From: Mayamaea pseudoterrestris
Lineage: Eukaryota; Bacillariophyta; Bacillariophyceae; Sellaphorales; Sellaphoraceae
Length of the DNA stretch: 64,000 bases
Direction of reading: 5' to 3'
NCBI GenBank assembly: GCA_027923505.1
Contig: BROI01000002.1
Coordinates: 2,294,001-2,358,000, forward strand
Part shown: piece by piece, positions 1 to 64,000 of the stretch
How the letters are laid out: every line of letters begins with the position of its first letter
How positions within the stretch are numbered: the stretch's first letter is position 1
Notes under the pieces: generated by a model
Databases searched by the model: none
Told to the model about the DNA's origin: nothing
Seen by the model: the letters and a program-made list of their open reading frames with translations, nothing else
Program-made: the position numbers and the translations under genes

Positions 1-1
1 T

Positions 2-151
2 CGAAGTAAGGATGGAAGGGGGCCGATGTGGTGGTCATTCGAACAAAAGAATCAGCGCATAACTGATCTCTTAATGAAGGCTGGCGTGCCTCACACTGAC
101 GGAGATTTAAGGGGAATGACGCCAGTGGATCTGCTGCAAGGTGGCAAATAA
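2..151 (+). CDS. 3' end of a gene with an ankyrin-like C-terminal module (partial)
   Basis: Only the last 49 codons are present. The frame is open from the window edge to a TAA at 149-151. The peptide reads RSKDGRGPMWW, then a helix, then LLMKAGV, D..G.TP.DLL and ends QGGK. This is one ankyrin-type repeat unit (G.GP..W......I...L...G....D..G..P.DL). The same pattern ends STT3, which is encoded convergently and stops 49 bp away. What the rest of the protein does cannot be seen. The shared tail suggests a role near the ER translocon or glycosylation machinery, but that is inference. The reading frame is certain; the function is unknown. Confidence 0.75.
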   Translation, partial: RSKDGRGPMWWSFEQKNQRITDLLMKAGVPHTDGDLRGMTPVDLLQGGK

Positions 152-200
152 ATAGCGAGCAAATAATAGTTGTCATACTTAAAAAAAATACTAACGTTAA

Positions 201-3200
201 CTACTTTGGGGCCAAGTCCGACGGCTTGAGACCTTTACTGTCCGTCCGATCGTCACTTACTCCGAGGGATTTTAACAGCTCAATAACTTCGCGCTGCCCA
301 TTCTCATATGCCCAAAAAAGAGGTCCCCGGCCGTCCTCACTCCGACTGTGAGCAGCGTGAGGTATTTGTGAAAAGAGAGCTTTTAGTTCTTCCATCCGCC
401 CTCTTGAAACCAATTCCCATAGCATGGTGGTCGTTTCATCATTCGTCCAGTCCTCATTCAGCATATCAATATCCGCTGGAGTCAAGACGGCTGGTTTGTC
501 CTGTATGACTGGATTCTTTTTCTTCTTTCCTGCAAGCTTTTCGCCTGAACTGTGCCCCTTTTTAAGATTCTCCATGTACTGCTTCGTATAGTCTTCGTCT
601 ACCTCGCCGCTCTTGCGGTTAAAATCCTCAAGCTGCTGAAAGTCCCTCTTCTCCTTCAAAATCTTCTCCAGTGCTGGAGGATACTGTCCTCTACAGAACC
701 AGCTACCCGGAGCGTCACAGATGCGATTGGCGGGGTTTTCCACCCATTCTTTGCTTTCTTTTGAAACGCTCAAAACCTTGTAGATCCGAACCTTTGCGTG
801 CTTGGATCTGAATACCTCCTTAAATCGGTTAGGGTCAACCTTCACGTTGGGAGCCACTTGGTTCATAACCATCTTATACAGCAAACTATCTTCCATGGAA
901 TCTGTTGGCGTCCGATCAGACTACAGTAAAAAATCGAAAATGCGCGTTAGACACCAATCCATCCATGGAACTAAGAATTGGCAAACGAATGCACTTACGT
1001 AGAAACCAAAGTCCCGACATGTTGGTTCGGCACACAGACCGCGGAAAACAGAATTAGCGATTCGTCGCAAATGAGGCGACTTGGCGAGATCATCGCCGCC
1101 ACCGCCGGACCAAACAAGTACGTAATCAGCCAAGTGACGTGTAATTCGATGTGCTTCCTTCTCTGGAGCAGTTAACGTTCTGCCCAGTAAGGCAATATGT
1201 TCATGATTCCATGTGTTACCATCAGCAAGGGTTGTTCGTTCGGAGATACCTGTGATTTGATAACCATAGTCCCACCAAGCCATTATACGAGCATCCTCGG
1301 GTGTGTTATCACGGAGCCACCAATAAGCCTCACGATAGTCATCAATGACAACCGTCTTACCATCTCGCGTTCGCGATTTTTGTATGATTGATGGATGAGA
1401 AATGCCATGCGCCATTTGATGCGAGTAATCCCAAAAGTCACGGCCATATGGAATCGACTGGTAAATGGCATAAAATGCGACGAAAAGGCGAATGCCTTTG
1501 ACATATAGTGGATCAGCCCCGCTGAATTCAACGTTGTACTTCTTGCTAGACAAATTCGACCTTCCGTTTGATTTGGCTTTATAAGGCTTGCCATTCTTCA
1601 CAGGAGCGGCTGCAGTAACATTGTTCGCACTCTCCGCGCTTGTATCCGGACCATTCAGCAAGGCCGTAAACGAGGTGCAATCCCCTGCGACACTTCCAAT
1701 CGCCCATGACAATGCGCGTCCCAAAACAATCCCACCAAGTGCCGACGTAATGGGGGCTGTCAACAGAATGAGTCGAACCATGCGATGCGAGAAAAAGTAG
1801 GCAGCCATGCCGTACACGAGCAGAAATGCGCTGCTGTCACTGACGAAAAAGAGTGCCGTCATGGCCATTCCAACGGGCGCCAAATACATGGCAACGTTCA
1901 AATATTGATAGTAAGCTTGTGGTGAAGCTGCTTGATGCTCCGCAACCGAGTCGACCAAAGGATTGCCAGTTTTCGTATGCTCCACAAACAATCCTCGAAC
2001 GCGTGATGAAATCGGGCCAAAATATCCAGTCGGCCACAAGGCAGCAATCACCAAAGCAGCCGCGGCACCCGCTGACAAGTAGATTGTTAATCGCAACTTC
2101 CAGCGCTGCAGCTGACTCATTCTAACACCGCCTCGCTTTTGAATGAGCCGCTCGCCCAACTCAATTAGCTGCAAGCCAGCAAAGGCCAATAACGGTCCCA
2201 TTTGCTCCAACGACTTGAGCGGCGTCCATCCAACAACTGGCACTCGCGTCGCCAATATTGTTCCAACAATGTAGAAGCATGAATACGCAACATGCAGCTT
2301 GGCCGAGTATCGTCCCAACAAGACCAACACTCCAGCCGACACTCCAATTATATTGAGCACAAACACGTAACCTCCCCATGCCGCCACCATGTTGAAATAC
2401 GCCAACCCCGTGACAACGCCCCAAGCCGCATTCATCCACAAACGTCGCATTGGCTTGAGACTCTTGCACCAGCAGCCAAACGTCAGCACCATGGCCGTCA
2501 CGGCGATGGACTCATTGTCGTAACCACCGCCCACACTCCGCAGCAAGTGCGCCGGCACAATGGCCATGATGCAGGCGGAACAAACAGCGCAGCAGAGTGG
2601 AGTGAGCGGATTGACGCGACGCGGCCGTAGTCCCCAGTCGCTCCTGGTCAAGCGAATCATCAAGTTCAAACTATAGTTGACGACGGGAAGAATGAGCGAC
2701 TCGTAAAGGTTGCGCACCACGGGAATGTTGGATAAGATGCTGCTGAATTCGGATGATTGTGTTGCCGCACTTAAAGTCGTTTTACATGTTTTCGTCGTCG
2801 TCACGCCACTATCCGACACGCACTCGTACGTCAACCACGCCACGGCCAAGGTCGCAAACACGCCAAACCACGCCGGCACGTAGACGCAAACGTCGTTAAT
2901 GGACCAATTTGGAAGAATAAACTTTTTGATGAGACACGAAGTGACTTGCATGCCGGGGTAAATGGTGGTTCCCACGGGACGACCGAGTGGGTACCACACC
3001 TTGTAGTCGAACCACTGATGAATAAGAGAAAAACATCAATGCGTGAGATAGAGATATCACGAATCATACAAAAACTATTCAATTTCTTGTCTCGGAAAGC
3101 TCGTATGTCCATCGCTATACACATACCGTTCGAAACTTGGTCCATCCGTGCGCCCACAAGTATTCCGTGGCGCGATAGTTGAAATAGGGATCAAACTCGT

Positions 3201-3384
3201 GAATGACGCGTCCATATTCCTCAATGGCAAAGAGACGAATTTGGTAAGCTTCCAGGCAAGCGCGATACAAGACTTGGCCAAGCAAGACTAGCGCCAACAA
3301 GTGTGTGACGAGGCGGACGGTGGACCAAATACTGCTAGTTTGTGCGTTCGACTTTAGTGCTGCAGCATCATTCGATGCTGCCAT
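201..3384 (-). CDS. STT3: STT3, catalytic subunit of oligosaccharyltransferase (3 exons)
   Basis: Transfers the preassembled glycan from dolichol diphosphate to Asn of N-X-S/T sequons in the ER lumen. Three exons, 3384-3127, 3014-999 and 920-201, join in phase 0 across introns of 112 and 78 bp (GTATGT..CAG and GTAAGT..TAG), giving about 997 residues. Family marks: an N-terminal membrane segment, the first luminal loop acidic motif HEFDPYFNYR, KVWYPLGRPVGTTIYPG, many membrane helices, an SVAEHQ version of the SVSEHQ loop, the catalytic WWDYG at about 666-670, and GNTWNHEHIALLG. Exon 3 continues the known C-terminus (DPNRF..VFRSK, CDAPGSW). It then adds about 120 residues with a Lys-rich linker and an ankyrin-like unit (SRSEDGRGPLFWAYE..), an extension not typical of the family. 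Read as separate ORFs, each exon runs into an intron stop, so the joined model is needed. Confidence 0.95.
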
Positions 3385-4016
3385 GTTATGCTCGAGTTCC
3401 TTCTCTCAATGCAAAACTGTACTGTGATTTGCTGGCCGCTCTTCTTGTAACGTTGAGCGCGGACAGAGAGATGGCTCGTTAGCAATTTGTCGTCACGGTC
3501 GTTCATGGCCGCCAGATCCGTTTCCGTTCCAAGTGGATCCGGTTGGAGGGAGATGCGGGACTGAAAAGACTCCTTTGAGTCGCGCATCACTTTTCGCGTC
3601 ATTGCTTCAAAGTCAACGCTTCGATGGTTTCCGCGTCATTGCTGCCCCAAGTAGGAGTCGTCAGTTGTGTAGACTATAACGTGGACGACTCGAACGTTAC
3701 TCTACTCTCGGTCGAATGCGTTTTGCGGTCGTTCCAGCCACGATATTGACTTCGCCGCGAAACACTCACGCTCGGTGCGCAACGCTTGGCACCGGTTCTG
3801 CCTTCCGCGATTAGCGCCATCACCAGCCGCGACAATTGGTCATGCTTGGCCTAGCGTGGAATGGATCATGTTGAGTGTCACGGCAATGAATCTACTCGCG
3901 TCTGCATGCCAGTCGCTGCCTCATAAAATCTTTTGCACTGGATGAGGTGAAGGATCGCAACGTCCCTCAGCTTTACATTTACTTTTCAAAAAACCTATAA
4001 GCCTTCAAGAGAGACA
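3385..4016. other. Divergent intergenic region between STT3 and the first winged-helix gene
   Basis: 632 bp upstream of both neighbours. The 82-residue minus-strand ORF overlapping the STT3 start (3354-3602) has no recognisable features and is probably untranslated leader. I see no RNA gene, repeat or clear motif. Promoters of both genes must lie here. Confidence 0.5.
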
Positions 4017-4547
4017 ATGATGAATACGAATCGCCTTCCCTTTCGTCGCGAGGATCGCGAGATGCTCGTCAAGTTGCACGAGGCAACGTCCTTTGGAGTC
4101 CAGGCAGTTCCTCACCGCGTCTTTGCGGGGTACGCCAACTACACCCATCTGCGGAGCACGGCATACATTGCCGCCGTGAAGCGTTTAGAACAGGCGGACT
4201 TGATTGAAAAGTTGACTCATGGGATTCGTCTCACGCCGCGGGCGATGCGGGTCATGCCAAAGTATCCACCACCAACCGATCCTGCCGACGCTTTGGCTCG
4301 TTTGCAGCGCATCGTGCGACTCGCCTGCCCCAAGGCGCCCAACTCTCACGTCTTTTGTCAAGTCTTGTACGACGGCAAGATCCACACGCGAGCCGCCGTT
4401 GCGTCGGCGTGCAACTGTGCGCATGTCCGATCGTACGGTTTCGCCAAGGTGCTTTCGGTGCTGACGAGCTTTGGATTCATTGACAACATTGACGGCGCGA
4501 CGGCCATTCGGTTGAAGGACGCAGCCTTTCCGCTTGGGCGAATATAG
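4017..4547 (+). CDS. Small protein of two winged-helix-like modules (paralogue 1)
   Basis: 176 residues, starting at ATG ATG. Two similar stretches of about 50 residues can be seen: VFAGYANYTHLRSTAYIAAV..LEQADLIE....IRLTPRAM, and AVASACNCAHVRSYGFAKVLSVLTSFGFID....IRLKDAAFPLGR. Each has the helix, helix, beta-wing rhythm of a winged-helix DNA-binding fold. The gene 477 bp downstream on the same strand has the same layout and the same FP.GR ending, so the two are tandem paralogues. I cannot name the family. A nucleic-acid-binding or protein-interaction role is inference from the fold pattern only. No targeting signal or membrane segment is seen. Confidence 0.75.
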   Translation: MMNTNRLPFRREDREMLVKLHEATSFGVQAVPHRVFAGYANYTHLRSTAYIAAVKRLEQADLIEKLTHGIRLTPRAMRVMPKYPPPTDPADALARLQRIVRLACPKAPNSHVFCQVLYDGKIHTRAAVASACNCAHVRSYGFAKVLSVLTSFGFIDNIDGATAIRLKDAAFPLGRI

Positions 4548-5023
4548 GCTCGAAGCAGTGGCCGGGCAGTTTCCTGATACGGTGGAGATGGAGGTGACTC
4601 GTACAATATCTCATGTACACGCATTGATGGATGCACCATCGGTGATATTTATCATACCATGACCTTTAAAATGATGGATATAAACATGCTTATACCATTT
4701 TCTACCATGTGCTATAATTCATAGGCTAGCTAAAACCGTACCATTTGCTCAAATTGTCACAGTGGCTGTTGTGACCGTGGCCGCGGGATAATAAAATTCC
4801 CCTCATCGTCGATATTGACCCACATTGGGTTCGGGTCGCGAAGCCCGGGCTGCGACGTCCACACTCTGCGCAGGGTGGAGCGTGATGGCAGCCTCAGCGT
4901 GTGCAGAGCCACGCTGGGAGTCACGCTGCTGTCGTGGAGCGGAGGAGAGTTGGACCTCATTGCCATGCGCATAACTTGTATATCTTCCATCTTGTGGTTC
5001 ATTCTTGCACATTACGCAGAAAA
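4548..5023. other. Intergenic region between the two paralogues
   Basis: 476 bp. The first half is AT-rich. Open frames on both strands in the second half show no family features and are treated as chance. Nothing else seen. Confidence 0.4.
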
Positions 5024-5530
5024 ATGACCGGACGAGTTGGCCCCATGATTTGTATGGCGCTAATGGAGTTTTACGTTCTTGGAGTGGTATCCGTCGGTCG
5101 CTCGCAACTGGCCCGTGCAACTAATTATAAAAGCGCCACGCAGCCTGGCTTTCTTAAAATCCTTTCAATTCTCAAAAGGGCTGGAATGATTGAGTACACG
5201 AGTTCGCGGAATAGCCCCGTATCCCTTACCGCAAAAGGTTTGAACGAGACACCTGCTTCTCAGCCGCCTCGAAGCAATGCGGAATGGTTGTCTCGGTTTC
5301 AGCATGTCAATCGATGCGGTGGGCCAAAGCTGACCCAGATTTGCAACTTCCTCAACGATGGCCGCCAGCGTTCCCTCGCTGATGTTGGCGCGGCGGCTAA
5401 TTACGATGATTTGGAATCTTCTGGCTTCAAGAAGGTAATCTCGACGCTTGTTGGCGTTGGCATTATCGTTCGAGTTTCGCCCGAATCGGTAAAGCTTGCA
5501 GATATTGTTTTTCCTTTTGGCCGGCCGTAG
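5024..5530 (+). CDS. Small protein of two winged-helix-like modules (paralogue 2)
   Basis: 168 residues from the first ATG in frame, at 5024. The frame is open further upstream, but only with non-ATG starts. Two modules mirror those of the upstream gene: QLARATNYKSATQPGFLKILSILKRAGMIE...VSLTAKGL and VGAAANYDDLESSGFKKVISTLVGVGIIV...VKLADIVFPFGR. The pattern across all four modules is A..CNY/ANY, then S.GF.K.LS.L...G.I, then a wing ending in LT or LxD. The gene is therefore a duplicate of its neighbour, already well diverged. No catalytic motif is seen. Function unknown. Confidence 0.75.
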   Translation: MTGRVGPMICMALMEFYVLGVVSVGRSQLARATNYKSATQPGFLKILSILKRAGMIEYTSSRNSPVSLTAKGLNETPASQPPRSNAEWLSRFQHVNRCGGPKLTQICNFLNDGRQRSLADVGAAANYDDLESSGFKKVISTLVGVGIIVRVSPESVKLADIVFPFGRP

Positions 5531-5819
5531 TGATGTTTGGATGTGATAACCATTACGTATGATCCGATGCTGTCTTCCTGGTCAATGATTTGTATAGTTT
5601 ATAACATTTATAGCGCTTTTGTTGCTTTTTTACGTACTTAATACTATCAAAAGACCACGTCGGCTTTGTTGAGGCATCTCTTGGCAACGACTCGCAGCCA
5701 CTACATTTTGCGGTATGCTTATAAAAGGCTATTCGTCACTATGCATGCCATTGCAACGTCTACCGATTGCAAGATGATGTTTAGCAACATCACATATTCA
5801 AACCCAGCAGGGCCTTTGC

Positions 5820-7421
5820 CTACTGAACGACAGGTACCCCTTCGCCTTCCTGACGCAGCTTCTGAAGCGCCCGAAGTGCCAAATTCACGTGAAGCTCTGC
5901 TCCTCGAGGCAACACACTCTCGTCAATGGCAAAGTGAGGATGGTGCAGACCGAAGTTGGATGGAGGATCCGTCGCCGAGCCCTGTCCCAGCAAGAAGAAT
6001 GTTGACGGAATGCTTTCAGCCATGAACGAAAAGTCTTCCGCACCCATTGTCGGCTCGACTTCTCTGGTGATTCCGTCATGTGCGATCAACGCCCCAACCT
6101 TCTTTGAAAAGCTCTCATAAAGCTCTGTATCATTAACTGTTGGCGGATAGTAGTCCTGCGAATAGGTGATCGTTACGTTGCATCCATGGACAGCTGCCGT
6201 CGATTCGACAATGTGTTCAACACGATTTCGAAGCATCAATAGCGTTTCCGTACTGAGCGCCCGAATCGTTCCCCGCAGCAAGGCTGATGCCGGAATAATG
6301 TTAAAGGCATCTCCTGCTTCAAACTTTGTGATACTGCATACACCGGCTTCCAGTGGATTGAGTGTTCGCGAAACAATCGTCTGCAGGTTCATAATGATTG
6401 ACGACGCCGTTACAATGGAACCAACCGTCAAGTGCGGCATGGCTGCATGTCCACCAACACCAGCCACCAATATTTCGAAACGTTCACAAGCCGCCAGCAG
6501 CGGACCAGGTCGACTGGCAATCGTTCCAGACGGCAACGTCGGCCAAAGGTGCATGCCAAACGCATGCTGCGGCTTTGGATGTTGCTCCAAGACACCCTCC
6601 TCTCGCATGCGCTTGGCTCCAGCGCCACCTTCCTCGGCGGGCTGAAAGGCCAATATGACTGTCCCGTTAATACTTTCCTCCATACTCTTTAGTACAGCCG
6701 CAGCTCCCAGCAGCATGGTGGTATGTCCGTCATGGCCACAGGCGTGCATGCGATTGTCGTTTTGCGACTTGAACGAGTCCACTCCCAGTGTTCGCTCCGT
6801 AATGGGCAGCGCGTCCATGTCGGCCCGCAGCAAAATGCATGGATAACCACCAGTTCCAATCTTGGCAACGACTCCATACCCGCCTGGTCCCGGAATCGTA
6901 TCAACGTGCGTGTTGACAGCCCAGCCAGTGGTATATGAAACGTCAAGCTGCGTGAGAATGGCTTGCACAATGTTGGAGGTTTCGCGCTCCTGGTACATTA
7001 ATTCGGGCGTTTGATGGAGCTTGCGGCGCGTCGCCACCAAAAAGTTAGTCATGTTGGAGATTTGGTGACGAATCGAGTCGCGAAGTGCCAACGAATGCTG
7101 CTCAGAGGGATCTGCAACGTAACGTTCCAAGTCAATGCTGCGTCGGCTGTTGGATGCAGATGGAACGACGTTCAAGACGTCGCCTTCGATGAGAATGCTA
7201 GCGTCAGCACTTGCTGCTGAAATCTTATCGTCTTTACTCGAATCATCGACATTACCAGTAAGGATGTTTGATGCTCCTTCATTGGCAGATGGTGTAGCTG
7301 CGTCAATTGACTCGTTATTTTCCTCTTGATTCGATCCCCTCGTTCGAAATGGAAGAGCATCCGTCACCAAAGTTTTGCTGGAAACAAGAACTGCAGTAGC
7401 AAAAATGTTTGAAAGTTTCAT
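5820..7421 (-). CDS. Secreted M20 peptidase / amidohydrolase (IAA-amino acid hydrolase-like)
   Basis: Zinc metallohydrolase that removes the acyl or amide group from N-acyl amino acids (M20D: aminoacylase, hippurate hydrolase, auxin-conjugate hydrolase). The chosen ATG at 7421 gives a signal peptide (MKLSNIFATAVLVSSKTLVTDA) and 533 residues. The frame is open 70 codons further up, but that part is Arg/His-rich and less likely. Motifs in order: RKLHQTPELMYQE, the metal-binding HACGHDGH (about 224-231), catalytic-base FQPAEEGGAGA, GMHLWPTLPSG, dimerisation-domain GVGGHAAMPH, GAEDFSF, and the late metal ligand LHHPHFAIDE. All expected ligands are present. About 100 residues of low-complexity linker follow the signal peptide. 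Substrate cannot be told; export outside the cell or into the secretory pathway is likely. Confidence 0.9.
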   Translation of the reverse strand: MKLSNIFATAVLVSSKTLVTDALPFRTRGSNQEENNESIDAATPSANEGASNILTGNVDDSSKDDKISAASADASILIEGDVLNVVPSASNSRRSIDLERYVADPSEQHSLALRDSIRHQISNMTNFLVATRRKLHQTPELMYQERETSNIVQAILTQLDVSYTTGWAVNTHVDTIPGPGGYGVVAKIGTGGYPCILLRADMDALPITERTLGVDSFKSQNDNRMHACGHDGHTTMLLGAAAVLKSMEESINGTVILAFQPAEEGGAGAKRMREEGVLEQHPKPQHAFGMHLWPTLPSGTIASRPGPLLAACERFEILVAGVGGHAAMPHLTVGSIVTASSIIMNLQTIVSRTLNPLEAGVCSITKFEAGDAFNIIPASALLRGTIRALSTETLLMLRNRVEHIVESTAAVHGCNVTITYSQDYYPPTVNDTELYESFSKKVGALIAHDGITREVEPTMGAEDFSFMAESIPSTFFLLGQGSATDPPSNFGLHHPHFAIDESVLPRGAELHVNLALRALQKLRQEGEGVPVVQ

Positions 7422-7843
7422 TGTGTTGATCCTTCGTAGTGATGATGTTGATGCGAAATGAGCTGCCCTCGTGCGAGTCAGTCGTGATGCAGAATGATGA
7501 TGCTTAGCCGCTTGTTGTCTAGTCAAAGTTGTCCGAAATCTATGTTCCGATAGCAAGGTACGTTTCATCGACTGCTGCCTGCTTTCGTAGTAGTTTGATC
7601 CAAGAGCTGGATCGATTGTTTGGGCGACCAAAGGTCCCGAGATTTGGGGCAGTCAGTCGTTCCCAAACGTTGCTCTGGAGGATTTTCACGTCGCATCGTT
7701 ATAGTAGTGCCGCTACGACGTCAAGCCAGAAAAAATCACAGTCAATGACGTTTCGTCGTCCTGCGGCTCCATCTATCACTACTTGGTAAGGAATAGTAGT
7801 AGTAAGAGCTTACCACAGATACCGGTATAGCCGCACTGTCATA
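7422..7843. other. Divergent promoter region
   Basis: 422 bp between the amidohydrolase and the coiled-coil gene, which are transcribed away from each other. The first 210 bp keep the amidohydrolase frame open without a better start. No further feature seen. Confidence 0.4.
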
Positions 7844-8581
7844 ATGAGCGACAAACCGATGAAGGGCGCCTTTTATCGAAAAGCCGACAATCACACGGAT
7901 CTGTACCTGCCCTGCTGCGGCGTGGACGATGACGATTCATCCTTTGACGACGCCGCAAGGAGTAGTACAGGAGACTCTTCAGATGCTGAATCGGAGCAGG
8001 AGCAGCGCTCTCGAAAAACGATACCGCAGACGAAGAAACGAAAAGTGTCGAAAGTAGGCAGTAAAAGTGCCGAGAGTTCTGTCAGGAGTTCTGACAGGAC
8101 GAGCACAAGGAGAAGCAAAAATTTTACTGTTCCTAAACAAGCCAAACACACCAATACACATATTTTTCACAAACGATCTATTCCTATACGAAAAGCTGCC
8201 GATAAAGCAAAGAAAACAAAGTGGACCGAATGTATTGCGGTGGCTCACATTATTCAAGACGAAGCCAGACGATATTTCGAGGAGAGTGACGATTCACTTG
8301 ACCCCATGGTGCTGGCCGAATGGACCGGTCGAGTCACCAAGGCGCTGGTGCAGCAAAATACACATGTCGTAGATAACTTGGAGGCTGTGACGGCAGCCAA
8401 GGTAAGCGAAACGCGTGTCGCTATGCTTCGCAAGGAAATTGCCAAGGCGGAAGCGCATGTGCGCCTTTGTACGAGTGAGCACGACAAGCTACAAGAAAGG
8501 ATAGAGGTCCAGCTTGTCTACAACACCAATGTTCGAGGAGCCAGCCGTCTCTTGAAATACATTGAAAAGTTAAGCAAGTAA
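7844..8581 (+). CDS. Basic, probably nuclear coiled-coil protein, unrecognised
   Basis: 245 residues. Residues 25-110 are low-complexity: an acidic/Ser run, then Lys/Arg clusters such as KKRKVSK that resemble nuclear localisation signals. From about 125 the sequence is ordered and helical: WTECIAVAHIIQDEARRYFEE, then AEWTGRVTKALVQQNTHVVDN. A heptad-rich coiled coil follows (about 180-235, SETRVAMLRKEIAKAEAHV). A helical C-terminus after a disordered basic N-terminus recalls small kinetochore or chromatin subunits, but no family signature is visible. The name is left open. No introns needed. Confidence 0.65.
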   Translation: MSDKPMKGAFYRKADNHTDLYLPCCGVDDDDSSFDDAARSSTGDSSDAESEQEQRSRKTIPQTKKRKVSKVGSKSAESSVRSSDRTSTRRSKNFTVPKQAKHTNTHIFHKRSIPIRKAADKAKKTKWTECIAVAHIIQDEARRYFEESDDSLDPMVLAEWTGRVTKALVQQNTHVVDNLEAVTAAKVSETRVAMLRKEIAKAEAHVRLCTSEHDKLQERIEVQLVYNTNVRGASRLLKYIEKLSK

Positions 8582-9006
8582 CAACAGTATAATGTTCCAG
8601 TCAAATCACGGTGTTGTGTTGTGTTTTGCAAACTGACTTGCTGTCGTCGTTGAGCTGAATCTAATATATTTTCTAAAATGACTTTGTCGCCGATCCTTCT
8701 GCCGTTTGCTATATTTGAACATACAGTTGCAGCGCAATGTGCTAACAGTAAGTAATAAGCTGTTGGCGTCTGCCTCATTTGTACGACGACGCGTACTCGT
8801 ATGACATATATGGAGTGTCGGTACGACACTTGCCACCGAGTGAAAACACAAGTCCTGGATTGTGATTGGATGATGCAAGTCGGACTGGGTCTCATATTCC
8901 GTCGCCTTTCGCTCCACCATGGATCGAGTCAGTCGATAATCTCTGAGGCAAGGCAACATTATAAGCGCTAGAAGGCCGTCAAATCAGAATAGCTACAAAA
9001 GTATCA
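8582..9006. other. Intergenic region
   Basis: 425 bp between two plus-strand genes. Two overlapping minus-strand ORFs (117 and 125 residues) are Cys/Arg/His-rich with no domain and are not accepted. Nothing else seen. Confidence 0.4.
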
Positions 9007-11196
9007 ATGGTATCGTCTAAAGCTAACAATATAACAAGAAAATTCGTCTTCGAGCGTCGCTTTTCCACCTCGGCAACATCCAACAACAATGTGATTGCTC
9101 GCACCCTCTATCGGCAGTTGCTCAAATGGTGCAGAGCCATTGCTCCCACAGGAGTTCCTCTGGATGCGTACATTCCTCCCGTACATTTGCGATCGTCGGA
9201 TGAAGATGGTATGCACCATGTCATTCAAAAGCTTTCTGGCCATTTGCCAATTTACACGGTCGAAGATCGAAATGCAATGGATCGAGCCAAAGCACTGCTA
9301 CCAACCAAGACGCTCTACACATCGACCAGCATAACAATACCAATTCATAATGCTTACGATTTAAGCAACGTATTGAGAGCTGTGTTTCGGTTGACGTCAA
9401 CTGCCGATTCGTCGTCGTCGCTGAATGATGACGCAACAATTCAAAAATCAATCGCGGCTGGCTTTGAAACGTTCAAATCGTTGAACGAACTGACTGAAGC
9501 ATTGGCTGAACTACAAAGGGAGCGAGAGTCGCACATGGATCGATCCGATGTCACGTTTCACGTGGGACAGGTGGTACGGCATTTGAAAGACCGGTGGCGA
9601 GGCGTGATTATTGGATGGAAGCGAGTCGATCCATCGCGGGAACAAGCAGTTTCGCTCAAAACATCACTGACAAACAAGGATTATACAGACGTCATGCATG
9701 GCATTCAGTTTGACATATTAATGGATGAAGGAGACGCCCATGTGCTCACACTTTTGGAGGAACGACGGAGCGCAGTTGCGTCCGAACTGGAATTGGTGGA
9801 GGACGATGCCTTGGTACGGATTCGCCATGACGATGTTTCCGACTATTTTGATAGGTTTGATCCAAGCACGCAATCGTTTGTGCCCAATCGACAGCTTGCA
9901 TACGAGTATCCGGCAGACGTTGCTTTCGAAAATGACGTTTCCAACGATTTGACAGAGAACCAAAATGTCGCGGCAGTCTCAAGAAACATAGTGGATGGCA
10001 TCCAGGAGTTTGCGACTCGACTCGAAAGATTTATATTAGACGAAACGTCATGCCCAGCTGATCGCGGCTATACGATACTTTCGAACGTGCAGTCCAGACT
10101 CGCGGCCATTGCTGCTGGTGATGTCTTTCCAGACATGAGCCACAAATTCGCCACCACGGATCCGTCGCCATTACTCGTCGCTTCACTGCATGTCAAGGCA
10201 TTATTCACCTTGTCGCATGAAATTCAAGACGTTTTGTCTCGCCGACGACAGTCGAGGGAGTGCAGGAGCGCCTTTCATTACCAGATTGGTGATATCGTGA
10301 TCCATCAGAAGTACGGCTTTCGAGGCGTCGTCATTGCATGCGATCCGAAACCATCTGTTGACGTTACGCGATGGGATGGGCTTGCGCACATTGACAATCC
10401 CATGGAGCTTCCCTTTTACCATGTAATTCCGGATCAGGGCGACTGCATTGAGGCATTTGGAGGGGAACGTTCGTTGCGATATGTCTGTGAACAAAACTTG
10501 ATGGCTTGTCCAAACGACCGATTGCAGAATTTGAACGTTGACCTTAGTCATGGGTGGACCAAATCTGTCTCTGGTAAATCCTATGTAGCTCCAGCAGACC
10601 ATCGATTCAAGCATGGGCAAGATTTGGACGACGACGGCATCACAGAGCGGTCTATGGAGAGGCTAGAAGCTGAGATCAATACATGGCATGTCAACGCCAA
10701 ATCAGAATCATCTAGTGATCCCATCTACGCCAAGCTATCCATATCCAGTTTGCTTGCTCTACTCCAGGTTGTCGACTCGGCCGCCAGTGCAGCTCCAGTG
10801 CAGGAGTTGATCAAGGAAATGCGCAAGGCACATCCGAACCTGCAGTTGCGATGGAAGCTTCAGCAGGGCATGGAACATTTGTTGAGTGGAGATATTGCTC
10901 AGGCATTGGACGACTTTCAGCAAATTGTTGCTGCGGATTCGAGTTATGCGGAAGCGCACAACAAGGTCGCAACATGCTTGTTCATGATGGGTCGCTTGGA
11001 AGAATCACTGGCAACTAGCCACAGAGCTTTGGCGCTCGATCCAAATCACTTTCAGGTCTTGAACGGATTAGGTCTCATTCACTTTGAACGCGGTGACTTC
11101 GAGCAAGCTGTTGCATGTTTTCGAAAGAGTATTTCCAATGATCCTTGGTCGCCAGTCTCCGCGAAGTTGGGAGTCGCAGCAGATCGTTGCGATTGA
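9007..11196 (+). CDS. Double YccV-like (hemimethylated-DNA-binding fold) protein with C-terminal TPRs
   Basis: 729 residues, single exon, ATG at 9007. The N-terminus (residues about 10-40) is basic and ends FERRFSTSATSNN, like a mitochondrial presequence. It is followed by ARTLYRQLLKWCRA, which carries the L-Y-R start of LYR-type helices. Two YccV/HspQ-type beta-barrel domains follow: one at about 183-270 (FHVGQVVRHLKDRWRGVIIGW) and one at about 424-500 (YQIGDIVIHQKYGFRGVVIAC, YHVIPDQGD, YVCEQNL). The last 115 residues form about three TPRs (YAEAHNKVATCLFMMGR, FQVLNGLGLIHFERGDFEQAV). YccV domains occur in bacterial HspQ and in eukaryotic F-box FBXO21-type proteins. Role: probably a mitochondrial or plastid adaptor, inferred from layout. 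Confidence 0.8.
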   Translation: MVSSKANNITRKFVFERRFSTSATSNNNVIARTLYRQLLKWCRAIAPTGVPLDAYIPPVHLRSSDEDGMHHVIQKLSGHLPIYTVEDRNAMDRAKALLPTKTLYTSTSITIPIHNAYDLSNVLRAVFRLTSTADSSSSLNDDATIQKSIAAGFETFKSLNELTEALAELQRERESHMDRSDVTFHVGQVVRHLKDRWRGVIIGWKRVDPSREQAVSLKTSLTNKDYTDVMHGIQFDILMDEGDAHVLTLLEERRSAVASELELVEDDALVRIRHDDVSDYFDRFDPSTQSFVPNRQLAYEYPADVAFENDVSNDLTENQNVAAVSRNIVDGIQEFATRLERFILDETSCPADRGYTILSNVQSRLAAIAAGDVFPDMSHKFATTDPSPLLVASLHVKALFTLSHEIQDVLSRRRQSRECRSAFHYQIGDIVIHQKYGFRGVVIACDPKPSVDVTRWDGLAHIDNPMELPFYHVIPDQGDCIEAFGGERSLRYVCEQNLMACPNDRLQNLNVDLSHGWTKSVSGKSYVAPADHRFKHGQDLDDDGITERSMERLEAEINTWHVNAKSESSSDPIYAKLSISSLLALLQVVDSAASAAPVQELIKEMRKAHPNLQLRWKLQQGMEHLLSGDIAQALDDFQQIVAADSSYAEAHNKVATCLFMMGRLEESLATSHRALALDPNHFQVLNGLGLIHFERGDFEQAVACFRKSISNDPWSPVSAKLGVAADRCD

Positions 11197-11442
11197 TCTG
11201 TGCCTGGGCACAATATTGTCAAATCCATAAATAGTAGTACGGGGATAACATTTTGCAAGGACTGAGTGTGTCAAGTGGTGGATGACTTCGTTTCTTTAAC
11301 TGTAAGGCTGCTATCGATTCTTGTTGCACTGCCATGAGTCCATCAAGTTTCCCAACCAGCTAGCACGACGTCGTTCCGGTAAACGATTACCGATACGACT
11401 AGGATAAGTTACGAATGATGCCAAGTGCGCGATCGCTCTGCC

Positions 11443-12639
11443 ATGGAGAGAGCTTTGCGCTCGGCATGGCCAGTGAGCACTATGGTGGCTCCTTCACCAG
11501 GAGGCAAAAACCAATCATCGGGGCAGACGTGGTATCATCCTGTTACTTTGTTACTCTTGGTGCTCGTCTTAATTCAATGGGCCCTCATTTCATTTCTCTT
11601 GACAACGACTCGACAAGGACATGGACTGATGCAAGCAGCCGACAGTCTGCAAGTCCAGCAGCAGCAGATAGCCTTGGCGATGACACATGAAATTGAAGCG
11701 ACTGAATCGACTCAAGGAACGAGCAGCTGGAAAAACAATGGCAACAACGCCACTGTTTCCTACAAGGGCGTCGTTGCTACAGTCATTTTCAAGGCGCCCA
11801 AATGGTTCCATTTACGTTACACTTTAATGCTACACAATGCGCTAGCCAACATGCCTTTGGACTGGCATCTTCAAATATTCGTCAATGTTCCTTGGGCGCG
11901 CGACAATCTATGGAGCTGGCATCCTGGATTGAAGCGACTTGTCAAAGATAATCCGACGCGAGTCACCTTGATCCCCCTACCAGATCGACTGGTAACTCAC
12001 TCGATGAAACCCAAAATGGTTGTCTTTGACGAATGGTTTTGGCAAAGCATGCTGGCCGACAATGTGTTGCTTATTTCGGGCAATGGGGCGTTCTGCGGAA
12101 ACCATATGTATGCCAGCAATGCATCGTCGTCAATGAGCGACGATACAATCTGGTCTCGCTTGCCAAGCTTTGACTACATGGGTGCTCCCTCGCTTCAGCA
12201 TTACGGCCAAGGCGGAGACGCTTCCGTCTTGTCCTTCCGAAATCGTAACGCCATGCTGCAAGTGTTGCAGTATGCCAAACAAACCGACATTGAAATGGCC
12301 CAGCAAGGACCCGACTTTTTTCTGACTCAAATGCTGCACATGAATGACAAGGGCTTGGCCAACTTTCGCGTTGCCAGTCGCGAAGATACAGAACACTTTG
12401 CTGGTACGAGAAACCTTGTCAACGAAACTGGCGTCATTCGCGTGCCATTGGTCGTTGCCGGCACGCAGGAAAAGCTGTCGTGGGAGGAGCGCGACTCGCT
12501 CCTCAAGCACTGCCCCGAGCTGCGAATGATTTTTCCATCCATGCACGAGCCGGCGTGCTTTGGAGCGCACCCCAAGCCGGAGGTTTGCAAAGCGACCATT
12601 TGTGCGCTGCAGGATCACTTGCCAGGACATGGTTGTTAG
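11443..12639 (+). CDS. Type II membrane protein with DUF5672-like glycosyltransferase-type domain
   Basis: 398 residues from ATG 11443 (context CCATGG); upstream frame has only a GTG start. A short cytosolic tail and a hydrophobic anchor (about residues 30-55, LLLLVLVLIQWALISFLL) suggest a Golgi type II protein. The luminal part has VVATVIFKAPKWFHLRYTL, the NVPWARDNLW segment, and FDYMGAPSLQHYGQGGDASVLSFRNRNAM. The last follows the F-D-Y-I-G-A-P..G.GG.S.R pattern of DUF5672 proteins, which are thought to be glycosyltransferases. The C-terminus is Cys-rich (HEPACFGAHPKPEVCKATICALQ). Acceptor and donor sugars are unknown. Convergent with the next gene, 96 bp between stop codons. Confidence 0.75.
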   Translation: MERALRSAWPVSTMVAPSPGGKNQSSGQTWYHPVTLLLLVLVLIQWALISFLLTTTRQGHGLMQAADSLQVQQQQIALAMTHEIEATESTQGTSSWKNNGNNATVSYKGVVATVIFKAPKWFHLRYTLMLHNALANMPLDWHLQIFVNVPWARDNLWSWHPGLKRLVKDNPTRVTLIPLPDRLVTHSMKPKMVVFDEWFWQSMLADNVLLISGNGAFCGNHMYASNASSSMSDDTIWSRLPSFDYMGAPSLQHYGQGGDASVLSFRNRNAMLQVLQYAKQTDIEMAQQGPDFFLTQMLHMNDKGLANFRVASREDTEHFAGTRNLVNETGVIRVPLVVAGTQEKLSWEERDSLLKHCPELRMIFPSMHEPACFGAHPKPEVCKATICALQDHLPGHGC

Positions 12640-12735
12640 CGAAAAAAGGTCGAGTCAATCATGATGGTAGCGTGGATTCCATTCGAATTGCGCTCGCATG
12701 GCAGCCGACAAACAAAAACTCCTTCACTCTGTACT

Positions 12736-13776
12736 CTATGACGACGGCGGCGCATAAAAGGAACAGCATGCATTGTCGTCGACTGGATCGGAACATGTCG
12801 TGGCCATGCGCACATTGGATCGCTCTTCGAGGACGCGCCGTTGTGTGGCAGTGCACGCCACCGTCCAAATAATCCATTGCTCGCGATTTTGCTCAACTTG
12901 TTCATACAGAAAGGATCCTAACTGATTTTGATAGTCGCTTGGCGAATGCAGAGTGCCATGATGTATGATCCAGTCGAGTACTTTGGTTGGAAGGTTCGAC
13001 CTTGACCGACTGACGCGGAATCCTGCAAACTCGGCATCATCCAAAGGTAGCATAACAATAGATGGACTTAATCTACGACTCGGCTCGCTCCCGTCTTGGT
13101 CATTTTCATCCTGCAAATAAATCCCAACGATGCCCTTGTTGGTTCTCGGCCAGCTTGCTGCTGGATCAGGCTTTACACTCCAGTTGATAAAGCCATCTGG
13201 GCGTCCGAGTAATAGGCACCACTGCATGAGATCGATTCTCAAGTGAGCCTGCTTGTGATATGCGTCTCCGTAGCCGTTGACTCCACAAGCTGCATCCATT
13301 CGTTCCACCGTATTTAGTTTTTCCTCAAAGTCTTTCGACTCCCAGGCGAACAGACGAAATGAATTGGGGTCCAATTGTCTTCGCTTTTGCGTCAATTGCT
13401 GTAGAAGCTCTCTTGCTTGAATGTTTTCGCTTGATGCAAGTGCATACTTGTCGACAAAATATGGGAGCATATCTTTGACTGAATGTGGAAAGATTGTTAC
13501 CAGGTGTCGCGGACTTTCCACGTCGTTAGCCGGTCCGACAAATACTTCTGGATACGAATAGAAGACGCCGCAAGCTCCAACCAGGACGACTGTTATGACT
13601 GTCATGAGATAAATGCGAAAGTAGTAGTCTCGATTGCCGCTAAAAGTCTTGTTCGACGCATTGTGCTGCCGTTCTTGTGCCGCATACTGCATCAATATAG
13701 TCTTCTGCTTGGAAGGAGCAAACTCCTGTTTCGGCGGCCGCTTTCGGACTGATAATTGCTGGGTCATATCATTCAT
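12736..13776 (-). CDS. Unrecognised type II membrane protein
   Basis: 346 residues from the ATG at 13776; the frame continues one codon upstream with TTG only. A Lys/Arg-rich N-terminus of about 50 residues precedes one hydrophobic helix (about 55-75, YLMTVITVVLVGACGVFY). The rest would lie in the lumen or outside the cell. Visible segments include FRLFAWESKDFEEKLNTVERMDAACGVNGYGDAYHKQAH and WCLLLGRPDGFINWS. Several Cys and an acidic stretch follow. No catalytic motif or named domain recognised. Its topology matches that of the convergent DUF5672-like neighbour, but there is no sequence similarity. Confidence 0.7.
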   Translation of the reverse strand: MNDMTQQLSVRKRPPKQEFAPSKQKTILMQYAAQERQHNASNKTFSGNRDYYFRIYLMTVITVVLVGACGVFYSYPEVFVGPANDVESPRHLVTIFPHSVKDMLPYFVDKYALASSENIQARELLQQLTQKRRQLDPNSFRLFAWESKDFEEKLNTVERMDAACGVNGYGDAYHKQAHLRIDLMQWCLLLGRPDGFINWSVKPDPAASWPRTNKGIVGIYLQDENDQDGSEPSRRLSPSIVMLPLDDAEFAGFRVSRSRSNLPTKVLDWIIHHGTLHSPSDYQNQLGSFLYEQVEQNREQWIIWTVACTATQRRVLEERSNVRMATTCSDPVDDNACCSFYAPPSS

Positions 13777-14293
13777 CAATTTGAATAACAGAGAAACTAT
13801 GTGTTTATGTACATCACAAGTATACCGGTCGGTCCGCCATGGTTAATTTCCAAGGTGCGCCGAGTCGTCAAGCTATGTCGCAGCGTTGTTGCATTCTGTA
13901 AATGTGATTGGCGACTTGTGCGAGCAAGCCGATCACTCGAACTGGACGCGCTCGCTGTTTTGCACGCGTCGCTGAAATCGCTCACGTGACGTTGCTGCGA
14001 TCAAAAAATCGAATGCGTCGCCAAAAGCGTGTCGCGAGGAGGACGAGCCACTTGTTGCCTTCTTGGTGCGCCAAGCATACTCACTATTCCATTTTGATAC
14101 TTTCGGTAAGTCTCATTGATCATGCGTGTAACGCGAGACCTCGGAAGTGGAGGTTCACTCTGCAATGGAGGTGTTGATTGCTACCGTAGACCTGGAGTCG
14201 AGATGAATGTGCCTCCGACCGACAAGTCGACGACAAACTTGCATCGTCTCACAATTTCCGTTCCGCCATGACACTTTCAGACCGCTTTGAAAC
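13777..14293. other. Divergent intergenic region
   Basis: 517 bp between the membrane-protein gene (minus) and the repeat-protein gene (plus). Short ORFs on both strands show no features. Nothing further seen. Confidence 0.4.
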
Positions 14294-15472
14294 ATGAAAG
14301 CAATTCCAGCACTCCTACTTGTACTTTCAGCTCTTGCACGCATTGATGCGCAGTCTGAATTGTATGAATATTTCTTGGCGCGAGGCGTCGACATGAACGA
14401 ACTGAGTAATACGCCATCGGCGAGTCCGACTTCCTCTTCTTCGGATGCACCTTCAGACGTACCCAGTTCAAGTCCTTTAATGTTACTTTCAGATGCTCCC
14501 TCCGACATGCCTTCCTTTGGAGTTGTCGACAAGGGGTTGGACTTTTCCGATGCGCCAAGTATTGTTCCGCAATTTACTAGCTCGGATATTCCATCAGACA
14601 TGCCGTCCACTTTATTCATCGACAAGGAACTCAATCTCTCAGACAACCCAAGTTTTGTTTCACTAGAAACTTTCTCGGATGCTCCATCCGATCTTCCAAG
14701 CAAGAGTCCTATCTTTGTCAATTCGGATGTTCCATCGGACGTACCATCAATGGTGTCATCTGATGCGCCGTCGAGCCTTCCGTCGGATGTTCCATCAATG
14801 CAGCCATCAGACGTTCCATCAAGCCTGCCTTCAGACGTTCCGTCCATGCAGCCATCAGATGTGCCTTCAAGTATGCCGTCCGATGTTCCGTCAATGCAGC
14901 CATCAGATGTACCCTCTAGTATGCCATCCGACGTTCCATCAATGCAACCGTCTGATGTGCCTTCCAGCATACCGTCGGACGCTCCATCAACGCAGCCATC
15001 AGATGTGCCTTCTAGTGTGCCGTCGGACGTCCCATCGATGCAATCATCTAGCGTGCCATCCAGTGATTCGCTCGACAGTCCCACATTCCAACCAGCAGTT
15101 GCTTCGCCAACCTTTCCAACAGCCTCACCGTCCGGCATATCACCAGTCATTGGACGAGACATCACCGCGCCACCTACTGCAATCGACACGGTTCAAAATG
15201 CGGTCGAGTTCGTGCCAGACTTTAGCGGCATTGATGAAGACGTTGCCATTATTGTTTCGCAATGTCAGTGCGACGAAAATGATCCAGCGACACAAGAATG
15301 CTACGAGGCATTCAAAAAGGTCTTTTTCGAGAATGATTTAGCCAATGGCAAAGTACAATGGGACGATGGTACGACTTGGAACAACAAGGCGGACAAGTCA
15401 ATCCAAAGACAATGCACACAGCAAGCGTCTCCGGTTCCTGTCGTTCGACGTGGACTTCGCCGTCGACAATGA
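14294..15472 (+). CDS. Secreted PSDVPS-repeat protein
   Basis: 392 residues. A clear signal peptide (MKAIPALLLVLSALARIDA) is followed by a Pro/Ser/Asp-rich region of about 270 residues, with loose SDAPSDxPS repeats giving way to a regular 16-residue tandem repeat. The last 90 residues are different: acidic, with a CQCDEND..TQECYEAF pattern of four Cys and a basic tail (RRGLRRRQ). Proteins of this type are abundant in diatoms, where Pro/Ser-rich secreted proteins are often linked to the cell wall or extracellular matrix. A structural or surface role is inferred. The repeat would be heavily O-modified. No enzymatic motif is seen. Confidence 0.85.
   Translation: MKAIPALLLVLSALARIDAQSELYEYFLARGVDMNELSNTPSASPTSSSSDAPSDVPSSSPLMLLSDAPSDMPSFGVVDKGLDFSDAPSIVPQFTSSDIPSDMPSTLFIDKELNLSDNPSFVSLETFSDAPSDLPSKSPIFVNSDVPSDVPSMVSSDAPSSLPSDVPSMQPSDVPSSLPSDVPSMQPSDVPSSMPSDVPSMQPSDVPSSMPSDVPSMQPSDVPSSIPSDAPSTQPSDVPSSVPSDVPSMQSSSVPSSDSLDSPTFQPAVASPTFPTASPSGISPVIGRDITAPPTAIDTVQNAVEFVPDFSGIDEDVAIIVSQCQCDENDPATQECYEAFKKVFFENDLANGKVQWDDGTTWNNKADKSIQRQCTQQASPVPVVRRGLRRRQ
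14768..15055 (+). repeat. 48-bp coding tandem repeat, about six units
   Basis: In-frame direct repeats inside the secreted protein gene, each encoding a version of PSSLPSDVPSMQPSDV. The fifth unit has A and T replacements and the sixth degenerates to QSSSV. DNA units differ mostly at third codon positions, so the protein is better conserved than the DNA. Confidence 0.85.
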
Positions 15473-15821
15473 GTGAACGTTCAATGTACCGCCTGCTTGC
15501 TGGAAAGCAGTGCCTCAGCGCAAAAGCGATCATTCAATAATTGCGCGAATCAATTATGCAGCAGTGTTGTCTGGTACAGCCTTTTGATGTGAAAGTAGGG
15601 AGACTGTCACGTTATGTTTACATATAATATAAATATTTATTCCATGCATTTTACCATATCGTTCGCCAATCTACTTAGCAAGAATCGGAACTCTTCCGCA
15701 TCATATTGACTGATAGCAATGCGAGCATGCAGACAATTGTAAATTACTCGAGTATAGCGGCTGAACGACTCCGGCTTGATGTCAGTGGCTTTCGACTTGG
15801 CTCGATAAAGAAAGCGTGCGC
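15473..15821. other. Intergenic region with a possible C-terminal exon
   Basis: 349 bp between convergent genes. On the minus strand 15825-15637 is an open frame of 62 codons with no ATG, shifted one frame from the end of the small secreted gene. It contains an amphipathic stretch (EEFRFLLSRLANDMVKCME). It could be a spliced or frameshifted C-terminus of that gene. I see no convincing donor site. Confidence 0.3.
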
Positions 15822-16388
15822 TCAACAGTCAAAACCAGAGCATCTCTTGACGTGAACAATTGGTCGCTTGGAGTGACAGACCAATGTCGTTGGTGTCGCA
15901 GATGGGTATAGCGGTTGGTACCGATTCATTTCATCGACGGGTGCTGTTCGTCTATATGAAGCAGCTCCATCTTTGATCCCTCGACTCGGCGTTGACATGT
16001 TGTATTGACGCTTATATTTTGGCTTTTGGTTGGAAGGAGTTGGTGGCTCTTCATCTACATGGTCATTGCCTTGAACGTTTCGTCGATTCGGGTGAAGGCT
16101 GGAACCAGCACGAGCTCTATCTTTTACATCCGCTTCGAAAAAGCCATGCTCCACTCTTTGCGATGGCAAGTAGTCAGCCGCATGGGCTGGTACAGCTGCC
16201 GCAAAGATTTCTCCCGCTCCGTGCTGCTGAAAGTCAAGGGCAGTGAATGGTCGCCGACTACGTTTCGACTCGCCCATTGTCAGACTGCGTCGTCGTTTCA
16301 TGGAAGTCTTCTTTTCTTGGTAACCAATTGCCGTGTGAAGTATGACGATGCCTATGAGAGCCATGCGTAGCATTGCTTTGTGAAACAT
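15822..16388 (-). CDS. Small secreted or membrane-anchored basic protein, unrecognised
   Basis: 188 residues from ATG 16388; the frame is open 23 codons above but only from TTG. Residues 1-20 (MFHKAMLRMALIGIVILHTA) form a signal peptide or anchor. The remainder is Arg/Lys/Pro-rich and mostly disordered, ending VHVKRCSGFDC. No domain recognised. The frame is long for this GC content but overlapped by open frames on the other strand, so confidence is only moderate. See the adjoining minus-strand open frame for a possible longer C-terminus. Confidence 0.45.
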   Translation of the reverse strand: MFHKAMLRMALIGIVILHTAIGYQEKKTSMKRRRSLTMGESKRSRRPFTALDFQQHGAGEIFAAAVPAHAADYLPSQRVEHGFFEADVKDRARAGSSLHPNRRNVQGNDHVDEEPPTPSNQKPKYKRQYNMSTPSRGIKDGAASYRRTAPVDEMNRYQPLYPSATPTTLVCHSKRPIVHVKRCSGFDC

Positions 16389-17018
16389 GTTGTGCTCGTC
16401 AATGGCCGACTGATGCGAAATGCTGCGAAGGAGGGCGCAGGACGACAAGCTGCTCAATGATTTTCGCTTGCTGGATTATCAATTTGAAATACCTTCCGGC
16501 TCCTTGAGTTTCGTCATTCATCATTACAATTGTAAAGACTTTGCGCATTCGCCATATTTGTCGTCGTTGCATCAACAAGTTTGATTGATCCGGCTCGCTA
16601 GATGAGCGTCGAAATTGTGAGCTCGACGAAGAACGAGCCAGCCGATTAAAGTCGCTGCGGTACTAAAGGGCGATTTAAGTGATGACGTACTTTGCGCGGC
16701 GATGCGCGATGACGATTCATCTCATCATGCGTGTTGCCACAAGATTCTGCGCCCGCTTCTTGTTCAAGAGAGCATAACATTAAGATACATTACAGTTCCA
16801 CCATTGTTCGATTCGTTCAAGCTAGCTACTGTCTTATATATATCATGTTTGACAAGGTCAAAGTAAGCTCACACACTGCGCGCAAGACAAGCAATGAACA
16901 AAATCTTGCCGATTGCTTTGGTCGAATGGATCTTTTCGGAAGAAATCGTTCCGTTTGACGGCCACCTTGTCAATAGGATCTCATCTCGCTCGTTTCTCCT
17001 TATTCGTTGCAGGTGAAA
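16389..17018. promoter_or_regulatory. Upstream region of the UGP/PGM gene, likely with a 5' UTR intron end
   Basis: About 630 bp between divergent genes. Just before the UGP/PGM start codon a pyrimidine-rich run ends in TTGCAG (17007-17012), a good 3' splice site, so the leader is probably spliced. No matching donor was assigned. No other feature seen. Confidence 0.4.
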
Positions 17019-20000
17019 ATGGAAGCTGGTGGCTGCGCGCCGTCAGCGATTAGTGCCTTTGAAAATACATTCAACGTAAGTTTCGGAAGCTTAAGGCCGG
17101 TCTAGCAAGATCCTAATGTATCGCTACTTTAGCGCTCGTTATGTCGAGCTAATCTTAACTAATTAAATATGGAATCTCGATTCACAGGGTCTAATTTCTG
17201 GAGCTTCTGGTATGATCTCGGAAGACTCCATCAGCCCGGTTGCCGACTTGGATCGTTCCGAGTCATTCACCAGCAAGCCAGACACATCCTTGCTTGCCCA
17301 AACGGTCGTCCTCAAACTCAATGGAGGTCTTGGAACGGGTATGGGTCTCGACAAGGCCAAGTCGCTCCTCAAGGTCAAGGGCGATGACACCTTTTTGGAT
17401 CTCACGGCCAAGCAGGTGATTCAAATGCGCAAGGAGCACGGATTCAGGGTGAAATTCATGCTTATGAACTCGTTTAGTACGTCGGAGGATACAATGCAGT
17501 TTTTCGAGAGCAAGTATCCTGCCTTGGCCGCAGAGGATGGACTTGAGATGCTGCAGAACAAGGTGCCAAAGCTTGATGCTACCACTTTTGAGGTATGTCA
17601 ATGCAAGCTTTTTGTTGACGCAAATTGCGATGAAGTAGATCTGATTTTCCATATACTTTTCCATTTTACAGCCTGCCGTCTGCGAATCGGATCCGAGCAA
17701 TGAATGGTGCCCTCCAGGTCACGGTGACTTGTACGCCGCTCTTGTTGGTTCGGGCTGTCTTGACTCTCTGCTCAAGGGTGGTTACAAGTACATGTTTGTT
17801 TCCAACTCGGACAATCTCGGAGCATCCTTGGACCTTCAGATCCTCACTTACTTTGCTGAAAAGAATGCATCCTTCATGATGGAGTGCTGTGAGCGCACGG
17901 AGAACGACAAGAAGGGGGGACACTTGGCGTTGCGCAAGTCGGACAATCAGCTTGTTTTGCGCGAGTCTGCCATGTGCGCCGACGAGGACGAAGCGGCGTT
18001 CCAGGACATTACGAAGCACAAGTTCTTCAACACGAACAATCTTTGGATCCGTTTGGATAAGCTCAAGGAGATTCTTGACAAGAATGGAGGGTTTATTCCG
18101 CTTCCAATGATCAAGAATAAAAAGACGGTCGACCCCAAGGACGACTCGTCGCAAAAGGTTCTTCAGCTCGAAACGGCCATGGGCGCGGCCGTGGAGTGTT
18201 TTGAGGGCGCAACTGCTATTGTCGTTCCGCGCACTCGCTTTGCTCCAGTTAAAAAGTGCAGTGATCTTCTATTGCTGCGGAGTGATGCGTATCTCATTGA
18301 GAATCATATGCCGGTACTCAACCCGCTGTGCGGCGGCTATGCTCCTGTTATTGATTTAGACAGCAAACTCTACAAGCTAGTTGGCGCCTTGGAGGAAGCT
18401 ACTGTTGATGGTATTCCTTCCTTGATCAAGTGTACTCGCCTGAGTATCAAGGGCCCAGTCACCATGTCGAAGGCAACTAAATTTGTTGGTGACGTTGTGA
18501 TCAAGAATATGAGTCAGGAAACCAAATCGGTGCCAAAGGGCGAGGTGACTGGTGATCATGATCTGACGGCAGCTGTAGGGCTTGGAAAACTTCGAAAGCA
18601 TATTATTGCGTCCGCTCCGATTGATGGACAGAAGCCTGGCACGTCTGGTTTACGAAAGAAGACCAAGGTTTTCATGACACCCAACTACCTTCAAAACTTT
18701 GTTCAGTCTGCATTTGACGCGATCAAGGCCACTGGCACAAACGTTTCCGAAGGATCGCTGCTCATCGGAGGTGATGGTCGTTACTACAACAATGAGGCCA
18801 TTCAAATCATTATAAAAATGGCGGCAGCCAACGGCGTCAAGCGCATTTGGGTTGGGCAGAATGGCCTCTTGTCGACTCCTGCTGTATCTGCAATCATCCG
18901 CGAGCGCGGACCATTGTGGCAAAAGGCATTTGGTGCTTTTATTTTGACGGCATCACATAACCCTGGTGGCCCAGAGGAAGATTTCGGCATCAAGTACAAT
19001 TGCGAGCACGGTGAACCTGCTCCCGAAAAGCTCACGGATGCGATCTACGAGAATACGACCAAGATTAGGTCGTACAAGGTTTGCTCTGATCTTCCGACGA
19101 TCGACATTGCCGACTGCGGACTGGCATGCATTAAGTCGGACGATGGAAATCATGAAGTGAACATCGAGGTCATTGACTCGACAGTCGTCCACGTCGATTT
19201 GCTAAAATCAATTTTCGATTTCAAAACAATCAAGAAATTGCTCGATCGCTCTGACTTTAGTATGGTTTATGACACAATGCATGGTGTTAATGGACCGTAT
19301 GCGAGAAAGGTGTTTGTCGAAGAATTGGGCCAACCTGAATCAGTCCTCATGAATGCTATTCCCAAGGACGATTTTGGCGGCGGTCACGCTGATCCGAACT
19401 TGACATACGCTAAGGAACTCGTCAAGGCAATGGGACTTGATCGCACGGGAGTAAAGATCAGTGTCGACGGTCATATCCCTGATTTCGGTGCGGCCGCCGA
19501 CGGCGATGGTGACCGCAACATGATTCTTGGTCGACAGTTCTTTGTCAGTCCGTCTGACTCGCTGGCAATTATTGTGGCCAACGCGGACTGTATTCCATTC
19601 TTCCGCGCGCAGGGTGGACTGCGCGGGGTTGCACGATCCATGCCAACTTCAGGTGCTGTGGATTTGGTCGCTAAGGATTTAAACCTTTCCTTGTTCGAGA
19701 CTCCAACGGGCTGGAAATATTTTGGAAATCTCATGGACTCGAAGGAACTCTTTGGAGGAACGGAATATGTACCATTCATTTGCGGAGAAGAGTCATTTGG
19801 AACAGGTTCTGATCATGTCCGCGAGAAGGATGGCATCTGGGCCGTACTTGCCTGGTTGTCTATACTGGCGCATTTCAATGACTGCACACCGGATGGAAAA
19901 CTGGTTTCAGTCGAGGACATTGTCATGCAGCACTGGACCAAATATGGGCGTAACTACTATGCTCGCTGGGACTTTGAAGGTGTCGACAAGTCAAAGGCAG

Positions 20001-20350
20001 AGGCCATGATGGCCAAAATGCGAGCGGACTCTACAGCTAACACCGGCAAGTCAGTTGGCAAGTACACGATCGGCAAATCGGACGATTTCACGTACTTTGA
20101 TCCGGTCGATGGTTCCGTATCCAAGAACCAAGGGATCCGATTTCTCATGACGGATGGTTCTCGCATCGTTTTCCGTCTCAGTGGGACGGCAGGATCTGGG
20201 GCAACTGTCCGCATGTATATCGAGCAGTACGAGCCAAAGAACATTACCATGAATGCGTCTGACGCACTCGCTGACTTGATTCGCATTGCGTTGGATCTGT
20301 GTGATATCAATGAGTTCTGTGGCACAGAGACGCCCACGGTCATCACTTGA
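17019..20350 (+). CDS. Bifunctional UDP-glucose pyrophosphorylase / phosphoglucomutase (3 exons)
   Basis: Makes UDP-glucose in two steps: the C-terminal domain turns Glc-6-P into Glc-1-P and the N-terminal domain uses UTP to make UDP-Glc. Exons 17019-17075, 17188-17592 and 17672-20350 join in phase 0 (introns 112 and 79 bp, GTAAGT and GTATGT donors), giving 1046 residues. UGPase marks: nucleotide-binding KLNGGLGTGMG, SNSDNLGAS, NNLWIRLDKL, ECFEGATAIVVPRTRFAPVK. PGM marks: catalytic serine in LTASHNPGG (Ser about 582), metal-binding DGDGDR (about 764-769), sugar-binding GEESFGTGSDHVREKDG, and phosphate-binding RLSGTAGSGATVR. Both active sites look complete. This fusion is known from diatoms and other stramenopiles. 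The product feeds chrysolaminarin, glycolipid and glycoprotein synthesis. No clear targeting peptide, so probably cytosolic. Confidence 0.95.
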
Positions 20351-20452
20351 GCGGGCTCGTGGGTGGATCTGGCGTCCGGTGAGAGTATGCATTTTTGCCT
20401 TTAGTATTAGTATCAGTTGTAATGAATAGCAAGCAATGTTAAGGCAAGATTA

Positions 20453-22375
20453 TTACTGACGTGCTGCCAAGTCTTTTACTTTCTGAAACTGGTCCAGCTG
20501 CGCCTGCTGCTCTTCGATGCGACGCTCCAAGTCTTGTTGGTCTCGTTTCCGTTCCATTTGCAATTGACGCTCATCCATTTCGTGCACGAGAATTTCCGAT
20601 CCGTCAGACACTCCATAGTATTCGAGACTCCGGTCATCGTCAGGCATGGGGACGGGAATCGAGGAAGACGATGAACAAACCATTAGATTTTGTAAATCCA
20701 CTGGCAGGCCGAATTGTCGACTACAAAGCGCCTTGAGGCGACCGACTGTCAATTGGTTCGGCAGTCGCCTCAATAGCGGATCCATGGTGCAAGATTGTGC
20801 CGACATGGATCGAATTTGAATGCTCACCATTGAGTCTGCCAGTAACAAGGAGGTTGCGCCATTACCCCTGTGATTCTCGTTTGTGTCCATCGAGTTGCCA
20901 TTTGGATTCCACAAGCGAGCCGCCAGATCTGGATACTTGTCAAGTAATCGGTTATATTGTGGATGCATTGCTAGTAGTTCATCGTGAATGGACCGCTTTC
21001 TCAAATCTGCATCGTTGCTGCCACCAGGCTCAACTGCGACATTATTCAATTCGGAAATGGCTAGCTGTATGCTTCGGCTCGTCGTTAGCAAGTAGCCTCG
21101 TTCCGCATCCTGCCGCTCCTGCGCCGTTACGACCGATGCATTCACCTTGGTCAAAGTGGGAAAGCGCGCAATGATCAATGCTCGCGTCTGCAATTCGCCA
21201 AGGTCAGCCAACAAGGGACAGTTGCGAAGTCGAAGCGACAATAGTTTCGGTAGCTGATGGTTAAGTCGCTCCAAATCAGCCCAGTTAGAAAACTTGGTAT
21301 TGGCCAGTTGCAAATGTTCAAGATGCGGCATGGATGCATCTTCGCTGGGCCATTGCGCAATGAAATTATCGTCGAGGCTCAGCCATTGCAAATTCGGAAA
21401 GTATCGTGCAAGCCTTGAAATTCCGTCTTCGTTCAGCTTGCAGCCGCTAACGTCGAGCCAACGTATCGAGGAGAATGTAATTGTTTCACTTGCGGCGTCA
21501 CTAGTATCAACGTCCTTCATCAAATCACTCAAGTCATTGGAGGCAGCGCATAATTCCTCCAAGTTTGGCAAAACTCGCAAGAGTTGCTGCAACGTTTTAT
21601 AATTTTCCACGACTCCTCCACGAACATTTACATGCACCAACTTGTCAAACGAGCTTGTTGCCTTTTGCAACCACTCCGACGAGTCTCGTCTCATGCGATT
21701 GCACGCCAAACTAAGGTGCTGGAGGTTGGGAAACTGCTGGAACAGTCGCTCCACGTCGGCCCAGTCAGACAGTAGATTGCCGGCAAGGTCCATTTGCTCC
21801 AAATGCTGAACGGAATCAAACGAGTCTGTATCCTTCTCGTCGCTGTCATGACTCATTGTATTTACTTTAATACTAGAAATTCCCATGCTTCGCAAGGAAA
21901 CTTGTTTCAATTTTGTCAATCGCTGCTGCATCAAAATCTTTTCACGGCCCACAAACTCGATTGGCTTGGAGCGACCGCTGCTGGTAGATACGGTATGCTC
22001 GTCGACGCGACTGGAAGCATCTTGGTACCGCTGCATTAGCATTTGAAGAGAGAGTGGCTTCCCAAAGTCAATGGTATGCGGCAATATAAATGATGCTGCT
22101 GTGGGATGCGTGCAACGAAAGTGCGACACGAGGCGATTCGTAGATCGACAAACGACGCTTCCGTTATGCTTGCCCCGACTAGAGTCGTCCCAAATGACGC
22201 CGTAGTAGAGCTTGGAAGGATTCTTGCTGGAAGCAACGGGCCCGTAGTAAACGATAGTGGCAATGTAGCCAGAAGCGTCTTGAATGCGAGTCGAGCCGAG
22301 GAAAATGTCGTCTGGAGGCAGTGGCATTGGTTGCTGATGAGTTGCAGACGGTTCCAGCTGGCTGCTATTTTCCAT
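20453..22375 (-). CDS. TBCE: Tubulin-specific chaperone E (tubulin folding cofactor E)
   Basis: Works with cofactors C and D to assemble alpha/beta-tubulin dimers and can also take them apart. 640 residues, single exon. An N-terminal CAP-Gly domain (about 25-95: ASGYIATIVYYGPV, KLYYGVIWDDSSRGKHNGSV) is followed by a leucine-rich repeat array (about 190-410, LEQMDLAGNLLSDW, LQHLSLACNRM, LQWLSLDDNFIAQW). A ubiquitin-like domain ends it (about 535-605, LTVGRLKALCSRQFGLPVDLQNLMV, EYYGVSDGSEILVHE), then a Gln/Glu-rich helix. The order CAP-Gly, LRR, UBL is diagnostic. The CAP-Gly core reads GKHNGSV; the usual motif is GKNDG or GKHDG. Convergent with the UGP/PGM gene, 102 bp between stops. Confidence 0.93.
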   Translation of the reverse strand: MENSSQLEPSATHQQPMPLPPDDIFLGSTRIQDASGYIATIVYYGPVASSKNPSKLYYGVIWDDSSRGKHNGSVVCRSTNRLVSHFRCTHPTAASFILPHTIDFGKPLSLQMLMQRYQDASSRVDEHTVSTSSGRSKPIEFVGREKILMQQRLTKLKQVSLRSMGISSIKVNTMSHDSDEKDTDSFDSVQHLEQMDLAGNLLSDWADVERLFQQFPNLQHLSLACNRMRRDSSEWLQKATSSFDKLVHVNVRGGVVENYKTLQQLLRVLPNLEELCAASNDLSDLMKDVDTSDAASETITFSSIRWLDVSGCKLNEDGISRLARYFPNLQWLSLDDNFIAQWPSEDASMPHLEHLQLANTKFSNWADLERLNHQLPKLLSLRLRNCPLLADLGELQTRALIIARFPTLTKVNASVVTAQERQDAERGYLLTTSRSIQLAISELNNVAVEPGGSNDADLRKRSIHDELLAMHPQYNRLLDKYPDLAARLWNPNGNSMDTNENHRGNGATSLLLADSMVSIQIRSMSAQSCTMDPLLRRLPNQLTVGRLKALCSRQFGLPVDLQNLMVCSSSSSIPVPMPDDDRSLEYYGVSDGSEILVHEMDERQLQMERKRDQQDLERRIEEQQAQLDQFQKVKDLAARQ

Positions 22376-23087
22376 CTTATATGCTGATTGTTACACTGAA
22401 GCAGCAATCACGCTACGACGAGTATGCTGTACAACGCGGAGATCGGTAGAATGTGTGCCATGGTGTGTCGTCCAATGTTTTTTTGCCGTGGCGTGAAGTC
22501 GGACCGGTATCAATCCAGTACCGCGTGGTCGGCAAACTCCCGCAAATCACGGTGCAAGAGTCGCGGTTACGATTACCAAAGCCGCAACAACCATCATGGT
22601 ATTGGGAGAAAATATAAGTGTGGACATCTATGAGCTCGGAGGTTCCCATCGGCATGGCAATGAACCTGGCTGAATTTCGCCAATGACTCACAGTCTATTA
22701 GCTCGGCTGTACCGGCAGTCCTTGCAACACGGAAAGATGCTGCTGCATACAACCTATACGTTCTCGGAATGAAATAAACATCATGCAAATACGATACCGA
22801 TATCATGCAATGTCGCGACAGTATGCCATGAGGCTCAGCCACGGTACTTGCATTCTCCTTAAGCCGCTCGCTGTATAATTTCCTCTCGCGATCGCCCAGC
22901 AGCTCGAAATATTATTGCTGGCTGCTACAAAGTAGAGTGAGGGGAACGATCGTTTGTCATACGTGTACCGCAGCCGCATTTTGCCAAATTTTTAACTAAA
23001 ATCCTTTAAAATTGATTGTTGAGCCTACCACGCTAAAAGGCGTTGAATATGGATGAGCATAATTCTTCGATTGCCTCATTCTAAACT
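22376..23087. other. Intergenic region upstream of TBCE
   Basis: 712 bp between two minus-strand genes. It holds short ORFs on both strands without features and should contain the TBCE promoter and the K+ channel 3' UTR. Nothing else seen. Confidence 0.4.
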
Positions 23088-24340
23088 TCAACTTGTCGCA
23101 CTAAGACCCACAAGATCGTCCATCGTCAAAGCACCAGACTTGTCCGTGTCGAGTCGATTGAATACAGCAAGAAGCTCGTCAATGTCTTCGCGAGCTACCT
23201 TTTGCAGCGAGACTAGCATGTACGAAAGAAACTCAGCCTTGGTAACCTTTCCGTCGCTATTTAAATCTAGCGTGCGAAGGTCGCGCACCGTGAGTGACTT
23301 TTGCAGAAACCTTTCCTCCGCGTGGTTGCGCTTGCGGTCCATGTACACGGACGCAATGCGGCCCAAAACTTCTCCAATGACTGCCACGGAAAAAGGCAGG
23401 AAAAAGACACAAAACCAGCGAGTACTTGCAGACTGCGGATGGTAGTCACCAAACCCAATGGTATAAGATGAGACCGCAGTCCACTTTGTGCATTGATAGA
23501 AGATGATGGTGAGTGTTTGCTGGCAGACGCTTATCACGTTTCGACGAATCGCTTGGCACTTACGTAAACGCTATCAACGACGCTCCATCCCTCGTGCCAG
23601 CCAACCATAATGCCCAAAAACACAACAAAAAGTACTATGGGAGCTTCCATAACAGCAACCGAAGCAATATCCTTAATGAGTGGCACTGGTGGCTCGAATG
23701 GCGGGTGAACATGGGCTCCTCGGTGTCCCTCGCGACTGCCAATTGTTCCAAGTATAAGTCTTTGCAGTTTTCGTTTACGCTCAACTGAGATGGTGCTCTG
23801 GCTTTCCACTATAATGTCCCCCTTGAAACAAGAGAATATAGCGTTGTTATTGAGATTGCTCATCGGATAAGTGCGACAAATAATGATTCATCGCTTAACC
23901 ACACTCACCAGTACTCCGAGAAAAATGCCAAGAATGACAATGCCATAGGTAGCCAGGAAGATTAGATACACACGTCCTGCTGCGTTATTGATTTCCACGT
24001 CACCAAAGCCAATTGTAGTGAATGTGACTGATGCCAGGTATAAGGAGTCTCTGACTGAGTGCTTTTCAACCAAATAACTGAACCCAAGTACGGCCAAAGA
24101 ATAGTAAGCGCTAGCATGACACAGAAAGAGTATCATGGCATCCTTGGAACGAGCATAGTCCTGAAAATCTGCTGTCAAGGACCTATCCGAGTCGCTTACT
24201 TCTGCATCCGTCTCGCTCGCAAGCAAAAGATCCTCTTCGTCGGAACGAATTCGTTGTTCACGCGCCCCCGCGCAGCAATTTCGGCGAATTTTTGTGACCA
24301 GCTCTCTTATGAGCTGGTAAATGGTGTTGACTATGTACAT
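23088..24340 (-). CDS. Two-pore-domain K+ channel with two EF hands (TPK-like, 3 exons)
   Basis: Exons 24340-23909, 23821-23564 and 23483-23088 give 361 residues (introns 87 and 80 bp). Two pore loops with K+ selectivity filters are present: VTFTTIGFGD in exon 1 and SSYTIGFGD across exons 2 and 3. Each is flanked by hydrophobic helices. The C-terminus has two EF hands with calcium loops DLNSDGKVTKAE and DTDKSGALTMDD. This layout matches plant TPK channels, Ca2+-gated and often on internal membranes. For intron 2, an acceptor at 23484 aligns the pore helix without gap (WSVVDSVY then WTAVSSYT). A nearer CAG would leave an intron below 50 bp and insert 13 residues before the filter, so I reject it. 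The N-terminal tail is acidic and lacks a signal. Confidence 0.9.
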
Positions 24341-24606
24341 GGCTCCGTTTTATTCAAACTCATGGCGATGTGAGCTGTGAAGATTGTTGATGTGGTCCGT
24401 CGAATTCTCAAGTCGCGTCGCTCCGTTTTACAATCCCTTTCGCAAACCTGCCCGGGATTCGTTGTCCACGTCATCACTATCTTACCGGTACTGAAAGAAG
24501 AACATTGGATTCATGGCGGAATTTTGTTCGCGGCGACGGCTGCTCCGCACATACACGCATATATTTAGATTCGTCCCTCGATTTGCTCTCATACTAATGC
24601 AGGATC

Positions 24607-27366
24607 ATGAGTGAGAATATCGCCAATGCTTTTCCGACTGCTAGCGGCCCTCCCAAGACGCCGCCGTCCTTGAAGAGTCATCGCTTTCTTTTCGCAAAGG
24701 CTGCCGGACTCGACACTCCAGCGGCGACAAAGGTAGACGAAGCAGGAATCTCGCCTTCAATTGTCGCAGACGCAGCTGATACGGACTTTAATGAGGCTGG
24801 CTTGAAAGTTGGGGATCGAATTAAACTACGAAAGCATTTTAGGACTACCGGTAGCCTGGCAAGTCTTCCGGAGAATTTTCCGATGCTGCCTCCGCCGCCT
24901 GCAACCACGAGTGCTATCGCGCATCAAGCACGTTCAAATGCGCCCGAAACTACTCATCTTATGGAATCGCAGCGTGCTGCCGGCCCCAAAACGACTGGCG
25001 AGGAAGAGGAGGAGACGGAAATGGGCAATTTCGTTGGAGACGAGTTCGATGACTATTTCTTGCGGGCCACTGCTGCAAATGCAGATGAAGCATTCGATTT
25101 GAAGTCTGTCGCGGAGTTGAACATGTGGGAAAAGACCAAAATCTTCTATAATAAAGTCATTGGAGGTGATTTTGCGGGGGAGGATGGGAGTATGATTATT
25201 ATCAAAAGTGTCTTGTACTTTAGCCAGGACGGAACGACACGTGCCTCCACGAAACGTACACGCATGATAGCGTTGAATTCTCTAATCGGCCGCACGCCGT
25301 CCAAGTCAGTGAATGATCGTGCGAAGGAGGCTCTGAAGAATCTGATTCGAAACTTGATGGTTCAGGAGACGAAGGATCTGAATAGTGGCTTGTCGAATCC
25401 ACACGTTGTCATTACGTACAAAGACACGCTGCATATGCTCAACTCGCTCCTCATGTCTGAGGAAAACGGTATTATTCCAACCCGCTACTTGGAACTGATC
25501 CACTATCAATTGGTGGGTCAGGTGACGGGCAAGCGCAGCATTGAACGTAACACTATCGCAGCCAGCTCGTGGCAATTGCGCATTGAAGTACCGGTACCCG
25601 GTGGACAAAAGTTTCGCATGATGTCCTTTATACACTGCTACATGAAGGAGAAAGGCCTCGGGACATACATCGTGTCGTTTATGGAAGCAGACAGTTTGGA
25701 GATGAACTTGGTCATTATTACCTTGATACTCCTTGAGCGCAAGGGGATGATTCGAAGCGCTATTGACGTGTATGAGGGACGAGAGCAGCTTTCCATCGAT
25801 CCCAACATTTTTGAGACACCAGCAGCACTGCTGGTAAAGATCAAGGCTGCTGAGAAGAAAGCCAAAGTTGAAGTGATCAAAAGATTGAGGGGCGACGAGG
25901 AAGCGGACGAAACTCGCTCTGCTTTAAAGGCGTTCATCTCCCACATCATCGCACAGGATAAACCGGGTGACAAAATACCTTTCTACACGAACTACCATGA
26001 ATCACTACTAATGAACAGTCGTTCCGATGCGGAAAATAATGCAAACTATCGTGAACTAGGAGAGCGTTGTGGTTACCGACCCACACAAAGGAACAACTTT
26101 AGCGCTACTGGAGGGCGAGCGTTTTGTCGCCAGGCGTCGCGCAATATCAATAGTCTTGGCGTTGAGATTGACTCACATTTGAACAAATCATTGTCCCACA
26201 GCAGTGCCATTGCTCTCAAGCATTATGAAAACGCCAATGCCTACCGTGAAATTATGCCAGTCAACATTTTCCATCCAGGAATCGACCGCGACATGGCTGT
26301 TTTTGCTGTGAACACGAGCGAGGTAACGCCTGCATTTAAGCGACCGGAGTTTTTCAAACCTAACTGGACTCCGCAATTGGCACCTTTGCCTTCGGCCATA
26401 GAATTCATCACGAAACAAGCATTCCGTCCTTTACTGAACTGCCCGTGTCCAGTCCTTGGCTGCTCGTTCCCGCCTTGCTATTATGCTGGTGACTTGAAAA
26501 CGCATGTCCACAAGAACCATAGCAAAGGACGTCACACCTTTCTCTGTAAATGTAACCGAACATGGGACACCTTCCTCAAATACCGTCGCCATATCAACGG
26601 CACAGATGGGTGCACTCAGTGTCCACAAAAGGATTTGGATCCGCTTGTCATTCCAGACAATTATAAACCGTCTATTCCGCCCCCAGGAGTGGCATATTTT
26701 CTCTGCAATGCATGTCCTGAAAAATATTTTACGACACGCAAGGGGGTTACGCGCCACATTTCGGAGCACCACAAGGGAGCAGAAGTTGGCTACAACGATG
26801 GATTATTTTGCCCACCTGTCGCAAGTGGTGCCGAGACTCTAGGAGCACCTTCAGCGGCTAGCACGGGATCTGTCGGTGGAGGTAAGACCGCATCACGCAA
26901 ATGCACCGTAAAGTTCTCCTTTGGCCAGAGGAGAAGTACCGGCACGCATGCGGCGCGAGGGACGGCTATTGACACGTCAACGGCGCGAGCGACGGATACT
27001 GGGGATTTGTTAGCATCGGTACCACCTACAAGCAATCTCATAGAGTCTTTTGCTGATCCGTTTGCATCGGTTCCGCTTGCGAGCAATTTCATAAAGACTT
27101 TTACTGATCCGTATGAGAGCCTGCTGATCAGGAGGGACGAAAGATTCCAGCAACCAGATAATGTCGTGCACCCTACCACCGCGGCTGATGCGCAACCGCG
27201 TCCTCAAAGCGATCTTGACCTAAACCCCGAATTGAACAATCCTCGAGGCGATGCACGTCGACGTCTCAATCATTCTACCGCACATTATTTCGCGATGGCT
27301 CAGCCGCATGGATGGCATGCCACAGATTCTGATGCCGAAGATGAAATTACGCTGGTCCCACTGTAG
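24607..27366 (+). CDS. C2H2 zinc-finger protein with a tyrosine-recombinase-like segment
   Basis: 919 residues, single exon, ATG 24607. Residues 1-140 are low complexity. About 160-480 is ordered but unrecognised. Residues about 499-545 contain TGGRAFCRQASRN, then LSHSSAIALKHYENA. The spacing of the late His (531) and Tyr (540) is nine, as in tyrosine recombinases (LGHS........Y), with Arg at 504 or 507 in the place of the H-x-x-R box. The first catalytic Arg and the Lys are not placed with confidence. A zinc-finger region follows at about 615-720: CPVLGCSFPPC..DLKTHVHKNH, CKCNRTWDTFLKYRRHI and FLCNACPEKYFTTRKGVTRHISEHH. The tail is disordered. It may be a domesticated transposon (Crypton-like) protein or a transcription factor. 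A fragment of a second copy lies downstream (27661-27760). Confidence 0.7.
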   Translation: MSENIANAFPTASGPPKTPPSLKSHRFLFAKAAGLDTPAATKVDEAGISPSIVADAADTDFNEAGLKVGDRIKLRKHFRTTGSLASLPENFPMLPPPPATTSAIAHQARSNAPETTHLMESQRAAGPKTTGEEEEETEMGNFVGDEFDDYFLRATAANADEAFDLKSVAELNMWEKTKIFYNKVIGGDFAGEDGSMIIIKSVLYFSQDGTTRASTKRTRMIALNSLIGRTPSKSVNDRAKEALKNLIRNLMVQETKDLNSGLSNPHVVITYKDTLHMLNSLLMSEENGIIPTRYLELIHYQLVGQVTGKRSIERNTIAASSWQLRIEVPVPGGQKFRMMSFIHCYMKEKGLGTYIVSFMEADSLEMNLVIITLILLERKGMIRSAIDVYEGREQLSIDPNIFETPAALLVKIKAAEKKAKVEVIKRLRGDEEADETRSALKAFISHIIAQDKPGDKIPFYTNYHESLLMNSRSDAENNANYRELGERCGYRPTQRNNFSATGGRAFCRQASRNINSLGVEIDSHLNKSLSHSSAIALKHYENANAYREIMPVNIFHPGIDRDMAVFAVNTSEVTPAFKRPEFFKPNWTPQLAPLPSAIEFITKQAFRPLLNCPCPVLGCSFPPCYYAGDLKTHVHKNHSKGRHTFLCKCNRTWDTFLKYRRHINGTDGCTQCPQKDLDPLVIPDNYKPSIPPPGVAYFLCNACPEKYFTTRKGVTRHISEHHKGAEVGYNDGLFCPPVASGAETLGAPSAASTGSVGGGKTASRKCTVKFSFGQRRSTGTHAARGTAIDTSTARATDTGDLLASVPPTSNLIESFADPFASVPLASNFIKTFTDPYESLLIRRDERFQQPDNVVHPTTAADAQPRPQSDLDLNPELNNPRGDARRRLNHSTAHYFAMAQPHGWHATDSDAEDEITLVPL

Positions 27367-27835
27367 TGGTAGGTAGCAATAGGATGATTGAAATGGAATT
27401 AACAAAACTTGCAGAAGAACTGACAATAGTGTAGCCAGCGAGGTTGGTTGTTGTGGGTCTTGCTAAGTTCTCAAAACGGAACCTTTGTAGCAAAAATTAT
27501 CCCGGGCAGGTTTTGTGACGTCATATACTGATGCGACAGATGGAGTCCCGGAAAGATTTTTCAGTCTGATACTTTCCTTCAGCATCAGTACAATGTGGTA
27601 GATGATTATTACTCTTTAGTGCACTACTAAGGCAGTTATAGCTATTGTATTTAAAGAATCCCTCATCAGAAGAGTCACTTCCTTTGCAATGGCTGCCAAC
27701 TCAACACTCCAGTGGCAACAAAGGTGGTAGATGAAGAAATCATTCCTGCCCCTTAATCTTTCAGTATCCTTGAGATTTTGGCATGAATTATTTGAACACA
27801 CTCTGTGGCATCCACTCTTTGTGTTGCCAAATTGA
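27367..27835. other. Intergenic region containing a duplicated gene fragment
   Basis: 469 bp. Apart from the fragment listed separately, no features were seen. The 5' end of the MYND-finger gene is probably also here, because that frame lacks an ATG at its left edge. Confidence 0.4.
27661..27760 (+). pseudogene. Fragment of a second copy of the zinc-finger/recombinase-like gene
   Basis: About 95 bp (GAAGAGTCAC..GGCTGCCAACTCAACACTCCAG..ATTCCTGCC) matches 24670-24765 of the upstream gene with scattered substitutions and small indels. That part of the parent encodes residues about 22-53 (around AGLDTPAATKVDE). No other part of the parent is recognisable here. A truncated tandem or dispersed duplicate is the simplest reading. 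Confidence 0.6.
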
Positions 27836-28636
27836 TTGGACTTTGGCGAGAAGCAGCGGGCGGAACTGGTGGACGTACACGCTGAATTGGAGATACTGAA
27901 ACAGCAAGGCAAAGGCTTGGAAATATATGAAGCTCTTTGCAAGGAGCGTGACAAGGCTTTGACGATGAATGCTGAGAGAATTGCGTTTGAAAAAGCTATG
28001 AAAGATAGGGGTGAAGTTAGCCCTGCAACTGCAGCAAGAGCTGGTATTGTTCGACTGGCGAAGGAGCTTAGATCGAATGGGCCTATTACTGATGATGACA
28101 CTTGGGACGGACCCGAGGCGCAGCGCGTGTACGAGCAATTTATTGCCGAACCTCCGTCGGCGCAGCGAGACGTCTCGGTCGATCCGCACACGTGTACCTT
28201 CTGTCGCAAAGTCACGACGCACAGGCTTCAGTGCTGCAGTCGGTGCAAGAAGCAGGCGTACTGCACCAAGGAGTGTCAAGTTAGTCACTGGAAGGCACAC
28301 AAGAAGGAGTGTATTCCGATCGAAGAGTTGAGCAAGGAGGATACCAAGCGCCTGCCATTGACATGGGAGCAATTGGAGGAATTTGGCGTCGCCCCTGGCA
28401 AGAGCTTGGAAGTTCGTTTTATTCATCAAGAACCACATTTGCGATTGATCGCCTTGTGCAAGGATCGTGCAGGCATTTGCAAGCGAGTCGCCGCCTACAC
28501 GGAGAGTCGAACGATTCCCGGTTTCACAACGGGCAAGGTGTTGGTCTGGAAGAATCCACGGTTCCATGGTTTCCTGGATGGATCTTCGGGCGCCCGAATC
28601 GAGGAGGAAGACTTGGTAAACATTCGAATCAAATGA
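27836..28636 (+). CDS. MYND-type zinc-finger protein (5' end uncertain)
   Basis: 266 codons are open after an in-frame TGA at 27833. The first codon is TTG, and the first ATG is at 27965. The 43 codons before that ATG look coding (helical, RAELVDVHAELEILKQQGKG), so an upstream exon probably splices in, perhaps at the AG ending at 27850. A helical N-terminus is followed by a MYND finger at about residues 122-160: CTFCRKVTTHRLQCCSRCKKQAYCTKECQVSHWKAHKKEC, with all seven Cys and the His in place. After it comes an unrecognised C-terminal domain. MYND fingers bind proline-rich peptides; no SET domain is present. A broken duplicate lies 105 bp downstream. Confidence 0.7.
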   Translation: MDFGEKQRAELVDVHAELEILKQQGKGLEIYEALCKERDKALTMNAERIAFEKAMKDRGEVSPATAARAGIVRLAKELRSNGPITDDDTWDGPEAQRVYEQFIAEPPSAQRDVSVDPHTCTFCRKVTTHRLQCCSRCKKQAYCTKECQVSHWKAHKKECIPIEELSKEDTKRLPLTWEQLEEFGVAPGKSLEVRFIHQEPHLRLIALCKDRAGICKRVAAYTESRTIPGFTTGKVLVWKNPRFHGFLDGSSGARIEEEDLVNIRIK

Positions 28637-28741
28637 AGAAATATAACAGAATGCTGTAATCTGTGCTGCTTACTTTTTATTGTTGCAAGTACTACTGTAA
28701 TTGTAGACTGCAAATAATTCTCCTGTCAGGCAAGCTCAATT

Positions 28742-29127
28742 ATGTCCTTTTCTCATCCATTCGCTTGCTCCTACTGCGATACACTAACAAGCGTTAAGTT
28801 TCAATGCTGCAGCCGGTGCAAGAAGAAGGCTAAGGCTTACTATAGCAAGGACCGCCAGAGGGATCACTGGATAGCGCACAAAGAAGATTGCATTCCATTT
28901 GCTGGGACGCTGATGAGGTTGGGACATTGCCACTCACTTGGGAGCGACTCGAAGCATTCCCACGCTCTCATGATCTGCCGATGACACGTATGGTGCGCGT
29001 TTCCAAAACGATTATTTGCGGAACCTCGTTTTGGAATCATGGTCGGTACAATCTGATCCGGCGAAGTGACAGGATGAATTTGAATGAGAAGGGACGAGAC
29101 GAGAGACCAGGGGAAAAAGGATATTAA
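28742..29127 (+). pseudogene. Broken duplicate of the MYND-finger gene
   Basis: The first part (28742-28905) encodes a MYND-like finger, CSYCDTLTSVKFQCCSRCKKK..YYSKDRQRDHWIAHKEDC, closely similar to the gene upstream. Two zinc-ligand Cys are replaced (YC to YY, KEC to KDR). After about 28910 the similarity continues in another frame (GTLPLTWERLEAF against RLPLTWEQLEEF) and then fades. The helical N-terminal half is absent. Loss of ligands plus a frameshift marks a decayed tandem copy. Nothing else is seen between 28637 and 29153. Confidence 0.75.
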
Positions 29128-29153
29128 TACAATGATTGGTCGACTGACTTTAA

Positions 29154-31168
29154 CTACCTCCCGACTGCACTAGACGGTGGAGGCCACGCATCCTTTCCAT
29201 CAGCTGGCTGGTATTCAATGTACATCGGTCGACCAAGTACCTTGACACCATTTTTCGCCACTGCAAGAGCAGCAGCTTCAGCAGACTCCATTTCAACCCA
29301 CGCTTGACCGGAGAATTCGCCAGTCTTGCGATCCATTCGCCAAACAATGTGCGTCGCGCCAGGTAGCGTTTGGATCAAGAGCTCATCCGTAATACTTTTG
29401 CGGCACATGTTTCGCAAAAAGAGCCGCGTAATGCCGTCGGGATTCGCTTCAGAAACCCACTCCTCGCCCTTTGACGACAGCAAACCTTTCTCCAGCAACG
29501 CCGCCTCGTATTCTTGCAAATCATGTTGCTCTTTTTCTCGCAATTCATGCTTCGATTGAATGTTTTGCTGGACGCAAAGGTCACACCGGACGGATCGATC
29601 AATGACTTTAATGCCCTCCTCGTGCGCCTTCCAGCAATCTCGGCAAATGAGGCTTGGAACGCCGCAGGTTGGACACCGACGCTTGCCGCGGTACATGTCC
29701 CAAGCCTTGTCGCAGGCTTCACACTTACCCAATGGTTGTAAATCAATGGCTGACAACTTCGAGTCGGAATCGCAAGGTTGCGAAAATGCGACCGCGGATA
29801 CGGATTCCTCCTTTGACAATGCAGCAGCTTGCTGCACAGGTGGATAATGTGCGAATCGCTTGTCAAATACATAGTTCTGCGAGTGAAGATTGTTGATATG
29901 TCAGCGAATGCGAGATCATCAAACATGTCCCTGCGGAAACCAAAAGAATAGAGTTCACTCACCTTGCCCTTCCAATATCCACCATCGGGAAACTCTTTAA
30001 AATACTTGTCAATACCACCCTGCAGTTGATACACACCCTTGATGTTCAAATCCTTGACCGCTGGATCCGTTTCCATTTTATACTTGAGCAGCGCACTCGC
30101 CCGCTCACACCTTATACCACCGGTACAATACATGAGCACCGTCTTGTCCTTGAGTGACTGCTGCGTCTCTGGATCATTGAGCCAGACTGGAAACTCGGTC
30201 GACTTGCGCATGTGCGGATCCAGCCACGTTGCACTTGGTGGATTGAACCGACCAATGTTGGTTTCGTAGTGGTTGCGCACGTCAATGACCACCGTCTCGG
30301 GCTGCGAAAGTTTCGCGTGATAGTCGCGCGGCTCCAAGTGCGTGCCGCCGTACTGCGCCATACGCGGAGCGTCTTGCAAGCCATAGTTTACCAGCTCCGT
30401 CGCTGGAATGAGTTTCAAATCGCCAAAGGCTTGCTTGTGCGGCAAGTCGTGCGTCATTTTAAATTCCGTGCTGCAAAACAGCTCGGGCTGCCATTGACGA
30501 AGATGATTGCAAAAGTCATGAATGGCACGTTTGGTGCCAGTCAGTGTGCAGTTCAAGCCTTCCCGAGCGACGCGCATGCGTCCCTTGACGCCAGCCTGCG
30601 ATGCAATCTCCTGCACCTTTGGCTTGACCGTCTTGCTGTAGTACTGCGCCGACCATGCGGGCTCGACGTATTGGTAAAAGAGCAGCAGTGATGTATTGCA
30701 GTCAGTTTCAGCTTGCGGCTTGCTCGTGACTTCTTGGAGAGCCGATGACTCGACAAAGGGACGAGGAGACTCCACCGTAAATGCAACTGGAGCGGCAGTC
30801 GCTGCGGCAGATGGAGGCGTCTGCTTGCTCAAGGATGAATCATCAGTAGCAGCGTCATTTTTTGACGGCGACAGGGAGGACGAGAATGAATCATTATTCT
30901 CTTGAGATTTTCGTTCTCGCTTTCTCTTTTCCTTTTAGCGTTTCTTCTTAGCGCGGCGATCATCATCATTATCCGAGTCAATGCTTGCATTGTCGTCCTT
31001 GTCTTTATCAAGTGATCGTCGCTTTTCCTTTTTAGCCTTTCTCTTTTCGTCCTTTCGTTTCTCCTTCTTTGACTCCTTCATGTTGGAAATACGCTCCAAA
31101 GTGCAAGTATCGAACATCGAGCTTGATGCTGAAAAACGAAAAAACGGATGGTGTTTGCCGCGAAGCAT
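29154..31168 (-). CDS. TrhO/YceA-like rhodanese protein with C-terminal RRM-like domain (in-frame TAA near N-terminus)
   Basis: Related to bacterial TrhO (YceA, UPF0176), a rhodanese-fold protein that hydroxylates U34 of some tRNAs. Exon 1 ends at 29963 and exon 2 runs 29876-29154 (intron 86 bp, GTGAGT..CAG, phase 0). Domains: N-terminal TrhO domain (LLFYQYVEP, MRVAREGLNCTLTG), rhodanese domain with catalytic loop YCTGGIRCERA, LQGGIDKYFKEFPDGGYWKGK/NYVFDKRF, and a Cys-rich module (CEACDKAW, CPTCG, LICRDCW, CDLCVQQN). A C-terminal RRM-like fold follows (TRLFLRNMCRKSITDELLIQ, SGQAWVEMESAEAAALA). The main frame opens after a TAA at 30937-30935, and no ATG precedes the TrhO domain. The same frame beyond the TAA encodes a Lys/Glu/Arg-rich stretch from ATG 31168. 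Either the stop is a mutation or error, it is read through, or an unseen exon supplies the start. Confidence 0.8.
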
Positions 31169-31381
31169 GGATCGAATGTGAGTATGGTTTTTAGTGTACG
31201 CAATGAAGTAAATACCGGTTAAATAGCGGTTACCGTAGAACTTGAACCTCCATAGTAACCGACGGAGCTGATACCCTCCAACTGACGATCATCGCCGACC
31301 GTCAAATCTGGGCCGTTGAACTGGCACACACGATATTTTGCAGCCACAACAACAGATTTTGAACACAGCATTCGCCTCTCC

Positions 31382-33213
31382 ATGCCTTTTCTAACATCAG
31401 CCATGTCTATTTTGCACTTTCCAGCCATTGAAAAGCAGGTGCAAGACACTATTGATGCCAATGAAGACAGGCCTGCCTTGCTCAACCTCGGATCCAAGGA
31501 AGACTTCCAGCAAAAACAAGTAAAATACCAAAAAATCATCAAGGAGGTTGTTAACAAGGTCTCTGACATTCAAGAGGCTAATCTTTCAAGCTCAGCAGCA
31601 CTTGATGAACTTTTCTCTTTTGCAAATGGTGTGGTTGGCAAGCAATTCTACGAAATGCTTGCTGAGCTCATCAAATCCACTGTCTTTGCTTGCCAAGCCC
31701 TTGATTTGGAACTAATTCAGGTCACCGAGGGAGGAAAGGATTTGATGATGCTGCTTCGCAAAGTAATTGGTAAGTTTTTGTGTTTTGGAAAAATTGCAAT
31801 TGCAATTTCCATTTGTGAAACTCATTTTTTGTTTTTCAGTTTTACTTGGCCTGGTGCAGGAAAAGATCTTGAATTTCAAGGATTATGCATGCATTTTGCA
31901 TAAGTGGGTCACTGAATTGCAGGGAGAGTTTGTCTTTGACAATATTGGCAGTTTCATTTCTTCAGCCGTTGCCAAGGAAGGGAACATGGAGGCAAGCAAG
32001 AAAGAACCTTGTCACAGTGTATCCTACAAGAATCTTATGGCTTTTTTGGTCATCATTGGAGCTGTTTTGGTGCTTCCAAGAAGTGAGCTGACAAGAGATG
32101 GGCGCAAGAATCCCCACAGTTGCATTTCTTCATACTTTAAGGCCTTCCTTGATCAGTCCTTGATGCCTGAAATGCAGGCTATGCGAGTGGCTTTCCAATC
32201 CATGGCTCAACTGATTTTTGGACATTATCAAAGCATGGTAAGTAAATTCATGTCCCAAATCTATTATAGAATAATCATGGATTGCTCACAATGTTTTTCA
32301 GCATGAATCTGCAGATCTTAACATCCAGAAACTGATGCAGCAAAAGCTAGGTCTCAATAATTTTCTGAGCCAGAACAATAAGAACAAATCAACCTTTGCT
32401 GCAATGAGTGCCCTTGTCATGTATCAATTTCTGTCTGATTTGGCTGCTGGCTACCATACTGTGCATTTCGATCAAGGTTTTTACAATGGAGCACCATTTG
32501 CAAGTAAGCTCCAGACTCTTGGGTGGACTCCCATTGAAATCAACAGTTGTAGGTGGTTTGTCAAGCATCTGTTGTATCGGCTTTTCAAGTTGGAGAATGA
32601 TGCCACAGCCAAGGCAGAAATGCACCCTTTGGATTTCTCTCTGAAGCTCGGGATGGGAATTTTGGTTCATTCGGTACACAAAAGTGATTCTACGGCAACA
32701 CTTACTGGACAGAAGCTAGCTACAGCAGGAGTCATGCAGCAGGATCAAGTAAATTCTCTTTTGAGCATTTGTGAAGGCAGCCAAGGCTCACAAGCTGGCT
32801 CTGCAAGCACGAGCAGCTCCACAAATGTTGAAAACGCCAAGAAGCGCAAGATCTCTGACAACTTGAAAGAATCGGAGGAATCCAATTCTGCCAGCAAGTT
32901 AGATGTCAGTGGTAGCAGCACTATCACTTTGCCATCTGCAGTTGTTCCATTGAAGCCTTTATTGCTTGGTATTTGGCATGAAATGGAGACCTTGGCTCTC
33001 AGATTTTTGGGAAACAATAAGTATTTTTTTGCCAAAGACCAACTTTTTGATGCACTGAACAAGTTTTCAGCTGGTGTTGTAGAGTTGGATTGGGTTCTTC
33101 ATTGCTTTTTGTACATGGAAAAGCAAGTCCAAGGCTTGGAAGTGAATGGAGCTTACGGCATGGCCAAGTCTAGCATTTTGCGAGCTTTAGAGCTATCTGA
33201 AAACAAAAAGTAG
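31382..33213 (+). CDS. AT-rich three-exon orphan gene, unrecognised
   Basis: Exons 31382-31769, 31840-32237 and 32302-33213 give 565 residues. Both introns (70 and 64 bp) have GTAAGT donors and TTTTTCAG acceptors. The joined frame is consistent: phase 1 at the first junction, phase 0 at the second. The protein is mostly helical and Leu/Lys/Gln-rich, with a Ser/Asn-rich linker bearing KKRKIS (possible nuclear signal) at about residue 430. Segments such as MALIVI-like AFLVIIGAVLVLP and YKNLMAFL are hydrophobic but isolated. I recognise no domain. Base composition is visibly more AT-rich than the flanking host genes, and the gene borders the repeat/DIRS region, so it may be acquired or part of an old element. 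Confidence 0.65.
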
Positions 33214-33506
33214 CAGATATTCATGTTGAAATTATGGTTTTGGAATGTGTTCACTAATAATATATGTTTTGAGCTTGGATTTTCTTGTGCACAAAGCACT
33301 CTTGCATGAATTTAGTTTTAAAGTGTGTAAAACCAATTTCATTTGAACTGAAATCGTTTTGGATCAATTTGGTATGAACTACTTTGGTTTGAACTAATTT
33401 ACAGGTAATGCAGTTTCCATTTTGTTTTACACTCTGGATCTGGACCCTAGTGTATTTTCGAATGAACGTTTCCAATGATTCGTCGTGGTTCGTGCATAAA
33501 AACCCG
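33214..33506. other. AT-rich spacer after the orphan gene
   Basis: 293 bp of AT-rich DNA with short near-repeats of TTTGAACTxA and TTTxGTATGAACT type at about 33340-33400. No coding features; composition changes abruptly to GC-rich at the repeat block. Confidence 0.4.
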
Positions 33507-33680
33507 GCAATCAGAAGCCTACGACTGCTGATTGCCCTCGGTCGCTCGAATGCTACTTTTCCGCACAATGGCTACTTTAGCTAGATGGACAACAAGTCCT
33601 AGATGGTCTTGGTTTGTGGTTTGGACCCGGCAAATCCGGGTTCCAAAGCAGAAAGCACGTCAGCTATGACGACTCAACCC

Positions 33681-33695
33681 GGGTGGGTGGGTGGG
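33681..33695 (+). other. G-quadruplex motif (copy 1)
   Basis: Perfect GGGTGGGTGGGTGGG: four G-triplets with single-T loops, the most stable class of intramolecular quadruplex motif. Directly preceded by CCC, which makes a CCCGGG site. Confidence 0.85.
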
Positions 33696-33994
33696 ACAAA
33701 AAGCTTTTGGAAGACTAGTAACTAGGCGAACAAAAGACAAGAATGAGAGGCCGTCATGGTCTATGCGCGACGACCCCCCTAACTGACTGCCAACTACTCC
33801 GCATGCGTTCTCAGAACGGTCAGCTAACGCATAGAAGCCTAGACTGCTGATTGCCCTGTGCGAATGCTACTTTTCCGCACAATGGCTACTTTAGCTAGAT
33901 GGACAACAAGTCCTAGATGTTCTTGGTTTGTGGTTTGGGCCCGGAAAATCCGGGTTCCAAAGCAGAAAGCACGTCAGCTATGACGACTCAACCC

Positions 33995-34009
33995 GGGTGG
34001 GTGGGTGGG
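33995..34009 (+). other. G-quadruplex motif (copy 2)
   Basis: Identical GGGTGGGTGGGTGGG in the second repeat copy, in the same context. The third copy is broken off immediately before this position. Confidence 0.85.
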
Positions 34010-34617
34010 ACAAAAAGCTTTTGGAAGACTAGTAACTAGGCGAACAAAAGACAAGAATGAGAGGCCGTCATGGTCGATGTCGGCCGACGGACCTCCGAGC
34101 CCCAACCCTAACTGACTGCCAACTACTCTGGCGATGCCTCCGCCTGATGGGCCGCGGCATGTTCTCAGAACGGTCTCCTCTTGCGCATCCGTTCTAAGCC
34201 GGACAATCAGAAGCCTACGACTGCTGATTGCCCTCGGTCGCTCGAATGCTACTTTTCCGCACAATGGCTACTTTAGCTAGATGGACAACAAGTCCTAGAT
34301 GGTCTTGGTTTGTGGTTTGGGCCCGGAAAATCCGGGTTCCAAAGCAGAAAGCACGTCAGCTATGACGACTCAACCCACACGAACCAGCTAGCTGAAGGAG
34401 GAACAGCCACACAGAAAAGGCGTGTGGCGAGAACCGCGGAAAAGAAACAAAGAGCAAGAAAAAGGAACGACGGAAGAGGACTCTCCAGTGTGTCGTTCGG
34501 GAAGGCATGTTGTGTATGGTGTACAAATGCGTGAGGAGCGCATGGGCGAGGACCGAGGTCTTTTGCCTGGATGCAAAACGCGGGTGTACGCACAAATGGT
34601 AGCCTGTAACAGATGAA

Positions 34618-35880
34618 TTAGGTTTTAATTGCGCCAGCAATTGTATTCTTTGTCAATTCGTTGATTTTGATGCTGCATTCACGTAGATAATGTTTTACGG
34701 AAGGTGGAGACCAACGTAGCCGATAGGCAATCTCGTCCTCCGACATGTTTGCATTAGCCAGGGCCACTGCTGCGGTGACACGATTGGAATGGGCCACAAT
34801 GCGTGTTATATTCTGGCGCAGGAAATGGGCCGGGTCAGGATATGCACCCTCAACGGCCTTTCGCATGATTTTAATAATGTCGCCGCTTGTTAGGTATGTG
34901 TAGTCTCCTCGCGCGGAGGTGCAGTAGACACCAAGTGGCTCGCGTTCCTTTTTGCAATGGAGGATACGTGCTCGTTGGATAATGGAAATCGCGGCCTTGA
35001 TTGGGCACAGGAACGGGTGACCTGAGCGCCGGAATTTCCGAATACTGAAATTCGTTTGGCTTTTGTCAAAACGAAAACGGATGTGAAGTTCATCGGCAGT
35101 TTGGCCTTTTGCAGCCAGGTCGCTGTGGGATAGTTCGTGACTGTCGGATGTGTAAAATGTAAAGTCCAGATCAGTAAAAGCCAGCGGCTGGTTGGCCCAC
35201 TCGGCAGCATGGTGCGAAGCAGGGACGCGGCTGAATTGGCCTCGACGGGCTGTTGTTTGAGCATATTCGTTGGCGCGTGAGCCTGTGAACGCGCCGAGGC
35301 GAGTCCAGTCAAATACTGTAGCTGTGAGATCCAGGATTGCCCGCTTGTCTCGAGAAGCGGAGGTGCGAACAGTGTTGTAGAGGTATTGGAACATGTGAAA
35401 CGTGTATGGTTCACGTTTTTCCTTTGGTTGCTGCCATTTACGGCGGTTGTCGAGAATTTCAGAGAGGAGCGGGTGGATTCCTGTTGATTTTGCAGGATCC
35501 ACAATGGAGAAGCGCTTATTGATGAGCAGTTGAATTGCGGCGTGGGCTGCGTTCATGTATCCCGAAACAGTTTTGACCATAGGAGTTCGCATGGCCGTTG
35601 ATTTTGACGAGAGCCTGAGTGATTTTCGATCAGCCTCGAGAGTCCTGCCAGAAGCGACTCGTTCCATGTATGCTGCAATTAACGGGATCGCTTGCCCCGG
35701 TGTGAGCGTTTTGAAAGACTTGTCTGTGAAGTTGAGCTCAAGGCACCATTTGACAAAATGCTTGGCGCGACTATCAAACGCTTTATCATGTTGGGAGCGA
35801 ATGTCGCCTCTGTTGCGGTTCCGTCGATCACTGAGGAGATTGTTGACAACAGACTGCGCGGCACTAGGTAAATTTTGCAT
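34618..35880 (-). CDS. DIRS-type tyrosine recombinase
   Basis: Inserts the circular DNA copy by site-specific recombination. The frame is open up to 36096, but the upstream part lies over the end of the RT gene and looks non-coding. ATG 35880 (MQNLPSAAQSVVNN) gives 420 residues. A core-binding helical region (SRAKHFVKWCLELNF..GQAIPLIAAYMERVASG) precedes the catalytic domain. It has Arg I in GAFTGSRANEYAQ, a candidate Lys near RFRFDKSQTNF, H-x-x-R in VAHSNRVTAAVALA, Trp in RLRWSPPSV in place of the second His, and nucleophile Tyr in VKHYLREC. All expected catalytic positions are filled. Starts within the RT frame, an overlap of about 200 bp, as usual for DIRS elements. Confidence 0.88.
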   Translation of the reverse strand: MQNLPSAAQSVVNNLLSDRRNRNRGDIRSQHDKAFDSRAKHFVKWCLELNFTDKSFKTLTPGQAIPLIAAYMERVASGRTLEADRKSLRLSSKSTAMRTPMVKTVSGYMNAAHAAIQLLINKRFSIVDPAKSTGIHPLLSEILDNRRKWQQPKEKREPYTFHMFQYLYNTVRTSASRDKRAILDLTATVFDWTRLGAFTGSRANEYAQTTARRGQFSRVPASHHAAEWANQPLAFTDLDFTFYTSDSHELSHSDLAAKGQTADELHIRFRFDKSQTNFSIRKFRRSGHPFLCPIKAAISIIQRARILHCKKEREPLGVYCTSARGDYTYLTSGDIIKIMRKAVEGAYPDPAHFLRQNITRIVAHSNRVTAAVALANANMSEDEIAYRLRWSPPSVKHYLRECSIKINELTKNTIAGAIKT

Positions 35881-38570
35881 GCTTGGAGCTTCGGCGGCGC
35901 CTGCGTCATAACGGATTCCCACGAGTTCGTCGAATGTGTGAAGCGAGAAAGGAGATCCGCGCCAATGTTTTCCTTCCCTGGAATGTGATTTCCCTGGATA
36001 CGAAAGGTAAGAGAATTGTAAGTGCAAATAGCGCAGAGAAAACGTGCAAGCCGACGCAGTTCTGGGCAAGTTGTACGGGCGGCGTGAGTCATCCATGACA
36101 AAGCCGAGGTATTGTCTGTGAGAACATTTAGGACATGTTCTTGAGTCGCAAGGGCAGGGTCATGTACCAAGGTGCCAATAGTCAATGTAATGTTGATTAT
36201 GATGCCCACAAATTCCAGTATGTTGATATGCCACACATTAGTGTTCAGGTGTTGTCGACGTTTGCTTGGGTCACGCATCTGAAAACCGCAACTTAGTAAG
36301 TCGGTTGCATACAGGCGCCATTTAAATTTTAATTCCGTGTTCCAAGCACCAATACCTTTCATGCTGGCGTCACTGTGAGAATGATTTGTTGGCGTGCGGT
36401 CAATGAGCAGCCCCATATGTCGTCGCCAGACGTGTGACCATTGCTTGTTGTTTAGTGTGGAGCGAAGGAAACGGAGGTCGGCAAGGGTGTCCTGTGTTAG
36501 ATGCAGGCGACCCTGTTTCCACCAGCGCTTAGTCTGATGGCGGCCTTGTGACATACGTGTTGCGTCTGTGAGATTTTGTTGGAGTCGAATAGACATGTAA
36601 GCTCCAAACTGCGCGACGTAACAGCCGTGACGGAGCAAACCCAATGGTTCAGCAAGGAGATTGGGAGCAATGAACATATATTGCGGTGGCTGTGTGCTGA
36701 CGGCCGCTGAGAGTTGGTCGATCATGACTGCCAATTTTTCTTGTTTATCAGTGGGCCATGCCAGTTGCAGCTTGCGTGTATCCCAATCGAAACCAATGTA
36801 ACGCAAGTGGAATGTGACGGAGACTTTCCATTTGCGTGGGTTTATACAAGGCGTCCGGAACTCAGGGTTCGGCTGGCCGAAGACAAGCTGAGCGGCCACT
36901 ACGCTGTTGCGAATTGCTGCAAGGATAGTGGCGGCTGTGCCTGGAACTGCTTGATCATCCACAAAACTGGCTGGCGCAAAGCGTCTGTCTGGGCCCAAGA
37001 GATCTGTCATTCCTGTGTTATATTTGTCGCGAACAGCGGGAGTGAAGGTTTGGCAGATGTCGGCGGTGGGGGCAGCCGACAAGACAATGGAATCGGATAG
37101 TTCTGTGCGCGTATCGCCAACGTCGAGAACAGAAGCTATTAACCCGCGAAGTTCTGCGAGTATCATGTAAAAGGACGGCGCGTTGCGAGCACCAAAGATC
37201 ATGCCCACTGGAATGACCAAATACTGGCAAAGAACTGATGCAAAGGCTGGGCCAATATCCGGATGGTACTTTACCCAACGGAACGCAGCGGAAATGTCGT
37301 CGGCTGCAAAATAAATTTCTTCTGTCGGGTGGTCCAAGCGCATGTTGTAAATGGCCTTTAGAAGGCGGCGAAGGACTGTGCCATAGTAGACTGCTGGATT
37401 TTCATTATAGCGACCCGGTTCGCCAGCGGGCGGTATCTGCTCATTTACATTTCCACAATCAGTTGGCGACAATGTTGTTGATGGATCACAAACCAGTCGT
37501 CCTTCATCACCTAGCCGGCCGGGTTTAGGTGGAATGTATGAGATGAGTGACAAGAAAAGTCCAGGAATGAAGCGCCACAAGAAGCGTGGAAACATAATGT
37601 GGTATGAGTGTTTCTCCTCCTTGCGAAATTTTTCCATGACTGTGTCCATGACGCTGTCGAGTCGCCGATTGTTCTCCAAGTTTCGTGCGATGACATCGGC
37701 GAATGTGCCGCGATAAACTCCATGTAATGGTGCTCCATGGTGGATGAGATGAAGGACAGCGTCACAATTGACGGGTGGCTCGCTGGATGGAAGTCGGGTG
37801 TGGCGGACTTTGGCAATGACATCGCTGAGCAGATTCCAATCGCGACCTTGGTTTGTATATTCGCCTCCAAGCCAGCGGAGAAAATCGCCATAATTGAAAT
37901 TGAAACGCAGAAGAGCTGCCCCCATATCCATGGCGCGAGAGTCCGACAATGGTGACATGTCGTCGCCTGGGAAGCGACGTGGCTCGCGAAGATAATGCAG
38001 TGAATGGTTGGAGGCTCGCCGGCGTAGGTATGCGTACTCCATTAACGTGAAATGCGACTGTAAAATCTCCTTGCGAATTTGCAGAGAGAAATAGTCCCAG
38101 CAGAGATGTAGAATGAAGTAGCCGGACTTATCGTGATGGAAAGTACCAATTTTCGGTGTGGCTCGGCCCCATCCATGGAGGCGCCGATGGTACACACGGT
38201 CATCCATTGGTAGGAGACCACACGATCCGTACAGAGGATCAAGGAATGTACATCCAGCGATGCGCAGTGCATTTGCATCGTTGAGACAGAGGAATGGCCA
38301 AACGCTTGCCATGATTGTGCCAAGAACATGTTCCCATGATTTGCTTGAGAATTGATGAAACGATGTGGGGATGACACCATTAGGCGGTGGAGGCAGTGGA
38401 CGTCGCCAGCCGATTGGAAGTGTCGGAATTGTGTCGCGTAGCGGTGGATAATTATTTACTGAAGAGTGTGTGACGTCGAACGGCGAGACAAGTGCTGTAG
38501 CAACTGTGGTTAACGGGGCAGTATTATATAAGTCGGAGACTGCAGAGCGTGTCGACATCCAGCGCGTCAT
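35679..38570 (-). CDS. DIRS-type reverse transcriptase / RNase H
   Basis: 963 residues from ATG 38570. Fingers and palm: YFAADDISAAFRWVKYHPD, VIPVGMIFGARNAPSFYMI, and the catalytic box FVDD (about 535-538). Thumb/connection: RKWKVSVTFHLRYIGFDWDTRKL. RNase H follows: SDASMKGIGAWN, then INILEFVGIII and LTDNTSALSWM, carrying the D..E..D pattern, and ends GNHIPGKENIGADLLSRF. There is no protease or DDE integrase. The first 250 residues are unassigned, with Trp/Tyr-rich segments. The gene lies 66 bp after gag and overlaps the recombinase gene in another frame. Confidence 0.9.
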   Translation of the reverse strand: MTRWMSTRSAVSDLYNTAPLTTVATALVSPFDVTHSSVNNYPPLRDTIPTLPIGWRRPLPPPPNGVIPTSFHQFSSKSWEHVLGTIMASVWPFLCLNDANALRIAGCTFLDPLYGSCGLLPMDDRVYHRRLHGWGRATPKIGTFHHDKSGYFILHLCWDYFSLQIRKEILQSHFTLMEYAYLRRRASNHSLHYLREPRRFPGDDMSPLSDSRAMDMGAALLRFNFNYGDFLRWLGGEYTNQGRDWNLLSDVIAKVRHTRLPSSEPPVNCDAVLHLIHHGAPLHGVYRGTFADVIARNLENNRRLDSVMDTVMEKFRKEEKHSYHIMFPRFLWRFIPGLFLSLISYIPPKPGRLGDEGRLVCDPSTTLSPTDCGNVNEQIPPAGEPGRYNENPAVYYGTVLRRLLKAIYNMRLDHPTEEIYFAADDISAAFRWVKYHPDIGPAFASVLCQYLVIPVGMIFGARNAPSFYMILAELRGLIASVLDVGDTRTELSDSIVLSAAPTADICQTFTPAVRDKYNTGMTDLLGPDRRFAPASFVDDQAVPGTAATILAAIRNSVVAAQLVFGQPNPEFRTPCINPRKWKVSVTFHLRYIGFDWDTRKLQLAWPTDKQEKLAVMIDQLSAAVSTQPPQYMFIAPNLLAEPLGLLRHGCYVAQFGAYMSIRLQQNLTDATRMSQGRHQTKRWWKQGRLHLTQDTLADLRFLRSTLNNKQWSHVWRRHMGLLIDRTPTNHSHSDASMKGIGAWNTELKFKWRLYATDLLSCGFQMRDPSKRRQHLNTNVWHINILEFVGIIINITLTIGTLVHDPALATQEHVLNVLTDNTSALSWMTHAARTTCPELRRLARFLCAICTYNSLTFRIQGNHIPGKENIGADLLSRFTHSTNSWESVMTQAPPKLQACKIYLVPRSLLSTISSVIDGTATEATFAPNMIKRLIVAPSILSNGALSSTSQTSLSKRSHRGKRSR

Positions 38571-38636
38571 GATATCTGATTCAATTAATTCTTGCTCGTT
38601 CCATTTATCCGCGTCGGCCGTCCGGAGTGGCGCTTG

Positions 38637-41198
38637 TCAGGCCATGAGATCGAGGAAAGCTTGTGTTTTTCTGAACTTGCCGGCGACGCGGTTATCGTCG
38701 ATAAATGTGCTCAATTGACGAAGAGTATCCGCCGTGTAACGGGAATTTGGAATGTCAATGTGCGCGCGACGACAACTTTGGTTTGAGCAACCTGCATGAT
38801 CTCGAAGAATGTATGGAATACAAATGTGGACGCCATCGACCTTTGGAATGATAATGCCTGCCCGACTCCAGTCACTTATCAGATGATTGACATTGTAATC
38901 GCCTCCATTTACACCGTTTTCCCAAGCGAGGAGCGCGCGTGCTGCATTACGAACGCGACCATTATACGTACCAGTTTGCGACGTGGAGCGTGACGAGTTG
39001 CCGCGTGGTGGGCGTTCAGCCGAATTATGGTCAGGGCGCGAGGCGCTGCGTTCGAATGATCTATCAGCCGTGGCTGTCGAGGCGAAGCGTGTGTTTGTGT
39101 CGGGTGCGTGATGGCGAGTTGTAGGGGGCGCTGCGTTTGTGGACGGTTGGAAATGTACACTTGTGAATCGACCATCGCGACGTAGGCTACTTGAAGCTGC
39201 ATCATTTGTGTGATTACGTCGAGACGAGATGGGGAGAACATCCGGCGGTACTGGTTTGTTGAAAGGTCCTTTGGTTGGTAACGCAACTGCGCGCAGAATG
39301 TCGGCCGAGAAGACGTCGTCGGCAGTGGTGCGCCACTTTTCCAGCCGCGTTTGCAGCTGGATGTGGCCTTGGACGCGAATGGTGGGGCGGAGGATTAAAA
39401 CATCTGATCGTTCTGGTGAATCATGGACGTGAGCCTCAATGCAGTGAGCTGCTGGGTTGTCGGTTTCAGGCCAGTCTGACATTATTTCAATTAACTGGCA
39501 AATGTGAAGAATGACGGCCGCTGTTGCCGCCAGGCGCTTTGATCCAAGAGCATCCCAGACCGTACCAAATTCATGGACGTCAAATCGTTTGAATAAATAA
39601 AGGGAATTACCCGCCAATGGTGAAGCGAGTGACCACGGCGAGCAGCCAGGGTGGATTTTGTCGAGCCGTTCATACCGATCGGGCATATGGAACATTTCTT
39701 GAAAGAACCACATGAGATTCTTCCAAAATTTGAACATGTTAAGACTAGTGAAGCCATTCTCTGGTAAGCGTATGCCAGTTGACTGAATCGTCGAGACAAA
39801 ATGCCATGGGGTTAGCGCGACAGGGAGAAGGTGCGCTTGGAATTTTAGGCCGGGCTCGAATGCCGCTGATTGAATTGCCTGGATATATTCATTGCGCTCA
39901 AACAAGTCAAAACAGTCGATGGCCGGGCAACTGTATAAGGTGTACTTATGAGCATTGATCGCGGATCTGTAGGCGCTGTGAAGCATTGCGGTGACGTTGG
40001 CTGGCTTGGCAAGGGTGATGGCAGTCGACTTTTCCTTTTCCGAACTTTTGATTCCGTAGACCTGGCTTGCGAATTTTGAGCTAATGTAACCTGGCACCAG
40101 GCGATGATTTGGTGGATAGACAATGTCTGGAGACGGGCCAATGTCGAAAGCTAGGCCGCAATGGTGAGCTCCTAGGAAAGCGAGGCGAGCATGATGAATC
40201 GTCATGATACCGTTTACATAATTGTCTCTTGCGAAGATGTATGGGTGTGGCTGGAATTTTTTAGCTGATGGGAGAAGGAACATTGGATATTTCTTGCAAC
40301 TGGAATTGAAAATGTCGACCAAGCGGCTTTCGGGTTGCTCGCATGGGAGCATGTACTCAGAGGGAGATGTAACTGCTGCGACTGCTGTACCAAAATCTGG
40401 AAGCTGATAAATTTTTCGTGAGGTGCGTGGAACTTGGTAACATTCAATAGTTGTTCCAATTGAGATGTCGTCGCGACGGGAGCGTGAGGAGACGGTATCG
40501 GTCTCGTGATCGGACGAATGGCGCCGTTTCTTGGGAGGTTCTTCGAATGGATCTTGGCGGACATGCGCAGGAGAAGAAACTGTTTTGAACTGGTCGCCGA
40601 ACAGGTTGTTAAGAATTGCACTCGCGTCCACTGGAGCGGTTGCTTTGTCTTTCGACTGCGGACTTTTGGAACCCGCATGTTCATCCTTGGAGAAAATATG
40701 TAGAGAGTCCGGAACATTGTCGCGCTGGCCTGGCAACTGGAGGACTTTAAACGCTTCAAGAAATGATGGCATGCCGCTCTTGAGGAACGGAATGTGAAAT
40801 TTGCTGCGCCATCCTGCGGTCTTTGGGTCGCACAACGCGAAAATGACGGGGCAATCCAGGGAATGATGGCGGTGATAATCGGATAAAAGCGGAGTGCCGT
40901 TTACCGCCTGGAGTGAGAGTGACAGAAAGTGCTGCAGCTTCTCCGTCCATGCCTTCTTATCCGAACCAAAAGAATTGGAAACATGATCCATGACTGTCTT
41001 GGCGCGAATGGTGATCTCCGAATAAAGAAAAGTACGTTCGGCCGAGTCGTCGTCTTGCGCCGCGAGCTCGAGAAAAGTTTCTTTTACATCAAACAGGAAA
41101 AAGGACTCGATGGCCATCTTAAGTGGCTCCATGTTGCAGGCGCGGAGCCACACTGGTAAAGTTGGAATTGAGTCGAGCCAGTCGTACGTGTCGACGTT
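38637..41198 (-). CDS. DIRS-type Gag-like protein, 5' truncated
   Basis: About 853 residues remain. The N-terminus is cut by the copia LTR at 41198/41199. The frame continues 21 codons into the LTR, but there is no ATG in that part (it opens at a TTG). The first ATG of the gag itself is about 20 codons inside. The central part is unassigned. The C-terminal quarter is basic and Ser/Arg-rich, followed by a probable CCCH-type zinc finger (C.PYILRDHAGCSNQSCRRAH). Position upstream of RT and the zinc finger identify it as the Gag-equivalent that packages the RNA. Family assignment is by context. Confidence 0.75.
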   Translation of the reverse strand, partial: NVDTYDWLDSIPTLPVWLRACNMEPLKMAIESFFLFDVKETFLELAAQDDDSAERTFLYSEITIRAKTVMDHVSNSFGSDKKAWTEKLQHFLSLSLQAVNGTPLLSDYHRHHSLDCPVIFALCDPKTAGWRSKFHIPFLKSGMPSFLEAFKVLQLPGQRDNVPDSLHIFSKDEHAGSKSPQSKDKATAPVDASAILNNLFGDQFKTVSSPAHVRQDPFEEPPKKRRHSSDHETDTVSSRSRRDDISIGTTIECYQVPRTSRKIYQLPDFGTAVAAVTSPSEYMLPCEQPESRLVDIFNSSCKKYPMFLLPSAKKFQPHPYIFARDNYVNGIMTIHHARLAFLGAHHCGLAFDIGPSPDIVYPPNHRLVPGYISSKFASQVYGIKSSEKEKSTAITLAKPANVTAMLHSAYRSAINAHKYTLYSCPAIDCFDLFERNEYIQAIQSAAFEPGLKFQAHLLPVALTPWHFVSTIQSTGIRLPENGFTSLNMFKFWKNLMWFFQEMFHMPDRYERLDKIHPGCSPWSLASPLAGNSLYLFKRFDVHEFGTVWDALGSKRLAATAAVILHICQLIEIMSDWPETDNPAAHCIEAHVHDSPERSDVLILRPTIRVQGHIQLQTRLEKWRTTADDVFSADILRAVALPTKGPFNKPVPPDVLPISSRRNHTNDAASSSLRRDGRFTSVHFQPSTNAAPPTTRHHAPDTNTRFASTATADRSFERSASRPDHNSAERPPRGNSSRSTSQTGTYNGRVRNAARALLAWENGVNGGDYNVNHLISDWSRAGIIIPKVDGVHICIPYILRDHAGCSNQSCRRAHIDIPNSRYTADTLRQLSTFIDDNRVAGKFRKTQAFLDLMA

Positions 41199-41510
41199 TG
41201 TAACTTGTAAATCAAATCGTTGCACCTTTCGCTTGTAGCTGTCCTTGGATGGCCAATCCAAGCTTGCAGTTGCTACAATACGAGAGACGAATAAATCGCT
41301 TTCTTAACTCTTCAAGCTTAGTAAGTCTGCTTGTTTCTACTCTATATCGCACTAGTTTCAGCAATATACTCGTTGAATCGCTTCGAAGCCGTCGCTGCCA
41401 CGCATCACGCGATCGTGAGGCTGTGGTGAGCCGCGAGTGCCGCTGTGTCACCCTATCGGACATTCGGTGTGACTTGCCCGATTTTCGCTGTTTTTCGTTC
41501 GCATCCTGCA
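41199..41510 (-). repeat. LTR A (3' LTR of element A)
   Basis: 312 bp, TGTAAC..CCTGCA, TG..CA termini. It differs from LTRs C, D and E at a few sites, for example one extra T in a T-run near the end. Inside it, CTTGGAT and ATCCAAG (on the minus strand) flank TGGCC and form a 7-bp hairpin. AAGTATATTG and GATATAGAG are the TATA-like spots on the minus strand. Confidence 0.92.
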
Positions 41511-41522
41511 ACTCCCCTCAAG
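41511..41522 (-). promoter_or_regulatory. Polypurine tract of element A
   Basis: On the minus strand CTTGAGGGGAGT directly precedes the 3' LTR. This purine-rich primer site for plus-strand synthesis is repeated at 49981, 53835 and 60420 next to LTRs B, C and E. Confidence 0.8.
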
Positions 41523-41528
41523 TCATAC

Positions 41529-44096
41529 CTAATAGTTCGATTCCTTGAAGAGCAGGTTCTTTAAGTGCTTGCTTGCCGTAGCCCGCGGAAGAAACTTGGT
41601 AAGTACATCCGCCGGGTTTGTCGTTCCCATGATGTGGTTGAAATTAATAATTCCCGCCGCAATCGCTTCGCGTACACGGTGAAATGCCAGTGCATTGTGT
41701 CGCTTCGTCAGACTAGAGTGCGGTAGGTTGCTGCTTTGCGTTACCGACTTGTTGTCTCCAAACATCCATGAAGGTCCGTCGAGCGGAACTCCCAACATGC
41801 GTAGCGTGAAGCGAAGATCCATGATCTGCTCCGTGCTCACTCTCGCTGCTACAAACTCCGAGCCGTACGTCGCCGTCTCGACCGTCGCTTGGCGTTTCGA
41901 AAACCAATCGACGACTGTTCCATTCAACATGTGTAGCATGCCCATCGCTGCCCGTCCCGTCGTGTAATCGTGGTACAGGTTTGCATCTTCGAACGTTGAC
42001 ATTCGCACCGCCTTGCCGCGCGGCGTGGGCATGTTCCACGGAAGCTCTTCGCAGATCTTGCCGTACACACTGTAATCCCAATCCATCTTGTCAACTGTCG
42101 CGTATCGCTCGTCCGTTGGAATCGAAACGTTGAATCGAATCGCTCCATCCGGGTATCGTCGTAAGTATCCGCAAATATGCTTCAACCGTTCCAAGTGCCC
42201 CGCTCGTGGCGCAGCTCGGAATCTCCCCATAGTCATGACAGCACAGTGAATGTCGAATCGACATAAACTTACTGCCCATTGCAACGCACCAATGATCGAT
42301 TGATACTTCGCAATTCCGTCGTCGTCAAGTTCTTTCGTTTCGTCGAGTTCCGGATGATCGCCGTCGCGTAGTGGACTTGTCTGCGGTCGCGGTTCCTCGC
42401 CGAACATTTCTTTGTAGTTCGCTAATAGTCTTGTGACGTACTTCTTCGCTCCGAAGCAGAGTACGCCGTCGTCGTCCCGCCAAACGTCTGCGCCCAAATG
42501 ATATGCCAATGGACCGACGCCCTTCAACTTGTAGTTGTAGTTCTCAATTAAAAGATCCGTTAGTTCTTTCGGATTCTTCATCGCTATCGCTAAATCGTCG
42601 ACATACACACAAACGTATTCGTAGTGCGTGCCCTTATCGCGCATCCACACGTCGGGTTCTGCGATACACGGCGTGAAGCCAATGTCGCGGAGCGTGTCTG
42701 CAAAGTGTTCGTGCCAGCGTGCGCCTGACGTGCGAAGACCGTATAGTGCCTTCACGATCGTGAGCGTGTGACCCTCGAGCTCCCCGAACTCCGGACCTGC
42801 CACGATATAAACCTTCTCTTTCGTTTTCGCTTCCAAGTATGCGTTGCCGACGTCAGCTGCCCACAGTTCCAGACCGTTGAGTTCCGCTAACATCGCTACC
42901 ATTCGTAGACTTCGCAATGACACAACGCCCGAGTAAACTGAATCCTTCGGCGGCTCTGTCATATGTCCTCCTGCGACGAGTCGTGCTTTCCGTCGCAAAT
43001 CGTGCTTGACATCGAATATCATGTGCACGTTTATTCGTTTCCATGGCGCCGGCATAACCTTACCGACTCCTTGATCTGCGAACGTGTCGTAATCATTTAT
43101 CTGATTTAATTCCGTTCGAATCGCATCCGTCCACAGCGTGTTGCCGTTGATCTCGTCGAGAGCTTTCGCATCTTTATAATTGCGCGGCAACCTTACGCCG
43201 AATTTGTAGCGTACGCCGTTTGCTTTCGATTTTCGTTTCGCCGCTGTTACCATCTGTCGAAACTTCTTTCGCTTCCGAGTGTAATGCTCCAGCTGCTTCC
43301 ATCCTGGCTTGTCGAGTAAGCCGTGCTTGAGTCCATACTCTGCGATTGTTATCGGATCGTCCTTCTTCATGATCGCGAGAGGCTCCCACGTCGTCGTTCC
43401 GTCAGTCCATTCGACGAGAACGTTACTTGAACTTCCTTTGTATGTCGGATCGTTCGGTTTCAAATTAAGCTCGTGTCCGATTACCTTCGTGAATACCCAC
43501 TGAGTCGCCGGATCGTTTCGTATATCTTCGTCCATCTGTCGTTCGATTAAATCCGACAGTTCGTTGTAACTTATTAAGTCTTTCGCTGGCTCCTCTCCCA
43601 TCTGGATCAGGAAACCTTTCGTCGTTTCGAGTAGCTCGTTATCGCGTACTTCGATATATTCGCATACAGTCGCTCGCATTTTCTGACCATTTTCGTGTTC
43701 CCTTACGAACGTGCGTCCGATGAGTTCGCTTGGAGAGAACAGAGGGCATTTATTCCCTGATTCTTGCTCAGCCCTTCTGAAGAACTTCGCTGGTACGTTG
43801 GCGTGGTTCGCCATCGGAATTGTTTCGTCGTCGTTTCCTTCGTAGTTGTCGTGACTACTTTCTGTCGCATGCGTGCTATGGTAGCGTCCTGTCGCGAGAT
43901 CTGGAGTTTCAAAATTTCGCTCGCTTGCGCGTGTAGCTTCTTCAGAAATCTCCCCTCCAGACTCAGGGAAGGAAGGCAACTCTCGTGGTAACAAGTAGCT
44001 GCGCGAGACCACGTTGGAGCGCGGAATCGCCTGAAGCGTGTCGTCCGTCAGAACGAGAAAAGTCATGTGCGGACCGCTATTCTCTGCGATGCCCAT
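41529..44096 (-). CDS. Element A: copia RT/RNase H part of pol, intact
   Basis: 855 residues without interruption. Holds the RT core (RLVAGGHMTEPPKDSV, LWAADVGNAYLEAKT, ALYGLRTSGARWHEHF, YVCVYVDDLAIAM) and copia RNase H (DYTTGRAAMGMLH, WFSKRQATVETATYGSE, NKSVTQSSNLPHSS, TNPADVLTKFLPRA). Here the RT reads VLCFGAKKY with no stop, unlike copies CD and E. The start shown is the first ATG after a frameshift at an A-run (44130-44132), which separates this part from integrase. It is not a natural start. Confidence 0.85.
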   Translation of the reverse strand: MGIAENSGPHMTFLVLTDDTLQAIPRSNVVSRSYLLPRELPSFPESGGEISEEATRASERNFETPDLATGRYHSTHATESSHDNYEGNDDETIPMANHANVPAKFFRRAEQESGNKCPLFSPSELIGRTFVREHENGQKMRATVCEYIEVRDNELLETTKGFLIQMGEEPAKDLISYNELSDLIERQMDEDIRNDPATQWVFTKVIGHELNLKPNDPTYKGSSSNVLVEWTDGTTTWEPLAIMKKDDPITIAEYGLKHGLLDKPGWKQLEHYTRKRKKFRQMVTAAKRKSKANGVRYKFGVRLPRNYKDAKALDEINGNTLWTDAIRTELNQINDYDTFADQGVGKVMPAPWKRINVHMIFDVKHDLRRKARLVAGGHMTEPPKDSVYSGVVSLRSLRMVAMLAELNGLELWAADVGNAYLEAKTKEKVYIVAGPEFGELEGHTLTIVKALYGLRTSGARWHEHFADTLRDIGFTPCIAEPDVWMRDKGTHYEYVCVYVDDLAIAMKNPKELTDLLIENYNYKLKGVGPLAYHLGADVWRDDDGVLCFGAKKYVTRLLANYKEMFGEEPRPQTSPLRDGDHPELDETKELDDDGIAKYQSIIGALQWAVSLCRFDIHCAVMTMGRFRAAPRAGHLERLKHICGYLRRYPDGAIRFNVSIPTDERYATVDKMDWDYSVYGKICEELPWNMPTPRGKAVRMSTFEDANLYHDYTTGRAAMGMLHMLNGTVVDWFSKRQATVETATYGSEFVAARVSTEQIMDLRFTLRMLGVPLDGPSWMFGDNKSVTQSSNLPHSSLTKRHNALAFHRVREAIAAGIINFNHIMGTTNPADVLTKFLPRATASKHLKNLLFKESNY

Positions 44097-47000
44097 GAAT
44101 CGGCCGTTGCCAGATCGTACCGCCGAGGGAAACTCCCCTGCGCCTCAAACGTGACCGGTTCCCACCACTTGAAATGTAACAAAGGCGAAATATCCGGCAA
44201 ATTTCCGAACGCAACTTCCGTTGGAGTGCGCCATCCCAGCGATTTCGTCGCGAGGACGTTCAGAATCATGATTACGAATTTAATCAGCAAAACCCAGCAA
44301 TGCCCTGGCGAACCCGAATCTCGTTGGAGGTTCTCCATCATTGGCTTAATGTGCGACGTGTGACGTTCGCATGGATTTTGTTCTGGGTGACCCGGTTCTG
44401 TGGTCACTTGAGGAATATTGTACATCCGACAGAGATCCCTCACAGCCTTGCCAGTCTCCGACTTGGCATTGTCGCTGAGCAGTCCGTTAGGAGCGCCCAC
44501 TTCGCGGATAAAATCCTCTAACGCGTTTGACATTTCGCTCTCCGACTTCATCGGGTAGCCGCGCGTGTAAAAACTTTCTCGTCCAACAAGAGCTGCATCT
44601 TAGTAGCTCCCCCATGCCCGGGAATTCCATCATCCAAAGCTGGCGTGTCAGAGTGTATCGTGTCCGTGGCGTGTTCGCGCAACCGCTGAGCGTTCGCGGC
44701 CGGAAATCGTGATTCGTGAGGTGTCGAAATGGTAATCGCGGGTGTGCGCTGAGATGATACCATGCTTCCGTGTGGCGTAAAGTCTGTTGAACTCGCTCAG
44801 TCGGGACCCATCCGAGTGCGGCCGAAGAGCATTATAGTTCGGTTCCTTGCTTCGTGCTTCCGCAAATTAACGCGTGAAAACTGGCGTGTCGCGCGCACCG
44901 ATTGATCAGTACGTCAGTTCGTCGCCAGTGCGTGTCGGCGTGTGACGATTGCGGTGCGTGATACCGTCATCGTCGATCGTTCGTCGAAAGATCCATAATC
45001 GTGATCTCGTTCGTCGAAATCGTCGTTGCGCGTGCTTTCGACATCGTAAACTCGGTCCCGGCGTCCGGCGTCTGGAGTCGGTCTTATCCAAATCATCGCG
45101 CGTGGGTTTCGTCCGTCCAAGTACCCAGGCCATCGCGAATCGCCAATGGCAAGCGCAGCCTCATGTTTGTCGTGTTCGTTGCGTTCCGCCAAACATGGTC
45201 GGAATTCGTCGACGCGATGTCCCATTGCGCGCAATTGATTCGGGCAATGAATCGTCGGTCCGTCTCGCTTTAAAAGCATACTGGTGACACAAAAAGCAGA
45301 ATGGTTTCGCCACTAAGGAGTCTTAGCCAGTCCGGCTGCAGTGCCAATCTTGAGAGCTGGGACAATATGATCGTCAATACCAGTCACATCCACCTCGGCG
45401 TTCGTTTCCGGAAACGACGGCTGTCTCCTCGCATAAGCCTCCGTTGGCGCCGCTGTCGGCGGTCGCCTTCGTTGTCGCTCGTAGTGTGCGCGATTGGCGC
45501 GCATACGACGATGCATGTTGAAGCTGGATGTCCTCGTCCGGTGTTCTCGGTCGTCTGATCCTGTCACTTGCTGAGTTGTAGTACTCGCTTTGTTCGCTTG
45601 CAGAACCCGATGTGCAGCCGTTTGGACTGACATTCACTATTGCCTGGCTGAATATTGTCGTGCCGGGAGCGCGCGTGATCGTTCGCTACAGATTCCGTCG
45701 CGTGACGCTCTTGATGCGCCCGCGTTGACTTGCGTCTGCGTCGTGCCGTGCCTCGTTGGTTCGCGGTCGCCATCCGTTTTCGGTGTCTTGGCGCCGTCGC
45801 CGCTTGTCCCTTCAACTGCTTTCGCTGTCGAACTTCATCTCCAACCAGACTTCATCCTTCACGCTCGCGTGGGTTTCTTCATGATCGCTGCCGTGTTCCG
45901 CCCGATAAGCCGCTTGGGTCGCGCCGCCATTGCCGCCGCCCGCCTCCTTTTCCACTACTGCGCTTGATTGATTGTGCGCTTAGTCTTCGTCTCGTGGGTG
46001 CTTCTTGTCTCTTGTGCGGCACTCTTCTAAGTCGCGTACAACTCGCGAAATTGTCTTCCAGTCGTGTTGCCCCATGTGTTTCTTGATGGCAGTCATTCCG
46101 TCAAAACCTGCTAGCGGCGCTGAATCCGTGTGCTCGGAGAAGCGTCGCGGCATGTCGTATCGTTGTAAACCTGTCAGAGCTTCTCGTCCATTTCGAGCAG
46201 CCAGATGACTTTCTTGTAGACAGTGCGAGAAATTCGATCGTCGGCCTTGACCACTTCTCGGTCCCGCATTCCCCTGCAGTTCGTTCGCGCGTTCCTTCTC
46301 GTGTGAGCAGTGGCGCCTTCTTCGTTCCGTTCGCTCGTTGGTAGACTTCGCGTCCGTCCATCGTCTTCTTGAACTGCTGTCTGCGGGTGATGCAGACGGA
46401 GTTCGCAGTGCGTGGGGAAGATTCTGTATACAAACACATTCTTCTTTGCATCGCCTTCTGTTCCTTCGGTCCCTTTTCCTTCGGGTCTTGTCGTCAAAGA
46501 CTTCGTGGAAGTCGTGCAATGTGCTTTCCTCCGGAATCACTGTTTCCACGGGGAATCCAGCTTTTTCTTTTCCTTCGCGAGAACTGACGTAATTGGTCTG
46601 GTCTTCTCGTCGTCTTCGTCGTCACCGGGTCCGAGTGCGGATGTCGGTGACTGCTTCCGTCACGTTCCGCTTCGGTGGCCCTCGTCGGCTTCGCTCTCGC
46701 TCGTTACGTGGGTCTTGGATTCGTCTTCTTGGATTCCGTTTCGCTTTCCTTCGCTGGAGGTTTGGCTCCTTCCGCCCTTTCGCTGTTGCGCGCTTGGCTC
46801 GTTCCTTCGCTCGTGCTGTGACGAGCGTCGCCAGCGTTTCGGTGGTCGGTTGCGACCATGTCTTGATGTCGACTCTTGCGCCCAAATACCATTCGATCGC
46901 GTTCGTGATCGTGCGTTATTTCATCTTCGTTCGCGAGTGTTCGCTCGTTTCTCGCTTGACATTATGCGCCATCGTCGTCGTCGTCGTTTCGTGTCTCCCC

Positions 47001-47099
47001 CCCCCCTTGGCGTTCCGCCGTCGCGAATGGTGCTCCATCTCGATCAATTCGTGGCGATTCTACTCGAGTTCGTCGAATAACTCCTTGAACTGGGGATCT
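44063..47099 (-). pseudogene. Element A: decayed integrase, protease and gag region
   Basis: The integrase is readable in 44551-44063 (LLSDNAKSETG, TTEPGHPEQNPCERHTSH). From about 44560 upstream, alignment with copy CD needs many one- to few-base deletions, so protease and gag are scattered over short frames. Similarity ends at 47099. No functional product is expected. Confidence 0.8.
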
Positions 47100-47878
47100 T
47101 GAGCGGTGGGTTCATTGTTGCCGAGAGAATGGAAGGTTTGGTTTTTTTGATGGCGCAAGTGACTGCGATTCCTTTGTTGCTGCTACGATGCATGGCCGTG
47201 TACAGGTGCCTCTAGTGGGTGCGCGTGTGTTTGACTCTTGTCATTCTTGTCAGTCAGGTGCGGCAAGCGCTGCGTTTGGCGGCTGCTTGGGCAAATAATG
47301 ATGCGTTTGTTGTCGACTCACTCTGCAAGTTGTCATCGTGTCATTGTTTGTCGCTTGAGTTTGGCATGTATGCATGCTTGTGCGGAACAGTTTCAGCAAG
47401 CTATGAAAAATTTGTAACAGTAGAACTTTTTCCTGCTAGTGTACAAAGTAGCGCTTGGAATTGGAAACTTGCTCGAGGCATGACTCTGGAATGAATGTGT
47501 TAAGGTTCCGGAGCAACCTACTAAAGAAGAAGCGCCGCCAGACGGTGTAGGTGCAAAGGATCCTCATGGTCGAGGAGACAAGGATGGGTGGGTGCCAGTC
47601 AGTCGGAAGAATGTCCGAGGCAGACACACAAAGAAGGCCAAAAGGAGTCGTAAGGGATAGAGCAGTTTCAACTGCACTAAGAGGGAAGGAATGGATTCAA
47701 TCAATACGATTGATTGATGCGTTTCAAGTGGAGAGCTTTGGTCGCTCATCACAAGTTGTTGGTGTGTTGATCGTTAGAAAGACGATTGGAAACAGAGGTA
47801 GCGGATAACAGATTGTTAGCTTCCTTTACAACAAATTTGCAGTCTATAGCTTTAGGAGAATCACAAGTACTTAACACA
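47100..47878 (+). repeat. Candidate 5' LTR of element F
   Basis: 779 bp with no coding features between the end of element A homology and the PBS-like block. It starts TG (TGAGCGG) and ends CA (TTAACACA). No second copy is in the window, so the boundaries rest only on termini and neighbours. Confidence 0.45.
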
Positions 47879-47892
47879 AGATTAATCTTGAG
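47879..47892 (+). promoter_or_regulatory. Candidate primer-binding site of element F
   Basis: AGATTAATCTTGAG follows the CA of the putative LTR. Element CD has AGATTAA, five extra bases, then TCTTGAG directly after its 5' LTR. Part of it (47877-47890) is a perfect 14-bp palindrome. The priming tRNA is not identified. Confidence 0.45.
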
Positions 47893-47902
47893 TGTTTCAG
47901 CC

Positions 47903-49669
47903 ATGGCGAACGATTCTTCTGAAGATCATAAGGAGAGCGGTAGCTCGGGACGTATCAAGAAGACACCACTCAAGAAGGGAGCAAGCCGCGACGAGTTCAT
48001 GAAGTGGCGCATTGCCTTTGAGCCTGAAGCGCGTCGCATTGGATGCTTGATGTTCTGCGTGCAGGATACGCGTACTGTCGAGCCCTTTATCACTGAGCAA
48101 GAGTATGTTTTGAACAAGATTCATACTGGGCAAACGATGGCGGCAGATGGAGTCACAGCAATCAACACGTTCGTGCCGCCGACGGCGCAGCAGAAGACCT
48201 TCTACCACAAGAACGCCGAGGCGATGGCGGGCTTGATGCTCTGTGTGCAAGACGATGCCATTAAGATGCGTCTGTCGAAGAAGGAGACGGCGTATGAGAT
48301 GTATCAGATGCTCATCAAGGAGTTCGAGACTGCTTACGCGCTCAAAGACTTAACGACTTTTAAGAAGCAGTTGCAGGATCTGTCGCCAAAGCATTGCGAC
48401 AAAGCAGAGAGCTATTTCTCGGAAGCCGACTTGATCAATGAGCATTTAGGATTGATTGGAGACAAGTATAAAGTCTCTGACGAGGAAATGAACATTCAGT
48501 TGTTCCAAGCAATCCCCGATACGTTCGAAACGTGGCGCACTTGGAAGGATATTCACCAAGACAAAGCACCCGAGATGACGGCAAAGGACTTTCGCGATGC
48601 TATGCAGCGTCAATGGGAGCTTAAAGGTCATCCGTGCGGAAAGGTAAAGGGCAAGTTCAGCGACAAGGAAAAGGATCACGCGTTCAATGTTGGCGACAAG
48701 CAATTGGAGAAGAAGGCTTGGGGCAAGAAAGGAAACGGAAAAGGGAATGGCCAGCGCCAAAGTAACTCGCCGGGAGACAAAGCTGCTTGTGAGAAAGCTC
48801 GCAAGGAGAAGCTCAAGACAATTGAATGCTTCAATTGCAAGCAGATGGGCCATTATGCGAGCGACTGTCCGCATCCGAAGATGGACAGCGGCAACAACAA
48901 GGGTAATGGCAAGAGCGAGAAGACTGTCAGCTTCGCCAAGCACAAGAGCAAGAGTGCTATAAAGGATCATGCTTTTGTGATTTGCGAGGATTGCAGTGAT
49001 GATGAATCGACAGTCTTTTACTCGGCAAACGAGCGCAGCGTCGGCTCAGGATCGGCGAGCGTGACTTCATCAACAAGCTCGTCAACCCAAGGAAAGAAGC
49101 TCTGGTGGGCAGACTATCAATGGGATCTTGATCAGGCTGCAGCAAAGGCAGAGGAAGATGGAATTGAGTTCGACGAGGATGAGTTTGACGCGCAGTGGAC
49201 CGGCAAACATTTCGTACCTGAAGAGTCGAAGGAGACTTCGTTCGACGAGCGGAGCGACTATGACTGGAGTCAAGGCAGCCTCAACGTTCCAGACGACGAG
49301 GAAGACTCGAGCATTGAGAGTCGCGCCGGGTTTGAGATGGCGGCAGCTGTTGTTGTCGAAGAAGAGGAAGACTTGGTGTCAGTCGGCAATCTATTCGAGT
49401 CGGATGGAACGGAATGGGAAGCGGACGTACCATTGACGGAGCACGGTGAGCGCATCAAGCGTCAAGATCCAAAGGCGCAAGATGCTTACTGGAGTCAATG
49501 GATCGACTTGGAAAGCTTTGAAAGTTATGCGCGAGCGAATCAGGAAGCAGTAGCAAAGGCTGGATTCGCTGCCGACATTGAGCTTCAAGTCACCAACCGA
49601 GTCGACGCGCTGGACGCTAGTTGGGAGCGTAAAGGCAAGTGCATGGGATGCGACGAGCGTCTCAGTTAT
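47903..49669 (+). CDS. Element F: copia Gag with CCHC zinc knuckle, cut by LTR B
   Basis: 589 codons from ATG 47903 (context CCATGG) to the LTR junction; four more codons and a stop come from the LTR. Residues about 20-250 follow the copia gag (UBN2-type) pattern: WRIAFEPEARRIGCLM, KKETAYEMYQMLIKEFETAYALKDLTTFKKQL, ELKGHPC. A Lys/Gly-rich stretch leads to the zinc knuckle CFNCKQMGHYASDC, which binds RNA. The remainder is acidic and may be the start of the protease region, but no D-S/T-G is seen before the break. The frame is free of stops, so F was probably young when hit. Confidence 0.85.
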
Positions 49670-49980
49670 TGTAACTTGTAAATCAAATCGTTGCACCTTT
49701 CGCTTGTAGCTGTCCTTGGATGGCCAATCCAAGCTTGCAGTTGCTACAATACGAGAGACGAATAAATCGCTTTCTTAACTCTTCAAGCTTAGTAAGTCTG
49801 CTTGTTTCTACTCTATATCGCACTAGTTTTTGCAATATACTTGTTGAATCGCTTCGAAGCCGTCGCTGCCACGCATCACGCGATCGTGAGGCTGTGGTGA
49901 GCCGCGAGTGCCGCTGTGTCACCCTATCGGACATTCGGTGTGACTTGCCCGATTTTCGCTGTTTTTGTTCGCATCCTGCA
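49670..49980 (-). repeat. LTR B (3' LTR of element B)
   Basis: 311 bp, TGTAAC..CCTGCA. Carries private changes (TTTTTG in place of TTTCAG, GTTTTTGTTCGC near the end). It sits inside element F, right after its gag. Confidence 0.92.
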
Positions 49981-49998
49981 ACTCCCCTCAAGTCATAC

Positions 49999-52900
49999 CT
50001 AATAGTTAGATTCCTTGAAGAGCAGGTTCTTTAAGTGCTTGCTTGCCGTAGCCCGTGGAAGAAACTTGGTAAGTACATCCGCCGGGTTTGTCGTTCCCAT
50101 GATGTGGTTGAAATTAATAATTCCCGCCGCAATCGCTTCGCGTACACGGTGAAATGCCAGTGCATTGTGTCGCTTCGTCAGACTAGAGTGCGGTAGGTTG
50201 CTGCTTTGCGTTACCGACTTGTTGTCTCCAAACATCCATGAAGGTCCGTCGAGCGGAACTCCCAACATGCGTAGCGTGAAGCGAAGATCCATGATCTGCT
50301 CCGTGCTCACTCTCGCTGCTACAAACTCGCGTCGCTGTCTCGACCGTCGCCATGCTTCGAAACCAATCAACGATTGTTCCATTCAACATGTGTAGCATGC
50401 CCATCGCGCCCGGTCCCGTCCGTGTAATCGTGGTACAGGTTCGCATCTTCGAACGTTGACATTCGCGACCGCCTTGCCGCGGCGTGGGCATGTTCCACGG
50501 AAGCTCTTCGCAGATCTTGCCGTACACACTGTAATCCCAATCCATCTTGTCAACTGTCGCGTATCGCTCGTCCGTTGGAATCGAAACGTTGAATCGAATC
50601 GCTCCATCCGGGTATCGTCGTAAGTATCCGCAAATATGCTTCAACCGTTCCAAGTGCCCCGCTCGTGGCGCAGCTCGGAATCTCCCCATAGTCATGACAG
50701 CACAGTGAATGTCGAATCGACATAAACTTACTGCCCATTGCAACGCGCACCAATTATCGATTGATACTTCGCAAATCCGTCGCCGTCAAGTTCTTTCGTT
50801 TCGTCGAGTTCCGGATGATCGCCGTCGCGTAGTGGACTTGTCTGCGGCCGCGGTTCCTCGCGAACATTTCTTTGTAGTTCGCTAGTAGTCTTGTGACGTA
50901 CTTCTTCGCTCCGAAGCAGAGTACGCCGTCGTCGTCTCGCCAAACGTCTGCGCCCAAATGATATGCCAATGGACCGACGCCCTTCAACTTGTAGTTGTAG
51001 TTCTCAATTAAAAGATCCGTTAGTTCCTTCGGATTCTTCATCGCTATCGCTTCATCGTCGACATACACACAAACGTATTCGTAGTGCGTGCCTTTATCGC
51101 GCATCCACACGTCCGGTTCTGCGATACCGGCATGAAGCCAATGTCGCGGAGCGTGTCTGCAAAGTGCTCGTGCCAGCGTGCGCCCTGACGTGCGAAGACC
51201 GTATAATGCCTTCACGATCGTGAGCGTGCGACCCTCGAGGGACTCCGGACCTGCCACGATATAAACCTTCTCTTTCGTTTTCGCTTCCAAGTATGCGTTG
51301 CCGACGTCAGCTGCCCACAGTTCCAGACCGTTGAGTTCCGCTAACATCGCTACCATTCGTAGACTTCGCAATGACACAACGCCCAAGTAAACTGAATCCT
51401 TCGGCGGCTCTGTCATATGTCCTCCTGCAACGAGTCGTGTGCTTTCCGTCGCAAATCGTGCTTGACACCGAATATCATGTGCACGTTTATTCGTTTCCAC
51501 GGCGCCGGCATAACCTTACCGACTCCTTGATCTGCGAACGTGTGGTAATCATTTATCTGATTTAATTCCGTTCGAATCGCATCCGTCCACAGCGGTGTTG
51601 CCGTTGATCTCGTCGAGAGCTTTCGCATCTTTATAATTGCGCGGCAACCTTACGCCGAATTTGTAGCGTACGCCCGTTTGCTTTCGATTTTCGTTTCGCC
51701 GCGTTACCATCTGTCGAAACTTCTTTCGCTTTCCGAGTGTAATGCTCCAGCTGCTTCCATCCTGGCTTGTCGAGTAAGCCGTGCCTGAGTCCATACTCTG
51801 CAATCGTTATCGGATCGTCCTTCTTCATGATCGCGAGAGGCTCCACGTCGTCGTTCCGTCAGTCCATTCGACGAGAACGTTACTTGAACTTCCTTTGTAT
51901 GTCGGATCGTTCGGTTTCAAATTAAGCTCGTGGTCCGATTACCTTCGTGAATACCCACTGAGTCGCCGGATCGTTTCGTATATCTTCGTCCATCTGTCGT
52001 TCGATTAAACCGACAGTTCGTTGTAACTTATTAAGTCTTTCGCTGGCTCCTCTCCCATTTGGATTAGGAAACCTTTCGTCGTTTCGAGTAGCTCGTTATC
52101 GCGTACTTCGATATATTCGCGTACAGTCGCTCGCATTTTCTGACCGTTTCGTGTTCCCTACGAACGTGCGTCCGATGAGTTCGCTTGGAGAGAACAGAGG
52201 GCATTTATTCCCTGATTCTTGCTCAGCCCTTCTGAAGAACTTCGGCTGGTACGTTGGCGTGGTTCGCCATCGGAATTGTTTCGTCGTCGTTTCCTTCGTA
52301 GTTGTCGTGACTACTTTCTGTCACATGCGTGCTCTGGTAGCGTCCCGTCGCGAGATCTGGGGCTGCTTTCGCATAGCGCGTGCTTTTCAGAAATCTCCCT
52401 CCAGACTCAGGGAAGGAAGGCAACTCTCGTGGTAACAAGTAGCTGCGTGAGACCGGTGGAGCGCGCGTGAATCGCTGGAAGCGTGTCGTCCGTCAGAACG
52501 AGAAAAGTCATGTGCGGACCGCTATTCTCTGCGATGCCCACGAATCGGCCGTTGCCAGATCGTACCGCCGAGGGAAAGCTCCCCTGCGCCTCAAACGTGA
52601 CCGGTTCCCACCACTTGAAATGTAACAAAGGCGAAATATCCGGCAGATTTCCGAACGCAACTTCCGTTGGCGTGCGCCATCCCAGCGATTTCGTCGCGAG
52701 GACGTTCAGTATCATGATTACGAATTTAATCAGCAAAACCCAGCAATGGCCTGGCGAACCCGAATCTCGTTGGAGGTTCTCCATCATTGGCTTAATGTGC
52801 GACGTGTGACGTTCGCATGGATTTTTTCTGATGACGGTTCGTGTGGTCACTTGAGGAATATTGTACATCCGACAGAGATCCTCACAGCCTTGCCAGTCTC

Positions 52901-53523
52901 CGACTTGGCATTGTCGCTGAGCAGTCCGTTAGGAGCGCCCACTTCGCGGATAAAATCCTCTAACGCGTTTGACATTTCGCTCTCCGACTTCATCGGGTAG
53001 CCGCGCGTGTAAAAACTTTCTCGTCCAACAAAGAGCTGCATCTTAGTAGCTCCCCCATGCCCTAGAATTCAATCATCCAAAGCTGGCGTGTCAGAGTGTA
53101 TCGTGTCCGTGGCAATAGTTCGGCGAACCCTGAGCGTTCGCGCGAACGTGATTTCGTCACGTCCAAGTACACCAGGCCATCGCGAATTGCCAATGGCAAA
53201 ACGTAGCCTCCAATGTTCGTCGTAATTCGTTGCGTTCCGCCAAACATGGTCGGAATATCGTCGACGCGATGTCCCATTGCGCGCAATTGATTCGGGCAAT
53301 GAATCGTCGGTCCGTCTCGCTTTAAAGCATACTGGTGACACAGAAGCAGAATGGTTTCGCCACTAAGGGTCTTTGCCAGTCCAGCTGCAGTGCCAATCTT
53401 GAGAGCTGGGACAATATGATCGTCAATACCAGTCACATCCACCTCGGCGTCGTTTCCGAAACGACGAGCATGTCTCCTCCGCATAAGCCTCCGTTCGCGC
53501 CGCTCTGGTTGCCGTTCGACCAT
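49999..53523 (-). pseudogene. Element B: degenerate pol
   Basis: Starts as an intact RNase H tail (about the first 330 bp match CD), then collects frameshifts through RT (51500-50754 still shows YVCVYVDDEAIAM, with Glu for Leu after YVDD). Integrase remains recognisable at 53041-52407. Not functional. Confidence 0.85.
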
Positions 53524-53834
53524 TGTAACTTGTAAATCAAATCGTTGCACCTTTCGCTTGTAGCTGTCCTTGGATGGCCAATCCAAGCTTGCAGTTGCTA
53601 CAATACGAGAGACGAATAAATCGCTTTCTTAACTCTTCAAGCTTAGTAAGTCTGCTTGTTTCTACTCTATATCGCACTAGTTTCAGCAATATACTTGTTG
53701 AATCGCTTCGAAGCCGTCGCTGCCACGCATCACGCGATCGTGAGGCTGTGGTGAGCCGCGAGTGCCGCTGTGTCACCCTATCGGACATTCGGTGTGACTT
53801 GCCCGATTTTCGCTGTTTTCGTTCGCATCCTGCA
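53524..53834 (-). repeat. LTR C (3' LTR of element CD)
   Basis: 311 bp, TG..CA termini, no difference seen from LTR D. PPT complement ACTCCCCTCAAG follows at 53835. Confidence 0.93.
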
Positions 53835-53852
53835 ACTCCCCTCAAGTCATAC

Positions 53853-54779
53853 CTAATAGTTAGATTCCTTGAAGAGCAGGTTCTTTAAGTGCTTGCTTGC
53901 CGTAGCCCGTGGAAGAAACTTGGTAAGTACATCCGCCGGGTTTGTCGTTCCCATGATGTGGTTGAAATTAATAATTCCCGCCGCAATCGCTTCGCGTACA
54001 CGGTGAAATGCCAGTGCATTGTGTCGCTTCGTCAGACTAGAGTGCGGTAGGTTGCTGCTTTGCGTTACCGACTTGTTGTCTCCAAACATCCATGAAGGTC
54101 CGTCGAGCGGAACTCCCAACATGCGTAGCGTGAAGCGAAGATCCATGATCTGCTCCGTGCTCACTCTCGCTGCTACAAACTCCGAGCCGTACGTCGCCGT
54201 CTCGACCGTCGCTTGGCGTTTCGAAAACCAATCAACGACTGTTCCATTCAACATGTGTAGCATGCCCATCGCTGCCCGTCCCGTCGTGTAATCGTGGTAC
54301 AGGTTCGCATCTTCGAACGTTGACATTCGCACCGCCTTGCCGCGCGGCGTGGGCATGTTCCACGGAAGCTCTTCGCAGATCTTGCCGTACACACTGTAAT
54401 CCCAATCCATCTTGTCAACTGTCGCGTATCGCTCGTCCGTTGGAATCGAAACGTTGAATCGAATCGCTCCATCCGGGTATCTTCGTAAGTATCCGCAAAT
54501 ATGCTTCAACCGTTCCAAGTGCCCCGCTCGTGGCGCAGCTCGGAATCTCCCCATAGTCATGACAGCACAGTGAATGTCGAATCGACATAAACTTACTGCC
54601 CATTGCAACGCACCAATTATCGATTGATACTTCGCAATTCCGTCGTCGTCAAGTTCTTTCGTTTCGTCGAGTTCCGGATGATCGCCGTCGCGTAGTGGAC
54701 TTGTCTGCGGTCGCGGTTCCTCGCCGAACATTTCTTTGTAGTTCGCTAGTAGTCTTGTGACGTACTTCTTCGCTCCTAA
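53853..54779 (-). CDS. Element CD: last part of pol (end of RT, RNase H) after the premature stop
   Basis: 309 codons in the same frame as gag-pol, separated from it by one TGA (54782-54780). First ATG at 54731 (MFGEEPRPQ). RNase H motifs are complete (DYTTGRAAMGMLH, ATYGSEFVAARV, DNKSVTQSS, PADVLTKFLPRA). Would only be made by readthrough of the TGA. Confidence 0.85.
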   Translation of the reverse strand, partial: LGAKKYVTRLLANYKEMFGEEPRPQTSPLRDGDHPELDETKELDDDGIAKYQSIIGALQWAVSLCRFDIHCAVMTMGRFRAAPRAGHLERLKHICGYLRRYPDGAIRFNVSIPTDERYATVDKMDWDYSVYGKICEELPWNMPTPRGKAVRMSTFEDANLYHDYTTGRAAMGMLHMLNGTVVDWFSKRQATVETATYGSEFVAARVSTEQIMDLRFTLRMLGVPLDGPSWMFGDNKSVTQSSNLPHSSLTKRHNALAFHRVREAIAAGIINFNHIMGTTNPADVLTKFLPRATASKHLKNLLFKESNY

Positions 54780-57700
54780 TCAGAGTACGCCGTCGTCGTC
54801 TCGCCAAACGTCTGCGCCCAAATGATATGCCAATGGACCGACGCCCTTCAACTTGTAGTTGTAGTTCTCAATTAAAAGATCCGTTAGTTCCTTCGGATTC
54901 TTCATCGCTATCGCTAAATCGTCGACATACACACAAACGTATTCGTAGTGCGTGCCTTTATCGCGCATCCACACGTCCGGTTCTGCGATACACGGCGTGA
55001 AGCCAATGTCGCGGAGCGTGTCTGCAAAGTGCTCGTGCCAGCGTGCGCCTGACGTGCGAAGACCGTATAGTGCCTTCACGATCGTGAGCGTGTGACCCTC
55101 GAGCTCCCCGAACTCCGGACCTGCCACGATATAAACCTTCTCTTTCGTTTTCGCTTCCAAGTATGCGTTGCCGACGTCAGCTGCCCACAGTTCCAGACCG
55201 TTGAGTTCCGCTAACATCGCTACCATTCGTAGACTTCGCAATGACACAACGCCCGAGTAAACTGAATCCTTCGGCGGCTCTGTCATATGTCCTCCTGCAA
55301 CGAGTCGTGCTTTCCGTCGCAAATCGTGCTTGACATCGAATATCATGTGCACGTTTATTCGTTTCCACGGCGCCGGCATAACCTTACCGACTCCTTGATC
55401 TGCGAACGTGTCGTAATCATTTATCTGATTTAATTCCGTTCGAATCGCATCCGTCCACAGCGTGTTGCCGTTGATCTCGTCGAGAGCTTTCGCATCTTTA
55501 TAATTGCGCGGCAACCTTACGCCGAATTTGTAGCGTACGCCGTTTGCTTTCGATTTTCGTTTCGCCGCTGTTACCATCTGTCGAAACTTCTTTCGCTTCC
55601 GAGTGTAATGCTCCAGCTGCTTCCATCCTGGCTTGTCGAGTAAGCCGTGCTTGAGTCCATACTCTGCGATCGTTATCGGATCGTCCTTCTTCATGATCGC
55701 GAGAGGCTCCCACGTCGTCGTTCCGTCAGTCCATTCGACGAGAACGTTACTTGAACTTCCTTTGTATGTCGGATCGTTCGGTTTCAAATTAAGCTCGTGT
55801 CCGATTACCTTCGTGAATACCCACTGAGTCGCCGGATCGTTTCGTATATCTTCGTCCATCTGTCGTTCGATTAAATCCGACAGTTCGTTGTAACTTATTA
55901 AGTCTTTCGCTGGCTCCTCTCCCATTTGGATTAGGAAACCTTTCGTCGTTTCGAGTAGCTCGTTATCGCGTACTTCGATATATTCGCATACAGTCGCTCG
56001 CATTTTCTGACCGTTTTCGTGTTCCCTTACGAACGTGCGTCCGATGAGTTCGCTTGGAGAGAACAGAGGGCATTTATTCCCTGATTCTTGCTCAGCCCTT
56101 CTGAAGAACTTCGCTGGTACGTTGGCGTGGTTCGCCATCGGAATTGTTTCGTCGTCGTTTCCTTCGTAGTTGTCGTGACTACTTTCTGTCGCATGCGTGC
56201 TATGGTAGCGTCCTGTCGCGAGATCTGGAGTTTCAAAATTTCGCTCGCTTGCGCGTGTAGCTTCTTCAGAAATCTCCCCTCCAGACTCAGGGAAGGAAGG
56301 CAACTCTCGTGGTAACAAGTAGCTGCGCGAGACCACGTTGGAGCGCGGAATCGCCTGAAGCGTGTCGTCCGTCAGAACGAGAAAAGTCATGTGCGGACCG
56401 CTATTCTCTGCGATGCCCACGAATCGGCCGTTGCCAGATCGTACCGCCGAGGGAAAACTCCCCTGCGCCTCAAACGTGACCGGTTCCCACCACTTGAAAT
56501 GTAACAAAGGCGAAATATCCGGCAGATTTCCGAACGCAACTTCCGTTGGCGTGCGCCATCCCAGCGATTTCGTCGCGAGGACGTTCAGTATCATGATTAC
56601 GAATTTAATCAGCAAAACCCAGCAATGGCCTGGCGAACCCGAATCTCGTTGGAGGTTCTCCATCATTGGCTTAATGTGCGACGTGTGACGTTCGCATGGA
56701 TTTTGTTCTGGATGACCCGGTTCTGTGGTCACTTGAGGAATATTGTACATCCGACAGAGATCGCTCACAGCCTTGCCAGTCTCCGACTTGGCATTGTCGC
56801 TGAGCAGTCCGTTAGGAGCGCCCACTTCGCGGATAAAATCCTCTAACGCGTTTGACATTTCGCTCTCCGACTTCATCGGGTAGCCGCGCGTGTAAAAACT
56901 TTCTCGTCCAACAAAGAGCTGCATCTTAGTAGCTCCCCCATGCCCTAGAATTCCATCATCCAAAGCTGGCGTGTCAGAGTGTATCGTGTCCGTGGCGAAT
57001 AGTTCGCGCAACCGCTGAACGTTCGCGGCCGGAAATCGTGATTTCGTGAGGTGTCGAAATGGTAATCGCGGGTGTGCGCTGAGATGATACCATGCTTCCG
57101 TGTGACGTAAAGTCTGTTGAACGCGCTCAGTCGGGACCCATCCGAGGTACGGCCGAAGAGCATTATAGTCCGGTTCCTTGCTTCTTAGCTTCCGCAAATT
57201 AACGCGTGAAAACTGAGCGTGTCGCACGCACCGATTGATCAGTACGTCAAGTTCGTCGCCAGTGCGTGTCGGCGTGTGACGATTGCGGTGCGTGATACCG
57301 TCATCGTCGAATCGTTCGTCGAAAGATCCATAATCGTGATCTCGTTCGTCGAAATCGTCGTGCGCGTGCTCGACATCGTAAACAGTCGGGTCCCACGGCA
57401 CGTCCGACGTCATGATGACAGTCGGATACTTATCCAAATCATCGAACGTGGGTTTCGTCACGTCCAAGTACACCAGGCCGTCGCGAATCGCCAATGGCAA
57501 AACGTAGCCTCCAATGTTCGTCGTAATTCGTTGCGTTCCGCCAAACATGGTCGGAATATCGTCGACGCGATGTCCCATTGCGCGCAATTGATTCGGGCAA
57601 TGAATCGTCGGTCCGTCTCGCTTTAAAGCATACTGGTGACACAGAAGCAGAATGGTTTCGCCACTAAGGGTCTTTGCCAGTCCAGCTGCAGTGCCAATCT

Positions 57701-59645
57701 TGAGAGCTGGGACAATATGATCGTCAATACCAGTCACATCCACCTCGGCGTTCGTTTCCGAAACGACGAGCATGTCTCCTCCGCATAAGCCTCCGTTCGC
57801 GCCGCTGTCGATGAGCGCGCCTTCGTTGATCCGCTCGTAGTGTGCGCGATTGACGCGCATACGACGATGCATGTTGAAGCTGAATGTACCTCGTCCGGTG
57901 TTATCAGTCGTCAACGATCCTGTCACTTGCTGAGTTGTAGTACTCGCATTGTTCGCTTGCAGAACCGATCGTGCAGCCGTTTGGACTGACATTCCACTAT
58001 TGCCGGGCTGAATATTAATCGTGCCAGGAACGCTTGCGTGATCGTTCGCTACAGATTCCGTCGCGTGACGCTCTTGATGCGCCGCGTTGACTTGCGTCTG
58101 CGTCGTAGCCGTGCCTCGTTGGTTGCGCGGTCGCCATCCGTTTTCGGGTGTCTTGGGCGCCGTCGCACGCTTGTCCTTCAACTGCTTTCGCTGATCAAAC
58201 TTCATCTCCAACCAGACTTCATCCTTCACGCTCGCGTGAGGTTTCTTCATGATCGCTGCGAATCGTTCCGCCGATAAGCCGCTTGGAGTCGCGCCGCCAT
58301 TGCCGCCGCCGCCTCCTTTCGTTCCACTAGACTGCGCTTGATTGATTGTGCGCTTAGTCTTCGTCGTCGATGGATGTTTCTTGTCATACTTGATGCAGCA
58401 CTCTTCTAAGTGCGCGTACAACTGCGCGAAATTGTCTTCCGAGTCGTGTTGCCCCATGTGTTTCTTGATGGCAATCATTCCGTCAAAACCTGCTAGTGAT
58501 GCGCTGAATCCAGTGTGCTCGGAGAAAGCGTCGCGTAGCATGTCGTATCGTTGTAAACCTGTCAGAGCTTCTGCGTCCATTTCGAGCAGCCAGATGACTT
58601 TCTTGTAGAACAGTGCGAGAAATTCGATCGTCGGCCGTGACCACTTCTCGGTCAGCCGCATTCCCTGCAGTTCCGTTCGCGCGCGTTCCTTCTCGATGTG
58701 AGCAGTAGCGCCTTCTTCGTATCGCGTTCGCAATCGTTGGTAGACTTCGCGTCCGTCCATCGTCTTCTTGAACTGCTGTACTGCGAGTGATGCAGACGGA
58801 GTTCGACAGTGCGTGAGAAAGATCCTGTATACAAACACATTCTTCTTTGCATACGCCTTCTGTTCTTTCGGTCCCTTTTCCTTCGGGTCATAATCGTCGT
58901 CAAAGACTTCGTGGAAGTCATGCAATGTAGCGATGACTTTCAACTCGGAAATCCACTGTTTCCACGAGGAATCCAGCTTCATTTCTTTACAATCCCTCGC
59001 CGAGAACTTGATAGACTTCGTAAATTGGTCTGAATACTTCTCGTCGTCTTCGTCGTCGCCGAGGTCCAGTACGGATGTCGGTGACTGCTTCGTGTCCACG
59101 TCCACGCTCGTCGGTGGCACCTTGTCGGCCGAGTCGGGCTTCGACTCGTCGCCTTCGTTCGTTAGCGTGGAGTCCTTGGATTCGTCCTTCTTGGATTCCG
59201 TTTCGCTTTCCTTCGCTGGAGGTTTCGCTCCGCTTCCGCTGCCCACGCTCGCAATGTTGCGCGCTTGGACTCGTTCCTTCGCTCGTGCTGTGACGAACGT
59301 CGCCAGCGTTTCGGTGGTCAGTTGCGACCATGTCTTGATGTCCGGCGACTCTTGCGCCAAATACCATTCGATCGCGTTCGTGATCGTGCGTTGTTTCATC
59401 TTCGTTAGCGAGTGTTCGCTCGTTTCCTGCGTGACATTGTCGCCATCGTCAGTCGTCGTCGTTGTCGTCGTCGTGACGTTCCACTTCGTCGCGAAATCGT
59501 CGTACTCCATCTCGATCAATTGCGTAAGCGATTCTACTCCGAGTTCGTCGAATAACTCCTTGAACTGAGGATCTTGGAAAACGCCTACGTTCTCTTCGTA
59601 AACATGCGCAAACGCCGCGTCTTTCTGCGCGCGAGTTTCCGCCAT
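54780..59645 (-). CDS. Element CD: Gag-Pol polyprotein, ended by a premature stop in RT
   Basis: 1621 residues from ATG 59645 (MAETRAQKDAAF); the frame is open a little further from a TTG. The gag part lacks any C-x2-C-x4-H-x4-C knuckle but has a Gly-rich segment and acidic and basic linkers. Protease: ALIDSGANGGLCG. Integrase: TDTIHSDTP, LLSDNAKSETG, TEPGHPEQNPCERH, the D-D-E set. RT: LWAADVGNAYLEA, YVDDLAIAM. The frame stops at DDDGVL where copies A and B continue with Cys-Phe. The change TGC TTC to TGA TTA is two C-to-A changes. Otherwise this is the only complete gag-pol frame of the family in the window. Confidence 0.9.
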   Translation of the reverse strand: MAETRAQKDAAFAHVYEENVGVFQDPQFKELFDELGVESLTQLIEMEYDDFATKWNVTTTTTTTTDDGDNVTQETSEHSLTKMKQRTITNAIEWYLAQESPDIKTWSQLTTETLATFVTARAKERVQARNIASVGSGSGAKPPAKESETESKKDESKDSTLTNEGDESKPDSADKVPPTSVDVDTKQSPTSVLDLGDDEDDEKYSDQFTKSIKFSARDCKEMKLDSSWKQWISELKVIATLHDFHEVFDDDYDPKEKGPKEQKAYAKKNVFVYRIFLTHCRTPSASLAVQQFKKTMDGREVYQRLRTRYEEGATAHIEKERARTELQGMRLTEKWSRPTIEFLALFYKKVIWLLEMDAEALTGLQRYDMLRDAFSEHTGFSASLAGFDGMIAIKKHMGQHDSEDNFAQLYAHLEECCIKYDKKHPSTTKTKRTINQAQSSGTKGGGGGNGGATPSGLSAERFAAIMKKPHASVKDEVWLEMKFDQRKQLKDKRATAPKTPENGWRPRNQRGTATTQTQVNAAHQERHATESVANDHASVPGTINIQPGNSGMSVQTAARSVLQANNASTTTQQVTGSLTTDNTGRGTFSFNMHRRMRVNRAHYERINEGALIDSGANGGLCGGDMLVVSETNAEVDVTGIDDHIVPALKIGTAAGLAKTLSGETILLLCHQYALKRDGPTIHCPNQLRAMGHRVDDIPTMFGGTQRITTNIGGYVLPLAIRDGLVYLDVTKPTFDDLDKYPTVIMTSDVPWDPTVYDVEHAHDDFDERDHDYGSFDERFDDDGITHRNRHTPTRTGDELDVLINRCVRHAQFSRVNLRKLRSKEPDYNALRPYLGWVPTERVQQTLRHTEAWYHLSAHPRLPFRHLTKSRFPAANVQRLRELFATDTIHSDTPALDDGILGHGGATKMQLFVGRESFYTRGYPMKSESEMSNALEDFIREVGAPNGLLSDNAKSETGKAVSDLCRMYNIPQVTTEPGHPEQNPCERHTSHIKPMMENLQRDSGSPGHCWVLLIKFVIMILNVLATKSLGWRTPTEVAFGNLPDISPLLHFKWWEPVTFEAQGSFPSAVRSGNGRFVGIAENSGPHMTFLVLTDDTLQAIPRSNVVSRSYLLPRELPSFPESGGEISEEATRASERNFETPDLATGRYHSTHATESSHDNYEGNDDETIPMANHANVPAKFFRRAEQESGNKCPLFSPSELIGRTFVREHENGQKMRATVCEYIEVRDNELLETTKGFLIQMGEEPAKDLISYNELSDLIERQMDEDIRNDPATQWVFTKVIGHELNLKPNDPTYKGSSSNVLVEWTDGTTTWEPLAIMKKDDPITIAEYGLKHGLLDKPGWKQLEHYTRKRKKFRQMVTAAKRKSKANGVRYKFGVRLPRNYKDAKALDEINGNTLWTDAIRTELNQINDYDTFADQGVGKVMPAPWKRINVHMIFDVKHDLRRKARLVAGGHMTEPPKDSVYSGVVSLRSLRMVAMLAELNGLELWAADVGNAYLEAKTKEKVYIVAGPEFGELEGHTLTIVKALYGLRTSGARWHEHFADTLRDIGFTPCIAEPDVWMRDKGTHYEYVCVYVDDLAIAMKNPKELTDLLIENYNYKLKGVGPLAYHLGADVWRDDDGVL

Positions 59646-59795
59646 CGTTGTCGTCGTGACAATGTTCTTGCTATCACCTGCGGAACTTTCCGGGCCAAGA
59701 ACCAACGTGCGTCCACGTTACTTCGTAAATCAATAGTACTCTTCGTCGATAAAGTCTCTATGCCGAGGCAATGAGTCTCAAGACAGTGTTAATCT
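59646..59795 (-). promoter_or_regulatory. Leader of element CD with candidate primer-binding site
   Basis: 150 bp between 5' LTR D and the gag ATG. On the minus strand AGATTAACACTGTCTTGAG begins right after the LTR (59795-59777), matching the block after the F LTR apart from five inserted bases. The tRNA is not identified. Confidence 0.45.
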
Positions 59796-60106
59796 TGTAA
59801 CTTGTAAATCAAATCGTTGCACCTTTCGCTTGTAGCTGTCCTTGGATGGCCAATCCAAGCTTGCAGTTGCTACAATACGAGAGACGAATAAATCGCTTTC
59901 TTAACTCTTCAAGCTTAGTAAGTCTGCTTGTTTCTACTCTATATCGCACTAGTTTCAGCAATATACTTGTTGAATCGCTTCGAAGCCGTCGCTGCCACGC
60001 ATCACGCGATCGTGAGGCTGTGGTGAGCCGCGAGTGCCGCTGTGTCACCCTATCGGACATTCGGTGTGACTTGCCCGATTTTCGCTGTTTTCGTTCGCAT
60101 CCTGCA
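59796..60106 (-). repeat. LTR D (5' LTR of element CD)
   Basis: 311 bp, TG..CA, no difference seen from LTR C or E. On its left (plus coordinates) lies leader sequence, not a PPT, which makes it the 5' LTR. Confidence 0.93.
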
Positions 60107-60108
60107 AT
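60107..60108. other. Two-base LTR-LTR junction
   Basis: Only AT separates LTR D from LTR E. On the minus strand the order is LTR E end (TTACA), A, T, LTR D start (TGCAGG). The A equals the base after the 5' LTR in CD (59795). The T equals the base before every 3' LTR of this family. Confidence 0.8.
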
Positions 60109-60419
60109 TGTAACTTGTAAATCAAATCGTTGCACCTTTCGCTTGTAGCTGTCCTTGGATGGCCAATCCAAGCTTGCAGTTGCTACAATACGAGAGACGA
60201 ATAAATCGCTTTCTTAACTCTTCAAGCTTAGTAAGTCTGCTTGTTTCTACTCTATATCGCACTAGTTTCAGCAATATACTTGTTGAATCGCTTCGAAGCC
60301 GTCGCTGCCACGCATCACGCGATCGTGAGGCTGTGGTGAGCCGCGAGTGCCGCTGTGTCACCCTATCGGACATTCGGTGTGACTTGCCCGATTTTCGCTG
60401 TTTTCGTTCGCATCCTGCA
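60109..60419 (-). repeat. LTR E (3' LTR of element E)
   Basis: 311 bp, TG..CA, no difference seen from C and D. The PPT complement ACTCCCCTCAAG follows at 60420. Confidence 0.93.
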
Positions 60420-60437
60420 ACTCCCCTCAAGTCATAC

Positions 60438-61364
60438 CTAATAGTTAGATTCCTTGAAGAGCAGGTTCTTTAAGTGCTTGCTTGCCGTAGCCCGTGGAAG
60501 AAACTTGGTAAGTACATCCGCCGGGTTTGTCGTTCCCATGATGTGGTTGAAATTAATAATTCCCGCCGCAATCGCTTCGCGTACACGGTGAAATGCCAGT
60601 GCATTGTGTCGCTTCGTCAGACTAGAGTGCGGTAGGTTGCTGCTTTGCGTTACCGACTTGTTGTCTCCAAACATCCATGAAGGTCCGTCGAGCGGAACTC
60701 CCAACATGCGTAGCGTGAAGCGAAGATCCATGATCTGCTCCGTGCTCACTCTCGCTGCTACAAACTCCGAGCCGTACGTCGCCGTCTCGACCGTCGCTTG
60801 GCGTTTCGAAAACCAATCAACGACTGTTCCATTCAACATGTGTAGCATGCCCATCGCTGCCCGTCCCGTCGTGTAATCGTGGTACAGGTTCGCATCTTCG
60901 AACGTTGACATTCGCACCGCCTTGCCGCGCGGCGTGGGCATGTTCCACGGAAGCTCTTCGCAGATCTTGCCGTACACACTGTAATCCCAATCCATCTTGT
61001 CAACTGTCGCGTATCGCTCGTCCGTTGGAATCGAAACGTTGAATCGAATCGCTCCATCCGGGTATCTTCGTAAGTATCCGCAAATATGCTTCAACCGTTC
61101 CAAGTGCCCCGCTCGTGGCGCAGCTCGGAATCTCCCCATAGTCATGACAGCACAGTGAATGTCGAATCGACATAAACTTACTGCCCATTGCAACGCACCA
61201 ATTATCGATTGATACTTCGCAATTCCGTCGTCGTCAAGTTCTTTCGTTTCGTCGAGTTCCGGATGATCGCCGTCGCGTAGTGGACTTGTCTGCGGTCGCG
61301 GTTCCTCGCCGAACATTTCTTTGTAGTTCGCTAGTAGTCTTGTGACGTACTTCTTCGCTCCTAA
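60438..61364 (-). CDS. Element E: end of RT and RNase H after the premature stop
   Basis: 309 codons in frame behind a TGA at 61367-61365, the same position and change as in CD. First ATG 61316. RNase H motifs are as in CD. Confidence 0.83.
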   Translation of the reverse strand, partial: LGAKKYVTRLLANYKEMFGEEPRPQTSPLRDGDHPELDETKELDDDGIAKYQSIIGALQWAVSLCRFDIHCAVMTMGRFRAAPRAGHLERLKHICGYLRRYPDGAIRFNVSIPTDERYATVDKMDWDYSVYGKICEELPWNMPTPRGKAVRMSTFEDANLYHDYTTGRAAMGMLHMLNGTVVDWFSKRQATVETATYGSEFVAARVSTEQIMDLRFTLRMLGVPLDGPSWMFGDNKSVTQSSNLPHSSLTKRHNALAFHRVREAIAAGIINFNHIMGTTNPADVLTKFLPRATASKHLKNLLFKESNY

Positions 61365-63005
61365 TCAGAGTACGCCGTCGTCGTCTCGCCAAACGTCTGC
61401 GCCCAAATGATATGCCAATGGACCGACGCCCTTCAACTTGTAGTTGTAGTTCTCAATTAAAAGATCCGTTAGTTCCTTCGGATTCTTCATCGCTATCGCT
61501 AAATCGTCGACATACACACAAACGTATTCGTAGTGCGTGCCTTTATCGCGCATCCACACGTCCGGTTCTGCGATACACGGCGTGAAGCCAATGTCGCGGA
61601 GCGTGTCTGCAAAGTGCTCGTGCCAGCGTGCGCCTGACGTGCGAAGACCGTATAGTGCCTTCACGATCGTGAGCGTGTGACCCTCGAGCTCCCCGAACTC
61701 CGGACCTGCCACGATATAAACCTTCTCTTTCGTTTTCGCTTCCAAGTATGCGTTGCCGACGTCAGCTGCCCACAGTTCCAGACCGTTGAGTTCCGCTAAC
61801 ATCGCTACCATTCGTAGACTTCGCAATGACACAACGCCCGAGTAAACTGAATCCTTCGGCGGCTCTGTCATATGTCCTCCTGCAACGAGTCGTGCTTTCC
61901 GTCGCAAATCGTGCTTGACATCGAATATCATGTGCACGTTTATTCGTTTCCACGGCGCCGGCATAACCTTACCGACTCCTTGATCTGCGAACGTGTCGTA
62001 ATCATTTATCTGATTTAATTCCGTTCGAATCGCATCCGTCCACAGCGTGTTGCCGTTGATCTCGTCGAGAGCTTTCGCATCTTTATAATTGCGCGGCAAC
62101 CTTACGCCGAATTTGTAGCGTACGCCGTTTGCTTTCGATTTTCGTTTCGCCGCTGTTACCATCTGTCGAAACTTCTTTCGCTTCCGAGTGTAATGCTCCA
62201 GCTGCTTCCATCCTGGCTTGTCGAGTAAGCCGTGCTTGAGTCCATACTCTGCGATCGTTATCGGATCGTCCTTCTTCATGATCGCGAGAGGCTCCCACGT
62301 CGTCGTTCCGTCAGTCCATTCGACGAGAACGTTACTTGAACTTCCTTTGTATGTCGGATCGTTCGGTTTCAAATTAAGCTCGTGTCCGATTACCTTCGTG
62401 AATACCCACTGAGTCGCCGGATCGTTTCGTATATCTTCGTCCATCTGTCGTTCGATTAAATCCGACAGTTCGTTGTAACTTATTAAGTCTTTCGCTGGCT
62501 CCTCTCCCATTTGGATTAGGAAACCTTTCGTCGTTTCGAGTAGCTCGTTATCGCGTACTTCGATATATTCGCATACAGTCGCTCGCATTTTCTGACCGTT
62601 TTCGTGTTCCCTTACGAACGTGCGTCCGATGAGTTCGCTTGGAGAGAACAGAGGGCATTTATTCCCTGATTCTTGCTCAGCCCTTCTGAAGAACTTCGCT
62701 GGTACGTTGGCGTGGTTCGCCATCGGAATTGTTTCGTCGTCGTTTCCTTCGTAGTTGTCGTGACTACTTTCTGTCGCATGCGTGCTATGGTAGCGTCCTG
62801 TCGCGAGATCTGGAGTTTCAAAATTTCGCTCGCTTGCGCGTGTAGCTTCTTCAGAAATCTCCCCTCCAGACTCAGGGAAGGAAGGCAACTCTCGTGGTAA
62901 CAAGTAGCTGCGCGAGACCACGTTGGAGCGCGGAATCGCCTGAAGCGTGTCGTCCGTCAGAACGAGAAAAGTCATGTGCGGACCGCTATTCTCTGCGATG
63001 CCCAC
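61365..63005 (-). CDS. Element E: RT part of pol between frameshift and stop
   Basis: 546 codons, opening behind the frameshift at an A3 run (63039-63041; A4 in CD) and ending at the shared TGA. Contains the chromo-like SNVLVEWTDGTTTWEPL segment and RT through YVDDLAIAM. The ATG at 63005 is simply the first in frame, not a natural start. Confidence 0.83.
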   Translation of the reverse strand: MGIAENSGPHMTFLVLTDDTLQAIPRSNVVSRSYLLPRELPSFPESGGEISEEATRASERNFETPDLATGRYHSTHATESSHDNYEGNDDETIPMANHANVPAKFFRRAEQESGNKCPLFSPSELIGRTFVREHENGQKMRATVCEYIEVRDNELLETTKGFLIQMGEEPAKDLISYNELSDLIERQMDEDIRNDPATQWVFTKVIGHELNLKPNDPTYKGSSSNVLVEWTDGTTTWEPLAIMKKDDPITIAEYGLKHGLLDKPGWKQLEHYTRKRKKFRQMVTAAKRKSKANGVRYKFGVRLPRNYKDAKALDEINGNTLWTDAIRTELNQINDYDTFADQGVGKVMPAPWKRINVHMIFDVKHDLRRKARLVAGGHMTEPPKDSVYSGVVSLRSLRMVAMLAELNGLELWAADVGNAYLEAKTKEKVYIVAGPEFGELEGHTLTIVKALYGLRTSGARWHEHFADTLRDIGFTPCIAEPDVWMRDKGTHYEYVCVYVDDLAIAMKNPKELTDLLIENYNYKLKGVGPLAYHLGADVWRDDDGVL

Positions 63006-63997
63006 GAATCGGCCGTTGCCAGATCGTACCGCCGAGGGAAACTCCCCTGCGCCTCAAACGTGACCGGTTCCCACCACTTGAAATGTAACAAAGGCGAAAT
63101 ATCCGGCAGATTTCCGAACGCAACTTCCGTTGGCGTGCGCCATCCCAGCGATTTCGTCGCGAGGACGTTCAGTATCATGATTACGAATTTAATCAGCAAA
63201 ACCCAGCAATGGCCTGGCGAACCCGAATCTCGTTGGAGGTTCTCCATCATTGGCTTAATGTGCGACGTGTGACGTTCGCATGGATTTTGTTCTGGATGAC
63301 CCGGTTCTGTGGTCACTTGAGGAATATTGTACATCCGACAGAGATCACTCACAGCCTTGCCAGTCTCCGACTTGGCATTGTCGCTGAGCAGTCCGTTAGG
63401 AGCGCCCACTTCGCGGATAAAATCCTCTAACGCGTTTGACATTTCGCTCTCCGACTTCATCGGGTAGCCGCGCGTGTAAAAACTTTCTCGTCCAACAAAG
63501 AGCTGCATCTTAGTAGCTCCCCCATGCCCTAGAATTCCATCATCCAAAGCTGGCGTGTCAGAGTGTATCGTGTCCGTGGCGAATAGTTCGCGCAACCGCT
63601 GAACGTTCGCGGCCGGAAATCGTGATTTCGTGAGGTGTCGAAATGGTAATCGCGGGTGTGCGCTGAGATGATACCATGCTTCCGTGTGACGTAAAGTCTG
63701 TTGAACGCGCTCAGTCGGGACCCATCCGAGGTACGGCCGAAGAGCATTATAGTCCGGTTCCTTGCTTCTTAGCTTCCGCAAATTAACGCGTGAAAACTGA
63801 GCGTGTCGCACGCACCGATTGATCAGTACGTCAAGTTCGTCGCCAGTGCGTGTCGGCGTGTGACGATTGCGGTGCGTGATACCGTCATCGTCGAATCGTT
63901 CGTCGAAAGATCCATAATCGTGATCTCGTTCGTCGAAATCGTCGTGCGCGTGCTCGACATCGTAAACAGTCGGGTCCCACGGCACGTCCGACGTCAT
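62972..63997 (-). CDS. Element E: integrase part of pol (partial)
   Basis: 341 codons open to the window edge. Integrase zinc-binding and catalytic parts: HLSAHPRLPFRHL, TDTIHSDTP, LLSDNAKSETG, TEPGHPEQNPCERH. After FEAQGSFP the frame shifts because of the missing A and ends 28 codons later. Continues upstream beyond the window. Confidence 0.85.
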   Translation of the reverse strand: MTSDVPWDPTVYDVEHAHDDFDERDHDYGSFDERFDDDGITHRNRHTPTRTGDELDVLINRCVRHAQFSRVNLRKLRSKEPDYNALRPYLGWVPTERVQQTLRHTEAWYHLSAHPRLPFRHLTKSRFPAANVQRLRELFATDTIHSDTPALDDGILGHGGATKMQLFVGRESFYTRGYPMKSESEMSNALEDFIREVGAPNGLLSDNAKSETGKAVSDLCRMYNIPQVTTEPGHPEQNPCERHTSHIKPMMENLQRDSGSPGHCWVLLIKFVIMILNVLATKSLGWRTPTEVAFGNLPDISPLLHFKWWEPVTFEAQGSFPRRYDLATADSWASQRIAVRT

Positions 63998-64000
63998 GAT

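Follow-up and report, generated by a model that had tools for sequence, protein, structure and literature searches.

A probable rearrangement breakpoint within a retroelement cluster of the diatom Mayamaea pseudoterrestris

Results

A DIRS-like element probably interrupted by a copia element

The window, i.e. the whole stretch of 64,000 nucleotides under study, corresponds to positions 2294001-2358000 of contig C2 in an assembly of 30.6 Mb and 41 contigs. One protein encoded in the window is 97% identical to MPSEU_000204000 of M. pseudoterrestris. Positions are given in window coordinates, with the prefix W where these are extended rightward along the contig, and all joints described here are known from assembled contigs alone. 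Host DNA precedes the retroelements; its segment W24519-33232 has copies of 93-94% identity on C20 (246320-249664) and C11 (527387-532772), which meet near W27840. Further left, a tandem repeat with a 24-bp period (14684-15115) lies inside a frame of coding length.

The cluster starts with the left (3') part of a minus-strand, DIRS-like element of the tyrosine-recombinase type (33501-41197), as judged by its repeats, its open reading frames, the homologues of two of these frames and a copy on C27. The repeated sequence at 33501-34376 is probably terminal, given the order of the repeats in a relative on C5. With regard to the candidate recombinase frame, the Phage_integrase profile matched 4 of 18 homologues at E-values of 0.1 or below (best 0.011), and the window's own protein gave 0.098. 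The residues R295, K366, H457, R460 and Y491 are conserved among the homologues and fit what we take to be the catalytic pattern of tyrosine recombinases; a search of solved structures with this candidate gave no match. The candidate frame for reverse transcriptase (RT) and RNase H has an FVDD motif in its consensus, and the RVT_1 profile matched one of 16 homologues (E-value 0.014) and not the window's own protein. No meaningful match to a solved structure was obtained for this frame either.

After the bases ACGT the DIRS-like element appears to be cut by element A (41198-47101, minus strand), a copia-family copy with an RVT_2 match that consists of a 3' LTR (41198-41511) and pol and is broken in gag, at a point equivalent to position 6054 of element CD (see below). 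The original prediction held that A cuts the DIRS gag, and on the left side this stands: A and the DIRS-like element meet at 41198, a point across which the C27 relative, 94% identical, runs without interruption. On the far side, none of 41 outer right flanks read from the copia family starts with ACGT, and the right half of A was not found. In a fragment on C5, DIRS-like sequence resumes 76 bases past the point equivalent to 41198, near another copia-family copy and with 94 other bases between the two; this fragment may be the lost end of the interrupted element.

Elements F and B form a nest that is divided between two contigs

F was thought to cut A at 47100. The sequence TGAGCGG at that point was considered as the start of the F LTR and rejected, because the LTR that F shares with contig C3 begins at 47498, i.e. 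396 bp beyond the end of A. The intervening sequence (47102-47497, no strand assigned), hereafter U, is part of neither F nor A; it is the host flank 5' of F and ends in TGAATG, which also follows the 3' LTR of F on C3. The left half of F (47498-49668, plus strand) holds a 5' LTR of 379 bp (47498-47876) and gag with a zinc knuckle. A whole-genome search with W47102-49668 gave no other copy of U and a single other place, C3:1058203-1058582, that was identical over 380 bases. This is the 3' LTR of F, downstream of a pol frame, and the F LTR was thus located in two places only, one per contig.

Element B (49669-53504, minus strand), whose left half comprises a 3' LTR and a pol that lacks about 410 bp internally, abuts F at 49668/49669, in agreement with the claim that B cuts F after gag. 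The continuation lies on C3, where a B-like gag is followed by a complete LTR ending in CTGCAA and then by GTTATCTGATTG and the pol of F. The right half of B (gag and 5' LTR) accordingly occupies C3:1051601-1053597 and that of F C3:1053598-1058582. A target duplication of 4 bp, GTTA, is found at the ends of B on both contigs. When GTTA is taken once, the F frame from W47771 remains open across the join for the 1666 residues examined, and it stops at residue 633 or 682 when the join is shifted by one or two bases. Moreover, the two F LTRs are identical (379/379), those of B differ at 1 of 313 positions, and the duplication of F itself, TGAATG, is a 6-base match that is split between the contigs (...GGAATGAATG on C2 and TGAATGTCG... 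on C3). The gene beyond F on C3 encodes a GH20 hexosaminidase. The open frame, the identical LTRs and the split TGAATG fully support, at the level of sequence, that B in F is a true nest which is now divided between C2 and C3. The original prediction of GTTAT followed by F pol and a 3' LTR was therefore right as to content and wrong as to place, which is C3:1051601-1058582 and not the DNA right of the window. The two halves of B leave a gap between element positions 4284 and 4529, and 244 bases of B are thus missing.

The join between B and CD also departs from simple nesting. B's own sequence stops at 53504 and CD starts at 53523, with 18 bp of non-B DNA between them (53505-53522, no strand assigned). 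Genome-wide, this filler has an exact match only here, and two further places match it with 2 mismatches. The idea that CD cuts B is thus not borne out, and right of E, where B was expected after ACCAT, there is a different element and no B. Like 41198 and 49669, the break at 53523 falls exactly on an LTR end, which we count as more than chance, as we do the agreement of the C3 half with F in frame, LTR and duplication. The junctions at 53504 and C3:1051600 are both outside sequence common to the two places. Left of the right half of B on C3 there is other repeat material, in which a stretch of about 200 bases shares 78-84% identity with more than 30 places. At the DNA level this material, a putative reciprocal partner of the C2 joint, matched neither W1-123000 nor the examined copies of the copia element G described below; the idea that it is the left half of G found no support, for the same lack of a match.

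A tandem dimer with abutting LTRs

CD (53523-60107, minus strand; LTRs at 53523-53835 and 59795-60107) is a structurally complete copia element, and so is its neighbour E (60108-66691, minus strand), of which the window holds 60108-64000. The view that only left-hand halves are present does not hold, since CD has both LTRs and E is completed at 66691, just outside the window. E was correctly described as joined to CD: the two stand end to end and head to tail, with LTRs that abut exactly (CAA/TTG at 60107/60108). They differ by one mismatch and one gap in 6585 bases, and their four LTRs are all identical. The joint has the features of a two-LTR junction, i.e. complete LTR against complete LTR, no target duplication between them and near-identical units. 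CD differs from a unit on C6 and from 15 other copies at 11-28 positions over about 3908 bases.

The C6 unit belongs to a second dimer, with the same exact LTR abutment and two units that are identical over the 3906 bases compared. This identity is weaker evidence than that of CD and E, because other copies are almost as close: the C6 unit differs from 15 of them by 1-34 mismatches, and the single copies on C8 and C22 are only one mismatch plus gaps away. In another tandem pair of the window's family (C4:226502-239150) the end of one LTR meets base 80 of its neighbour, with a loss of 79 bases. Three further tandem pairs (on C41, on C2 near 2731000 and on C27) were picked from the list of reverse-transcriptase matches and their middles read. 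That on C41, from a second copia family, has two complete LTRs of 376 bp which are 100% identical and abut exactly (C41:61968-62719). In the pair on C2 (C2:2730500-2732000), of the same second family, the LTRs are separated by a 23-nt spacer that consists of 18 nt of the sequence following the 5' LTR and then CATAT; no LTR pair was seen in the 1501 bases read from C27. A matching 4-bp duplication was present in 0 of 2 perfect dimers of the window's family versus 13 of 24 single copies, numbers too few to carry weight.

DNA to the right of the window

If the five elements were stacked within one another, their right-hand halves should lie beyond 64000. We therefore read the same contig 59 kb past the window, to W123000, with six queries: the missing part of B (as in CD), B-right, F-right, the 531 bases missing from A (as in CD), the 5' part of the DIRS-like element (from C27) and the LTR. 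None gave a match at E-values of 1e-3 or below in W66692-123000 or in W1-33500. As a control, all six matched loci from C3 and C5; the control was independent for four of them, B-right and F-right hitting their own source on C3. With 0 of 6 queries matching right of E, the predicted five-layer stack is absent from contig C2 as far as it was read (W66692-123000) and is refuted to that extent.

Directly right of E stands GGACAACGGG. On C1, C24 and C5, other copies of a third copia element (G) run from ...GGACCATT straight into GGACAACGGG, which shows that E adjoins a fragment of G (W66692-68030). The left half of G was not found. From W68049 on the DNA is host-like and has a copy at C21:422415-424739, with 98.7% identity over W68221-70000 and 94.4% over W68049-68222; the C21 copy has about 370 extra bases between these two matches. 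The segment W73001-81000 is without a copy of this kind.

The copia family: target duplications and wear

A, B, CD and E all lie on the minus strand and belong to one copia family, whose LTRs of 313 bp (314 in A) start with TTG and end with CAA. All four show RVT_2 matches with E-values of 4.6e-16 or better and the features of Ty1/copia elements. In element E an rve match lies upstream of the RT (E-value 0.00045, below the curated cut-off), and the one named diatom homologue of these elements is from Ditylum. The family has 104 LTR-start matches genome-wide, of which 100 were listed, and over the part compared most full-length relatives among the matches listed share 98-100% identity with CD.

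From the loci examined, 79 LTR starts and 67 LTR ends were read, and 49 left and 41 right outer flanks were kept after removal of inward-facing ends, LTR-LTR junctions and one chance match. Copies in which one end was absent, mutated or beyond the contig were excluded, and 26 two-ended copies (24 single, 2 dimers) could be scored. The same 4 bases were present on both sides in 13 of them and the other 13 were unmatched, while shuffled flank partners gave a mean of 0.9 matches and a maximum of 6 in 10,000 trials. The family thus integrates with a 4-bp duplication, and by their flanks about half of the scored copies appear to have since lost or exchanged a flank or to have been assembled wrongly, two outcomes that the duplication count alone cannot tell apart. 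C4:1169419-1175834 and C20:60444-67021 share both flanks exactly (30 bases read on each side), indicating that this insertion was duplicated together with its surroundings and that two of the 13 matched copies represent one event. Tandem satellites of about 170 and 181 bp harbour several insertions of the family.

Decay had been taken to fit the order of insertion. This cannot be upheld, as the F LTRs are identical, those of B are nearly so and the wear is patchy; decay as a clock was rejected on the patchiness, the nearly clean LTRs and the small CpG excess. The divergence of A lies mostly at element positions of about 3500-6050 (W44700-47101, the gag side), with few changes at 0-3500. B-right (C3:1051601-1053280) is likewise worn on the gag side, with 136 mismatches in the body versus 2 in the LTR. 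Mismatches in A numbered 54 in 1243 CpG sites and 181 in 4642 other sites. Relative to a background of 0.589, gaps near CG were raised in B (25 of 32 in B-right, 26 of 31 in B-left) and not in A (50 of 82). A poor consensus or motif-linked error was considered as the source of the wear; for the gag side, the candidates are a recombinant donor, localised mutation or a poor consensus.

Discussion

The region is probably best read as a rearrangement breakpoint inside a retroelement cluster, and not as a five-layer nest. At least three broken units appear to be joined end to end, namely the DIRS-like element with A, U and F with B, and the CD-E dimer beside the G fragment. B was inserted into F with a GTTA duplication, and the left halves are now on C2 and the right halves on C3 beside the GH20 gene; at the breaks, material is missing (244 bp of B) and has been added. 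We infer that B suffered a double-strand break on one chromosome and that the broken end was ligated to a break on another, a translocation between the two being the simplest case; repair by end joining would have left the 18-bp filler. The CD-E dimer would either have stood beside the second break already or have been captured there as extrachromosomal cDNA.

This breakpoint reading draws support from the right half of F on C3, which fits by target duplication, frame and LTR identity, from the occurrence of the F LTR in only two places, one on each contig, from the frequent lack of matched flanks in the family (13 of 26) and from the similar split known in Phaeodactylum (see below). The unmatched duplications would be accounted for by mis-assembly no less than by rearrangement, however, and mis-joined contigs are a possibility to be reckoned with, although we regard it as distinctly less probable than its opposite: C2 and C3 would be wrongly connected at or near the cluster, and F and B would be whole on one chromosome in the living genome. 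Assembly is difficult in a region whose family has 104 LTR starts and, among those listed, mostly near-identical full-length relatives; duplications are unmatched in half of the two-ended copies, and one copy (C13:224752-231335) is flanked by the 181-bp satellite on one side and the 170-bp satellite on the other. Against such mis-joins, overlap errors would be expected within an identical element, whereas B is broken in sequence that the two places do not share, with a loss of 244 bp and the addition of an 18-bp filler, and joints of this kind are unlike a repeat-overlap assembly error.

Homologous recombination between copies of the same family, e.g. of CD with E at another locus, could have swapped flanks without any end joining, and the near-identical copies and frequent unmatched duplications speak for it. 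It leaves the non-homologous joins at 47101 and 53504 unexplained, and CD is far closer to E than to the C6 unit and the 15 other copies. Of the expected reciprocals, GGAC ended 0 of 49 outer left flanks and ACCA started 0 of 41 outer right flanks, in a list of ends that is incomplete. Recombination alone is therefore very unlikely. The five-layer nest with right halves beyond 64000 is hardly credible even though the LTR ends at 41198, 49669 and 53523 are exact and B in F is real, since no right half was found up to W123000, the F LTR starts at 47498, 18 bp precede CD and the flank of E is G.

The CD-E dimer deserves separate consideration. Unequal crossing-over leaves one LTR shared between tandem units. 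It does not yield near-identical units whose two LTRs abut, and end-to-end joining of cDNA is, as judged from the anatomy of the joint, the most likely origin of CD-E. A broader and rather doubtful proposal is that copia cDNA was joined outside the chromosome into head-to-tail dimers that were then built into chromosomes, sometimes patching double-strand breaks. If it were true, CD-E, being without a target duplication, would be one such patch at a translocation joint, and the genome would hold a series of them, with perfect junctions in the window and on C6 and C41, a trimmed one (C4) and one with a spacer (C2 near 2731000). A search by title and abstract, with most subscription papers outside its reach, found no description of chromosomal LTR-LTR dimers or of cDNA capture in diatoms. 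The recurrence of such dimers makes the stitching and chromosomal integration of unintegrated cDNA testable.

Tandem LTR-retrotransposon arrays usually share one LTR between neighbours. In CD-E, by contrast, two full LTRs abut, as in a two-LTR circle junction. The head-to-tail order is common to CD-E and to arrays such as Cassandra (PMC7215508). Capture of retrotransposons at double-strand breaks, as outlined for mouse zygotes (PMC4516963), likewise builds retroelement DNA into a repaired break; in contrast, capture is deduced here from anatomy, and what was captured would be an entire dimer.

Our results document at base level, in a second diatom, how the parts of a retroelement nest are distributed over contigs, and they show that a breakpoint can be taken for nesting when a single window is read by itself. 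Should the joins be real, retroelement clusters would be sites of past rearrangement in these chromosomes. The split nest is the same kind of event as already described in diatoms by Maumus et al. 2009 (PMC2806351). In Phaeodactylum tricornutum, the copia element CoDi5.3 is interrupted by another, CoDi2.3, and split, with its halves and target duplication on chromosomes 11 and 31, and apparently intact copies without target duplications are present, as they are here (PMC2806351). The two cases differ in the event that separated the halves: two inserted CoDi2.3 copies recombined with each other in Phaeodactylum (PMC2806351), whereas in the present case it is the inserted element B itself that is broken, with a loss of 244 bp and an 18-bp filler.
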